A stretch of 64,000 bases of DNA from positions 537,019 to 601,018 of the forward strand of contig NW_003215453.1 in the NCBI RefSeq assembly GCF_000006405.1, read 5' to 3'. The notes beneath the pieces are model-generated. The model saw only the letters and a program-made list of their open reading frames with translations. It searched no databases and was not told where the DNA came from. The position numbers and the translations under genes are program-made. This document shows positions 1-64,000 of the stretch, piece after piece; position 1 is the first letter of the stretch, and every line of letters begins with the position of its first letter. This stretch comes from Perkinsus marinus ATCC 50983. Taxonomy: Eukaryota; Perkinsozoa; Perkinsida; Perkinsidae.

Positions 1-1923
1 TCCACCACACCACCCGCCGCCGCGTCCTCAACCACCTCAACCGCTTCCTTCCCCTTCTCTTCATCAACCATTTGCTGACCTCTCTCACTGCTACTAGCTG
101 TGCTCGACGGCAACTGCGACCTCGCCTCTCCACCACTTTGCGCCCAACTAAAATACATACCACTCCACCACTGCTTCTCCAACACCACCAGTGGCAAATC
201 CTTTGGTAAAATCAAGCTGGAATTTACGACACGAAAAAATATTCAATTATTATTTTCCGTCTAAAATTTCTTTCGAATCTCAACGAATTTTTTCCCAACA
301 TTTTCCGAAATTTTCAGAAATGTCCAAAAAATGTCTAACCGAGCGCTTCGGCAAAATCAAGCAAAAACTTGCGATGCGGAAAAAATAAAAAACTGCTCAA
401 CATTTCAAATATTCCTTTCGAATTTTCCGTGATTTTTCCTAAATTTTCTGAAAAATTTCTACCGAAAACTCTCGCTTCAAGCCCCCTTTCCTATTACCTT
501 CTAGGGCTGCTACCCAGCATCCCCGGTCTACTCCTACGTGGTGTGCTGGGGTGCAACGGCGGCCTACTTCGAGGACTCCTCTGCACAACTGGAGGAGGTA
601 CCCCTACCAATGCAAGGAAATATACATATTATCAACTACAGGTTGTAGAGTAAAGGATGGTAGATTACAGCAGACTACGCCAGCTCTATTGTATAGCGGC
701 TCCCTTTTCGTTGCGCATGCGTGCTTGTGCACGCGTGCACATGCTCATCAGATCGATCTCGCTATGGCCGGATGGCCTCTTTTTACGACGATTCAAGTCC
801 TTAGGGAGAGGGTTAAGTTTATATAAGAGATCGTGGGACTAGATAGTTCGTCTTTGAGTCCAAATGGCACTCCCGAGTCAACAAGGGGCTCGCGCTAATC
901 CCACACAGGTGTTGGTGAAATTTACGGAAATTTTTGGGAAAATTATGGTTGCTTTTTGTACGCCTCTGCCCTAGTTCATATATAAACTCCTTTAACCGAC
1001 TACTTCTGAGCTCAGCTGAGGGAAGCGAACATATATTCCAATAACATGAAAATTTCTAGGAAAAATTCTTTTCCGAATTTATATCTAATCAGGAAAGAAA
1101 TATTCAGAGCTCATATATTCCCATATCCACTAGAAACCACCCTACTACGTGGATCCACCACTGGGGAGTGACCCGTAGGCGTATGAACAACTCGTGTCCG
1201 ATGCGCTCCAATGTGATGCGGAGTCGATATTTCTCCGTCGGTTAAGCCGCCACGCCGTCCATCGGAAGACCCAGGTTCCATCCTATGCCAATACAAAAGC
1301 GAAACTCTGTGAAAATCATCATCACCCATTTACCTTTGAGAAATAACCTCCCCACGATTTCATAACATTAACGAAAAATGCTCCTAATATAATGCTGACA
1401 TTTCCCTAGGGGAAACTGATTGAAGAATTTGTTCCTAACCATACGCGGCCAGGGAAAATATTAGGTTATAACTTCCTATACCCACGAAATTTTTCCCTCA
1501 AAATTTCTTCTCGAAACGGTGGAGGAAATGCGAAATTTACAACACCACCACCAAAAATGCCAAACTACAATTTACTTTCTACTGACCGTAATACATACAA
1601 CTCCCATCATCCTCATGATGACAATAATCATGAAATTTTCCTGAAAAAATCGCAAAATTTCAGGAAAAAATCCCCTCGATGAGAAATTCCGAAAAATATT
1701 TCAAATTCTCCCAAAAACCATATCCCCACCACCATCCAAAAAACCTAAAAAACAAAACAAAAAACGCTTCGCTCCGCTCCCATGAATTCCTCACTCCAAC
1801 GAAACACCTTTTCCTCTCAATCGACCAATCGTCTTCGGCAACTCCCGAAATGCGTTTTCCCACAGAAATCGCAAATAAAGTAAATTCAACAAATATTACC
1901 AATAATATTAGTATTATCAACAT
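1..1923 (-). CDS. Partial multi-exon gene, probable relative of the neighbouring glycosyltransferase gene
   Basis: I do not recognise the product with certainty. Coding-like minus-strand pieces are seen at about 1795-1923 (an M followed by a hydrophobic stretch suited to a signal anchor), 1125-1300, 495-605 and 1-178 (acidic, ending at the window edge). The 495-605 piece reads VPPPVVQRSPRSRPPLHP, closely matching GVPPIVVQRSNRARPPLHP in an exon of the downstream gene at 9501-9606, so the two look like tandem paralogues. Intervening DNA has GT-AG intron features: a donor near 1789 followed by the GCGGAGCGAAGC motif, and a MITE-B copy at about 905-1046. The exon chain is tentative and the gene continues beyond base 1. 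Confidence 0.35.
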
Positions 1924-1967
1924 AGACTAACCGCAAAGATATGCGCACAGCGAAGATTTTTCCATCC

Positions 1968-4900
1968 CTACTCCTCTGAAAGCTGTCGCTCTGCATGGTG
2001 ATGATCCCCGCTATTTCCATGAGGACCCGCACCTTTCCAAACCTGACGGAAAAATCGGCAAAAAACGCAAAAATCCATCAAACCTTCGGAATAATTTCGT
2101 GGCGCGCGGTAATTTTCCAAAAACAAATCAAAATAATCATTTTTTCCCTCACATGATTTCACGTGCCCTCCAAATTTTTCATCACCAAAAGGTCCCCGGC
2201 TCCATTCCCACACCCGTCATTTCTCCCAATATTACCGAAAACCAGTCAACTTCTGTACTTGGTGGGCACGGCGGTATGTCACGAATATCGTCAACTCGTA
2301 GACCCACTCGCAGGGAGTTCTCATCACCAGTCAAGGCACGCTCTTGCCAGTTCGACCCAAACAACAGTACGAAATGCTGAGGGTAATCAAAAGGTCCTTG
2401 GTTCGTTTCCCAGAATATGCATTTTTAAATTTTTTCCTCAACCAAAAATGGCACAATTTTCGTAAATTTTCATAAATTTTTTTATGCTCCTACCCCAATT
2501 CTTGCGGAAATTACTATCTAAAAATTCACATTTTTCAGTGTGAGAAAATATGTACATGATCTCAACTATTGGTGACACTAAACAAATAACGACCAAAATT
2601 TTCATTGTTTTCTCTACACTTCTACCCAAACTCCGATAGGCAACTTTCGAGCTCAGCCGAGGTAACCCAACAAACACCGACAACAGACTCCCACAAGCCG
2701 CAGTATTACCCCCGCAATTCTCGTGAACGAGTTAATCATTTGAAAAACGGGATGCAATAAAAATCCCCGAATGCCATATGATGTACCCGGCCGGCGTATC
2801 CTCGATAACCTGAAAAATCTCAACTGCCACAATCTTTCAAATCAGCATCAATTCGAAAGCCAATCTCGCTCGCCCGATATCTTACCCCCTCCTATCTGAT
2901 GCCAGAATCAAAGCAGCTGAAAGCCACGTCAGAATGACCAACACAATAATCATCACCAATAGAGCCAATGGATCGCGGAATACCAATGTACAAAGAATCT
3001 GGAGAAAAATGCCGCTACCGGGGATCGAACCTGCGCCTTACCACCCATCTATTCTGCTCAATTTAAATTTAGAGACTATTCGAAATAAAATTCCCCCTGA
3101 CTTTTTCCCTTTCCATGAAAAATAGGCATTGAAACACCAAAAAAAATCAGAAAAAAATTGGAAAACAATACATTTTCACTACTAGAATAATTTACAAACC
3201 ATAATTATTTCAATAAAATATTCGGTAAAAATACCCCAGCCAGGGATCGAACCCAGGACCTACCAGAGGGCGCAAGAAATCCAAGATACCCGACAGAATC
3301 GGAATGAAGAAAAGATACGGTTTCATGATAACCGATCGGAAGTGAGTGAGGGATGGTACCCAAAGCAGCTCACGAAGATATCTGAGAAAAATTCGAATAG
3401 ACTGAAATTAGACAAATTATGGAAAACTTTCACGAAAAAATCTACCCGAACAAAACGAGTTCCAAAAATTGTGGTAAAATTTCATCAGAATTTTCCCCAC
3501 GAATACCACAAAGAATTCGAATAAAGTAAAATTAGCCATATTATGGCATAACAGTAACAATATTTTCCTCCAAAATATCGCAAAATTTTCGACTACGTAG
3601 CACATTCGACAAATTATGGCGACTTACAGCATCATAAATCTTGCTGGCGCTGCACTCTCTGTCTCCTGTGCCACGCACTCCAGAAGATTCCTCGGCCGAA
3701 ATCCGACGTCAACCTGAAACCGACAAAATATAATCAAACTACATATATGGTCAACTACGTAAAAATAACAAAATTTCAAGAAAATTTTGAAAAAAATTCT
3801 ATAAATTTCGCGAAAATATTCATAAAATTCCGGTAAATACTACCCTATATACCACTACTCTGAATTCATCCAAACCCGCATATCCCTTTCCCGCACAGGT
3901 TCGATTCCCAGAACCCACATATGGTGATTTTCCAAAAGTCTGCGGCGCCAGTTCCTCAGCCAATTCAATTGTATCCTCATCACGTTGCCGTAACATCAAC
4001 AGCCCAGCATATAAGTTACTCACACTGAACGGCTCCGTCCCGTGTTCATACAAAACCTAAAACTCAAAAATAATTTCGTGGCGCAGTGACGGTATCAGAA
4101 AATTACGAAATTAGGTTATTTTGTAGCGCAGTTAAAATTACGAAATCGATGTAAATTTCCTTGATTAAAAATTCACGCCTTAAAAACCATAAACGAACTC
4201 CTCAAGGACTACTACATGCTATCCTGTATAGTTGCCGTAAATTCTCGCCCAAATTTTCCGAAAATATTTCTTCACTTTTCTCTAAATTTCCCGTAATTTT
4301 TCCGTAATTTTCGGAAAATTTTTCTTCACTTTTCTCTAATTTTCCGTAATTTTTCCATAATTTTTCCGTACTTTTTCCGTAATTTTCCGTACATTTCAGA
4401 AATTTTTCCGTAAATTTTCCAACCCACCTTATCCAATGTTCCTCTATGCCATAAACTGACTCCTCTCTGTGTAGACAAAACCGCCCCGAAAAATTGCGAT
4501 TGAAATCGTATCAAAGTCAACTGGTATAATAACTGCATATCCGCGAACTTCGCCAAATCTTGTGACGGTCTCTGAGAAAAAAAATAAAATTTTACGAAAA
4601 TTATAAAACTTCGCTCCGCCTTTTTCTTACATTTCTCGGATCGATGGTAACAGGAAAATGCACTGCTGCCGGTCTCGTTTCTCTGGAAAAATGGAAAAAT
4701 TTCGGCTATTTTTTCCGGCAAATTTTCTTACTCAAGATTTAATGAATGTAAGTCGAAAGTGCTGGGAAGAACCGTCTCGATATCATCGATCATCAGGGCG
4801 TAGCGAAATGTGGAATTTATACCTGAAAATAGCGAAAAAATCCGCCTAAATTCGAGAAATCTCCCGAAAAAACTCAAACAATAACAAAATTCCCCGCATT

Positions 4901-7900
4901 TTTCGCTTACCGCCATTCGACTTCGGCTCAAATACACCAGAGTTACCAGACCTGACAAAAAAAATTAAATAAAAATGCCCCCACCAAGGATCGAACCCGG
5001 GACCTCCTTACTTCAACTCACCACCACCGCCACTTCCCATTGTCGTCTTTTTCCCAGCATATGGTATCCAAATTTTATTGGCCCAGTAAGCTCCAAGAAT
5101 TCTATTATTCTCAGGTAAGTAGCTGTAGTTTATATCAGGCGAAACCACGGTGTGAATCTGAATAATTTCGTGGCGCGCGGGAAAATATTTACGAATAACC
5201 CCGAAAAAACGAGAGTTTTCCGCGCCAAATGTGCAGAAAACTACTCCTAGAATTTCAGCGAGAAATTTTTTCATAATAATTCTATGGCGCGTGACAAAAT
5301 TCTCAAGCAAAACTCTAAAAAATCGTCATAACAATTTCGTGGCGCGTGACAGTTTTAAATATACTACTACACCAATTCGTGTGCGATAAAATATGCACAT
5401 CATCAACTACACATGTTGGTGACAATATATAAACTGTGTGGGAAATTCTCGCTCAAATCCTCATAATAATTTCGTGGCGCGTGACGTTTTTTTCCATGCT
5501 TACCACTCTCCACGTATCATCCACAGGAGTCAACGCAGACCCACAATCCACCACAAATATTTGCCGCGCGGGTAAGCCGATTTCCAGAAGACGCGATAAG
5601 CACCGGACCAGATTTCTCCTGCCGTCCACATCCCACGTACAAGCGCCATTTCCCGGCAACTGAAAAGAAAAAATTGACAGGAAAAAAATCGCTTCGCTCC
5701 GCTAAGATCTCACCAGAACTATAGCACACACACTATCAGGGAATACAGGGTCACTTCGAGCCTCAACTCCTTCCTCCTCATTAATGGGACATGGCTCGAT
5801 TCCAAGCTGAAGGGAAGAAACGTCACGCGCCACGAAATTATGAGAAGGAACAGCGTCACGTGCCACGAAATTCACCTCAACATCTCTCGTTGAAAGCGTT
5901 ACTCCAGTAGATGCGGTATTGAGCTCGTGAGAACTTTCACGAGGACCTGCAGTGAAAAAAAATAGTAAAATTTCCCGAAAAAAAACTCCAAAAAATTACT
6001 TTTTGCAGTAGACTGTTTTTCCTTCCCTTTCTTGAACAATGATGATGCTATTCCCAGACTCAAAACCTATTCAAAAAATACCCAAAAATTCACCACCCTA
6101 GCACATGAGCCAAACCTACGATAAACTCTATGACATAGTCGCTGAAGGCCAGGACGTCGAGCCAAACATATAAGCCCTGCCTAGAATTACGCGTGTCTGG
6201 GTAGACGATCGGATCCAGAAAAGCTCGTGGGGAAAATCTGAAAAAAATCGAAAATATTCTCTCCCCGAACCGAACCCACGACCTATCCAATACCAAACCA
6301 AGCGCTTAACCTACTGGACATAATTCAATGGTTGATCCAGAAGCACCAAACACATGATGCACACGATCAGCAGGAGATAGCTGATCCCCATTATTGCCGT
6401 GTTGTTACGAACACGCGATGCGACCTGCAACAAAAGTGGGATAAAAAATCCTATTAAACCGTTCTAAAAAACTGGGATATTTTCTCCGATGTAATTTCAC
6501 AAATCGTTGGACATTAAACTCACACACACACACAAATCGATAGACCCACTATATAAAAAAACCTAGGAATATTCGATGTTAATTTTTTCGCGCGCCACGA
6601 AATTCCATCTCCCCTCACCATAGCTTTCTTTCGTGCTCTCAAACCAGCCATCAACCTAAGTCGATATCGCCAACTTCCAGATGCGAACCTAAAAACAGTT
6701 AATTCCTCCTTCCCCAAGAATCGAACCCACGACCTTTCGATTACCTTCTCTTGTGGTCGGCTGACGTCATCGGAGGCTTTCCTGGCTTAGCTGCAGTATT
6801 CTAAAAATGACACATGCTAAAATCGAACCTCCGCCCATCCGATACGCAAACCACCGCCTTAACCATTAAACTACCAATTCTAATAGACTCCCCGTCTCGA
6901 ACTTCGGTCCATTATGATCCAAAGAATCATGCGGTTGCCCAGCCGACACCGGCAAGCCACACCATCTCCTCTCGACCTACCAAATAGAATAACACTCCAC
7001 TTCTGTTCGAAAAATATGGAGTTTCACAAGTAGTGAAAAATATATTCCACAACTACTGCATATCACCGCGAATATCGCGTTTTTCACCGATTATTACGCC
7101 ACTTCAAAAAACGGGTTTAGTGAAACTCCACTATGGAAATTCTCATAAGTTTCCTTTAATGCGCGTCTAATTCAAATTACAACGAACTAATGCTGGAGGA
7201 ATATATGTTCGCTTCCTCAGCTCAGGAGTTTCCAAAGCTACTTATGAAGATTTTTATATAAATTCTGGTAAAAATAAACAGAAACCACCGAAAAATCCCC
7301 AAAATTCCCTCAGAATTTTCATATTATCACCAACACATGTAGTTGACAATAGATTTTCACGACCGTGATATGAAAAACACTAGTGGGAAATATTTTTTCC
7401 GCCAAGATCGCGTTTCTCACGGAGTATTAAGCCACTTCACATAAAACAGGTAGAAATCCACTGCGCATATTTTTCCCCAGTTGAACCCAACATATATTCC
7501 AACACTGTGTTTTCACCCAAACTCACCACAGAATGCATATCCTCTCGAACATCGTTCATGTGAGGTTCCAATATTGACAATTCCGCAGCATGAGTTTCCA
7601 TAACCCTTTTATACGCTGTACGAATCGTCAATACTGCCACTGAACAGTTAAAAAGCAAATCGATCATCTGGGCGAGCGCTAAATTCATTACTACCAATAT
7701 AGATAAGTAGAAATACAAGAGCGCCCAAGAAAATTCCTCTGATGCCGATGATGTCTGCGGGCGAGACGGTACTGCCAAGATCGCAGTACCTATGAGGGCG
7801 AGCAATTTCGTGGCGCGTGACGATTTCATCGTTCAATGAAATATGAATACATATCATAACAAATTACAGCGGATGAAAAAAATCTATTTTTTTTGCAGGA

Positions 7901-9606
7901 AAAAATCACAGGAAAATGAAATTTTCACCAAAAATTTCCAAAAAAATGAAATTTTCTTCCATTTTTCCCCGCTTACGGTTGAACTGCGATAGCCGTTTGA
8001 GGCACCGTGGTAGCCTGATCTTGTTGCAGGTAAATAGTCTGCGTACATCCACGGTCCTAATAAAAATCCCCTCACCAGGGATCGAACCCACGACCTCCCC
8101 CTCACGATATAATAGTTCTCATCCGCTCCCCACTTCACCGTTTTAGCGCATGAAGAATTGCCACCAAACGGTTTTGGTGACGGCTGACCCGACGGCCCAT
8201 TCAAAGCCAACGTACACGACACAGGCGCGTTGCATCGCACCTAAGACAACATACAAAGTTCAAAAATAAAATCTTGTGCAGTGTTGGAGGGATATATGTT
8301 CACTTTCCAAATCTAATTGTAGGAGTTTATATATATGAATTCGGATAAAATTTTCCGAAAAATTCCTCACAATTTTCATATCACCACCAACACATGTAAT
8401 TGACCATGCGCATATTTTCTTCGCTGTGCGCAAAGATACTCACATAGCAAAGATGTCCCGGTCCACAATCTTCATATTGATACCGTGATGGTATCCAACA
8501 CGTCGAGCCAACTCCATTATCCTCTAAATTTCAAAAACAAACAAATAAAAAAAATCTTCGCTGTGCGCGCTGCTCTGAGAAAGATTCCTCACTTTGAAAG
8601 CCCACAGCAGCTGCTCTGTAATTAGTGATGTTATCAAATGAGAAGGTCAATTGGCAATATGTACCATCGACGTTAACATCATGTTCAACCACAGATGAAC
8701 TCGGGCACTGGAAAAGCGGGAATGTATCTGGACGGATGCAAAAACAGTAAATGTGAAACAAACGGAAGAAAATTTTCAAAAAATTTCAATATTTTCCAGA
8801 AAAAAAAATACTAAATTTTCCCTCTAAAACCAGAAAATTCAATAAATTCCCGATTATCGCCTCAAGAACTTTCACAATTTCCACCTTCACCCCTACGTAA
8901 ATACAAAAAACACAAACAATCAACGCTTCGCTCCGCTCACCTTCCGATTTAATCCATGCCAACGACCACGTGTAAATAGTAGCCGCTAGAGCTGCACATA
9001 TTATGAGGTAAATTGCAGCACCAGGAATACGGAAAACCAGAAACGATGTGATCGGCCAGGCCTTCAGCGGGGGGTCCAAAGAGTCTACAGCCTTCTTTTC
9101 TTCCTCAACTCGATTATCACGCTCCTAACCCAAAGGTCCCTGGTTCGATCCCCGCTCGGTGCATTTATTCACCTCATCAGCTTTCGCGACATACACTTTT
9201 CGCGTCTGTTCGTCTCCACCCGGAATTTGCCGCAAATCATGAAGGGGATCAGTCAACGTCACAACAGTCCTGAGCAGAAAAAAAGCAGAATATTGAAATT
9301 TTTTTCCACAAAAAGTACAAAATTTCCGTTTTTTTTCTGAAAAATTACCAAAATTTCAGCCATCCGCCTACAGTAACACCTTGACAATACTAACCTACCA
9401 CCTCAGCTGATATTCGAACCATAAACCTATCAATAGGTACTGAAATTTTCCTCACAATTTCGTAAAAATATTCCCGAAATTTTCCCCCGAAAAACGCTAC
9501 CTTTTCTGATTATTAGCCGATACCCCAGTACTGCTCTTCCGTGACGTGGTCGGATGTAATGGCGGGCGCGCGCGGTTGCTCCTTTGGACGACTATCGGTG
9601 GCACTC
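1968..9606 (-). CDS. Family-2 (GT2) membrane glycosyltransferase, about 25 exons
   Basis: Probable processive-type glycosyltransferase of the chitin/hyaluronan-synthase-like fold, using a nucleotide sugar at a membrane. Exons in order: 9501-9606, 9173-9269, 8941-9124 (first membrane helix, GAAIYLIICAALAATIYTW), 8594-8724, 8450-8524, 8106-8239 and 7975-8056 (Cys-rich luminal region), about 7520-7765 (membrane helix), 6875-6970, 6745-6785, 6619-6688, 6315-6425 (helix), 6119-6237, 6000-6068, 5712-5948, then the catalytic part: 5505-5659 (RCLSRLLEIG, IFVVDCGS), 5012-5150 (LPENNRILGAYWANKIWIPY), 4743-4824 (YALMIDDIETVLP, the DxD-like metal site), 4635-4690 (HFPVTIDPRN), 4430-4573 (FQSQFFGAVLSTQRGVSLW), 3828-4056 (YEHGTEPFSVSNLYAGLLML). 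C-terminal helices lie at 3264-3330 and 2884-2998, and the stop is TAG at 1968-1970. Start uncertain; an upstream exon at about 9957-10038 may belong. Many introns are tRNA- or motif-derived. Confidence 0.72.
2999..3041 (-). repeat. tRNA-derived intron, 43 bp
   Basis: Minus strand: GTAAGGCGCAGGTTCGATCC, CCGGTAGCGGCATTTTTCTC, CAG. It precedes a C-terminal membrane-helix exon of the glycosyltransferase gene. Confidence 0.8.
4952..5011 (-). repeat. tRNA-derived intron, 60 bp
   Basis: GTAAGGAGGTCCCGGGTTCG, ATCCTTGGTGGGGGCATTTT, ending TTTTGTCAG, in the catalytic part of the glycosyltransferase gene. Confidence 0.82.
5822..5872 (-). repeat. Two copies of the GTCACGCGCCACGAAATT motif inside a coding exon
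   Basis: At 5822-5839 and 5855-5872, 33 bp apart. In the glycosyltransferase frame each reads NFVARD (EVNFVARDAVPSHNFVARD), so the dispersed motif is part of the protein here. Confidence 0.85.
6238..6314 (-). repeat. Intron made of a nearly complete tRNA, 77 bp
   Basis: GTAGGTTAAGCGCTTGG (D-arm/A-box), then GGTCGTGGGTTCGGTTCGGG (T-arm), T-rich tail, CAG. The donor GT lies in the A-box. Confidence 0.75.
6689..6744 (-). repeat. tRNA-derived intron, 56 bp
   Basis: GTAATCGAAAGGTCGTGGGT, TCGATTCTTGGGGAAGG, ending CTGTTTTTAG. Confidence 0.78.
6786..6874 (-). repeat. Intron made of a nearly complete tRNA, 89 bp
   Basis: GTAGTTTAATGGTTAAGGCG (A-box and D-arm), GTGGTTTGCGTATCGG (anticodon arm), GGAGGTTCGATTTTAGC (T-arm), CATTTTTAG and a final CTAAG acceptor. 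Confidence 0.78.
7017..7130 (-). mobile_element. MITE-A copy, reverse orientation
   Basis: TGGAGTTTCACAAGTAGTG to GTTTAGTGAAACTCCA, in a glycosyltransferase-gene intron. A second, diverged copy lies at 7351-7461. Confidence 0.85.
7190..7350 (+). mobile_element. MITE-B copy
   Basis: GCTGGAGGAATATATGTTCG, CTCAGCTCAGGAG, CACCAACACATGTAGTTGAC, cut off by the adjoining MITE-A-like copy. Confidence 0.78.
8057..8105 (-). repeat. tRNA-derived intron, 49 bp
   Basis: GTGAGGGGGAGGTCGTGGGT, TCGATCCCTGGTGAGGGGAT, TTTTATTAG. The T-arm, acceptor side and oligo-T make up the whole intron. Confidence 0.85.
8279..8428 (+). mobile_element. MITE-B copy
   Basis: CAGTGTTGGAGGGATATATG, AGGAGTTTATATATATG, CCAACACATGTAATTGACC, CGCATATTTTCTTCGCTGTG. 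Confidence 0.8.
9125..9172 (+). repeat. tRNA-derived intron inserted in the opposite direction, 48 bp
   Basis: The plus strand reads GGTCCCTGGTTCGATCCCCG then CTCGGTGCATTTATT. The gene on the minus strand uses GTGAAT...GGGTTAG as splice ends. It joins YVAKADE to ERDNRVEEEKK. Confidence 0.82.
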
Positions 9607-9726
9607 CTGCAAAAACGAATGGGAAAAATTCCGGAAAATTTTCCACGAAATTTCCAAATTTTCTGCCAACAACTAACTCCACCAAAAAGCCCAAAATTCA
9701 CCCAAAAACTTCCTTTAAAAACAAAT

Positions 9727-10140
9727 TCAAAACCTTCCGCTTCCTTCACAAGGCAACCGAGTTTCACTCGCCACATAAAAAATGCCGGCGAAGATATAAT
9801 TTACATTTCGCATCGCAAATAACCATGAAAACCGCGGAAACCACTTCTTCACCCTCATTTTCAAATCATCAGGTAAAATTGCATTCTGAGGGCGAAAATT
9901 TTCCAATTTTTTCCACAATCGAAGTGAAAAATTTTCTCAAAAAACTACTACTACCGGTCTGAAATCCCAAATGTCCAACATTTCCTTGACCCTTGAGATG
10001 ATGCTCAGCGAAAGGTATCCCAAATCGATCAACTGCTTCAGATGCACCTACGCTCAACGAAAACTTTACATTTTTCCCCAATGACCGCGCGCCACGAAAT
10101 TCAAATCGTCAATATAGATCAACACAAATGATAGACACCA
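9727..10140 (-). other. Unassigned coding-like exons between two glycosyltransferase-type genes
   Basis: A minus-strand piece at about 9957-10038 lies between an AG and a GTAGTA donor and reads as amphipathic helix (HLKQLIDLGYLSLSIISRVK). A second at about 9830-9890 (LPDDLKMRVKKWFPRFSW) follows it after a short intron. They may be the 3' end of the fragment at 10500-11313 or 5' exons of the gene at 1968-9606. I cannot decide from sequence alone. A GACCGCGCGCCACGAAATT motif copy sits just upstream, at about 10084-10101. Confidence 0.3.
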
Positions 10141-10499
10141 AAGATCATCACTGATGCTTACTCCATACCATTACTCGCGATAACATAAATGATAAAAATA
10201 ATCTTCCACGTGCGTTCAAACGATCCAATTTTGCTCAATACTGTAAACTCCATAACATGCGATGAAAATCACCATCCTTCATTTCAGCAACCCTTCAAAA
10301 AAATAAACTTCTCAGCAAATTTTAATCAACCACATATTCATCATTTACCCAGAAATCTACGACAATTTGACACACTTTACGAGAACACTTGTTTTTTCTC
10401 AGCAAAAAATCCGAAAATCTTCAACGCAAGATTATTTTCGTCGCAATTTTACCCCGTTCGATTATCACCCTTATTCGATAGTGGTATATCATAGACCTT

Positions 10500-11313
10500 T
10501 GAAATTTCCTGTTCATTCTCATCATCGTTCCCTCCCTTTTTATAAGATACTCTCCTGAGAACTCCGCTGGACGTCGTGCGTCTGTGCCGTATTGAGGGTG
10601 GTGACGCGTTATGCATCGTACGAGGAAGTGGCGGACGAGATTGTGGCGGTACTCCTCTAGTTACACCTGAAGATCTCAAGGTCCCCTTGGGAAGATACAA
10701 AACAGGTCCAAATATGTACAAACGAATATCTAAACTCCTCCGTGCTAAGATACAAAACAGGTCTAAATATGTACAAGCGAATATCTTAACTCCTCCGTGG
10801 TAAGATACGAAACTGGTCCAAATATATACAAACGAATATCTAAACTCCTCCGTGCTAAGATACAAAACAGGTCTAAATATGTACAAGCGAATATCTTAAC
10901 TCCTCCATGGTAAGATACAAAACAGGTCCAAATATATACAAACGAATATCTAAACTCCTCCGTGGTAAGATACAAAACAGGTCTAAATATGTACAAGCGA
11001 ATATCTTAACTCCTCCGTGGTAAGATACGAAACAGGTCCAAATATATACAAACGAATATCTTAACTCCTCCGTGGTAAGACACAAAGCAGGTCCAAATAT
11101 GAACTCCAATGCCGCATCTAGTTCGCCGACACAATTATATAAACTACAAATACATACATCCCTCCCTTTACTACTACCACTCCCTTTATAACTCTCAGGC
11201 GTGTCTGCTATCTCCATTGACGACGTTGGGGACGCCGACAACGAGCAACTGTCATCTTCTGTTGAAGTGGCGGCGACTCCTTCAGGTAGATCGATGGTGG
11301 GCTTATTAGACAC
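10500..11313 (-). CDS. N-terminal-like gene fragment related to the glycosyltransferase genes
   Basis: An ATG at 11313 opens a Ser-rich, acidic N-terminus (MSNKPTIDLPEG). After the 55-bp tandem array (10692-11105), an exon at about 10560-10665 reads GVPPQSRPPLPRTMHNASPP, echoing the Pro/Arg-rich VPPxVVQRS...RPPLHP exon seen at 9501-9606 and 495-605. This suggests a third copy of the same 5' gene end, possibly truncated, or the true 5' end of the downstream gene. The array would then lie in an intron. No catalytic glycosyltransferase motif is visible in this piece. Function not assignable. Confidence 0.33.
10692..11105. repeat. 55-bp tandem repeat, about 7.5 copies
   Basis: Units start AAGATACAAAACAGGTC at about 10692, 10747, 10802, 10857, 10912, 10967 and 11022, with a diverged unit near 11077. 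Neighbouring units alternate between two versions (TCTAAACTCC and TCTTAACTCC), so a 110-bp higher-order dimer has been amplified. Probably intronic in the minus-strand gene fragment. Confidence 0.92.
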
Positions 11314-12141
11314 GATTTACAAGGGTAATAAACAAGGACTAATCTCAATGAAATCAACAAGAGAAAATTCCAGTGATGCATAATTCAGTCTTCATCGGTC
11401 CTGAAGAAAATAACTACAAGCACGCTTTAGATTTTATGAACGTTTTAGTTCACGTGCAAGTCGTTGACAAGTTGTTTTGAAAGAGCATGCGGAGTGATGG
11501 GAGCTTTCAAACTACAAGATATTGACAAGGCAAATGGAAAGCATTGAATGGAATCCTCTACACTAGTCCAAGCGTGATTGTTATACAAGCTTTGATAGGG
11601 GTTAGACTGTGTGACGCTGGCGTGCTGTGCCGGCGTCGTCGTCTTCGGGAAATTCTCGCGCGCCACGAAATTCCTCTTCGTCATCGATGGTCCCGGGTTC
11701 GAATCCACGCTAAGGCGTTTTTCCATCGACTTTTCGGCAAACCAGAGCGAATAACACTATAGCTCCAAGAGAGAGTCTTCCAGCGGCATCGTGGCTGATG
11801 GTGGAACTCCTTAACCTTCGCACTGTAGTATAGCTAATATACTACGTACCATCGTTCCGCCCGTCTCTCTGCGCGGGCCCTGTTTATTTGTTTGACTGGT
11901 TAAGGCTGTTGATAATGAACGTTGTTGCAATTGTGACTCGTTTAGTCTACCATGTCAGACTACGTGTATAATTCCGGTTACCACTTACTGGTAATTGGGT
12001 TCAGCAGTTCGAGGTCTGATTATTGATTGACTCAATTACTGGCACAACGTCTCATTTTACGAATGATATTGGCGGCGGCCACCTGGCGATCCTTTGTTGT
12101 TTTGGCAAACCATTATCAATAGTGGGTTCACTTCCGGATAG
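11314..12141. other. Intergenic stretch without a recognisable gene
   Basis: Short open frames only. It holds one copy of the CGCGCGCCACGAAATT motif at about 11655-11671, followed at 11686-11720 by a tRNA T-arm-like piece (GGTCCCGGGTTCGAATCC) and an oligo-T tract. It could contain an unrecognised small gene with a tRNA-derived intron. Confidence 0.5.
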
Positions 12142-12872
12142 GAGGGGCCGCTATGCCCCCCGCTATGGACTATACCATTGAGAGATCTATTTAGGGCGGC
12201 CGAATAGGGGAGGGGCCGCTATGGCCCCCGCTACGGACTATACCATTCAGAGATCTATTTAGGGCGGCCGAATAGGGGAGGGGCCGCTATGGCCCCCGCT
12301 ACGGACTATACCATTCAGAGATCTATTTAGGGCGGCCGAATAGGGGAGGGGCCGCTATGCCCCTCGCTACGGACTATACCATTGAGAGATCTATTTAGGG
12401 CGGCCGAATAGGGGAGGGGCCGCTATGCCCCCCGCTATGGACTATACCATTCAGAGATCTATTTAGGGCGGCCGAATAGGGGAGGGGCCGCTATGCCCCC
12501 CGCTATGGACTATACCATTCAGAGATCTATTTAGGGCGGCCGAATAGGGGAGGGGCCGCTATGCCCCCCGCTATGGACTATACCATTCAGAGATCTATTT
12601 AGGGCGGCCGAATAGGGGAGGGGCCGCTATGCCCCCCGCTATGGACTATACCATTCAGAGATCTATTTAGGGCGGCCGAATAGGGGAGGGGCCGCTATGC
12701 CCCCCGCTATGGACTATACCATTCAGAGATCTATTTAGGGCGGCCGAATAGGGGAGGGGCCGCTATGCCCCCCGCTATGGACTATACCATTCAGAGATCT
12801 ATTTAGGGCGGCCGAATAGGGGAGGGGCCGCTATGCCCCCCGCTATGGACTATACCATTCAGAGATCTATTT
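12142..12872. repeat. 68-bp tandem repeat, more than 10 copies, running into an assembly gap
   Basis: Units begin GAGGGGCCGCTATGCCCC and repeat every 68 bp (12142, 12210, 12278 and so on). Unit-to-unit changes are few, for example GCTATGGCCC versus GCTATGCCCC in the second and third units. The array ends at the N run, so its true length is unknown. The unit carries an inner near-palindrome GGGGCCGCTATGCCCC. Confidence 0.95.
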
Positions 12873-12972
12873 NNNNNNNNNNNNNNNNNNNNNNNNNNNN
12901 NNNNNNNNNNNNNNNNNNNNNNNNNNNNNNNNNNNNNNNNNNNNNNNNNNNNNNNNNNNNNNNNNNNNNNNN
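12873..12972. other. Assembly gap (100 N)
   Basis: Exactly 100 N, a placeholder of unknown true size. It falls inside or at the end of the 68-bp array, so collapse of the array is the likely cause. Confidence 0.99.
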
Positions 12973-13199
12973 CTACTATAGAGTCTATAGTACCTTCAAG
13001 AATATAATATGGTATACTTCTATCGTATGGGCACAGACTGTGTCACACAGACCAACCGATCAGGGAGTCTTCGACTGGAGCTCATCTATGGTTCTTGAGG
13101 GGATCGGCTTCGAGTTCGAGAATCGACGAAACTCTACGGCGAGTCGTAGCCCAGCAACCGTCAGAGCCATTGGATAGCAATAAGTGAGCTGGAGTTTGT

Positions 13200-13275
13200 C
13201 TGTCATTCCCGTGGCTCGAACCCACGACCGGTACATTGATATCCGTGTGCTCTACCGATTGATCTAATCGTACGT
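13200..13275 (-). tRNA. tRNA-like sequence, probably a pseudogene or tRNA-derived element
   Basis: On the minus strand the D-arm (GATCAATCGGTAGAGC) and T-arm (CGTGGGTTCGAGCC) are well formed. The anticodon stem has two mismatches and the acceptor strands do not pair. I read it as a decayed tRNA or a tRNA-derived mobile piece rather than a working gene. Confidence 0.5.
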
Positions 13276-13334
13276 GCGTGTGCGTGTAAGAAAGGACTCG
13301 TTTTCTTGGCTGATAGTGACACCAATCCCTCCCT

Positions 13335-16300
13335 ATGTTATCCACCTCTCAGCAGCCAATTGGATTAATGGATTCTACGGCTTCGACGAACGTCGCGTCT
13401 ACTCTGATCCACCGTCCTGAAATCCTCTTTGAAATTGGGATGTTCCTCACTCCCGCCGATCTGCACAGGGTTGCTCGAGCATCCTCCAAAGTAGCAACCC
13501 TCCACATATCGTCTTATCATATCATCACTTTAGTTGTATACCGTGTTGTCCAGCAGCATCTCCTCTCGAGAGGCGAGACGTGGTGGCCTTGTTAATCCCA
13601 ATTCTCTACTTTGCGAGGCAGTCCGTGGTTATGGGATGGCGGGAATCTGCACATCGTTGGGATCCCCACTGTGAGTGATTCTTCAACTTTCGGACATATA
13701 ATAACCCTTAGTCTCCCATCGGATGTCAATGTTATGCCGAGATCGCTCTTTTCTATGGTCAAACGAAGGAACTTGCTCCCTGAGATACTGTATGTGGCCT
13801 TGGTGCTCCATCGTGATGCATTATTATCCATCTACTGGAACAGATGTAAGCTGCATGCACCATGGGCATTAGATTTCGTGACTCATTTCACTGCAAGGCA
13901 TTTGAGTGTACGAAAGATTGTAGGGCGTCGCTGAAATGGAATAAACTCTCGTATCAAACTAATTAGATCAATCGCAGACATTTGGAATCCGTGTGTGTTT
14001 ACGATGCCTCGTGCCTGGCTCCATGGCTTTATCGCGGATGTCACGCACAGGGCTCGTTGAAGGGTACTACTTCCCTTATGACAGGTACTCTCCTCCACTA
14101 CTTTGCCCGATACGGTGGTTGCCAGCACGTCAACTTGATCTCTATGTAGTTCCCTTTCGTGACCTCCACCGTTCTTCAGCTCATCGCATTTTCTTTACTC
14201 TCTCATCTCAACTCATACATCGGTGTAGGGCATTTTCAACGCGAGATTCTCGCGCGGCCCGTCGGCGTTTAATGGAGTCTTCTATCCATTAGTCGACTCG
14301 GTTGCCTTCAGTTTCGGCGGCAATCTTAATGCTTCACTCCAAGATGTGGATGAGCAGTCGGAGAGGCCCTTTCATCGGACGTGTCCGGTGAGTTCTCCAT
14401 CGTCCTACTCTGAGATACAAATCCTACCCTTTGAAATTTTGGCAGAATATCATTCTTTGCCTAAGGCAGAAGTTTCGTTAGTTTTAAAGTACAGTCGGTA
14501 AAGAGTTGAGAAGAGAAATTGTTCTCGGAAAAAATGAGGAAATTATTGAAAATTCGGGGGCAAATTTTGAATTACCTCGGAAATGTTGTGCTGTTGGAAG
14601 GATGGGGCCAATTTTGAATCTGCCAATATCAGGTTGTGTCGGCTCCAACGTCATCAATCCCCTTGCCGCTGTTCCTTCTTGGTTCAACTCCTCTTCTACA
14701 CGCATTGCGATTCCTCAACATACGGGAAGCGCAGACCCTCGTTGAGGCCGGCGCCGACGTGACTGTGACGGACGAGGAGGGCAGGGTGGGACTGCTCATT
14801 ACCGTTTCATCTGTAGCGGAGCTGGCTGATTACCAACCTGGTTGTTAACACAAGAACCGGGCATTTCTGCAGACAGATCGCTAAGTTATCCTTGGGGTAG
14901 AAGGGTTGAAGAATCAATGAGGGAAGAGGGAGAAGAACCCAACTACGATCTTGAGCCAAGATGGCTACAGTCGTCTTACGATCACTAGTGTCCCAAGGGC
15001 TTGTGCTTACTAAGCCAACCTATGTCTAAGGGACGACTAATGGGATCGACAAGGACGAAAGTAGCGAGTGTAACAAAGCAATATGATCATAGAACTGCAA
15101 AAGAGAACGAATTCGACGCCTAGCCGTTTCAGCCGTTTCAACAAGTCGACATGAAACTGCCTAGCGGAGCGAAGCGATCGCTACACTGCCGCCGCCGCTA
15201 GACGGAGTTGTCGAAGCATATTACGGGTAGGAGGACCTCTACCAGGTTGAGCATCGATAGCGTCAGCATACAGGCGCCTTTGCTCTGGGGAGAGCTTCCT
15301 GGTGCTCGTACAATCTTTGGCATAGGCGGCCTTGAAGTTAGGAGGTGGTCTCGCAGTAGGATCCTTCCACGGGATCTTGATATAACATCTTCCGTCGGGG
15401 GCATCACGGTCGTCAACCAGAGTGACAGGGAGGTCCACGGCCTTGGAGCTGTTCTTCACTCGTTGGTGGTTAATAGACACATCGTTGAGGCTCATATCAT
15501 TGATGCTCTTCGCAGTCACTTGATGGCATTTCACATAAGGAGAAGGGGCAGTTGCCTCCATATCAGACCTGGGGTCAAGAGGAGTAGCCAGTAGCTGTTG
15601 ACATTCCTGACCAACGATGATTCTATCTTGTTGAGCAGCATTAGGGTAGATCATCCATACCGCACCACCTGTACGTCGTAATAGACTAGTTGGCACGATG
15701 AAGGGGTAGTTGAGCGACCTGACCACTAGTATATCGGCCACGATAGAAGTTCGGTCGTCGAGATGTAGGATCACACTAGCTCTACCGAGAGTCGCTGACT
15801 GGTGTGAGGGGTTACCGAAGATGATGGTCCGTGGATCAGGGACTAGCGGAAGGACGAGCCCAGCATCACACCATCGATTATACTCATCTTCGGCACATAG
15901 CGGTTGTTCAGCACCAGAATCCAGTAGAGCGTTAGCAGCTACACGACCTTCGGGCTCGGGCGAGTCGTAGTCAGGTGATGAGATAGCTAGTTTTATCATG
16001 GGTAATCCAGACCCATCGGAGTCAGTGATCTGGAGTACATTAGCCTGAATCTTGGCCCCTTCGGTACCAGTAGAGCTTGAAGGGGTGGTATCGGGTTTCT
16101 GAGGTAGTGGTTCGGGACAAGCACGACTCATATGACCTCGCTTCCCACAGCGGTAGCAATTGCTGTCTCGGCAGTGAGCTTCTGGGAACCGTACGGGATC
16201 ATGATGAGTTCCGCATCGAGCACAACGTAGAGATTCGAAAGCCATCTTAGATTGTTTGCAAGAGCCGGTACTGTGGTCGTGGCAGAGACAACGTTGACAC

Positions 16301-18836
16301 CGGAACTTCCGTATGAAGTCGAGGTTGAATATAGACCCGTCTGTCACACCATCGGCAGGGCGTTGGGCTGTAGTGTCCCAGAATGTAGAAGGCTTTGGAC
16401 GAGTTGAGGCCGGTTGTGTAGGAAGAGGTTGATGAGCCTGAGTTGTAGTCGCCGGACCCGCAGCAGTAGCAACATTAGTGGTGATTGACTTTCCAGCAGC
16501 GTTAGCCTTCCACGTCTTCTTGAGTGATCGGTAGAAGCCTCGAGATCTCTCACGCATCTGGACGAAGGTCTTAACGTCTTGAGCAGGGGCCCGATCTATG
16601 TCATCTTGGCCTCGCTCATCCAAACTGTTGTACCAGTGGGCGGCGGTCTCGCGGTCATCAATGGAGCCCTTCTCTCTCTGTATGGCACGGATAAGGGTAG
16701 TGAACCGACTGAGATGGCCGTCAAAGTCAGCACCGGGAGAGAGTTTAAGAAGTTGTAGTGCCTTGTAGTGGTCGAATAAGCCGGATGATTTCGCAAACTC
16801 ATCCATGAGATGGTTCCATACCTTGTCGAGTAGCCTTTGAAAGTCGTCCACACTGGTACATTGAGGCGTATCTTGGGCATCACCATATTGCAGGCCGAAC
16901 ACTGTGGAGTTGTGAACGCTCGGAGAGAGGTTATGTAGTAGGAAGAAGTATCGGGTAACCGCATCACCGTAGAGGTACATATTATGTTGGCGAACAAGTT
17001 GAGAAAATTCAGCGAAGGATCTCGGATCATCATTACCAATAAATCGACCACCTTCAACCGTAGGAGCATTGTTGCATGCTGCACAGCACTTATCCACCTT
17101 GTTCTGGAAGCTTTGGCCACGAAAGAATAGGGCATCAATGGCTTCCTTGGGTAGCTCGAGGCGGGATTTCTCTGAAGGCGGAGGGACTACCACAGTAGAG
17201 GGGGGACACAAAGTCGAGTCTGGCTTCTTGTCGAGAACGTCGTTAATCTTGTCGATCATGAGGGTGACATCCGACGAAAGGGAGTTGACCGTAGTAGTCA
17301 AAGTACCGATCTCGTGCTCGATGTAGTCGAATCTTTCGTCAACCGACGCGAATCGGTCGACAGTAGCTTGGATGTCGCCGTGGAGGGTGTCGATTTCAGC
17401 TCGAAGTTGTACATCAGTTCCCTTGGGGAGTGCAAGTTCCCTAGGGGTCGGGGGTCTTGGAATCTTCGAGCAGGAGCTTGAATTAGAATCTTTGCCCTTG
17501 GTAGCTCTGCTTGTAGGGAAGTCGAGCCCAGGGGCTGCAGGGAGGTTGGCCAGCCGAGTTGAGTGACGGTTGGCGTCGTTAGTAGAAGTAGTAGATCTTG
17601 GAGAGGCGTCGAAGGGGGCCTCGTCGTCTGGGAGATTGGGATTAGAGATCCCGGTAGAATGTAGCGGAGCTGGCTGATTACCAACCTGGTTGTTAACACA
17701 AGAACCGGGCATTTCTGCAGACAGATCGCTAAGTTATCCTTGGGGTAGAAGGGTTGAAGAATCAATGAGGGAAGAGGGAGAAGAACCCAACTACGATCTT
17801 GAGCCAAGATGGCTACAGTCGTCTTACGATCACTAGTGTCCCAAGGGCTTGTGCTTACTAAGCCAACCTATGTCTAAGGGACGACTAATGGGATCGACAA
17901 GGACGAAAGTAGCGAGTGTAACAAAGCAATATGATCATAGAACTGCAAAAGAGAACGAATTCGACGCCTAGCCGTTTCAGCCGTTTCAACAAGTCGACAT
18001 GAAACTGCCTAGCGGAGCGAAGCGATCGCTACACATCCCGTCGAGCGGAGCGAAGCGTCTCATGTTGTTCATGATTCAAAACTGCTCTCACTATTTCATG
18101 CGGCACCCGTAATTCCCACTAGATTCTATTGATGGAGGCGGAGCGAAGCAACGGAGTATTTTTCATAAGGTACCCTTGACCCTAGCCATCATACATTCGA
18201 TTTCAAGCTGCCGCCTTCTCCGTGGCCTGGCTGCTACTCCAGACGTATTTCTGATTAAAGATTCCTCGGGGTGAGCAACACGTCCTGTTGTCTCAAAGTC
18301 GAACTTTCAAAAAGTGGGGTCGTTTGCACACGGTTTGGTTATGCCCACTGTAGTAGGACAGAGCAGTCGTTCTTCAGGCAGACTCCGCTCCACTACGCTG
18401 CCTTCTATGACCGATATCATCAACTAGAAATCTTGGTGAGAGGTTTGTGCATGTGGAACTCGTCACTTGGTCGCTATCAACGCGTAACACAGTGTATTCG
18501 AGCTTGCGCCACAGAACCCTAGTTTTTTCCAGAAAATATTCTGCATATTTTTCGTAATAGGGATCGCTCGTTACGAAGACACGTCTGCCTCAGCTGAGCT
18601 CCCCACACCTTGTCAGCGCTTTTCCTCCAGAAGCTCTCACCTGTATAAACCATGAAGGTTTCACACCATTAGAAGTTGCCGTTCAAGAGGTCAACTGCTA
18701 TTGCTTATTTCCCTTTTTCATTGCCGTATTGTCAGGGCCACATTCGGTGCGCGAATATCTTGCGCTGGGAAGTCGGACGCTCTCAACGGCCTTTCTCTGA
18801 AGGGCACGTCGTTTGTCGAGAGTTGACGACATAGAG
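13335..18836 (+). CDS. F-box and ankyrin-repeat protein gene, interrupted by an LTR retrotransposon in an intron
   Basis: Predicted substrate-adaptor-like protein. Exon 13335-13490 encodes an F-box-like N-terminus (LFEIGMFLTPADLHRVARA). A 43-bp intron (13491-13533) follows, then exons to about 13850. Ankyrin repeats start in the exon ending at 14785 (TPLLHALRFLNIREAQTLVEAG) and resume at 18382 (TPLHYAAFYDRYHQLEIL). Joining 14785 to 18382 gives a continuous ankyrin unit (DEEGR then TPLHYAA), so the intron is 14786-18381 and holds the whole retrotransposon. A further ankyrin-like piece (EGFTPLEVAVQEVN) is at about 18652-18700, with a possible stop near 18836. F-box proteins usually bridge Skp1/cullin ligases to targets and ankyrins bind the target; here that is inference. 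Small exons between 13850 and 14640 are not resolved. Confidence 0.65.
14808..14811. other. Target-site duplication, left copy (CATC)
   Basis: CATC directly before the left LTR matches CATC directly after the right LTR (18034-18037). A 4-bp duplication fits Bel/Pao-type integration. Confidence 0.8.
14812..15185 (-). repeat. 3' LTR (relative to gag)
   Basis: 374 bp, TG...CA ends with the 7-bp inverted ends TGTAGCG/CGCTACA. The gag stop codon TAG (15183-15181) lies inside its first bases. It carries the motif GCGGAGCGAAGC near one end. Confidence 0.93.
15181..17712 (-). CDS. gag: Retrotransposon Gag and aspartic protease polyprotein (843 aa)
   Basis: Residues about 85-160 form a coiled coil. 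About 200-400 is a capsid-like helical region (DDPRSFAEFSQLVRQ, LSPGADFDGHLSRFTTLI). Three Cys/His zinc knuckles follow at about 470-540, the last being CYRCGKRGHMSRAC, for RNA packaging. An aspartic-protease active site (ALLDSGAEQP) is near residue 605. The C-terminus (CYIKIPWKDPTARPPPNF) resembles the segment that precedes reverse transcriptase in Bel/Pao polyproteins, and the frame ends shortly after with TAG in the LTR. The ATG at 17712 lies inside the 5' LTR, so about 17 codons are LTR-encoded and the ORF fills the entire internal region. That leaves no clear primer-binding site or polypurine tract. Likely an internally deleted derivative. Confidence 0.92.
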   Translation of the reverse strand: MPGSCVNNQVGNQPAPLHSTGISNPNLPDDEAPFDASPRSTTSTNDANRHSTRLANLPAAPGLDFPTSRATKGKDSNSSSCSKIPRPPTPRELALPKGTDVQLRAEIDTLHGDIQATVDRFASVDERFDYIEHEIGTLTTTVNSLSSDVTLMIDKINDVLDKKPDSTLCPPSTVVVPPPSEKSRLELPKEAIDALFFRGQSFQNKVDKCCAACNNAPTVEGGRFIGNDDPRSFAEFSQLVRQHNMYLYGDAVTRYFFLLHNLSPSVHNSTVFGLQYGDAQDTPQCTSVDDFQRLLDKVWNHLMDEFAKSSGLFDHYKALQLLKLSPGADFDGHLSRFTTLIRAIQREKGSIDDRETAAHWYNSLDERGQDDIDRAPAQDVKTFVQMRERSRGFYRSLKKTWKANAAGKSITTNVATAAGPATTTQAHQPLPTQPASTRPKPSTFWDTTAQRPADGVTDGSIFNLDFIRKFRCQRCLCHDHSTGSCKQSKMAFESLRCARCGTHHDPVRFPEAHCRDSNCYRCGKRGHMSRACPEPLPQKPDTTPSSSTGTEGAKIQANVLQITDSDGSGLPMIKLAISSPDYDSPEPEGRVAANALLDSGAEQPLCAEDEYNRWCDAGLVLPLVPDPRTIIFGNPSHQSATLGRASVILHLDDRTSIVADILVVRSLNYPFIVPTSLLRRTGGAVWMIYPNAAQQDRIIVGQECQQLLATPLDPRSDMEATAPSPYVKCHQVTAKSINDMSLNDVSINHQRVKNSSKAVDLPVTLVDDRDAPDGRCYIKIPWKDPTARPPPNFKAAYAKDCTSTRKLSPEQRRLYADAIDAQPGRGPPTRNMLRQLRLAAAAV
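17660..18033 (-). repeat. 5' LTR (relative to gag)
   Basis: 374 bp, same ends as the other LTR and no difference seen. It contains the gag start codon, which is unusual for LTR elements. Confidence 0.93.
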
Positions 18837-19300
18837 TGAGCGGAGCGAAGCACAGAACTCTATCTTTTCTTATCAGATTATGAGCAGTCATGAACGATGA
18901 TGCTGATGTCGACCATCAATTTCGTGGCGCGTGACTCTACTGTCGTAGAGTCATTCTACTGTCATCACTCTAGTATTTTCCTTCTTAGGGCGATAATTAT
19001 AATCTGCATCGCTCCGCCTCTTTTATCTTTGTCGATCAGTGGTGGGTATCGTATAGTCTTAGCCGCCCTCAGTTGAGTAAGCCACGTCACTCGTGCTGAC
19101 CCCATCTTGTTGTTGGCGTTTCTGACTATCAAACTGCGCTGAGTCTGGGCGCGCGCTTCATTCTCTGAAATTCATGTGGAAATTTCTTGAATGATCAACG
19201 TCCATCAGTTTTATCATGTCAGCCTTGCTCACTTCCGCGGTCCGACCGGCTTTATTACGCACCTCCTGTAGAGCTTTCACCGCTTATCATGCAGTTCCAC
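18837..19300. other. Intergenic or 5' region between ankyrin and glutaredoxin genes
   Basis: No conserved coding seen. At 18838 the sequence GTGAGCGGAGCGAAGC runs to TTATCAG at about 18879, a 41-bp span with intron ends, so a small 3' exon of the ankyrin gene may follow. A copy of AATTTCGTGGCGCGTGAC is at 18917-18934. Confidence 0.4.
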
Positions 19301-19303
19301 GAC

Positions 19304-20147
19304 ATGGCAAAAGTGGAAATTACGTGAAAACTCACATAGAAAATACTATAGAGAACAACAGATGGGCAGTCTTTTCGAAGACTACTTGTCCGTAAGCATA
19401 TTCTCTCACTGTACGGCGGAGCGAAGGTGATTATACAGGTTCTGTAGACAGGCGAAAGAACTGTTGAGGGATTTGAATCAGGAAGTGGCTGTGGTTGAAA
19501 TAGATAGAGTACCCGGCGGCCAAACGGTAAGCTGGTTTTCCTGTCCTTATGTGTTAGTCGTATTGGTCATAGGACACTCAACTGTATCAGCAGGAGCTCA
19601 ACGCTATCACGGGGGCAAGAACAGGTGGGACAACGGTTGGAATATGTGTGTTCTTCTCGGACTGCGATTCGGTATATATTATAGTCTTCGTTGATTCTCG
19701 ATAATTTACTCTTGTTTTCTCTCCACTGCATCGATAGTATTGCGTGTTCTACTTCATTACATATGTAAGCATGCAACAAGCACAGTCTTTATCATAAGGA
19801 TGCATGGCGTTCTGATGAATCAGGATCAACCTCCTCGGTATTAACTTTCGAACATAGTCTAGAAAGTAGCTACCTTCGAAACTAGTTGGAAGCACTGTAA
19901 TGTTGAGGACTGATCATTACGTGGAGATCAACAATCTTCATGGAGTTTTAAATTTCTGACTCTCGCGCTCTCTGATTCACCCGTGAGACAACATGCTAGG
20001 TTTCGTATGCCTTATTCTTCAGTTCCTCGTATTTTCTTCGAAGGGAATAGTATCGGCGGAATGTCTCAATTGGTGCAACTGTATCAGTCGGGGAAGCTTG
20101 ACGAGATGATCAAGTCAGTGGAAAAACCGCCTAAAACAGACGCATGA
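19304..20147 (+). CDS. Glutaredoxin, CPFC active site, 4 or more exons
   Basis: Small thiol-disulfide oxidoreductase that reduces substrates with glutathione. Exons: about 19304-19391, 19439-19526, 19573-19624 and 20023-20147. Joining them gives FSKTTCPFCRQAKELL (redox site split by a 47-bp intron after CP), then LNAITGARTVPRIFFEGN (the conserved TVP cis-proline and glutathione-binding segment) and SIGGMSQLVQLYQSGKL (the GG motif), ending TGA at 20147. All hallmark residues are present, so the enzyme should be active. The first intron carries the CGGCGGAGCGAAGG motif and the third is 398 bp. The start is uncertain: ATG at 19304 is not in frame with the CPFC exon without another small intron. 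Confidence 0.88.
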
Positions 20148-20786
20148 CGTTTCTTGACTTTTTGTGATTGTTTTTTCGATAGTATCATCTGATTTGAAAC
20201 TTGAGTTCGTCAATTTTATGCGACAAAACATTATCATCAGTATGTGTTAAGATTGGATAACTCAACAAGAGTTATTAACAAGTGGTTCTTAACTTACGGT
20301 CATTACATTAGTCATAGAGTATACGCTAGGCTAGCAAGGGAGACAAGTATCACAGGAATCTAAAATTACAGGGGACACTTGTGTACAACATTTCCTCACA
20401 GTATTATAATGAACTTGGTCCGAGTGGTTGGTGAACGGTTCATCATTAGACCACTGAGTGCTATCACGGATATCCAGATATCACCTGTCGCACACTACCA
20501 CTGTATCAACCAGAGTAGCCGATCGCGCCGTTTTAATGTATGCACAACTCCAAATGCGATATGCTTGTGCCGCCGCACAGGTATATCGCATTCGTTAGGA
20601 GGATATTGCTGAGTAGTGCAGGTTGGAAATCGGTCTTCAAAACATCGTTAGTACTTCTGTCAGTCGATGATGAATGGGAGTTGCTTACTGAACAATTAGT
20701 TCTGGAAAAAATTTGTTATACAAAGAACTATCGTAATGAGAGGATTATCGGTAATTCAGGATTCATAGCGGCAGCGCAGTGTTCTG
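20148..20786. other. Intergenic, holds an unoccupied copy of a repeat that carries MITE-A elsewhere
   Basis: No gene recognised. At about 20270-20400 the sequence (TATACGCTAGGCTAGC and flanks) is related to 55025-55270, where a MITE-A copy interrupts it. Confidence 0.5.
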
Positions 20787-22212
20787 ATGTCATTATCGCC
20801 AAGTAAATGGAGATTACCTCCGCTGTTGCCGGTGGCTCTTCTCGCTCTGTCGATCTTCTACATTTGGTACAACCTCTCCAAGCCGGTCGGGGTCATCTCG
20901 TTGACAAACAACGCCATTGGAGGGGATGAGAAGTCATGTGCAGAGAAAGCACAACAAGGTCCGTCAGCTGAGTCTGACATCGCAACGAGGAAGCGACGTA
21001 TTTTCATCGATCTTGGCGCTAATGATGGTCAATCGTTAGACTTCTTGGTCAAGTGGAAGGAGCGAGAAGGAAAGGTACAGAGGCTTCTGTGGTTTCGGAG
21101 GGTAATCCATAGTAACTACGTTCGATTGCATGATAGCTGAAAATGTCATACATGATTTATTCGCACTGCTAGAAATAAGTGATAGCTGCTCCGGTCCGCT
21201 GGACTTCATCTGATCATTAGGAATTCGACCCTTTGGAGTGGGAGGTGTACTTTTTCGAGCTGAACCCCCAATGGGAGACCAAGTTGAAGTCCCGTTGCCA
21301 AGAGAATCAGAAGATCGCCATTTGTATACCGATAATGGCAGGCGCTTGGACCAAAACAGGCCAGATTGGGTAATCGATTCGTTGTATGCTCCGATGCGTT
21401 GATGTCACGGAACATGGACGGGCTAGCGATGACTTCCGAGCCGATCACGATAAGCCATGATTTACTCGACGGATGGATATTATCTAACATTCCATGAGCC
21501 GTTTGCATCGAGAAAGTCTGCTCAACCGTGAAGAATTCACTAGCTGACCTACTGTATTTGAGAGCTCCTCGGTCGGGATCAGTAGAGCTTGTCGATTGCA
21601 GTCGAACGGAGCCAGTTGAGTAATGTTATTCAAAAGATACTTCAAGGATGCAGCAATTTCGAAGCCAAAAACCAAGCATGGCATTGAGGTCCACTACGAC
21701 TCGGTCGGCACTAGTCTGTACAATCGTAAGGAGGAGCAAGCTGCTAAAGGTACGATGAAGATCCTCTTCAGTTCAACTATTGCCGTGGCTCTTTCAGGGA
21801 AGAAGGGTGCTTGGCGTGAGGACGGCTGTGTGGTTGATTTTTCCGGCTGGTTGAGGCGGGTGGTCCCTATGGGGCAGATGGAAGAGGTTCTATTGAAGGT
21901 CGACATTGAAGGATCTGAGTGAGGCCAAGAAACACTCTCTATTCCGAGCTGACAGTTCCTCCTCAAGATACGAGCTGATGGAGCATCTCATTGAATCAGG
22001 CGTGATGGAGGGAAGAGTCACTGTCGTTGCACTGGAATGGCACCCCAAGATATTCTCCAAGTCTGCCAAACGTGAGAACGTATCGCGATAGAAGCTATGG
22101 AGCACTCTGCTTCCTTGTAGTTGGGAGTGTTGAAGAGGAGTCTAAGGCTCGATCAGGGATCATTAGAGGCATTCAAAGTCAAAACGTGAAGTACATGGAA
22201 TGGGAATACTGA
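20787..22212 (+). CDS. FkbM-like methyltransferase domain protein with N-terminal membrane anchor
   Basis: Predicted SAM-dependent methyltransferase of the FkbM type, possibly acting on glycans in the secretory pathway. Exon 20787-21074 encodes an N-terminal hydrophobic anchor (residues about 8-26) and the SAM motif IFIDLGANDGQSLDFLV. Exon 21221-21369 continues with VYFFELNPQWETKL (acidic residue after motif I). After a longer intron, exons from about 21651 give HYDSVGTSLYNRKEEQAAK, then across a 49-bp intron VDFSGWLRRVV and VLLKVDIEGSE, the FkbM signature. The next short intron ends near 21969, then YELMEHLIESG and VVALEWHP. The last intron is 22072-22120 and the stop is TGA at 22212. The anchor plus luminal domain gives a type II membrane topology. 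Acceptor and substrate unknown. Confidence 0.8.
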
Positions 22213-23420
22213 GCGGTCGTCATTTCTAAATTCCACTCTCATGTTGGGTTCAAGTATATTGAAATCGAGTGGGGCTTAGCCTACCATGCCTGCCATGATC
22301 TGGCGCTTGGATTACCATAAGCGCATCATATCAGCGAACAAGGCAGTCAGTTTGATAACGCTGTTCCAATGATAAAGAAATCAAAATCGCCGATAAGGAC
22401 ATGAATTTCGGGGCGGGACATAGAGAACCTTCATCACCAGCAGAATAAACCCTAAACTGGATCTCATCAACTGGTTGGACCAATGAGTCTCGCCCTTGTG
22501 TCAGCTTTATCTTTAAGATAGAGAGAGCCATGGGAAGTAACCTCCTGTTGTTCAACAAGTTGTTGAACTTTAAGTGGTTTAGACCAACAATAACTCAAAT
22601 GAGTATTGATGAAGCGATGAACCAACACTATAACCGACATTAAATGTGAGGCTATTTTTACTCACATCGTCATATCAGAGTCCGTTTAACGGACCCTCTC
22701 ATTCAATTTCTCATCTAAAAGAACATGATGTTCTTTTAGATGAGAAATTGATGTTCTGAACATCACGCATGAGCGCGAATCCTCCACGCATACCCTGCTT
22801 TTACTTCCCAGATAGGTTCCATACGGGACCCGTAAACCGGCATGTCCCATACTATGCAACATGCCGGGTGATTAAATCACTCGGCATCAATTTGTACCGG
22901 AAAGGTGCCTGGAATAACGGTACGGGCATGTCGCGCAAATTTTGTGCCAGGGCGCTGGAAACAAAATTTCGTGGCGCGCGACAGACAATTCGCGGCGTGG
23001 CGAATTCGCGAATTCGCATTACTCTCTTCAATCTGCCGATATCCTGAAGGGAGCTCACGGCGATCCTTTGCACGAACGATAATCCAGTCAACTTGAATCG
23101 AATTCCGCATTAATATGCACTCACAAGTTCGTGTGAGCGGGGTGGAAATCTTTCAAAGGCGTTCATTAGTTTGTGCTACTCGTGAAGGCCATGCGAATCC
23201 GCATGTTTGGCCGAAATAGTCTCTAAGAAGGAGCCCAAAGGTACTCCTTCACGCACATTGAAGGTTTTTCGTCGGATACGCATTGCGAACAACATTCAAC
23301 ATTCGTTTTGAATGTGGTAACACAAAACCCAAGTGGGGTGGGTAAATTAGTACAGTAGTGTGCACGAGTCAGTTTCTGACATGCTTAGTCGCCTTTCGTT
23401 TTTCACTCGAATTAGGGGAG
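22213..23420. other. Intergenic region with a long perfect palindrome
   Basis: No conserved gene found. Contents: the 47-bp palindrome at 22704-22750, a motif copy AAATTTCGTGGCGCGCGAC at 22963-22981 followed by AATTCGCGAATTCGC, and short open frames only. Confidence 0.45.
22704..22750. repeat. Perfect inverted repeat, 23-bp arms with 1-nt centre
   Basis: Arms starting CAATTTCTCATCTAAAAG pair perfectly with the downstream complement around a single G. It is too tight to be a typical hairpin terminator. It could be a cruciform, or the joined ends of a lost element. Confidence 0.95.
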
Positions 23421-24790
23421 ATGCTTTCTCAGCTCGACGAGATTTCACAACCACCAACGATGCATAAAGATGACACCACGAGCGATGGAATCGATTTTGA
23501 TGCTATTTTCAGTGGCGAACTGGGTGAGTTTAGAATCACAACAGTAGCACGAGAGTTATGTCGCTCTCCCTTGCAGAGGGGCACCAGCCGAGCTTCCATA
23601 GAGTCTCAAAGGACAATAAAATGCTCGGGGAAGTCGACGCTGGTCGCGCTTATCAAGAACTCACTTCCGCGTATCGACGCCAGTCCTTGATGCGAGCTCA
23701 CCAAGGTCGGTCTTGGTTTAAAGGGAAGGGGTATCATTCGAGCCTTTAGGTGTTGATAGAAATACCCGCATGAAGTGGGCGTTGGAGACGAAGAGTCGGG
23801 CGAATGATTTGTATCGGAATGGTCGACTAGAGGAAGCTCAGCAGCTATACGTTGATTGTCTCTCTGCTATAGACGATTCACTCGAGATGAAAGGAAAAGT
23901 ACTCCGATCCAGTCGTCGAAACTAGAGGAGCCTCCGTGCTTTGGCGTATGATCTATCGTCAAATTTCTAGAGTGAACTAAAGTGCAAGTGTTTGTTGTTG
24001 AGCATCGCAATGATATTGGCAAGGTTTTATCGGAAATACCGGTTTCCGAAGATACTGCTCGTACCAGTGTGAGCAGTTAGAATCGATACCTCAGTGAGCA
24101 TCCACGTGAAGAGGCAACGCGATTTTATGGTCAATCCTGGGGAAACAAATACGTGTCATAAGCGTTGTCAATCATCGACTGTTGTTTCGTTGGACTCTCT
24201 CAGAGTTATAATGTAGTGATATCCATACCTGATACTTAGAATAAGATGGTTACTAGAAAGCACAAGGTCGTTGATTGTCAGATATTGTTACCGGTATTGG
24301 CTAATCTTGCGGCTTGCATGATCGAGCTTGGTCACTATGAAAAATGCGTGGAATTATGCTCTACCTCCATAGAAACTATCGAGGACGCTGAATACGACTT
24401 CGATCGAGATAAAACTCATCAAATTTTGAGGAGGTAATAAGCCTCTCACTAGCCCGGTATAGTCCATATTTCGTCAGGCGTGGTATCGCCTACTACCACC
24501 TCGGAAAATACGAGAAAGCTCGAGGCGATCTCGAACGAGTGCCGGGCGAATTGCCGAATGTGAATCGCTACTTGAAAGCCCTGCGCAGGAAACAACGAGA
24601 AGAGCGAAAGCTCTGTTCTAGGATGCTCCAGTCGCGGGAGATTTATCCGGACAAGACAATAGAACATGAAGTGGAAGAGTTGAATTCTGAGGAAGCAACA
24701 GTTGATGCGAATAAGGAGACGGGTTCGATTTCGTCATGGTTGTTGCTCCCATGTTGTAGGAGGCGTCGGAGGCCTCGTCGGGCTTTGTGA
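23421..24790 (+). CDS. TPR protein, co-chaperone-like
   Basis: Predicted scaffold protein with tetratricopeptide repeats. Exons join from about 23421 (acidic DFDAIFSGEL), across a 53-bp intron, to EGHQPSFHRVSKDNK, then across a 44-bp intron (about 23705-23748) to VDRNTRMKWALETKSRANDL and NGRLEEAQQLYVDCLSAID, the first TPR helix pair. Further TPR-like pieces are LANLAACMIELGHYEKCVEL (about 24300) and RRGIAYYHLGKYEKARGDL (about 24480). The tail of the last repeat (LKALRRKQREERKLCSRML) resembles the end of FKBP-type TPR co-chaperones. The C-terminus ends LLLPCCRRRRRPRRAL, a Cys-Cys plus basic cluster that might be lipidated. Stop TGA at 24790. No catalytic isomerase domain is visible. The 23880-24240 part is not resolved. 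Confidence 0.7.
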
Positions 24791-24863
24791 TGACCGCGCG
24801 GGGTTTTTCGTTCATCTCTAACCGTGATCGTCGTTGTCGTCAGTTGGACTGCATTCGATTACT

Positions 24864-25333
24864 ATGGCGCCCGCGAGCAAGGCTTCAATCACTGTCAAAG
24901 CCTCGCTAGTGACAACGCATGAAGTGGAGGCATGGAAAGAATTGATCACGAAGGTGAATGGGGAATACATATTAAGTTGACGTGAGTTTTTAACGGAACT
25001 TAGGAAACGAAGATTGCTAAACCAAGCGAGGACAAAGCCCTTGCAGAGATAGGAGACGATTTGTATAGGAAAAACAATTTTTTCGGGTTTTATAAGGTCG
25101 GAGTGATGACATGTACTCGGACGGTGCTCCTCAGAGCTTCACTTTAGGTTAATGGAGCTTCTGATACACAAAAACCCAGTAGGAAATTCACTCTCGACAA
25201 GATACTTTGCGACGAAGGTTTTGATCCTAAGTGGGTGACCATGAATTTCGACAGTAGCTTAGGTTCACTATAGGTGCGCCAAGGATACGACGAACGCCGA
25301 GTATATTCGCCGACAGCGTGGCTTGGTATCTAG
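24864..25333 (+). CDS. Small gene of unknown function
   Basis: I do not recognise the family. An ATG at 24864 gives MAPASKASITVKASL. After a short intron the frame continues KPSEDKALAEIGDDLYRKNN, and after a 51-bp intron FTLDKILCDEGFDPKW. Two endings are possible: a 39-bp intron at about 25239-25277 leading to a stop at 25333, or a shorter one giving a Cys/Arg-rich tail with a stop at 25424. The 39-bp option matches the usual intron size here. The product would be about 120 residues, soluble, with mixed charge. Confidence 0.4.
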
Positions 25334-25584
25334 CAGACCAATACGAACGAATCAAGCATACGGTTGGTTGAGGCCGATCGACCAGCCTAAGTACGGCTTT
25401 GAACGCAGAAGTTTTCATCTGTAGTGCTCACATGTATGGCATGATATCTTGGAGAGTGTTAAACGTTCTGTGTTGTCCTCGACTTTGTATATGTTTGGTT
25501 CTCTTAGCTAAGTTCATTAGTTTCTCCACTACATCATTGAAATTTGTTAGCAACGCGAAGCGTATTACTCGGGTCTACGGGCGG

Positions 25585-25790
25585 CAGTGTGGGGGGGAAC
25601 ATGCGCATGGTCAACTACGTGTGTTGGTCATAACATAAAAACTCCGAGAAAATTTTTGGGGAATTTCTGTTGGTTTCTGTACACTCGTGCCTGAGCTCGT
25701 AGAAATGAGAACAAGTTCTCAAAATTTCGTCGAGATTTTCATATTATCATCGACGCATGTGGTTGGCCATGTGCGTATTTTCCCACACTG
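25585..25790. mobile_element. MITE-B copy with both ends intact
   Basis: Begins CAGTGTGGG and ends CCCACACTG. Both halves carry the ATGCGCATGGTCAACTACG-type subterminal block in opposite directions, so it is nearly palindromic. Confidence 0.85.
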
Positions 25791-26113
25791 ACGGGTGGTA
25801 GCCCATCGCCGACAGCGCACCTCCACGCAAGCTAACGCGAAGGTTACTAGACTCACCACGAAAACTCCGCGTGTGGATGAAATATAATATTTCATCGGTC
25901 CCAGAGTCCAGCAGCATCACAATGGTATCAAGAATCCAGATGCTAAGGTTCTAACGCTGAAACGCATAGGCGAGCTTACGGTAGTGAGACATCGTGCAGA
26001 AGTTGTCGACCTCCATCTTGACAGCTTTGATTGGGAGAGACGCTGTTGCACAAGCTTATTCCTAGTGTCACTTTGGAAGTGGGTTGAGACAGGTTTGGAG
26101 ACTTTAGCCGCTC

Positions 26114-26150
26114 AATGCCATTATTGCTCGAGTTGAGCGATAATGGCATT
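26114..26150. repeat. Hairpin, 16-bp arms
   Basis: AATGCCATTATTGCTC and its complement (one G-T wobble) around GAGTT. Intergenic, role unknown. Confidence 0.8.
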
Positions 26151-27548
26151 TGCCCTTCATAAATGCAATGCTCGAGATTCTCATCCACGAAGAATAATCA
26201 TAATTCACACTGATAACGCCAAGCTGCATGTTGCTAGGGTAACTGGGTGGAGGAGAGAAATTGGTTTTAGCCTCAGTTATCTTTTCGCCTTCCACACGGA
26301 ATTCTTGACGGCGCGGTAAAAGATATTTCTGGTTGCTTAGTAGAGGTGATGATAATGCTGGGAAGGTCACCTGACTGCCTTAGAACTCAAGTTGGTTTGT
26401 GTTGAGTATTTCGAATGAGTGACAGTGACTAATCCAACTGTCTCCTATGCTCATCTATTCTCATCATGCTAAGAGGCGAACGGACCGACTATGATTTGCA
26501 ATTATTCATGTGAAAGCTCTTTGGAAGATTTATTCATTAGTCGCATATGAGATCCTGAAAAGATTTCAGTGAAAGTTATTGATATATTATTCTCTATCTG
26601 AAACAAAGTAGTTTTGATGTCATTAAAATACCATTGTTGATCACGGACAATTCCATTTGGTACTCCGCTCGCTCCGTGGAGCTCTTCTCGTCCTTCCACT
26701 TTTGTTTAGTCAAGCCATATCTCACAGAGTCTGGGAGCTCCTGAGTTTCATATATTCTTTCTTTTGGTGGCTACTCGAAATGAGCAAATATTTAATCCCA
26801 TTGTGTTGTGCTTCAGAGGGAAATATCGCACAGGCGACATGGCGGCATTTATTGTCTTTAGCCCAATCATCATAAGTACACCAGATGTTCAGGAGCTGGT
26901 AGACTGGGGTCAGGTATTGTAACGTAGTTAATATTCCGATAAACACTGTTTCTCGGTGTAAAACGTGTGTGATCTCGCCTCGCGATGCACATGCGTGCAT
27001 TTCTCGTGTAACGTGACGAGAACTCGCATAGGGCTACGTGCCTAGCCCTAGCACGGGTGGACTCGAGGTCTCCAGAAGAATTGTTTCTTTGATCTGCATA
27101 TCGTCCTCCGCTTGGGCGTGCGCTCGACGATGCAGCACGACTTCTTCAACTCATGAGCTCTACTAAATGTTCAGAACTCCTCCGTAATAATCGCGGATAT
27201 ACGACTCTTCAGAAGTACTGGGAAACTTGAAACATACCTTACCCTTCTGTCTATGCCAATTATGATATGGCTTTAATATTTCTCTGCTAGTAATCTTTAC
27301 TACTGCCATCGATGGGAAGATGGATAACTTTTATCTGGTATTTTGGTATTTCTTAGGGTGAGAGGAATGGGTAGGATTTACGCAATTTACGGAGCACGAG
27401 ACTAAACATCCCGTACGTTGGTTACGGATAAATAATCCTACATCATCTCAATGGTATGGTTTCATATCACGTGGTGTGAGAACGTCGTGGACAATTCATA
27501 TGTTACCGTAACTCGCGCTCATAGTATGAGCCTGAGCTACTAGCAAAC

Positions 27549-27606
27549 TCCGAGATCAGCATCACAGGAGGTATGAGCCTCACACCTCCTGTGATGCTGA
27601 GCTCGG
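27549..27606. repeat. Inverted repeat, 16-bp perfect core plus flanking pairs
   Basis: CAGCATCACAGGAGGT and its complement flank an 11-bp loop, and CCGAG/CTCGG extends the stem after a small bulge. A stable hairpin of unknown role. Confidence 0.9.
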
Positions 27607-27974
27607 GGCTTGCGTATTCTTCTGGTGACCAAGAGGGATACTAGGGGCACTCGTCTTCTTCATTTCATCGGATACGTGTGGGCTTCCTGGACAGATCTGT
27701 TGCGTTTAATGCAGTCGACCCAAGCAGTCACACACACGCGAGAGGAGTCTCAGTACAGAGACGTTCTCAGAAGGCGAACGCTGTAGTAGGTTTCTCATGC
27801 TCATGGCTCGATATGAATATTATACTGTAAAATGTCCTCCTGGGTATTCCCAATTCATTCGTTTCTTCTTACTCTTGTGGTGTTTGAGAAGTCTTATGTT
27901 CCGATCACGCCTAGGCTCTTTCTTTGCGACTCTTTCTGATATTCGGTGCCGAGTTTAATGCGCATTGAGTATGG

Positions 27975-28511
27975 ATGGATCAGTATTTGACGGCCATGGG
28001 AGATTGGGGTGGTAACTCGAACTTCCACATTCCTGATACCGTCCCGACTTCGCCTCGTCGATCGCAGCTAGCGCACGAAGACAACAGCGGCAGCAGCATC
28101 ATCATCACAGATCATGAGAGGTTCCTCATCGCTATCAACGACATAGTCCAATTTCCGACTGGTTGGCAGTGCCATGTCTGTGATGCACATATAGCAGGCT
28201 CAGCCTATGAGGCTTGGGCACATACGCATGATATCGATCATCGGCGCTGGAGGCCGCCAATGCCTAGGCGTGAGAAATCACTTCTCTAAGTGGTAGTCTT
28301 CAACTTTTTCGTAGGTCCTACCGACCTTGATCAGTGCTTGGATGTTCGAGACTATTCTGGTGCGATGCATTGCAAAGAATGTAGAGTCAGGTTGACCAAC
28401 TACGCCGCATCACAATCACATCTTGGGGGTCGGCAGCACATCTATAGACTGAGTGAGAAGCGTAATCGAGCGATGCATAAACACTATTCTGATTGGCCAG
28501 CATCATCTTAA
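27975..28511 (+). CDS. Protein with two C2H2 zinc fingers of the U1/matrin type
   Basis: Two exons, 27975-28269 and 28315-28511, joined across a 45-bp intron (GTGAGAAATC...TTCGTAG). Finger 1 is CHVCDAHIAGSAYEAWAHTH with spacing CX2C-X12-H. Finger 2 is CKECRVRLTNYAASQSHLGG followed by RQH, the longer CX2C-X12-H-X5-H spacing typical of U1C/JAZ-like RNA- or dsRNA-binding fingers. The N-terminus is acidic and Ser-rich. About 160 residues. It may bind structured RNA or act in splicing; that is inference from finger type only. A T-arm-like piece (GGGGTTCGAATCCCAC) with a T-run and CAG lies at about 28690-28737 downstream. Confidence 0.65.
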
Positions 28512-29707
28512 AGCTTGCGTGTGGCACCCGGACCATCTGTCCTGAGACCAAGTCGGCGGTGGGCGCCCTACGTATAGAACACCGAGTTACATCCGATGTT
28601 GATTGTAAGTTTATTTTCTCGCGGCTGCTCGTTGCGTTCAGATGAAGCCTTGTAATAATAACCTGCGACACTTTGATGAGGCCTACAACCCGTCGGGGTT
28701 CGAATCCCACAGGAGACATTTCTCCACATTTTTTTCAGGGTGTGGAAGACTCCTCAGTTTTATGGGGAAACTTGACTTATGAGAAAGGGAAGAAGTGGAA
28801 GAGTGCAGTTGTGGGTCTGGGGTTGTGATAGGGACCCTAGATGCTATAACAACGTGATGAATTAGTCCACTGAGGGGACTGCACTGTGTTCACACTTGTC
28901 ATAATTGATATCTTATAGTAGAAACGACTCCTCTACTGGATAAAGGAAATCATTAATAATACATTTTTGCTACTCGGCTATAATCGTGCGTCAAAATCTC
29001 ACATTTTAAGCTTTCTTCCACAAATTCCTATCTCCGCATACTCAATGCATTCCTAAACCTACATCGTGCGTAATTTCATCACGTTTTCTTGCACTTAACG
29101 AGACCTGCAATTATTACTTTACATTGTGGAGTCCACGCTTTACTTTCATAACAAACCAAGTGCAAGAACCGTGCAGGAAATGCACTACAACCTCCCCCTC
29201 CGTAGGAGCTAGATTCCCCGTAGCGAAGCGACGCGAGCTGCTAGTTAATATATGGCACATATATTATATGATCCTATACCAGATAGTATTTGTGTTATAT
29301 GTACTTTTTAACCCGGGAGAGTCTATCGTGTACCGTTCTTGGGAGACAATGAATTGGCAGGGGAACCGCATTCTCATCAAATTCAACGTTGGGGGACCAA
29401 ATCCGAGATGGATTGGGAGACAGTCCAACTTGATGGTGACTTTCCACGTGGGCCCGGTGGTGCAGCCTTCATGGTCTTCTTGAGCCCCCAAATAATATGA
29501 GGCCTCTTCCACTAACTCCATTCTCACATCAGAACGGTATAAGTTTGAGAAACTAGGGTAAGTGTATTTTTTGAACCAACTGGAAATGCGGTGTGTGATG
29601 CCCCCTCCAGCGGTCGAGATAACAAGATGTATGAAGCAGTTTTAATCGGGGGGGGGATCAAAAAGTTCTTGTTAGTTACCTGTCAGTTAGAGTTAATCAC
29701 TTTAATA
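28512..29707. other. Intergenic stretch
   Basis: No recognised gene. An open stretch at about 29280-29480 reads on both strands, but neither product is familiar. A tRNA T-arm plus oligo-T intron-like module is at about 28670-28737. Confidence 0.4.
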
Positions 29708-32700
29708 ATGGCCGTCAGGTCTAAAGGCTATCGACCTGTCTCCGGCTCTATACACATTGGTGAGTCGTCCTCGTCGTCCTCCTCGTCGTCAAGTGAAGAT
29801 GATGGTAAGCGAGACGTGACACGCACGCGGAAGATTAATAGAATCATGGGGGATACGATAATGGAAGAGGAAGAAGATCGGGAGGTTTCTAAAGCGAGGA
29901 GGTACTACGTGGTATAATGAGGTTCATTGAAAGGTGTCGTTGTATATCAGACACGGCATGAGACTTTTTCACCAATGTCGTTTTTAAAGACAGTGTTTAT
30001 CCAGGCTGTTCTAAAGGCATGTTTTTTATGCCACTAACTTTTCCATAAATCCATTGTTAGATTGATATGCCGACATACTGTATGAACACATTTTCTAGGA
30101 CCTTTTTGTGATAGCACCTGCATATACTCTTATATACTATAGGTATGCACATCATTAATGAGTATGTGCGACCAATATTCGCATTGTTGATGATTATAAG
30201 TGACTTATATGTATCATGATAGAGATTATGAATGTCATCAGAATCTTCTGGACTGCCATGGTGAGATCCGCAGCCTCTGGCATATCTGCCCCGAAAATTC
30301 CAAGCCGAAAATGGTCACGACCGGACCTGTTTCGTATCTTTCTTTCCGTCACCTAAGATACCACAATTCGGACCAATTTTATTCCCCCAAATTAATTCAA
30401 TATTCTATGTTGTAGTCGACCTCGCCTTGTTTGAAGGATTGATCGTTCAGATATATTTGAATTTTTTCAGCCCTTACTCGTCAAGATTTTCCTGGCCATC
30501 TAACCGACAGTTCATCTCGGCTGGGATTGGGCTAGTTGCGGGAAGCATCGCTGCGGTAATAGAAATTATACGCCTTTCGAGATCAACTTATGGACAGCTC
30601 TCTTTTGTATACACTGGGAATTGATTGATTCATATTGATGTTTATTTCAGCTACTTCCCCTTGGTTTCCCCTCTGCTGACGCTGCCGCCCAGCGATGTCT
30701 GGGGATCTTGGTCGCTGCGGCCATCTGGTGGGTTCTCGAGCCCTGGCCGCCGTATGTCACTTCCCTTCATTTGGGGCTGCTTATTGTAGTATTGGGAGGT
30801 CTGGTCGCTCCTGGTTGGTATGCGAATATCGAGTTCCACCGTGTGACGTGTCGCTGCTTGGCAGTCCATCGCTGTGTGTGCTCTCATGGACCTTTCTCAG
30901 GTTATTTCTCGCGTCATGCGGGTTCCAGATCCATCGTCAATGGCGTTGGTTCCTGCCAGGATTGTTGGGAGTGAAATCGGAGAATGTGAGGCGAGATGAT
31001 TATTAAAAAAAGGAATTTGGTAGAGTCGTGTCTACTTTGGGGCTCTTTATTAGGGATAGATTCAACTTGCTTGGTATTTGTTCAGAGTGTGAAAATACGC
31101 ATATGGCCAACTAGGCGTGTTGGTGCCGATATGAAATACGAAAATATGAATATAAAATATCCTAGAATTCAGCTCAGCTGAGGAGATCGAGCATATATTC
31201 CCCCCTGTATTCGAGTGGATTGGACAGAGCGCCTGAATTCATGAGTAGCTGCTGACTTACATCAGACTTAACTATATTAAATGATCGTTATCTATAGCGT
31301 TGATCACCCGTTGACTCTTCCGGTAGATCCTCTCAATATTGCAGTTTCACCCGTTTTACGCGAAGTGAAATGTGAAATGTGTTTTTCACTAGTGTTTTTC
31401 ACATCACGGATGAAACTCCATTAACTTATAACACTTATCAGAGTGTCACCACTGCTTTCTGTTAACCATAGCCGATAGGACGCTGCAGCGCACAGCTGTT
31501 GGACGATAGAATGTTAATTTTCGTCGCCCCCAGTATTGGCTCCTCATAATTTTAGCCGAAGCTTTACCCCCGTCCGCCGCTGCAATACTGGTGTCTGCAG
31601 CTTTCTTCGACCCGGTTATATTTCTATTCATTTCCGGCTTCGCTATGGGTCAGGCATTGGAGAAGTAATGACGATATCATGGTTTTGATGTAACATTTTT
31701 ATTTAGGTTTCATATAACGGAAAGGCTCGCGACCAGATTGCTTTCGAGAGTGTCGACTGGTGGTGATCGTCTTGCCATTGTAATAGTGTTGAAATCTGCC
31801 TTGCTTCGCTCCGCCTTTTTTTGGATTGAATTCTGTTTGGTAGGTTATATTGCTATTGGGACTGTTAGTCTCGGGAGCACTATCGAATGTGGCAGCAGCA
31901 GTTTTATTAACAGCGGTGGTAGCGCCCGTAGCAAGAGAGTTGACGGATTCTGAATCGAAGAGAGCTATATTGGGAGTGGCATTTGGTTGTACTAATGGGT
32001 ACTCGCAAGTTCGATTCTCGGTGGGGGCATTTTTCGGATTATTTACCAGAGGATCTAGTAAAGTTTCAGAGGGAGTTTTAGAGTTTTTTCATGGAGTTTT
32101 CGAGGGTCTTGACTTGGGCTTCGCTCGGGTTAGAAATGTTAGGTAACATTCGAACTCGTCCAAATCTTAGTCGACTTTTTGGCGATATTCGCGTCAACTT
32201 GGGAAAAATCCATATCTCGTATGTGAACTTCTGTGTTTTTAGTAGATTAGGAATGATCCTAGAGCTCCTACAAGTTGCATCATATCGTTATAGTCTACTC
32301 ACTCTCGTCAGTTCTCGGAATGCACTCTGTGAATAACGAAATGCGTATATTATAGTTTCTTGTTTGCTATTTATATTCATAGCCGAAATCCACCACTTCT
32401 TACTTAGGCAACGTCGGTGGCATGATCACGCCGATCGCCTCCCCTCAGAACGTTATTGCTCTCGTGGCTCTGCGTAATATTCGCTGGTAATTTATCGGGC
32501 GGATAACCGCAATTTTCAGGTTCGAATGGCGGCTCTGATCTGTCGTTTATGCAATGGATCATTTTCGCTCTCCCTGTTTGCGCAATCGCAGCTGCGTCAG
32601 TTTTCGTGGTGTTGAAATTTATGTATAACGGAAGGCGGAGCGATGCGAAAATGGTGGAGATGACTGAGAGGCGACGAAATTCTAGTGAGGGTAATGATCT

Positions 32701-35162
32701 TCCCAGTAGCACTTGAGTGTTCAGCAAACTGATTGTCAGTGTCGGAATTGATTATATTCGTAAAATGTAAATTTTTTTGAGTAATTTCTGGAACCGTAAT
32801 TTGCGATGTAGGAATATTAAATATCGTTAATTGCTGGTATAGTTATATTGAAGTATAGGGTATTCCATGTAATATGGAGCGACAAAGCATATACCGCGAC
32901 AACAGGCACTTTCGCGTTGTGCGTGCGTGCAGAACTATTCTGGGTTAACTACGAGGCGTAGGAGGCCACCAGATAGATCAAATGACTCCTCTATATGCCG
33001 AGGTTTGTGCAAAAAATCGGAAAACTCAATTTCTCGAACAGCTCGGCGAGATATGCACGAAAACTTTTTTGATGGGGAATGTCTAACTCGAGAATCGAAC
33101 CGGGGACATACGTCAAGTTCATTGATCATATCAGCAAACGGGGACCGAGCGAGCGCCGCCCCTCCGTTATGAAGACCTAGTATATCAGTATCCCTTCATA
33201 TTATATATCCATATCGATAGCTTTTATCATGTTATCATACGTTATCACTTTATAACAGTAATATATAATCATTGTGAATGCTCATGAATTTGAAGGTCTT
33301 GATGACCGTATCCAGGTGTGTATGGAGAGTCTGGAAGCTGTTCAGATGTGGAGTTGCGTCACGCGCCATTAAATTCCACCGATTGGATTATCCTTGGTAA
33401 GCTGATATTGGGTTAACTCGCCCCGCTCTTTAGGTGTTCGCTATCAGGTATAGTAGCAATAACCGTGTTTTTGTGGATGATATTCGATATAGTGGGACTT
33501 GACGGTGTATTTGGAAGTATGGGAATGGTCGGGCTGATGGCTGTCGTAGCTCTACATAGTCTGGGCATTTTAACGACGGAAGATTGGCATGGCATGCAGG
33601 TGAGCTTGGGATGCAATCGATTCTTTGCCAGTATATGTCTCCTTATAGTGCTAGTATGTCTGAGATGAGGAGCATAGATTTCTATTATATGTTACTAATG
33701 AAGATATTCATATAATTATGTTATGTTAGTCAGTAGGCATTGGATTTAACACGTAAGGAAAGTGTCTCAAAATTCATACATTTCGTGGAGGAATCGTTGC
33801 CTCTCGAGCACAACGAAGTGTTATATGGTGTGCATTGAGTTGTATGTGAGTGTGTTAGTACATATAAGATATTAATATAATCCGATTATGATACGTATAC
33901 CTAGTAGTAGAAGCATTTGAAACACTATCATCTGGCTGATTAACGATATGTAGCCTGACTCTGAGGTTCAGCATTGCCTGGATTTTTTCTGTGTACAATG
34001 CGAGCTCAATATCACATATTGGAATGTACTCAGTTGATTCATTTGATTTTGACGACTATTCACGAGATCATTATATAGTTCACTGACGAGCCCTCGCGGT
34101 CCGGCATAGTCATCGCCTGGATTTTTGCTATATATAATGCTAGTTCAATATCGCATGTCGGAAATATAGGAAATGTACTCGGTTTTTGGTATTTGATTCT
34201 GACGACTATTCAAGAGATCATTATATAGTTCACTGACGAGCCTCCGGGGTGCGGCATAGTCGTTGCGTGGATTTTTACTGTTTATAATGCTAGTTCAATA
34301 CCGTGTATTGAAATTAGAAATATAACCTGTATTAAGTTTGGTGTTAAATAGTTCCCATTTCAGTGGTCCGTCCTGACGCTACTTGGTGGAGGTGTAGCTC
34401 TCGGCAACGCAGTGGAGAGTTCGGGCCTTTTGCGTATTATAGCTGATGAAATATCAAAGTCTTTGGAAGGATCAAGTGTCTGGGCGAGCGCGGTTTGCTT
34501 CTTCCTCTGCACGGGTTTGGTCGCCAACTTCCTCTCCTCGACAGTGTGTGCCATTGTGGCCTTGCCTGTTGTTGCTAAGGTAAGTGGTGGTGATTATTAT
34601 TTTTGGGGCGAGCGAGATTTGCATTACCTTAGGTTGGCGCTGTTGTTGGACATCCACGCTTGTTTACGGTTGGGTGTGCGTTTATGACGTCAGCAGCGAT
34701 GGGTCTGCCTGTGAGGTGAGGTGTCTATGTGATTAGTTCAATTCGATGTTTTGTGAGTGTGGATGCCACTGTTAGTTTCATCAGCTGAGCTCAGGATTTC
34801 ACACACAAAGTTTGTTGTGGAGGTTTATGTATGAATTCGGGTAGAAGTGTGCAGAAACCCATAGAAATTTCCTTGGAATTTTTTACAACACATGTAGTTG
34901 ACCATTTTCAGGTTTTCATATTTTCGTCTTTCAGCTCGTTCCCTAATGCAAACGCCGCAGGAGTGGTCAATCTGTCGCTGCCTGGAGCGCCAACTACCCC
35001 AATACTACAGTCAAGAGACTTTGTAAAGTCAGGTATGCCGGGATCGATCCGGGGACCTTCCGGTTGTTAAACAGCTTGCTGTCAGGTTTTGCTGTGGCGT
35101 TGTTGATTTTAGTCATCATAAGCACTGTGGGGTATGCATGGGCTATGTTCCTCGGCTGGTGA
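29708..35162 (+). CDS. SLC13/DASS-family anion permease, Pho91-like
   Basis: Polytopic transporter of the divalent-anion/sodium symporter family, closest by motif to the low-affinity phosphate permeases Pho87/90/91. Exons: 29708-29911 (start, poly-Ser acidic N-terminus), 30471-30606 (first helix), 30651 to about 30985 (LLPLGFPSADAAAQRCLGIL, EPWPPYVTSL), 31556-31664 (FFDPVIFLFISGFAMGQALE), 31707-31779, 31844 to about 31987 (SNVAAAVLLTAVVAPVAREL), 32408-32473 (GGMITPIASPQNVIALVAL, the first family signature), 32520-32690, 33448-33599 (LTTEDW), 34364-34579 (LLGGGVALGNAVESSGLL, NFLSS), 34633-34715 (TSAAMGLPV), 34935-35032 (SSFPNANAAG, the second signature), 35086-35162 (last helix, TGA). I see no SPX domain at the N-terminus, unlike yeast Pho91. 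The phase between 29911 and 30471 does not close, so one small exon is probably missing from my model. One intron (35033-35085) is tRNA-derived. Confidence 0.9.
31083..31207 (-). mobile_element. MITE-B copy, shortened
   Basis: CAGAGTGTGAAAATACGCATATGGCCAACT...CAGCTGAGG...CATATATTCCCCCCTG, in an intron of the anion permease gene. Confidence 0.7.
31340..31420 (+). mobile_element. MITE-A copy, shortened
   Basis: TGCAGTTTCACCCGTTTTACG to GATGAAACTCCA, 81 bp, in the same permease intron as the preceding MITE-B. Confidence 0.75.
32691..33447 (+). other. Long intron of the anion permease gene
   Basis: Donor GTAATG after the exon ending at 32690, acceptor CTATCAG at 33447. It holds an antisense T-arm-like piece (GAATCGAACCGGGGAC at about 33093) and a GTCACGCGCCATTAAATT motif at about 33359-33376. 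Confidence 0.7.
35033..35085 (-). repeat. tRNA-derived intron (antisense), 53 bp
   Basis: GTATGCCGGGATCGATCCGG...GTCAG. The body is a T-arm read on the minus strand (GGTCCCCGGATCGATCCCGG). Splice sites are fixed by the frame entering the last helix of the permease (VKS then GFAVALLILV). Confidence 0.8.
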
Positions 35163-36264
35163 AAAGGTGTATATTCGATTTAATATTCCCCGTGTTGATG
35201 GCAATACACACTTGCATACCTCGATTTTCCTTCTGTCACTAAATATCATTAGAAACAACACTGCGTATCATTTACAGGATGAGTTGTGCGCTCGAGTTCT
35301 AGTAGGTCAATTTGGAGGAAAATTTTACTCGTATTTTCCGGCGGGAAATTAGTGAAATAGTGGTTGTGTATATTACAGCTGGGCCGGTGTTTGTACATCG
35401 GGACCTTGCTCATCTACTTTAGCAATATAGTTCTGCTTCACAGTGTTAGAGATGTCAGATCGCGCCAGTTGTATATGTGTTGTTGTTTTATTGACTTTGT
35501 GATCTCGTTGTCCTTTTAGCCATTCTTTGTAGGTACCACAAAACTTGTCCCCTTTTTCCTATCGTTCTTGCTGTAAATATAACAACCTCATCTAAAGGCT
35601 CTGAGTTTATTGCCAATGTCAGTCGCTGAGGAGCTCGGAGGATTCCGAACAACGCACATGTTGTTGATAGATCGTTTGTCTCGTCTTCAGGAAGCATAAT
35701 TGAACTCAAGTTGGGAGAAGGGTGAAATCTTAATTTAATCAATAGTGGCCATGTCCAACCATCAGCCGTTTCACGACGTGCGCTATACACATAGGCATAC
35801 ACGGCGCATTGTAATGATTTACGTGTTTTGTCAGAGATCCTTTTTTCAATCGCGGGTGGACCCTTCTATCTACTACATCCAGCATTCACTATAGTTAATA
35901 TGTTATCAACAAGAACATCTTTAGTTCGTATTAGCGTTCTTGTACTAGTAGCACAGTAGTAGCCGATGGAGGGAATTAAAACTGTGTACTTGCGTACAGA
36001 GCATGAGGATATATCGATCACGCTACACAAAATAGACGCTCTTACTCCGATGGCCCCTTAGGTTAACAGTGGTACAAACCAAAACACAATTATATTACCT
36101 ACACAACGTAATAACAGAACATTCCGAGAACGCGTTTTAATGTAGCGCTCGCCCGAAAATAGGCGACAGCGAGTTGCGTGGGAACCGTCTCTTACTTCGA
36201 ACATTATAACATTAGTTTTGGATTGTGTTATTAATAAGGAAAAGGTGGTTCGGTTAAGCTTTTT
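35163..36264. other. Intergenic region between permease and ABC transporter
   Basis: No conserved gene. It presumably holds the permease 3' end and the ABC transporter promoter/5' UTR. An open minus-strand frame at 35488-35802 has no family signal. Confidence 0.5.
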
Positions 36265-39200
36265 ATGGAAGGCAAAATGACTCAGTCGGCGGCCTCAGAA
36301 GTTCAGATTGACGCTACTGAGTCGAGACTGAACACCCCTAAACGCATGGTTCACCGCCAGGTTGGCGAACTCCTGAGAAAAAACGCAATTCTTAAAGTGC
36401 GAAGTTGGAAGTGTAGTTGTTGTGAAATACTACTACCGATAATACTCGCCTGGCTGATCTTCCAACTGCCTGGTTTACTCGGTTTGGACTTTGAACGCAA
36501 GGAAGTAGTTGAGGCTGATCCGGTGAGTTCAAACGGCTACCCGAGAGCACAAGATTTTGATGTTGATTTTGTCGATGACACGCGGTACTGGGGAATTTTC
36601 AGGAGGCAACCGATGGCTGATTCTGGTCAGTCTTGTTGGTGTAAGAGTCTAGCAATAGTGGCTAAAGGTGACAGACAAAATGAACTCGCGAATGAATTGA
36701 AGAATTATTTCGAAGGCGAATATGAAAAACTTGAAAATGAAGTCATCAGTGCTACTGGTCATAACTTTACTTATCACTGGCAACTTGGAGATGAGTATGT
36801 GCCTGGGTTCGTTCAGGGAGGGTATGGCGACAGCGACGCGAGGGAGATATTCCTTACGAATTGGGCGCAGTGCGGTTCGTGGGAAACTCGAACAATATTC
36901 AGAATATTCAGTGATGAGGATGCATTGAAGAAGTATATCGAGGATGAAAATTACGGCTCGTCAGTTGAGACTACTTCTGGTGAGGAGCGCGGCAGTGATC
37001 CTCTGGCCTGGGACCGCCTGTGTGGCGCGGTTGTTCTTGAGAATGATGTGCTTCGTGATGAAAAGCCCGAGTTTAAGATCAGAGTAAATGCAACTATTGG
37101 ACGAATCAGTAGATGGATAACACGTGCGACACTCGAGGATGACCCTAGGGGAATTGAGCGTCACGTTGGTGATGATTCTGCGCGACATTTTTATATTAGG
37201 AATGGGTTTCTCGCGATACAGTTGTTGGTACAACGCTTTATTGCTTCGCGACACGAAGCTGTTACTGAGACTATTGAGATTCCTGGTGCTGATATTAACA
37301 ATGAGGAAAAGACGGTTTTTAAACAAGTTTTGTCGGTGCCTTTTCCAGTGGAGCCGTATTGGTCTTCCGATGGTATCGATTTGGTAAGCGATCTCACGTG
37401 GTTGGTAGTTTTTGCTTTCTCTGCATCGGTCAGTGTGCAGATCTCCAGGCTTATACGAGAGAAAGAAATGCGACTTCGGGAAATTATGCGAATGATGGGG
37501 CTGCTGGATGTATCCTATTACGTGTCGTGGTTGATCACACAGATCGTCACGTGGTTGGTTATATGCTTGGCGATCTCTCTGGTGATGAAAATCGGCACAT
37601 ACAAGAACTCTTCTTGGTTCCTCATATTCATGCTCAACTTTTCCTTTGGTCTCTCGAGTATGTCATTCGCATTTTTGATGTCCGCGATTTTTACTCGTGA
37701 GCGAGTTGGAGCTGTCATTGGCTTTTTCGTGTACCTCGCGGGCTTGTTCATCTCGGTGCCAGAGTATGCGTCCGCGTCTACTAAAAATTTTATGTCATTT
37801 ATACCGATTGTCGGTTTTCGCGAAGGGCTCAATGTTATAGGTTTTCTCGAGGAGACCTACGGCGGCCTGAGCTCTGATAATACTACTGTTGATTATCGCA
37901 ACTATTCTTACGCTCAGTCGGTTGCTATGAATTTTCTGGCGTCGGTATTGTGGTGGATTTTATACTATTACGTGGACCAAACAAATCCTTACCAAATTGG
38001 CTTCCGTCGGCCTTATTATTTTCTGTTCCAGAAGTCCTATTGGCTGGAGTGCTTTGGTGGTGATAAACGCGAGATGCTTTCTGATGATGATGATGGTGAT
38101 GAAAATAATGGGCGATCGATTCCTCGTGAGGAGGTGGATGCGTATAAGGAGGCGCTCAGGAAAGCAGGGAAGTGTGTGGAAATCGCCAAACTTTGTAAAA
38201 AGTTCAAAGGCACTTCTGGTGAAACCATAACTGCTGTGAACGGCGTGACAATGTCCATGTATGAGGGCGAAATTTTCGCACTATTGGGCCACAACGGCGC
38301 GGGTAAAACGACTACGATGGGCGCGATCACTGGTTTTCTATCGCCGACATCTGGCAGAGTGAGCGTGTATGGTTTGGAGATTCCCAAGGATATGGCAGCA
38401 ATAAGATGCATCACAGGGGTGTGTCCTCAGCATAATGCGCTGTGGCCAGAGTTGACAGCGATGGAGCACTTGGAGTGCTTTGGTGGTATCCGGGGCTTCA
38501 ATAGGAGCTCGAAGGCTTTCCGAGATTCTTGTGATCATCTGTTGCTGGAAGTCGGCTTAGGGGGGAGAAGGGACTTCCGATCTGATAGCCTCAGCGGAGG
38601 CATGCAGAGAAAATTATCGGTGGCGATCGCATTTGTTGGTGATCCTAAATTGGTGATACTGGATGAGCCCACTTCGGGAATGGACCCGTATGCTCGTCGA
38701 ACTACTTGGGAGCTTTTGAAAGCGAGAAGGCCGGGCAGAATCATTTGCCTTACTACGCACTACATGGACGAAGCTGACGTATTGGGTGATAGAATTGCTA
38801 TAATGGGCAGTGGGGAATTGAAGTGTTTGGGATCGTCGAGTTTTCTGAAGAAGTGTTATGGTTGTGGTTATGTATTGAGTTTTGTGAAGAAAAAGGAGAT
38901 TCACGAGGGAGATGAGTCGGTGGTGAAGTTTCTTAAGGAGCGTATAGGCGATAGGAGCCTAGTTGGACAGGTAAGGTTAGGGTAGCTGGGGGACTTGGGA
39001 ATTTTTATTAGAATATATATGGTTCAAAGTGGTTGCTAGGAAATGTAAACCTTCGAAGTTGTGGTGTTTTCATTCGCACGAGTAACCTGTTATTAATACA
39101 AGAGCACAGTTATAGTGTAAAACTGGAGGCGCTTTGGTAATTACAAGTTTTCAAGACATACGCCTGCGGCGTGAGCTTCTACGGCTGGCAATACCTCTGC

Positions 39201-42200
39201 TATTCTCAACGGGGTTTATAAGTGTCATCACGTATCATATTGGAGTTTAGATTTGAATTCGGGTAGAAGTGAACTGGAATTCTGTGAAAATTCCCTCTGA
39301 ATTTTCGGTTGTCTTCACCAACACATGTAGTTGGGCATGTGCATATTTCCCCACACTGCCATGACGTGCGTCTCGGTAGGTCAAGGTCCTCTCATCTGCT
39401 GGTCTGGAGCTACTAGTGCAAGTGCCGTTTGCTGCAGCTAAGGACTTTCCGGCGCTCATGGACGATCTCGACGCTGAGATAGCTGGCAGAAGTGACACAT
39501 TGAAAGGCCTGGTAAGCCCGAGTTGGGCCGCCGCCGATTCGAGCCGGTCTCTGACTTTGATGGTAGGCTCACAGTTCACTTCAGTTGATCACATATGGAG
39601 TGTCGGTGACGAATTTGGAAGAAGTGTTTCTGAGAGTTGCGGACCCGAGTGCGGAGGAACGATCGGAAAGTGTTATAGCAAATTCACGGTGAGATACTGG
39701 GTCGGGTATGTGGCTTTATTTTCATCGTCCGATGTAGTCTAGCTGGTTAGGATATCTGGCTTTCACCCAGACGACCCGGGTTCGAGTCCCGGCATCGGAA
39801 TTTTTTCATTGATTTTCGACTTGCCAGAAGCCATGCTCTGAGTCCCTCAGGAATCAATCTCTCAGAGCCGTAGTTCCGGTAGACTCAACGAAGCACGATC
39901 CTCTACAACCGGCAGAGGACGAAGGTGGTAGAATCCCGGAGACCATTATAGATATCCCGGAAGACGCCGACGACGACGGAGAGTTGATACTCGAACCGGC
40001 GACTATGGGGGAACAAACAAAGGCATTGATACAGCGGAGGTAAGGAGATCGTGTTATGGTGGAGTTTCACCCGTTTTACGTGAAGTGGCGTATTCCTCGA
40101 TGTGAAATTCCCGATATTCGCGGTGGTTTATCAAATATATTTTTCACTAGTGCCCTTCATGTCACGGGTGAAACTCCATTGTATTTATATATTGTGATGT
40201 ACAACTCATCGCTGGCTCTATCAGGGTACGATTCGGTCTACGCGACAAGAAGATGTTCATGTGCCAACTACTACTACCGCTTATCCTCCTGGCCGGCGCG
40301 TTGGCTCTTGTCAAACAGGGCGCTAGTGAACGAGTAAGTGTAACAGTTGTTGATCTATTCCAACCAAGGGTATTGAGATAACGCAAGTGCGGTGTGATCA
40401 ATGTCTTCCGCTTTTGATGGATCAATAGCAGCCATGCATCTACACAGATCATCAGAAGTCGATTGAATTGGGAAAGTTTTTCTCTATCTGATTCGGCTCT
40501 GCTCGAGCCTCGTCTGCACCGTTTCGGGCAAGTCACCGTTATAAGATGCGATTATTCGATGCGCGCTGTGCGCAACATCGCACAAGGGTATTGAGATAAC
40601 GCAAGTATAACCTAGATAGTATTGGTCTCGTATCAAGTACACCGATATAGGGGAAAACTATGTGCCACAGCTCAAAAACCACATAGCTATTCTATTACTA
40701 AGAAGTGAAAGACTTCGAGATCTCGAGAGATCACTAGGCATTGACAACAGCAGATGTAGCGCACGTAATTGTATATCAGCTGTACACGGATTTGATGGAT
40801 AAGAATATATTCATAGGTTGAAAAGATGCAGAAAAAATGGGTTTTTTTCCAAAAAAGTGGGCGAATGATCAAAAATTAACGCGAAAAAGATGTGACATTA
40901 TTTCACTCTGACTTTGTCCTTACATCAGGTGGCCCCACCAATGGTGATAAGAAGTGCCGATCTTAACAAGCCCTTGCAGAAATCAAACGCGCCTCGTCCA
41001 TGGCACGTTATTCACGCAGGGGGCGATTCGAATTTCGGTAATTTACGTTGGAGTTTTACGCGTTTTAGGCGAAGTGGAGGAATACTATGTGCGAAAAACG
41101 CGATATGGAGTGAATAGAAAATACTTAGCGAGTTATATGTGACTTATGCACATCATCCGTTTTACGCGTTATTCATTGCTTGTATGCGTTCCTTGACTTT
41201 TGTTTTCTATATCATGGGTAAAACTCCACTTATATCGATCAAGCTGATCATTGGAGTTTCACAACCCGTTTAACTAAGTGAAGTGGTGGCGTAATACTCT
41301 GTGGAAACGCGGTGATATATAGTAGTCGTGAAATATTTATTTTCTGGTGTTTTTCGTATCACGGTCGCGAAACACCAGTACTGTTGTTAGCAGGCCCGTT
41401 TTGGTCCCCATATTGTGCTGAAGCTGATGATTACTGTGACACGTTGAGGACGGTGGTGACTCCACTCGATCAGAGTAGTTCTCTGCTGGCTATGCAGTCA
41501 CACTTGCGAGAAACACGGAATGATTACGAGGTGTGGTAGGGGGTCTGTAGTGACGTTGTGATAATTTAGTGACACTGTCTGGGATGAAGTTTTTATTCTG
41601 GAGTTCTACCCGTTTTACGTGAAGTAGCGTAATACTTTGTGGAAAAGGCGATATTCGCGGTGATATGCAGTAGTCGTGAAATAGACTTTTTCGCTAGTTT
41701 TTTTCATGTGAAACTCCAATATTCATTCTGCATATGTGAACACCAATATGAGCATTATCCTGTTTTTCTCAGGCCTCCTCGTATATCGCATTTTCGCATT
41801 TGGACAACGCCACAGACTTGCAACGTGAAGTGGGAGATCCGCTCGCACGAACTGTTCTGTGGCACAACCTCACAGCGACAGCGTCCTCGGCGATAGCGCT
41901 GAATGCATATGTGAATGCGTGGTTCGCGGCACACGGAGTTGATATTAAAGTAGGGAGGTCGCGGGATCGAATCCCAGGAGAGGCATTTGATATTGGAGGA
42001 ATATATATTTGATTTACGCTGCTGAGCTCGGGAGTTTATATACGACTTAGAATAAAAGTGTTGGAAAAACGAAAAAAAATCTTAAAATTTTGTGAAATTT
42101 CCTCACTAATTTCAGTAGTTTATATACGAGTTAGAATAAAAGTGTTGGAAAAACGAAAAAATTTCTTAAAATTTTCTGAAATTTCCTCACGAATTTCAGT

Positions 42201-45200
42201 AGTTTTATACACGAGTGTGAATAGAAGTGTTGGAAAAACGAAAAAAATTTCTGAAATTTCCTCATTAATTTCAGTAGTTTATATACGAGTTAGAATAGAA
42301 TTGTTAAGAAACCAACAAGAATTTCCCAAAAATCCCCTCAGAATTTTCATATTATACCCGACACATGTAGTTGACCATGTGTGCCTCACCTTACATTGGA
42401 CTTTGAACATTCGCCCTCGAGTTTACTATTGTGCAGTGTGGGAAAATATGCACATGGTCAACCACATGCATCGATGATAATATGAGGAAATTTTGGGAAG
42501 TTATTATCATTTCTACGAGTTCAGGTAGAAGTGCACAAAAACCAACAGGAATTTCCCAAAATTTTCTCAGAGTTTTCATGTTATGACCAACACACGTAGT
42601 TGACCGTGTGCATGTTCCCCCCCCCCCCCCCCCCCACACTGTTGCTCACAATTCGCCTTATCTCAGGTCACCGTCGTGAACCATCCGATGCCACAGACTT
42701 TGTTCGAGCAGAACATAGCAGTAGTGGTGTCTGGAATTTTATCAACTATTGTAAGGGCGAATTTTGTGGCGCAGTGAAAAAATTAACTCGTTTGTTGAGA
42801 GCGATCTAAATGCTTTGTATTTGTTGGTGTTGTTGTCACATTAGGAATATATGTTTACTTTCCTCAGCTGAGCTCAGGAGTTTGGGTAGAAATATTCAGA
42901 AATCAACAAGAATTTCAACTCGGAAATTTGATACTGTCATCAACACAAACTTTCCAGAAATTAAAGGCGCTGAAAATAACGGTTTGGTTCACACTGTAGT
43001 AGGGGTCTTAAAACGATATTTTGTTGTTTTTTCAGGCGGTCATTTGGGCGTTTGCGTTTATTCCAGCGGGAATATGCAGCTATATAGTGATGGAAAAGGA
43101 GAAGGATGTGAAAGCACAGTTGGCTATATCAGGGTAACTCATTGGAGCTTCATCCGATTTACGTGAATTGGATTACTACTTTATGTGAAGAAGTGTATCG
43201 AAAATACTTGGTGATCTCAGTGATATGTTTTACGCGTTATTCACTACTCACATGCGTTTTTCGCGAAGTGAAATGTGAAATAGGTTTTTCACCGGTGTTT
43301 TTCATATTACAATCGTTTGCTTGTCGAGCGTTTTTATCCCTATCTGGAAAAATATGAAAAAACATGAAAAATGTGGGAATTTTCTCGAGGACATTTCTGA
43401 GTGGTTTCTGTACACGTGTTAAACCCCGTTTGTGAATTTCTGTAGTTGTTGAGGAAAGCGAATATTAATTCCCTTGCTCATCTACGCCCGATGTTGAAAT
43501 ATACGCCTGCTTTCCTCACCTGAGCTCAGGAGTTTCCAAAGCTAATTATGGGAGTTTATATACAAATTCGGGTAGAAGTGTATAGAAACCAACGAAAAAA
43601 TTCCAAGTTTTCTCCACATTTTCATGTTGTCACCAACACGTGCGTGATTCGATTTATTGGAGATCCACGATCCGTTTTACGTGAAGTGGCATAATACTCG
43701 GTGAAAAAGGCGATATTCGCGGTGAAATATGTTTTTCACTGCTGTTTTTTATATCACGGTCGTGAAACTCCATTGATTTTCACTCAGATGCTCTACCACG
43801 GCCTACTGGATAGCTCACTTCATTTTCGATACGGCTTTTAACCTCTTCACAGTTGCTGTTGCAATAGCAGTGCTGTATGCGTTTGATATGGAAGCATTCA
43901 CAGATTCGGATAAAATCGCTCCAACGATTATGCTACTGTTGTTGTTCGCCCCGTCAGCCTCAACGTAAGCTGTGAAATAGAACTGGGGATCTTTTCAGTG
44001 GAGTTTCACCACCCGTTTTACTAAGTGAAGTGAGAGCGTATATTCGCGTGAAATATGTTTTTTTCCATACCACAGCTGAAATTACAATATTTCAGGTACG
44101 CATATTTGATATCATTTTTGTATAAGACGCAATTCTCCGCGCAAACGGTGACGATAGTGCTGAACATTGCTGTTGGAACGATCGTGGTTATTGTGGTTTC
44201 GGTGCTACAGACGATTCCTGAGGAATTCTGCGAAGACTGCTTGGTGAGGCAAGGAGGGATATTATGTGTGATGCGAATCTACTTTTTCTGTAGTAGTGTT
44301 GGAGGAATATGCGTTTACTTTGTACGGAATTTTCATATTGTTACCAACATATATGGTTTAATGGAGTTTCACGACCGTGATATGAAAAACACTAGTGAAA
44401 AATATATTTTACGTTTTTCACCGAGTTTTACGCCACTTCACGTAAAATGGGTGAAACTCCAATATACGAAAAAATATGCACATAATCACCAACTACATGT
44501 GTTGGAAATACTGGGAAAATTCTGGAGTAAACTGCTGTTGGTTTATGTACACTTTTACCCGAATTCGTGCATAAACTGCTATGATTACTAAGGAAACTTC
44601 TGAGCTCAGCTGAGGCCCTCAGCCTGAGGGAAAGATCATATATTTGTCCAACAGTGTTATTCCTACAATTTTTGTTATTTTTATTGGAAAGTGAAGTGGC
44701 AAGTGATATGCGCAGTAGTCGTGAAATATATTTTTCACTAGTGCTTTTTTCGTATCACCTTGGTGAAACTCCGTTGATTTTTTGATTCAGGTTGCTGGCA
44801 ACGTACTGATGTGGATATTCCGTTTTATACCACCATTCGCGTTGGGCTTTGGTTTTTATCGTATGGCAATTTATGTATCCTTTCTTGGAGTTGATCCATG
44901 GGGGTCGGAGATTTTTGGTGAGTATTAGTGGAATTTAGTGACAAGATTAGTAGAATTTAGTGACAATATTAACTGAATTTAGTGACAATATATGTATAAG
45001 TAGAATTTAGTGACAGTATATATGTATGAGTAGAGTTTGGTGACAGTATTAGTAGAATTTAGTGACAGTATATGTATGAGTAGAGTTTGGTGACAGTATT
45101 AGTAGAATTTAGTGACAGTATATGTATGAGTAGAGTTTATTGACATCATATGTATTAGTAGGATTTAGTGACCAACTACATGTGTCGGTGACAGTATGAA

Positions 45201-48200
45201 AATTCTGAGGAAATTTTTGGAAATTCTTATTGGTTTCTGTTCACTTCTACTAGCGGAATTTCTATAATTAGTGAGGAAACTCTTACGCTCAGCTCAGGAA
45301 ATTAAACATATATTTCAACACCGTAATTTCCGTCAAATTTCTTGACAGGTACATGTACGAACAAAACTCTGGGCACTCGAAATCAGTGTTATGGTGGAGT
45401 CGCTGATGACTTGGTGTATCTCGCGTTTGCCGGTATGGCATACCTCTTATTATGCATATGGTTGGATCATCTTGGCACGAGTGGCAAGTGGTTATCGTAT
45501 AGGATGAAATTGGAAAAACGATGGTAAGTTGCGGCTGTTGTTGGGGAGAAGGAAATTATGATGCTTTTGGGAGAAAATTTGGAGAAAAACCGAAAATTCA
45601 CGAGAAGAGAAAATTCGAAATATATTATGAACTTGAGGTAGCAATTAGAGTTTATAGGAAAAACAGAAATGAGGAAAAAAGAAATTATGAATCATAAAAA
45701 GCCAGAAACTAAAAAAATATGAAATGAACTAAAAATTATGAAAAAAATAGAAATTATGGGAAAAACTAAAAAATATGAAAAAACAGAAATTAAAAATTAA
45801 GAGAAAAACTTGGAATTAAAATTATGAGAAAAAACTAGGAATAAAAAGAATTACGAAAAAAGGTAGAAATTACGAAAATTGGAAATTATAATGCTCGTGA
45901 TGGAAAAAATTAGGCATCTATGAATTTTCGTATTAGTCCGATACCCGAAGATCAGCTAGCGGCAGAAGATGAGGATGTTGTGGTAGAGAAAGAGCGAGTT
46001 GCGAAATTGGAAAAACAAAAACAAATTCTGGCAGTTGATAATGTCAGGAAATGGTAAACATTTAACTCTGGTATTTCCTTTGAGGATTTTTGATAAAAAT
46101 CTAATGCGTATGCTTGTGTGAAAATAGGAGTTTTACTCGTGTTACGTTAGGGGGTGGAATATGCACATGTGTTGGTGATGATTACGAAATTTCTTAATTT
46201 TATTGGAGTTTCACCACCCGTTTTACGTGAAATGGCGTAAAACTGGGTGAAAAAGGCGATATTCGCGGTGATATGCAGTAGTCGGGAAATATGTTTTTCA
46301 CTAGTTTTTTTCATATCACGGTCGTGAAACTCGATTGTTGGTTTATGTACACTTTTATGCGAATTCGTATATAAACTGCTATTGTTGGTGAGGAAACTCT
46401 CGAGCTCAGCTGAGGAAAGAGAACATATATTCCAACATTGGTTAAGTTCGACAAATAATTCTGGGAGTTGATTTTTTCTATGAACTACTGTGCGTGCGTT
46501 TTTTGCATTATGTAGTTTTACGCGTTTTACGTGAAGTGGAGTAATACTATATGTGAAAAACGCGGAGTGAATAGAAAATACTCTGCGAATTATGCGGGAC
46601 AATTTACCCCACTCGAACACATTATCAGTTTTACGCGTTATTCATTGGATTTTCACGACTGTGATATGGATAACACGTTTCACGACTACTGAATATCACC
46701 GCGAATATCGCGTTTTTCGCCGAGTATTACGCCACTTCACGTAAAACGGGTCGTGAAACTCCATTGCGTCCTTTGCTACTGTTTCTCCATATCACGGGTG
46801 AAACTCCACAAAAAAGGGTTGGCGTATTTTCTTACGTTAAGTGGTTCTACTCTACCTTAGAAAATTACCGCGCATGACGAAATTATGTTTAGTTACCTCC
46901 CGAGAGGCTCCCTAGTAGCTGACCCCTCGAGAGCTGTGCATGCAGTGAAAGGAGTTTCCTTTGCTGCTGATTCGGGACAAGTATTTGGGTTGTTGGGAAT
47001 CAATGGTGCTGGGAAGACTACGACGTNNNNNNNNNNNNNNNNNNNNNNNNNNNNNNNNNNNNNNNNNNNNNNNNNNNNNNNNNNNNNNNNNNNNNNNNNN
47101 NNNNNNNNNNNNNNNNNNNNNNNNNNATCGATTTGTATCAGATTCAAAGTTATGTGCGGACTGTATGCACCTACGGAGGGCGAGGTGTGGGTCGCTGGAA
47201 CTACGGTTGGTGCAGATGTAGGGTTGGAAAATATGCTTGCTTTTCTCAGCAGTGGAGTTCCCTTACTACAGTGTAAACCAAGCAGTTGTGTAGATCTTGG
47301 TTTTTCAAGAGTTTAGGCTACGGAACGTCGCTGATCGAATCACACTGTTGATATTATTTCTAAGTTCATTTTCGACTTTCCGGAAATTTAACGCTTCGTG
47401 TAACGGTTTGGTTCACACTGTATAGAATTTCGAAAATAGATTTGAGTAGAGGTGTACAGAAACGAGAAGAAATTTCCTCCGAAAAAATTCTCAAAATTTT
47501 CGTATTGTCATCAATTTTTTCCCACATTGATCGATTTCAGACTTCGAAGTGTCGAAGGAATCTCGGCTATTGCCCGCAGTTCGACGCGCTCCTGGATCAG
47601 ATGACCACGAAGGAGCATCTTGAGCTGTATGGTCGTTTAAAAGGGCTGAAAGGACATCTCCTTGATAGTGCAGTTGGGAGTACGTTGAAGCAGTTGTCTT
47701 TGGAAGCGTGAGGGCGTGGGTTCGATCCTCGGTGGCGATATTTTTCTGATACAGGTATAGGGATAAGCGCGCTGGAAGTCTAAGTGGAGGAAACAAAAGG
47801 AAACTCTCCGTGGGAATGGCAATTGTGAGTATTAGAGAGGATTTGGAAAATGAGAAGTGAAATGCAGTTCGGAATTTCCTATCATCCCAGCTCGAAATTT
47901 ACGGAAATTTTGAAATTAAGGGAATTTTTTAATATCATTTTGGCATTCGTATAGGAAGAAATTCTGGTATAAACTCTTCATGCAATTCAGCGAGAAGAAA
48001 CTTTCTCGGGAGTTTTTGGGAAAAAATTTTCGGTTGAAAATTTGTGTACTAGTGATTTAGTTTTTGGAAATCGTCTTAAATTCAGATCGGTCGACCCCGT
48101 ATTGTATTCCTCGACGAGCCCAGCACTGGTATGGATCCTGTATCGAGACGTTTCCTGTGGGGAGTAATTCAACAACTGGCAATCAGCCGCAAAAGTGTTG

Positions 48201-50771
48201 TGGTTCTTACAACACACTCTATGGAGGAGGCGGAGGCGCTATGTTCACGAATAGCTATTCAGGTGAGTTAGTGAATTTTATAGGGGCTTCAGCAGTGTGG
48301 TCAATTGCATGTGATGAAAATCGCGAGGAAAATCTGGGAGAAGTTCTCATTGGTTTCTGTATACTCTCACTCGAGTTCGTATATAAACTTTCGTAATCTC
48401 TGAGAAATTCCCGAGCTCGGCTGAGGAAAGCGAAAATATAATATTTACTATATACGTTATAAATCGAGTTTCACCCGTTTTACGTGAAGTGGCGTAAAAC
48501 TCGGTGAAAAAGGCGATATTCGCGGTGATATGCAGTAGTCACGAAATATATTTTTCACTAGTGTTTTTCATATCACGGTCGTGAAACTCCTATATATTGG
48601 AGTTTCACTCGTTTTACGTGAAGTGGCGTAAAACTCGGTAAAAAACGCGGTGATATGCAGTAGTCGCGAAATATGTTTTTCAATAGCGTTCTTCGTATCA
48701 CGGTTGTGAAACTCCATTGTATAAAGCTGCTTTCAGGTGGGCGGCCAGTTTAGATGCCTTGGGTCTCCTCAACGATTAAAGAGTCGTTTCGGGAGAGGAT
48801 ATGAAGTGAGCCTCAAATACGACGATGTTACTGAGGTAGCGGCTGAGGAAATAAGAAGTAAGAGGAGTGGTAGGGGTGAAAAAAGGGAGGTGATTGTCTC
48901 CACCTCGAGTCGGGTAGAATGTGCGAAGTACTTCGGATGGTTTCAGAGTTGCTCGAAAAAAGTGTTAATAGGAAATCATTGGAGTTTCACCTGTTCTACG
49001 TGAAGTGGTGTAAAACTCGGTGAAAAACGCGATTTTCGCAGTAGTTGTGAATTGTGTGTTTCACTAGTGTTTTTCATATCGCGGTCGTGAAACTCCATTA
49101 TAGATGATATATGTGCGTCCCTGGAATCTATGAGAAATTGCTGTTACGGAAGACACTATAGTTTCAACTGTGACGTGGAAACGGTTGAGAAGTAAAATGT
49201 GAAATATATTTCTTTGGCAGTGTTTTTCATATCACGGTCGTGGAACTCAACTGTTTGAGTGTGTCCTTACCACAATTTCGATGACTCTCCGCGCGTGTTG
49301 TCAGATTCAATCGGGATTGCGTCTGCCAATTCAGAAAGCTCATCTGCTCAGTTATGCATGTCTGTTGAAGATGCTCGAGCTGCACTGGAAAAAGTGGGTA
49401 TATGAAACGATTATATTTTCGGGGATTTTTTTCTCGCAGAAATTGTGAACAACATCGTTTTACGAGGTGTATATGAATTTACACTTATTCTCGTGCGTAT
49501 TGGATTTGGTATAACCAGAAACCGTTGCTGCTGACGTATGACGATCTGGCGCTGAATTTCTGGTATATATCTTATCGGAAAATCGGGCTAATTGTAGCAT
49601 GTTCTACCCGAATTCGGGTAGAAGTATACAGAAACCAACAAGAAAAGTTAGCAGTGTGGAAAAATATGCACATGGTTACTTACATATGTTGATGACAATA
49701 TGAAAAATTGTGAGGAAATTTTTAGGGAAATTCTTGTTGTTTGCTGTAAATTTCTACTCGAATTAGTATACAAAATCAGCTTTGGGAACTACTGAGGAAA
49801 GCAAACATATACACCTCTAACACTCTTAATAGATTCCCGATCGACTCAACCGGGCCAGTTGTTTGCCCGGAGCGGTACTAAGAGCTGCTGATGAACAGGG
49901 GAGGTAGGCGTTGAGGAAATGCAAGACTTGCAAGATTTGCTTAGTCATGCTATCTTGGTGGCCGACCTAGTCGGATGGATCGATCTAGATGAAAAACTCG
50001 CTAAGCTGGAAGCATTTTTAAGAGCTTCTGGAATCAGTTCAACAGTTTTACTGGAGCGCCATGGTAAAGTTTCGGGGAAAATTTGGTAAAATTTTCGGAA
50101 ATTTTGTAATAGGTACGAATGTGAGGTATGCAATAGTTCCGGAAGGGCATGATGGTGACGCTAATGGGAGATCTATGATGACTATCGGTAAGTTGAAATG
50201 ATGTTGATTTCCTCAGCTGAGGAGTTTTCTCACTATAGAATTCGTGCAGGGAAAAAGAGAATTTCCCGGAAATTTTCTCAGAATTTTCATGTTTTCATAT
50301 TTTCCATTGTAAGCAATCTTGATTTTACGATGGGTTTTCAGGTGAAATTTTTGGTATATTTCTAAAAGGAGAAGAACAGCTGATCTTCAGCGATTTGCAA
50401 GTGAGTTGGGGTGTACTTATATATTGCTTGCCGATTTCATTTCAAGAGTCTTTTATTAGATTTAGAATAGTTAGTACATGACGAATTACCCACATATAGG
50501 GGATTCACTCGTAAAACTCTATGTGAAAAACGCAATATTCGTGGTATGCGGTAATCGTGAAATGTGTTTTTCACTAGTGTTTTACATATCACGGGTGAAA
50601 CTCCAATGAAAATTTCCCAAAATTTCCTCAGAATTTTCATATTGTCACCGACATAAGTAGTTGACCATGCGCATGGGTTTCCATTGAACAATTTTGTTGT
50701 TTTTCTAGATATCACAAACCACATTGGAAAGGATATTTAATGCGTTTGCGATGGGAGCTGCTACTGTTTAG
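36265..50771 (+). CDS. ABCA-type full ABC transporter, about 27 exons
   Basis: Lipid-exporter-like ABCA protein with two TMD-NBD halves, likely in plasma or endomembranes. Exon 1 (36265-38970) is intron-free for about 900 codons: N-terminal helix ([18 protein letters not shown]), large luminal loop, TMD1, and NBD1 with Walker [11 protein letters not shown], signature [10 protein letters not shown], Walker [14 protein letters not shown] and H-loop TTHYMDEAD. Later exons: 39380-39511, 39585-39688 ([13 protein letters not shown], the ABCA motif), 39851-40039, 40225-40333 (TMD2 start), 40929-41037, 41379-41530, 41773-41949, 42667-42750, 43036-43133, 43787-43964, 44096-44243, 44791-44917, 45349-45533, 45937-46053, 46893-47026 (Walker [11 protein letters not shown], into gap), 47142-47217, 47541-47707 (Q-loop [10 protein letters not shown]), 47755-47824 ([11 protein letters not shown]), 48086-48262 ([24 protein letters not shown]), 48737-48961, about 49256-49392, 49513-49555, 49886-50070, 50114-50188, 50341-50400, 50709-50771 ([14 protein letters not shown], stop). 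Both NBDs keep all catalytic motifs. Confidence 0.95.
39241..39358 (+). mobile_element. MITE-B, 3' part
   Basis: GAATTCGGGTAGAAGTG...ACACATGTAGTTGGGCATGTG...CCCCACACTG in ABCA intron 1. The left end is missing or diverged. Confidence 0.7.
39728..39800 (+). tRNA. trnE: tRNA-Glu (TTC), inside an ABCA intron
   Basis: 73 nt, acceptor TCCGATG pairs with CATCGGA, discriminator A, anticodon TTC at 39762-39764, T-arm CCCGGGTTCGAGTCCCGG, followed directly by TTTTTT (Pol III terminator). All stems pair, so it looks functional. It sits on the coding strand inside the ABCA intron 39689-39850. Confidence 0.9.
40060..40178 (+). mobile_element. MITE-A copy
   Basis: GGAGTTTCACCCGTTTTACG to CACGGGTGAAACTCCA, in the ABCA intron 40040-40224. 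Confidence 0.9.
40365..40606. repeat. Exact 24-bp direct repeats flanking 194 bp
   Basis: The same 24 bases (starting CAAGGGTATTGAGATAAC) occur at 40365-40388 and 40583-40606, in the ABCA intron 40334-40928. Could be flanks of an inserted segment or a recombination remnant. Confidence 0.85.
41049..41228 (+). mobile_element. MITE-A variant, 180 bp
   Basis: TGGAGTTTTACGCGTTTTAG to GGGTAAAACTCCA, starting 11 bp after the donor of the ABCA intron 41038-41378. An extra block, CATCCGTTTTACGCGTTATTC, distinguishes this subtype. Confidence 0.8.
41252..41377 (+). mobile_element. MITE-A copy whose right end forms the 3' splice site
   Basis: TGGAGTTTCACAACCCG to GTCGCGAAACACCA. The next base, G (41378), completes the AG acceptor, so the element end is the intron end. 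Confidence 0.8.
41599..41718 (+). mobile_element. MITE-A copy
   Basis: TGGAGTTCTACCCGTTTTACG to CATGTGAAACTCCA, in the ABCA intron 41531-41772. Confidence 0.88.
41950..42666 (+). other. ABCA intron built from a tRNA-derived 5' end plus MITE-B copies
   Basis: Begins GTAGGGAGGTCGCGGGATCG followed by AATCCCAGGAGAGGCATTT, the T-arm module. MITE-B sequence follows: an inner 80-bp unit repeated about three times at 42039-42300 (GTTGGAAAAACGAAAAAA core), and a complete copy at 42434-42641. Confidence 0.75.
42434..42641. mobile_element. MITE-B copy with a long poly-C run
   Basis: CAGTGTGGGAAAATATGCAC to CACACTG. About 23 consecutive C (42616-42638) sit next to the right end. Confidence 0.85.
43490..43648 (+). 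mobile_element. MITE-B copy
   Basis: TGTTGAAATATACGCC, CTCACCTGAGCTCAGGAG, GTAGAAGTGTATAGAAACC, CACCAACACG. It lies directly before a MITE-A copy in the same ABCA intron. Confidence 0.7.
43658..43771 (+). mobile_element. MITE-A copy
   Basis: TGGAGATCCACGATCCG to GGTCGTGAAACTCCA, ending 15 bp before the exon at 43787. Confidence 0.88.
43999..44095 (+). mobile_element. MITE-A copy making up most of a 131-bp ABCA intron
   Basis: TGGAGTTTCACCACCCGTTT starts 34 bp after the donor. The 3' part is diverged and reaches the TTTCAG acceptor at 44095. Confidence 0.78.
44362..44461 (-). mobile_element. MITE-A copy, reverse orientation
   Basis: TGGAGTTTCACGACCGTGATATG to GGGTGAAACTCCA reads as the complement of the forward copies, in the ABCA intron 44244-44790. 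Confidence 0.88.
44468..44656 (-). mobile_element. MITE-B copy
   Basis: AATATGCACATAATCACC, ACATGTGTTGG, GGTTTATGTACACTTTTACC, GAGCTCAGCTGAGG, CATATATTTGTCCAACAGTG. Confidence 0.78.
44683..44773 (+). mobile_element. MITE-A copy, shortened
   Basis: GTGAAGTGGCAAGTGATATG to CCTTGGTGAAACTCCG, 18 bp before the exon at 44791. Confidence 0.72.
44918..45175. repeat. Degenerate tandem repeat, about 50-bp higher unit
   Basis: Repeated AGTAGAATTTAGTGACAG and GTATATGTATGAGTAGAG blocks fill the 5' half of the ABCA intron 44918-45348. A smaller 24-25 bp subunit is visible. Confidence 0.85.
45170..45323 (-). mobile_element. MITE-B copy
   Basis: GACCAACTACATGTGTCGG, GGTTTCTGTTCACTTCTAC, CTCAGCTCAGG, CATATATTTCAACACCG, in the same intron after the tandem repeat. 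Confidence 0.72.
46204..46333 (+). mobile_element. MITE-A copy
   Basis: TGGAGTTTCACCACCCG to GGTCGTGAAACTCGA in the ABCA intron 46054-46892, with part of a MITE-B copy (46335-46437) joined to its end. Confidence 0.85.
46646..46763 (-). mobile_element. MITE-A copy, reverse orientation
   Basis: TGGATTTTCACGACTGTGATATG to GGGTCGTGAAACTCCA. An AT-rich variant of the family (about 46510-46640) lies just upstream. Confidence 0.85.
47027..47126. other. Assembly gap (100 N) inside the ABCA gene
   Basis: Falls right after the second Walker A motif and the donor-like CGACGT. The gap lies within an intron if ACGAC|GT is the splice site. True size unknown. Confidence 0.97.
47708..47754 (+). repeat. tRNA-derived intron, 47 bp
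   Basis: GTGAGGGCGTGGGTTCGATC then CTCGGTGGCGATATTTTTCT and GATACAG. It is a T-arm, 3' acceptor strand and oligo-T with splice ends. Removing it joins LSLEA to [18 protein letters not shown], the conserved ABC signature region, so the boundaries are certain. Confidence 0.92.
48299..48440 (-). mobile_element. MITE-B copy
   Basis: GTGTGGTCAATTGCATG, GGTTTCTGTATACTC, GAGCTCGGCTGAGG, GCGAAAATATAATATT, in the ABCA intron 48263-48736. Confidence 0.65.
48463..48590 (+). mobile_element. MITE-A copy
   Basis: CGAGTTTCACCCGTTTTACG to GGTCGTGAAACTCC, followed 7 bp later by another MITE-A copy in the same direction. Confidence 0.9.
48598..48715 (+). mobile_element. MITE-A copy
   Basis: TGGAGTTTCACTCGTTTTACG to GGTTGTGAAACTCCA, ending 21 bp before the exon at 48737. 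Confidence 0.9.
48980..49097 (+). mobile_element. MITE-A copy
   Basis: TGGAGTTTCACCTGTTCTACG to GGTCGTGAAACTCCA, starting 18 bp after the donor of the intron following 48961. Confidence 0.9.
49652..49825 (-). mobile_element. MITE-B copy
   Basis: CAGTGTGGAAAAATATGCAC, ATGTTGATGAC, TTTCTACTCGAATTAG, CTGAGGAAAGCAAACATATA, CTAACACTC. Confidence 0.75.
50499..50605 (+). mobile_element. MITE-A copy, diverged left end
   Basis: GGATTCACTCGTAAAACTC to CACGGGTGAAACTCCA in the last ABCA intron (50401-50708). Confidence 0.8.
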
Positions 50772-51350
50772 CTAATTTTCAAAGGCCGCGTATTCGGCCG
50801 TTTCCGCTGTCAATTTCTCAGTAGGACAGTGAGTGAAGTCGAATTTGATATTCTTGTTGCTCATGTGAGTGCACGTGGTGAAGTGTGATAAGCTATGAAC
50901 ACCGATTTGTGTTGGTCACAGTTTTGGGAGGTAAATTTTAGTGAGCATGAACATACAGTGTGAACCAAACCGTTACGCAAACTAGTAATCATTTTTTGGG
51001 AGCTCAAAAGTGAACATGATAACGATGTGAATCGATTGTCAGAAGCGTTTCGTAGTACCTCGTCGTATTACTCTCGGAAAATGAGAAAAGCCATCTCGGA
51101 AATTTAGGTATGCATAACTGTTTGCTTCGCACTAAACAGGAGAGGAAGATGTATGAGGACCAGCGAGGAAAATGTGCATATGGTCAACTAAAATTCCGAG
51201 GAAATTTCTGGAGATTCTCTGTGGTTTATACACGATTTCGTATATTAGCTCCACTAAATAGTGAGGAAGCTCCTGAGCTCAGCTGAGGAAAACGAACATA
51301 TATTCCGCCAACGCTGATGAGAACAAAATCATCACCCCTAATACACCGAG
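50772..51350. other. Intergenic region between ABCA and coiled-coil genes
   Basis: Contains one end of the repeat family C (ACAGTGTGAACCAAACCGTT at about 50964) and a MITE-B copy (51166-51316). No gene seen. Confidence 0.6.
51166..51316 (-). mobile_element. MITE-B copy
   Basis: AAAATGTGCATATGGTCAAC, GGTTTATACACGATTTCG, GAGCTCAGCTGAGG, CATATATTCCGCCAACGCTG, just upstream of the coiled-coil gene. Confidence 0.75.
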
Positions 51351-54300
51351 ATGATTGCCTTGATTACTCTTGAGAATCGTCGATGTGAAAAGTGGCTGTT
51401 GTATATGATAATGGCGGCTAACACTGTATCTACATCAGATGAGATAGAGGTTCAGCAGAGCGCGGTAAGCAACGAGGGAAAATATGCAAATACACTGGAG
51501 TTTTAGCCGCGATATGAAAGACATTATTTTGCAATTCACTTCGTGGAAAACGTATTTACTTTTGAATATAATGACAAATTATAGGTGTGATAATATAATT
51601 TCTTGAAAGAGCATAACGTGAAAGTTCACTTCATATCGCGAATATGGCGTTTTTCACATTGAGTTCCACGCCAGTTCACGTTTTACGGGTGAAACTCCAG
51701 TTAATGACAATGGAGATCCACCCGTGATGTTTGTTTTACGTCAAGTGGCGTAGAACTCTGAGGAAAACGCGATATTCACACTATGCAGTAGTCGTGAAAT
51801 GTGTTTTCCACTAGTGTTTTTTCATATCACTGTCGTGAAACTCCAATATATTCAAAATAACATTAATCGAAGTAAGTTAGTTGAAGTTTTAATTTCCAAT
51901 TTGTTAGGGTTCAGCAGTGCTGGCCTCCCTAGTTGAATATATGCTTGAGAACACGATGCATACAGCAGTAGGAGGAAGTATAGCAAAAGAGCTCGCTTCG
52001 CCATCTGAAACTATGTAAGGTGTGTTCTCGACTACGTTAGGGTGTGTGATCGCTTACCACACGATAGAATTCGGGTAGGAGTGTATAGAAAGCAATGGGA
52101 ATTCATTATGGGAAAATGTGAAATTTTTGAGAAAATTTCAGAAAATTCTTATATTGGTTTCTGTTCGATTCTACTACAATTCGTATATAAACTCCTCTTA
52201 TTAGTGAGGAAACTCCTTAGCTCAGTTGAGGAGAGCGAACAAATATTCCAACACTAGAATTTTCCCAAAAATTCCTCAGATTTTCCATATTGTCACTAAA
52301 TTTTATCACTTGCAGATATTCCTCAAGCGGGCTCTGTATTGGAAAGAACGCCAAATTGGTGTCCCGCGGAATACAAGTTGATCGCTCGTTTTCACCAAGA
52401 CGTCTACAAACAGCTGAAAGTTTACAAGAGGAGATCAAGGTGTGCATGCGTGCAGTTTTTGAGAACTTTATCAGACTACAGTGCGAAACAAACGCTGAAT
52501 TTTCGACATAGTTTTCCCCAATTTGAGACTAGTACGACTATAGACTACCGAACGCTTGTAAGACATTTTCAATCGATTCACACTGGAGTTTAACTCGTTT
52601 CACATGAATACCCTATGAAAAAACCCGATATCCACGGTGATATGCAGTAGCCGTGAAAGATATTCTTGGCTGGTGTTTCTCATATCACGGTCGTGAAACT
52701 CCATTGTTGGCTTCCAAGAATTGAAATACTACTATTGTGCATTACGGTTTGGTTGACACTATATGACTAGGGATATTCTTGTTATATTTGGGTACTCAGA
52801 AACTATCAGAGGATCGCTATGTGCTCATACGCCGTAATGGGCGATACCGTGAGGAAGTGCTGAAGCTACGTAAAAGACTTGCTGATCTTGGCAAGCAGCT
52901 TGAACGGAGTAAATCTCCTAAACAGCCTCAGGAGGAAAGTGAGTGATGATCTTTACAAAAATTCTACTTGTGATATGAAAGTACATTAGTGGAAAACATA
53001 TATTACTTAGCGGAAATCACATCTGAGCTGCGAATAACGCGTAGAACATGTGCCGTGTTTTACGTGGTATGAGGTGATTTGCATTATATACTAGCGTATT
53101 AGCATCCTAAAACATACTCCCAACGTGGGAGCATGTTATATCAGTAGTTGAGAAGGCAAGCTTATAGAGGACTATACATGTGCACCATAACGCAAGTAGT
53201 TTACGGTTGCGGAAAGACACACGACTTTACGGTTGGTGCTGAACTGTAAGGCGCTCCAACGTAGCTCGAGTGGTTGTTAAACTCATTTTTGGCGGCTCGA
53301 GTTCAACCAAACCACTGAGGAAAGAACATTTGGTTCCGTATTGACCACGTATTTCGCTTTCAAATTCCTTCCACTTTACCCCCAGGCTGGCACCAAACTG
53401 CCTAGCCGGTCTCGTCTACGCACGCGCATTCACATGCAATCGATTCAAGCGACTTGAATTACCAAGCCTCGTTTTGTCCTCTGCATCTCGGTAAAACCTA
53501 CTACGATGTCGTAGTTTTACGGTACGGAGCTTGAAGAGTAACCGTAATAGTAACGGCCGTAACAGTCCATAATTCTACTCGTTATACACTACTTCACGTA
53601 AAACGGGTGAAGCTCCAGTGTCTCAGCCGCACATGAGATGGGCTCCGGCGGTTCCCTCCACTCTAGTGATTATCAAGCTAAAGAGTTGGAATACAAATCC
53701 AGGTTGGCTAAACTCGAGAGAAAGCTCGCGAATGAACGATCGTAAGTGGTAGGGGTTTGACACAGGACAGTAGTTTCCAGTGTTGCAATATATGTCTAGT
53801 TTCATTAGCTGAGCTCAGCAGTTTCCACACTAAGTTCATATACGGATCGGGTTACAAATGCGAAGGAGAATTTCCCAAAATCTCCTCACAAATTTCATAT
53901 TGTCACCAACACATGTGTGGTTGACCATTTGCATATTTCACCACACTGCTAGTTTCCCTTCGTTTGGTTAGGCACTCTTGTTGCCTCAAAAAGCGTCTTG
54001 AGAACGCCATGAGCGAAGCTAAGGACTTGACTATACCGGTATGGTTTCCGCTGACTTCCCGTCACATGAGCCAAATTCACTACAGCGGTTTTTGGAGTGA
54101 ATTTTTGATAATTTTTTGAAATGTTGGTATCTTATCAACTTTTACCAACTGCTCTCAAGAAACTGCCCAAAATTTTGATGAATTTCCTGGTCTTCTTGAT
54201 ACCGTACTGTTTTCAGTTAACGATGTTAAATTTGCAAATCTGAATTAGGTAGCAAGTCATAGCACCGGTAGAAATCTCATATTAAATTAGTACTTGTACT

Positions 54301-56384
54301 ATAACTCGGGTTGTTTTTATGTGAAGATCTCCTACAGTTGTGGGAACGTGTATTTTCATAGGGAGTTGAGAGATGACTTACAGTATTCTCGGGAAGGCAA
54401 AATTGTGTATGTTGTTATCACTTTTCATAGTGGACCGCATTATGGCGTTTTGTAGATTGAATCGACGCTGAATCGGATAGCCAATATAGGAGTGCTAATA
54501 GTTCTGAGAAATACCCGCGAAGAACTAGTGTCACAGATTACTGGTGTGGTTAGTTTTGATTAGATCTACAGAATTGTGATCACCTAATCAACGATATGAA
54601 TCTATGAAGTTTCACGACCGTGATATGAAAAATCTATTTCACGACTACTGCGTACCACCGCGAATATCGCGTTTTTCACCGAGTATTACGCTATTCCACG
54701 TGAAACGAGTCGTGAATCTCCATAGGAGTTTCCCTAGAATTAAGGATTTAATTTTTAATCTATTAATCTCACTAGTGTACTGCTAGTTGTACGCCATAGA
54801 CACAATAAAGAACGGTTCGCCACACACATGAATTTTCTAATAACAGTTTGCCGATGTCCTTCATGAAAACCATATTCTGCACTCAGGTTCTTGAGGCTAG
54901 TAATGGGAGGAAGGAGAAAGGAAGAAAACTGAATGCCAAAGTTGAGAATACGAACTGTGAGGATATAATGATCGACAGGTGAGATGACCGAGAATAGGGT
55001 CCGACGCGATGGGGTTGTGACTCTCTATGTGAACCAAGTCGTTAACAAATGGTTTTAATGTACTGGAGTTTCGCCCGTTTTACGTGAAAACAAGGCGATA
55101 TTTGCACTATGCAGTAGTCGTGAAATATATTTCCCACTAGTGTTTTTCATATCACGGTCGTGAAACTCCATTAATCATGGGGTATACGCTAGGCTAGCTA
55201 GAAAGGTGAGTAGTACAGGAATATTAGGAGTTAGGACACATACTTGTGGAGAACATTTTCATACAGATATACTCTGTGTTTGAAGAATAAATATTCCGCA
55301 GGAATTTATAGGGACCAACATTAATTTCCCGAAATTTCCTAAGAATTCCCATGTTGGCAACAACACGTGTAGTTGATTAGTGCGTCGTAGTCTCCAAAAC
55401 TGGATCTACTACTTTCCTCCAACTTCTATGCATATGCATTACGAATGCAAAATTTTAGGGGTACACAACACGATATATGTTTAAATGAATTATGAGGGTT
55501 TTTAAAGTAATTCCTTTAGGCAAAGTTAGTCTGATGGTTCCTCACTTGCCCGATTGTGTCAATGTAGAGGAGGGGTTGACTCCCCCTCAGGCAGCTTCAA
55601 GAATTGTATTCTGTGGTAGGTTTGGTCGCCCGATCTCGATCTCTACGAGCTCAGCTCGGAAGCAGCGAGCCCCAGGGATTAGCCGACAAGACTCGGAAAT
55701 TCAGGTGACACGATGATTGGTGTCACCGTCAATTGATACAACTGAGTGTTTACTGTTCAGTGACACTGAATCAGTGTTGCAATATATGTTTAGTTTCCTT
55801 AGCTGGGATCAGCAGTTTCCTCACTAATTGTAGGAGTTCATATACGGATTGGGTTATGAATGCGAAGAAACCTGAAATTTCCTCACAAATTTCATATTGT
55901 CACTAACACATGTGGTTGACCATGTGCATGTCTCACCACACTCAGTTGATAATATTGTCGGCGCCACCAACCACTACTCGGTTATATGGATGACTCAGGT
56001 GCTGAAAGAAGTTGTCAGGAGTCACCACAATGAAATCCAGCAGCTCAGATTTGAACTTGACATGTGAGTTTAACGAAGTTCGTAGATTAAACGCTAGAGG
56101 TTAAGTTAATTGTGAAATATATTTTTCACTAGATTTTTCATATCCCGGGGGCAAGTGCTGCATTTAATCACTGATTCAGGTTCCGATCCCCGGCACCTCT
56201 CATGGGCAACTCATCACAGGGCTCGAGGAATGATGTTGCGGTGTTCTTGGGCCCTTATGAAGGTCGTGAAGATTACTATCTCGACCAAGCTCGATTTGTT
56301 AGAGAAGTCGCGGGGGATTACTTCAGTTTGCCCCCGATTGAGGGAGTACGCGGTGGGCGACTGGCTGGGCATGCTAGGCCATAA
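51351..56384 (+). CDS. Coiled-coil protein of unknown function, about 11 exons
   Basis: I do not recognise a named family. Exons: 51351-51470 (start ATG 51351 or 51399; AANTVSTSDEIEVQQSA), about 51912-52016, 52318-52439 (RLQTAESLQEEIK), 52796-52940 (EEVLKLRKRLADLGKQLERS), 53624-53740 (KELEYKSRLAKLERKLANER), 53975-54040, 54457-54547, 54889-54978, about 55520-55703 (Ser/Arg-rich), 55999-56062 (LKEVVRSHHNEIQQLRFELD), 56179-56384 (VAVFLGPYEGREDYYLDQAR, stop). Heptad-like Leu/Lys/Glu stretches dominate, so a structural or cytoskeletal role is possible (inference). Almost every intron carries MITE-A or MITE-B. Some short exons are only weakly supported. Confidence 0.6.
51496..51699 (-). mobile_element. 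MITE-A long variant
   Basis: TGGAGTTTTAGCCGCGATATG to GGGTGAAACTCCA, 204 bp, in the first intron of the coiled-coil gene. It carries an inner unrelated block. Confidence 0.72.
51711..51844 (+). mobile_element. MITE-A copy
   Basis: TGGAGATCCACCCGTGATG to TGTCGTGAAACTCCA, 11 bp after the preceding copy. Confidence 0.82.
52110..52252 (-). mobile_element. MITE-B copy
   Basis: GTGAAATTTTTGAG, GGTTTCTGTTCGATTCTAC, AGCTCAGTTGAGG, GAACAAATATTCCAACACT. Confidence 0.7.
52584..52703 (+). mobile_element. MITE-A copy
   Basis: TGGAGTTTAACTCGTTTCAC to GGTCGTGAAACTCCA in an intron of the coiled-coil gene. Confidence 0.85.
53778..53948 (+). mobile_element. MITE-B copy with both ends
   Basis: CAGTGTTGCAATATATG, GCTGAGCTCAGCAG, ACACATGTGTGGTTGACC, CACCACACTG; 171 bp. 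Confidence 0.88.
54604..54722 (-). mobile_element. MITE-A copy, reverse orientation
   Basis: TGAAGTTTCACGACCGTGATATG to GAGTCGTGAATCTCCA. Confidence 0.82.
55064..55170 (+). mobile_element. MITE-A copy inserted in another repeat
   Basis: TGGAGTTTCGCCCGTTTTACG to GGTCGTGAAACTCCA. Flanks (AATGTAC and TTAATCATGGGG) match an uninterrupted relative near 20300, giving a filled/empty site pair. Confidence 0.88.
55772..55944 (+). mobile_element. MITE-B copy with both ends
   Basis: CAGTGTTGCAATATATG to CTCACCACACTC, in the coiled-coil gene intron 55704-55998. Closely related to the copy at 53778-53948. Confidence 0.88.
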
Positions 56385-57008
56385 ATCAATCACACCCTCG
56401 GACGGAAACTTGGTCACTTCTTATGTTGAAAAGAACGGCTCAGCTAACCTCGAAATTCCTGCGAGGTTTACTGGAAGGTAGACGTCTGCTCTCTCGTATG
56501 CGTCTTAGTCGGAGCTACTGCACTGTCCTTGTTTTTACCATTATTCATGCATTACATGTTAGCTGTGTGTCTGATCGCTAGTCTGTAGTCTTGAGTGTCA
56601 GTAAGGAGTGCGTTAGCGTTGCCGACCATGACAAAGGTGAGGTAACAGTGAAGGAGAGGAATCCGAGCCAATATGCATGCGGTTCATTTAATGGATCACA
56701 ATACCGATACAATAAAAGCCTCTATGTTCAACTATTTTGCTCTCTATTCGTTGGCATTGCTTTAATCAAATCTTCGGCTTATGGAACCACCAAGGGTCAT
56801 GGAAGCTGGCTCAGGCTCAGCGACGCTGAGTTAGCGTAGCCTTGGTCGTAGCGTCCAACTCCTTATTATTCATGGTAACGTCATGCCTTATGATAAGTTG
56901 CTAAGTATGACGTAACATGTCAACGCATCTCGACTTACTCCTAAAGGACTCACTCCTCGCTAGACAGCGAGTCGCAAGCACACAGATCTTGATGGCATAA
57001 CTATATCG
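56385..57008. other. Intergenic region
   Basis: No recognised gene; ends at the tRNA-Gly gene. The open frame at 56591-56839 has no family signal. Confidence 0.5.
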
Positions 57009-57080
57009 GCGCCGCTAGTCTAAAGGTTATGACATCTGTCTGCCAAACGGATGATCCGGGTTCAATTCCCGGGCGGCGCA
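57009..57080 (+). tRNA. trnG: tRNA-Gly (GCC)
   Basis: 72 nt: acceptor GCGCCGC pairs with GCGGCGC, discriminator A, anticodon GCC at 57042-57044 with a five-pair stem, T-arm CCGGGTTCAATTCCCGG, and a GTTTT tail. All stems pair, so it is probably functional. Confidence 0.93.
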
Positions 57081-57129
57081 GTTTTAGATAACCGTGTGGT
57101 GATTGTAATGGGACATCATACATAACTTC

Positions 57130-57438
57130 GTGGCGAGTCTATCGCTGAAAACTGATGCTGACGGTGTCAATGTAGGAATAATATCCTTAGGATATCGAAT
57201 CAATATCATGTTCTTGGATCATGATATCATGATATACGTGTCGGGTGTGATTCTCCAGGTAAGCATTGTAATCCATGTCGGATCTGCGACCGATGAGTTC
57301 AGAGGTTTCATGGGTCGGGTTTCTGCTGCTCTCAATGGCGAACATGCTGTCATTTATATGGATAATGCGCCTTTACATAAACAATTAGCGAATTCTCAGC
57401 TATTGGCGAATAATCTGGAGGTTAGGAGATTCGATTAG
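57130..57438 (+). pseudogene. DDE-type transposase-like remnant
   Basis: The frame ends with RVSAALNGEHAVIYMDNAPL then HKQL, resembling the second catalytic Asp block of IS630/Tc1-type DDE transposases (usually a D-N-A/S-x-x-H pattern). Only about 100 residues are open and neither the first Asp block nor the third acidic residue is seen, so I call it a fragment. Family assignment rests on this one block. Confidence 0.4.
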
Positions 57439-57770
57439 AACCAAAAGAGATCAGTTGATGATCGTTGATGGATCATCTTCACCCCTTCCTTATGTGGGTC
57501 GATATCGTCACAACGCTCTCCATCATCAAATAACACCGTCAATAGGCCATTATCCTTGACTCGTTCGACAACACCATCGTAGAATTCATGTGAGCCGTTC
57601 ACGGTGAAGAGCATAGAGATCCTTGTACCAACTGGGAACGAAGGGAGGCCATCATCAATCGAACAGGAGCTCGCTGGAGCAGCATTGGACTTCTTGAGAT
57701 TGAGCATGGACTCCACAGTCTTGGTACCCGTCGTTGGATCTTCAATAATGCCCGTCGCCTTACTTTCCAC
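57435..57770 (-). CDS. Small protein with a Tudor/Agenet-like domain
   Basis: Minus-strand ORF of 111 codons. Residues about 45-95 (VGTRISMLFTVNGSHEFYDG, VVERVKDNGLLTVLFDDGER) have the pattern of Tudor/Agenet-like beta-barrels: V-G-x-x-V/I, W/F-Y-x-G-x-V, and an acidic D-D-G-E loop. Such folds often bind methylated peptides. The ORF overlaps the transposase-like remnant by 4 bases tail to tail. It may be part of a larger spliced gene or of a mobile element. The start is uncertain. Confidence 0.42.
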   Translation of the reverse strand: MESKATGIIEDPTTGTKTVESMLNLKKSNAAPASSCSIDDGLPSFPVGTRISMLFTVNGSHEFYDGVVERVKDNGLLTVLFDDGERCDDIDPHKEGVKMIHQRSSTDLFWF

Positions 57771-58401
57771 AGAAAAGCCTTGAAGGTTGAAGGGCCTCCA
57801 CCTTTCCTTCCCTCCGCCCCTGTCGCTGACAAGCTACCAGGCTCTGAATAATATTGGTGATAGAGATAGAGTCGAGGTAAGAGGTGAACGAGGTACTCCT
57901 AGAATATCTAACTACATTGCTGATGTTCAGACCTTCCTGACTTCCCTTTCTGCCTTCCCTTCGATGACTCCCTAGTAGGGAGTCCCTACTCCCTCAGTAC
58001 TACTGCTTAGTAATGGCCCTGATACACTGGGATTGTTTCGCCAGCGCCACTAGCATTGATCACCAGAAATATCAGCCCGAATACGACTTCGAATAAGTCC
58101 GCCCACACGTAAGCGTGTAGCGTGAAAGACATCGTGCGCTATTAACACTTCGAAGGCCGGACGTACGAATGGGTGCAATGGGAACACGCCCAATTTAATG
58201 AGTCAGTTGGATGCTAACATTGTCAGAATCTTCTAGTGCTTTTAACCTATTGTAAGCACTAGACGATGAAGTTTCTGTGACCAAAAGATTGTCGTCCTGG
58301 GTCAGGGATGCTATGAGAAGACGCCTGTCTGTCGAGTTACGTAAACACGCATGTCCTTGAAATTGTGCAGAGGTTTGTAGGGAGACGCACAACACCAAAT
58401 T

Positions 58402-58605
58402 GTGTTCATGATTTTCTCTATGTCTGTCCTCGCTATTCTGGTTCATATCTTCATCTCGGCTTACGTCGGTGCCTACAAAGTGAACAGTACTGATGTTAGC
58501 CCACCAGTTCCCAATCGCATAGGAGGCTCTAGGCAACTGCAAGTCGTGGCAGAGAATCCTGACGCTTGTTTGGGACCTCACGGATCGCTGAATGGGACAT
58601 ACTAA
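58402..58605 (+). CDS. Possible short secreted or membrane protein
   Basis: 67 codons. The N-terminus (MFMIFSMSVLAILVHIFISA) is a good signal peptide or anchor, followed by a polar tail. No family recognised and no splice evidence. An ORF of 91 codons follows at 58642-58917 and could be a later exon of the same gene. Confidence 0.25.
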   Translation: MFMIFSMSVLAILVHIFISAYVGAYKVNSTDVSPPVPNRIGGSRQLQVVAENPDACLGPHGSLNGTY

Positions 58606-59172
58606 CCCGACGATCTACGTAACCAGCATGTATGGTAATCAGTGATTACTAATCACACATTCAGACGGTCGGACTCTTCCTCCCTGAGTGAGAGCGAGTA
58701 TCCATCCTGGTCTGGAGATGCAAATGATCATCGGTCACGGACCGATTTCGATACCACAGTGTGTCCATATGTGAACTATATAGATATATGTATTGGAAGC
58801 TTTGCTGCGCTCGAAGCTTCCGCCTACATGTCACCAGCATATGTTATCCTCGGGAATTCTAGGGAAGTCGGAATGGTACTGAATTCCGTAACTAGTATTT
58901 TCTTACGTTATTACTGAGCGAACGCCTAGCTATCATTGCCATTATATACTGTGTTGTATATGTCTTGCATCACCTGGTGCTCCAACTTGGTGAGGGAAGA
59001 AGACCACTCGTGATCTCATCCCACCCGGAATCATATTTCCCTAATCGTCTCTTCTCAGTGGTGGCGCAGACGTGATTTTATGGGTGTTGGTCGACGTGAA
59101 TTAGCCTTCGAGTTCGGCAACATGATGTGGGCTTTTCCCGGAGGGTGACCTCTTTCCTGAGCAATTAATCCA

Positions 59173-59722
59173 GGCGGGGCAACTATGTCATCCCAAGATA
59201 TGCCTTCATACAATCAATTTTGTAAGCGGGGCAACTATGCCATCCCAAGATATGCCTTCATACAATCAATTTATCGAAGCGGGGCAGTTATGCCATCCCA
59301 AGATATGCCTTCATACAATCAATTCATCGAAGCGGGGCAGTTATGCCATCCCAAGATATGCCTTCATACAATCAATTTATCGAAGCGGGGCAGTTATGCC
59401 ATCGGAAGATATGCCTTCATACAATCAATTTTGTAAGCGGGGCAACTATGCTATCCCAAGATATGCCTTCATACAATCAATTTATTGAAGCGGGGCAACT
59501 ATGCCATCCCAAGATATGCTATCATACAATCAATTCATCGAAGCGGGGCAACTATGCCATCCCAAGATATGCTATCATACAATCAATTCATCGAAGCGGG
59601 GCAGCTATGCCATCCCAAGATATGCCTTCATACAATCAATTTTGTAAGTGGGGCAACTATGCCATCCCAAGATATGCTATCATACAATCAATTCATCGAA
59701 GCGGGGCCACTATGCCATCACA
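59173..59722. repeat. 53-bp tandem repeat, about 10 copies
   Basis: Units carry CGGGGCAACTATGCCATCCC and CAAGATATGCCTTCATACAA, repeated every 53 bp (59241, 59294, 59347 and so on) with alternating sub-variants (TTTGTAAGCGGGG and TTCATCGAAGCGGGG). All three forward frames are open because 53 is not a multiple of 3. Confidence 0.95.
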
Positions 59723-60890
59723 ACAAACAAACTAGCCTACTAGCTCAAAAGACCTCATACATGTTGGCTCCATTATGTTGACATCACAGAATCACTTCGT
59801 GTTATTGATCCACGGATATACCTCCCACTTTAAATATTCCCATGTTATAGACACAGCATTATATGACTCTATTATTTTTCTCAAGCACTCTTACATAGGA
59901 GTGACCGGACAATTTACGATATGCTCATTCACGATGTCAAAATCAGCCACAATGTAACAGGTTTACAATTCGTTCTCTTTCTAGTGACCAAATTGAGTTA
60001 GCACAGACAGGCTACTCCAAAACTCAATTTCTGCATAAATTCACATCACTTAACAATCAAGGACACATCATGTAGAATGAACACAGCGCAAGGATGTGAA
60101 CTTCCTGTATGAATAGAATAACGACGAACACTGCGGCAACTTTACTCCGTTACCAACGACTAGTACTTTGGGTCATCTGCATTGGGAATTGGAATGCCTC
60201 CATAGGAAAAGGGTTGTATGGATCTGAATAGATGAAAGTGCGGTAAGATAGAAAATCATAAAAAAATTGAAATGAACCATCTGGTCACATCTCCGAATTC
60301 AAACAAAATCGTGTCTGTTATTTTCGTGATAATAGCCGACAATACTGAGAACCTCAGTGTAACACTTGTTTGTTCTCCTTAGCTGATCTCAGGAGTTTCC
60401 CCACTAATTATATGAGTTCACATACGAATTCCAACAAGAATTTCCCGAAACTCCCTGAGACTTTTCATATTGTCACCAATACGTGAAGTTGACCATGTGC
60501 ATACTTTTCCATACTAAGGAACCTACTAGGTAGTGGTTGTTGCCATGCTGGTGGAGGTAAGCCCCTAAGATGAGCCAGTGGGACTCCCATACTTGGCATC
60601 GGTGCTTGACTGTAAACCGTATACGACGGTGTAGGATAAGGAGGGTTGCTTTCCTGAAGTCAGAACAAAAGAATTCACAAGGCAGAGACTGCGGAAGCCT
60701 ACGAAAATTTCGATGTTCCATGTCTGTACATTACACAGATTATGTATTCAGAAAGTACCGAGAATATGTACAGTTTGGTCGAGGAGAATGCCCAGTACTG
60801 ATTTGAACCATGTCGAATAGTGTAAGCTTCGTAGAAAAGCCCTCGAGGAAATAAGGTTAAGATTTTTTCGTCGGCCACACGTCAACTTTC
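59723..60890. other. Intergenic stretch with a MITE-B copy
   Basis: MITE-B at about 60358-60516 (CTTAGCTGATCTCAGGAG, GTCACCAATACG, GTTGACCATGTGCATAC). No recognised gene; ORFs at 60473-60806 on either strand lack family signals. Confidence 0.5.
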
Positions 60891-60895
60891 ACAGT

Positions 60896-63800
60896 GATCC
60901 CTCGCCCATGAATTTCAATCCAATCCGGCCACCAGGGGCGTCAATGAGCTCAAGATGGTGCGTCATTCGGTGTGCTGTTGGAGTTAGTTACTTCACCCGT
61001 GATGTGAAAAAAGTATATTTTAAAATTCACTTTGCGGAGAACAACAGTTTCATCCGTCGCGAAGGCATATGCGTCTTACAATTCACACTGAGTATCACGC
61101 CACTTCACGTAAAAGGGGTGAGACTACAATTTCATAGATTATTATGTGCATACATAATAACGAATACTTTCTCGGTTCATCATTCATCGCCTCATGCTTT
61201 CTCACCTGGATCACATTCGACTGAATTTGCTTCTCTTTCTCCACAGGCTTCAACTGTGGCGGCTGTTCGCGTTGCTGCTCACTTTCGACTTGTTGTTTTT
61301 CATGCGCTTGTGATTCGTCGATTGCCCCGATGCCTGATGCCTTCGAACCCTATATAAGAACTCCATCTTGCGAAAGTGAGCATTCCGACTTACCCCCGAT
61401 GATTTGTTAGCGTAGTCCTCGAAGATAAATGCGGCAGAAGCTGATCTCGCAGTCGAAGCCTCGGTCGGGTCCAGCAAAGAACTGCGCCGACGTCGTTCCG
61501 CTCTCTCGGCGGAGTCAATCTGAAAGGCAAGGTTAGAAAGGTGGCTGAAATGAAGTATTCGAATATTAAATACCATATCAAAGACAATTAACGAGATTTG
61601 AATATTATTGGCCTTCGTGAAGAGTGATACCAGTCGATGATAATAATAATGGTAATCATTTTCATGGTAATGATGATGATGATTATAACGACTGTACGTG
61701 AGCAATTTCATCGCAACACTGAATTCCACAAATATAAACTATCACTCGCCAATTCACCAACTAGAGCCCCAGCGATGATGCGATGAAATTTAATCGATGT
61801 CGTCAAGCATCTCAGGTAGCCCAGTATTAGATTGAAAACGATGATTCCTTCGCTGAACTGTAATACTCGATCAATTCAACCAAGTGCCCGTGTTACTTCC
61901 CGTCATGTCCATTTCAAGTGCCTTAACTATTAAAAGTTATATATTACTGTCAACTGTTACCTCAACATTTTCTAAATATCACCAATACACTAATTTGCTA
62001 ATATATTTGTTTTTTATTTAATCATCTCTTACATCAATCAACGATTGTACGCGCGGACACCAAATTCCAGCAATTTCCAAGCACTTCACAGCCGAATGGA
62101 AATGTGACACATCCAACTCTCTCGAACTGGCCAGGCATGTCGCTAACGCTATATATCGATGTAGCATCTGAATGTGAACATATTTTGCAAAAGTCAAAAA
62201 ATCAAAATCATACCGCTCCTTTGTCCAAACTCAATCGGCAGGCTGTCGAGAGAAGACGCTTCCGAAGCCGCATTGCATACTGCGTGAAAAAACGTTTGAT
62301 CTGAAATTCAACAAGTGAATTTCCAGTGTGGGAATATATGTTTGGTTTCCTCAACCGAGCTCGTAAATTTCCTCACTACATTATGAAAATCAACACACGA
62401 TTTCGGGTAGAAGTGTACGAAAAGCCAACGATAAAATTCCCAAAAATTTCCTCAGAATTTCCATATTTCTACCAAAACATGTGATTGACCATGTGTATAT
62501 ATTCCCACCACTGTGAAGGTGATTCGTAAATGAGTTATTTACTTCTGCCTCTTTTTTTGCGTGAACATCCAACCTCATTTTCTCCACTTCTGCGCGTACC
62601 CTTTTGTCAGCAAGATATTTTTCGCGTTCGTATTGGGCTGAAATAGAAAATCCTCGGGAAATTCTTCAGAGTGCGCTTCACTCACATCTTTTCAAATCGT
62701 TGCAGGTATCAGCTTTCCGCGATCTGACTTGAGCAATTTCTAAGAGTTGAAGAGAAGAAAAACTCCAAATTTTTGAAATTTTCATAATAATAAACTCACT
62801 CGCTTTCACTCTTTCCTCACTTCGTTCTCTCTTTTCTTTCCGCATTTGCGATCGCTGTATCCACCCAGCTCGTTCCTTCTCTTCCATCGCATCGGCCTCC
62901 AACGCCATGCGAACCCACATAGTCTACACAAAACGATTGATGTAAGTCAGCCCGACGAGCCAAAGGTTCGATCCTCGCAGATAAAATTATAAAATATGAC
63001 TGTGTCACTCACATGAGCTTCACTACTGCGTTTTAACGCATCCTTGAGTTTGTGTTGCTCCACAAGCTTAGCAGATCCATGCCACTCAGCGAAGCTAGAG
63101 TCTGGTACAAACCTATGATGATACACTCAACCACAGATTGATGTCACTACTTTTCTACTCACATAGACGTCTTCTTTTTTCGCACTACTCTCGGTGATGA
63201 TGAACGCGAGCGCACGAGTGACTTAGATTCGAGCGGAGCGATGCTATTTCTGTAAACTCTTTCGATCTGACAAGCAACTTTAACCAACAACGAACTCATC
63301 GTCTTACTTCAAGCAGGCCTTGGTTGAGTAGACGATCCTCAGCTTTCTTATGATGATTCCTCACGCATGTCGTAATACCATCGACATACCTGATAGACAT
63401 TTCTAAGGCGATGAATGAACTACGCTAAAATACTTGTATTGTTGTAGTGTTGGAGGAATATATGTTCGGTACAATTTTCACGACTAATCCTAGGAGGAGT
63501 TCACACTGGGGTAAACAATAATTTTCCCGAAAATTTATTCAGAATTTTCATATTATCATCATTGATAAATCTTCGAATATAATCATTCGAACTTCAAACC
63601 CGCGTGGATCTCTCCACAAGAACTTCATTCTGACGCCTTAGACCACTCGGCCACACTGACGATGAGTAAGTGCTACTATCTTGTGATCCTGTGGAACGCA
63701 AGAGCTGTATGTATCGTAGGAGGATATAAGTATACAAGAGCTATAGCAAATGGGAACTACATAGCTTAGCTAATAGCTGAGGGAGACAGGTCTGTTGCAG

Positions 63801-64000
63801 TCACCACAATCCGTACTCTGGTTGGTGTCGATCGTACTGATGTTTTGATGAATCATCACGTGTTATAGATGTGCATATTTTCCCTCTACACTATACTGCA
63901 CTAAGCCTCGCAGACTCACCCATAGCTGACGGTTATCAAAGGCCGCTCCAACGCTTCCAATCGGTCGGCCGCTTTCGCGCGAAGTTGTTTCAACTTTTGC
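60896..64000 (-). CDS. Coiled-coil protein gene, partial at the right edge
   Basis: Family not recognised. Exons from the window edge inwards: 63920-64000 (KLKQLRAKAADRLEALERP), 63308-63391 (ITTCVRNHHKKAEDRLLNQG), about 63168-63257 (Arg/Ser-rich), 63013-63116, 62800-62923 (MEEKERAGWIQRSQMRKEKR), about 62690-62745, 62543-62638 (AQYEREKYLADKRVRAEVEK), 61393-61519 (AERRRRSSLLDPTEASTARS), 61240-61350 (Gln/Glu-rich, joined by a 47-bp intron), and possibly a last piece at about 60896-60960 (APGGRIGLKFMGEGSL, TGA). Strong charged helices suggest a structural, perhaps cytoskeletal or centrosomal, protein (inference). Introns hold MITE-A-like (about 60983-61132) and MITE-B (62324-62513) copies and an antisense T-arm piece at about 62950-62990. 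Confidence 0.55.
60983..61132 (-). mobile_element. MITE-A-like copy, diverged
   Basis: TGGAGTTAGTTACTTCACCC, CGTGATGTGAAAA, GCCACTTCACGTAAAAGGGG, TGAGACTACA. Confidence 0.65.
62324..62513 (+). mobile_element. MITE-B copy with both ends
   Basis: CAGTGTGGGAATATATG to ATATATTCCCACCACTG: clear terminal inverted repeats, 190 bp, in an intron of the right-edge coiled-coil gene. Confidence 0.88.
63446..63564 (+). mobile_element. MITE-B copy, shortened
   Basis: GTGTTGGAGGAATATATGTT, GAGGAGTTCACAC, TTCAGAATTTTCATATTATC. Confidence 0.65.
63588..63664 (-). tRNA. tRNA-Leu/Ser-like pseudogene
   Basis: Minus strand reads GTCAGTGTGGCCGAGTGGTC then TAAGGCGTCAGA, the A-box and D-arm of class II tRNAs (Leu/Ser). 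The T-arm is broken (GGTTTGAAGTTCG) and the 3' acceptor strand is missing. Confidence 0.55.

Follow-up and report, generated by a model that had tools for sequence, protein, structure and literature searches.

Short introns of the Perkinsus genome form a large introner-like family built on a module resembling the 3′ end of a tRNA

The origin of new introns is a long-standing question, and it is raised by a stretch of 64,000 nucleotides (hereafter the window) from the genome of Perkinsus, a shellfish parasite and relative of the dinoflagellates. A preliminary description of this window held that several introns of unrelated genes share one layout, consisting of a constant GT(A/G)AGG start, a T-arm, an acceptor-like strand, a CATTTTT tract and an AG, and that they could represent introners derived from tRNA 3′ ends. 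Two matters are involved here: whether such a family exists, and whether the module has created the introns in which it is found.

In the window, the coordinates originally given for seven complete introns proved correct, with GT and AG at their ends, and the module is indeed inverted relative to the gene in two of them, 9125–9172 and 35033–35085 (Table 1). The exact removal claimed for 47708–47754 was corroborated by homology to ABCA3. Among the six other complete introns, five have one frame that stays open over 18 codons or more to either side of the junction, and the open frame of 35033–35085 continues downstream to a stop directly after TVGYAWAMFLGW. With regard to the longer introns, the minus-strand 5′ end at 3263 begins exactly at GTAGGTC and the one at 41950 is a good in-frame intron start, whereas the 5′ end placed at 31988 had to be moved, as its GT actually lies at 31999. 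The first exon of the ABC gene shares 79% and 86% identity with two partial proteins from Perkinsus olseni, and 97% with a further protein. Together with the spliced-leader-like sequences of the assembly, these values point to Perkinsus, P. olseni itself being improbable.

Table 1. Introns and other copies of the module in the window, with the basis of each assignment.
Positions	Strand	Feature	Basis
2999–3041	−	43-nt intron, sense module	GT...AG; just 7 upstream codons open
3227–3263	−	5′ part of a longer intron, starting GTAGGTC and carrying the module	sequence read
4952–5011	−	60-nt intron, sense module	frame open across the junction
6689–6744	−	56-nt intron, GTAATCGAAAGGTC...TTTTTAG, 3′ side of the module diverged	18 upstream codons open
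8057–8105	−	49-nt intron, sense module	GT...AG, open frame
9125–9172	−	48-nt intron, gene on the minus strand, inverted module (+, 9134–9168)	open frame alone
31999–32034	+	5′ part of a longer intron, carrying the module, in a gene read by eye as anion-transporter-like	candidate
33075–33109	−	module within a copy of a SINE-like repeat of ~330 bp (about 32880–33130)	repeat comparison
35033–35085	+	53-nt intron, diverged inverted module; joins DFVKS to GFAVALLIL	open frame alone
41950–42666	+	717-nt ABCA intron, module (41956–41990) at its 5′ end	3′ end by eye
47708–47754	+	47-nt ABCA intron, exact removal	homology to ABCA3

The shared intron module has been confirmed in the Perkinsus genome. 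Most copies fit a 35-mer consensus, AGGTC-N3-GGTTCGATCC-N10-CATTTTT, whose layout corresponds to tRNA positions 44–73 followed by a T run, and the short introns carrying it (43–60 nt) consist almost entirely of the module. The shared layout stands for most copies, but not for 6689–6744 and 35033–35085, which have no CATTTTT at the right place and a T-loop block with one deviating base. The start is not constant either: as read from the intron listings, the 5′ splice site is a GT located about 1–19 nt upstream of AGGTC. In sense copies, the AG is found anywhere from directly after the T run up to about 19 nt further on, and CAG is in excess there, with 58 entries genome-wide within 14 nt past the T run compared to 21 for the reversed trinucleotide GAC (one element is counted twice in each list).

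In one assembly of 54.46 Mb and 347 contigs, the 35-mer occurs with up to three mismatches at 990 places, compared to 0 for the reversed-pattern control, and the 27-base GGTTCGATCC-N10-CATTTTT with up to two mismatches at 1247 places, compared to 1 for the control, the spacing of the 35-mer and the T-loop block being imposed by the search patterns. Within the 64-kb window, GGTTCGATCC with at most one mismatch appears 15 times (3.43 expected), a number that 0 of 100 shuffles reach. Two unrelated introns (L003 and L004) are identical at 38 of 38 positions, starting exactly at the GT; the similarity thus begins precisely at the 5′ splice site in this pair, and 1–19 nt away from it elsewhere. Similar introns at non-homologous sites of unrelated genes are one mark by which introners are recognised, and this large introner-like family, built on a module that resembles a B box and a terminator, is real.

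By protein homology, the predicted removal is exact for introns in seven unrelated conserved genes, whose proteins become continuous over the junction once the intron is taken out. Joining the exons yields a conserved domain running across it in the ABCA gene of the window (47708–47754), a flippase (L138), a PRPP synthetase (L150), and a DEAD-box helicase (L076), where the only gap in the alignment lies well away from the junction; in a histidine-kinase ATPase (HATPase) domain (L003), L7Ae (L085), and a WDR19-like propeller (L125), the domain was recognised across the junction by Pfam. Pfam was applied to 10 hand-picked translations out of 53 whose splice sites were chosen by the longest open frame, which biases their frames; five gave a match and five none, and four of the five matches span the junction. 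The PPTA match does not reach as far as the junction, and near the junction the alignment to farnesyltransferase is interrupted by a gap of 3 residues.

The reading phase was evaluated in a set covering most of 89 places (87 distinct contexts, reduced to 75 by removal of near-duplicates), whose coding context was judged from sequence alone, by open frames and homology. Under one fixed rule, 64 of the 75 elements have a usable GT and AG in sense, and 11 do not. Of the three phases, the spliced one came out best in 39 of these 64 elements, compared to about 21 expected, and the remaining 25 fail. Homology across the junction provides stronger support than this phase test.

The module is also found inverted and outside introns. 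Among 127 elements, a number that leaves out tRNA and spliced-leader loci (14 elements removed), a sense-intron score above 8 was obtained for 31 and an antisense-intron score above 8 for 10, compared to 4.0% and 1.0%, respectively, of 822 random positions, rates that come from a count in which genuine tRNA genes were included among the elements. By open frames, inverted copies form introns too, and the elements that remain below the intron score are uncertain or lie outside introns. Moreover, a SINE-like repeat of approximately 330 bp, with a common start and body, holds AGGTC-N3-GGTTCGATCC-N10-CATTTTT internally. Since the module is also present outside introns, the term introner designates what many copies became, and not necessarily a dedicated element.

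The conserved blocks of the module correspond to tRNA positions 44–48, 52–61, and 72–73, plus the T run, at the spacing of a tRNA. The best gene copy of tRNA-Thr(UGU) equals the module at 21 of the 22 block positions, within an inventory comprising the best 63 candidates scored and 12 anticodon labels, some of them weak. Positions 44–51 were left free in the collection of 128 elements, of which 90% have C48, 73% G46, and 67% A44; non-stem tRNA residues are therefore found at tRNA spacing, both at C48 and in the tRNA-Thr(UGU) blocks. The pattern TAGAGC...GGTTCGATCC has eight matches genome-wide, three of which are tRNA-Thr(UGU) genes. Positions 35–38 of this tRNA read GTAA, and GTAA is found at this offset in five non-tRNA elements, compared to at most three at each of the other offsets. 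A single tRNA parent with the acceptor GCCYYY was discarded, with 0 matches in the pattern search.

The layout had initially been described as including a T-arm, which is not kept as a stem. Covariation in the T-stem is absent from 76 distinct copies (49:65, P 0.90; 50:64, P 0.85; 51:63, P 0.33) and from 128 copies (P 0.95, 0.34, and 0.87 for the same pairs), and a weak 50:64 excess (z 4.3) in 142 copies including genuine tRNA genes is gone once these are removed. Likewise, 26 introns exhibit no folding excess over mononucleotide shuffles (mean z −0.19), and for lack of both signals a structured T-arm is rejected. As for the features of a SINE head, the B box is present in the module, and a tRNA match in Rfam was obtained at 0 of 20 element loci (E ≤ 5). 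The absence of covariation, folding excess, and Rfam matches, together with the residues that are kept, indicates that what the module retains of a tRNA 3′ end are its linear parts outside the stems, and not its structure. These linear parts are also the B box and the terminator of Pol III, and the module may descend from a tRNA.

The module is presumably mobile. Searches with joined flanks in one assembly detected no empty site for any of 22 introns: paralogs whose match covers both flanks are interrupted by an intron at this point as well, and two partial matches, covering one side of the junction only, are uninformative. No target site duplication beyond GT was found in 26 introns, where positions 3–8 are without excess and exon 2 begins with GT in 10 cases. 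Given these two results, the insertions need not be recent. The original proposal of a tRNA-derived introner is partly supported, by the genome-wide family, the exact splicing by homology, and the tRNA-spaced blocks with their 21/22 agreement to tRNA-Thr(UGU); it gains no support from a structured T-arm, a tRNA at the 20 loci, empty sites (22 introns), or target site duplications.

The reading that we favour, with a probability of about 0.6, is that a Pol III-type 3′-end module has been copied to around a thousand or more places, forming minimal introns in exons. The source would be the 3′ end of a tRNA-type Pol III gene, comprising the B box GGTTCGATCC, 10 nt, and CATTTTT, which upon landing in an exon in either orientation would become a minimal intron. 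In a sense copy, the T run would act as the pyrimidine tract, with an AG within a few nucleotides, and a GT at the 5′ end of the module or just upstream would act as the donor. The copies could have been seeded by 5′-truncated Pol III-type transcripts ending in a U run, and a source resembling tRNA-Thr(UGU) or a SINE could have supplied their blocks. Such 5′-truncated copying from the U tail is suggested by the fixed 3′ end and the variable 5′ end, its only basis, and it is by insertion that the module would have created the introns. A more specific version involves the 3′ half of a tRNA-Thr(UGU)-type molecule and its Pol III U tail, copied into exons, where the GUAA of the anticodon loop would become the 5′ splice site and the terminator the pyrimidine tract, and the T-loop block would be constrained after insertion. 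On the literature covered here, these introns would then be the first tRNA-derived introner class, a reading that we regard as unlikely.

A different explanation would be that the introns are old and that the module is a selected intronic signal, with the rest of the intron turning over. This signal could be a TFIIIC-type B box, a Pus4/TruB-type GUUCNANNC site, or a splicing aid. The conservation of the T-loop block speaks in its favour. A search with the flanks alone, where the T-loop was not imposed, returned 91 places, and 56 remained once the pattern also included the T-loop. Without being imposed, GGTTCGATCC is perfect in 49 of the 91, which corresponds to a divergence of about 6% at each position, whereas the rise of 3:3:16:69 over zero to three mismatches suggests that the 21 imposed positions are about 35–40% diverged, a rough binomial estimate that treats duplicated contigs among the 91 places as independent. 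The GGTTCGATCC block is conserved far beyond the rest of the module. In addition, TTCGAT persists in three introns of paralogs that were identified solely through their exons, and the intron cores of L160 and L085 are identical at 33 of 33 positions, while their exons are about 82% identical. However, this conservation is compatible with constraint in the source elements, with constraint in the introns, or with gene conversion, and the unbiased paralog pairs number only three. Furthermore, copies are found outside introns and inverted, and many introns of the window (seen by eye, uncounted) have no module. A selected signal is considered possible, although well short of even odds. The unequal conservation of the GGTTCGATCC block offers a direct way of testing whether the constraint lies in the source or reflects a function inside introns.

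The introns might also be short remnants of a tRNA-derived SINE family, either the repeat of ~330 bp or its kin, or of tRNA pseudogenes, which would have inserted into pre-existing introns. The layout of the module within that repeat fits this origin, as does a decayed tRNA-like sequence observed by eye near 6800–6880. Nevertheless, the 26 listed introns, of 44–60 nt, hold little beyond the module, and no SINE body was seen beside it in any of them; the lack of Rfam tRNA matches at the 20 element loci also argues against remnants of this kind, which we consider quite improbable. Chance and ascertainment, by which the search would simply pick short stretches that contain a T run between GT and AG, deserve far less credit. 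Blocks and spacing are imposed by the patterns, and a T run and an AG are common in introns, but the controls returned 0–1 matches against about a thousand, and the introns are backed by homology across the junction, so that such an artefact appears very remote.

The proposed copying of a Pol III-type module into exons can be compared with several known systems. Like tRNA-derived SINEs, the module has a B box, and the SINE-like repeat of the Perkinsus genome holds it; unlike them, the intron copies have no recognisable tRNA 5′ half or body. A SINE insertion in the rice catalase gene has reportedly given rise to a single new intron. Extra TFIIIC sites, which hold only a B box, occur without a tRNA gene, as does the Perkinsus module; to our knowledge, extra TFIIIC sites are not known as introns. 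New introns would have an unusual origin in a tRNA 3′ end, and such a family, if true, would suggest that introns can be born by a route involving Pol III or RNA.

According to parts of Gozashti et al. (2022; PMC9860276), introners are mostly consistent with DNA transposition, and some families have neither TSD nor TIR; the words SINE, tRNA, and Perkinsus do not occur in its main text. Like the introners treated in those parts, the Perkinsus family comprises similar introns in unrelated genes of an aquatic protist, with a similarity that reaches near the splice sites, and unlike them, its module resembles a tRNA 3′ end and is also found outside introns. The introner elements of Amoebophrya, in the portions of PMC7789003 that describe them, hold direct and inverted repeats and are found among non-canonical introns. 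Both cases involve repeated introns in a parasite of the dinoflagellate lineage, although the Perkinsus introns are GT-AG and no such repeats were seen in them. Dinoflagellates hold many introner families (Roy et al. 2023, as cited in part of PMC11453091), and the Perkinsus family would extend the occurrence of introners to their sister group, the Perkinsozoa. In the open-licence literature, covered mostly through listings, neither a tRNA-derived introner nor one from Perkinsus was found to be described. The spliced-leader-like CCGTAGCCATCTTGGCTCAAG and its near forms are present at 97 places, with up to three mismatches from the dinoflagellate pattern.

Two paralogous flippase genes (L137 and L138) differ in their similarity on the two sides of the intron that carries the tRNA-3′-end-like module, since they share 74% identity upstream of the intron, but are 99% identical downstream of the module. 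This shift suggests that the intron may mark a conversion breakpoint between both paralogs.

Two tRNA-Arg(UCG) genes (L041 and L046) are immediately followed at their 3′ ends by a T run and then CAG, an arrangement that looks as though an intron had a tRNA gene at its 3′ end. The inverted repeats that fill introns at 39–55 kb of the window resemble MITEs, and possibly represent a second introner, of the DNA-transposon type.

Features of the window labelled by eye (approximate window positions, except for the tRNA-like sequence)
Feature	Position	Strand	Remarks
Short dispersed motif AATTTCGTGGCGCG	5161, 5333, 7803, 22966 and others		
Decayed tRNA-like sequence	6800-6880	minus	3′ end GGTTCGATT...TTTTTAG
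Tandem array	10680-11090		
Tandem array	12120-12872		continues into an N gap
LTR-type retrotransposon	14808-18033		CCHC gag-like frame inside
MITE-like inverted repeats filling introns	40058-40180, 41600-41720, 46202-46336, more at 39-55 kb		GGAGTTTCACCCGTTTTACGTGAAG...GTGAAACTCC
Tandem array	59200-59700		

A pattern search located a 21-mer resembling the dinoflagellate spliced leader in both terminal direct repeats of the LTR-type retrotransposon, at positions 551968 and 554816 of the contig (NW_003215453.1).
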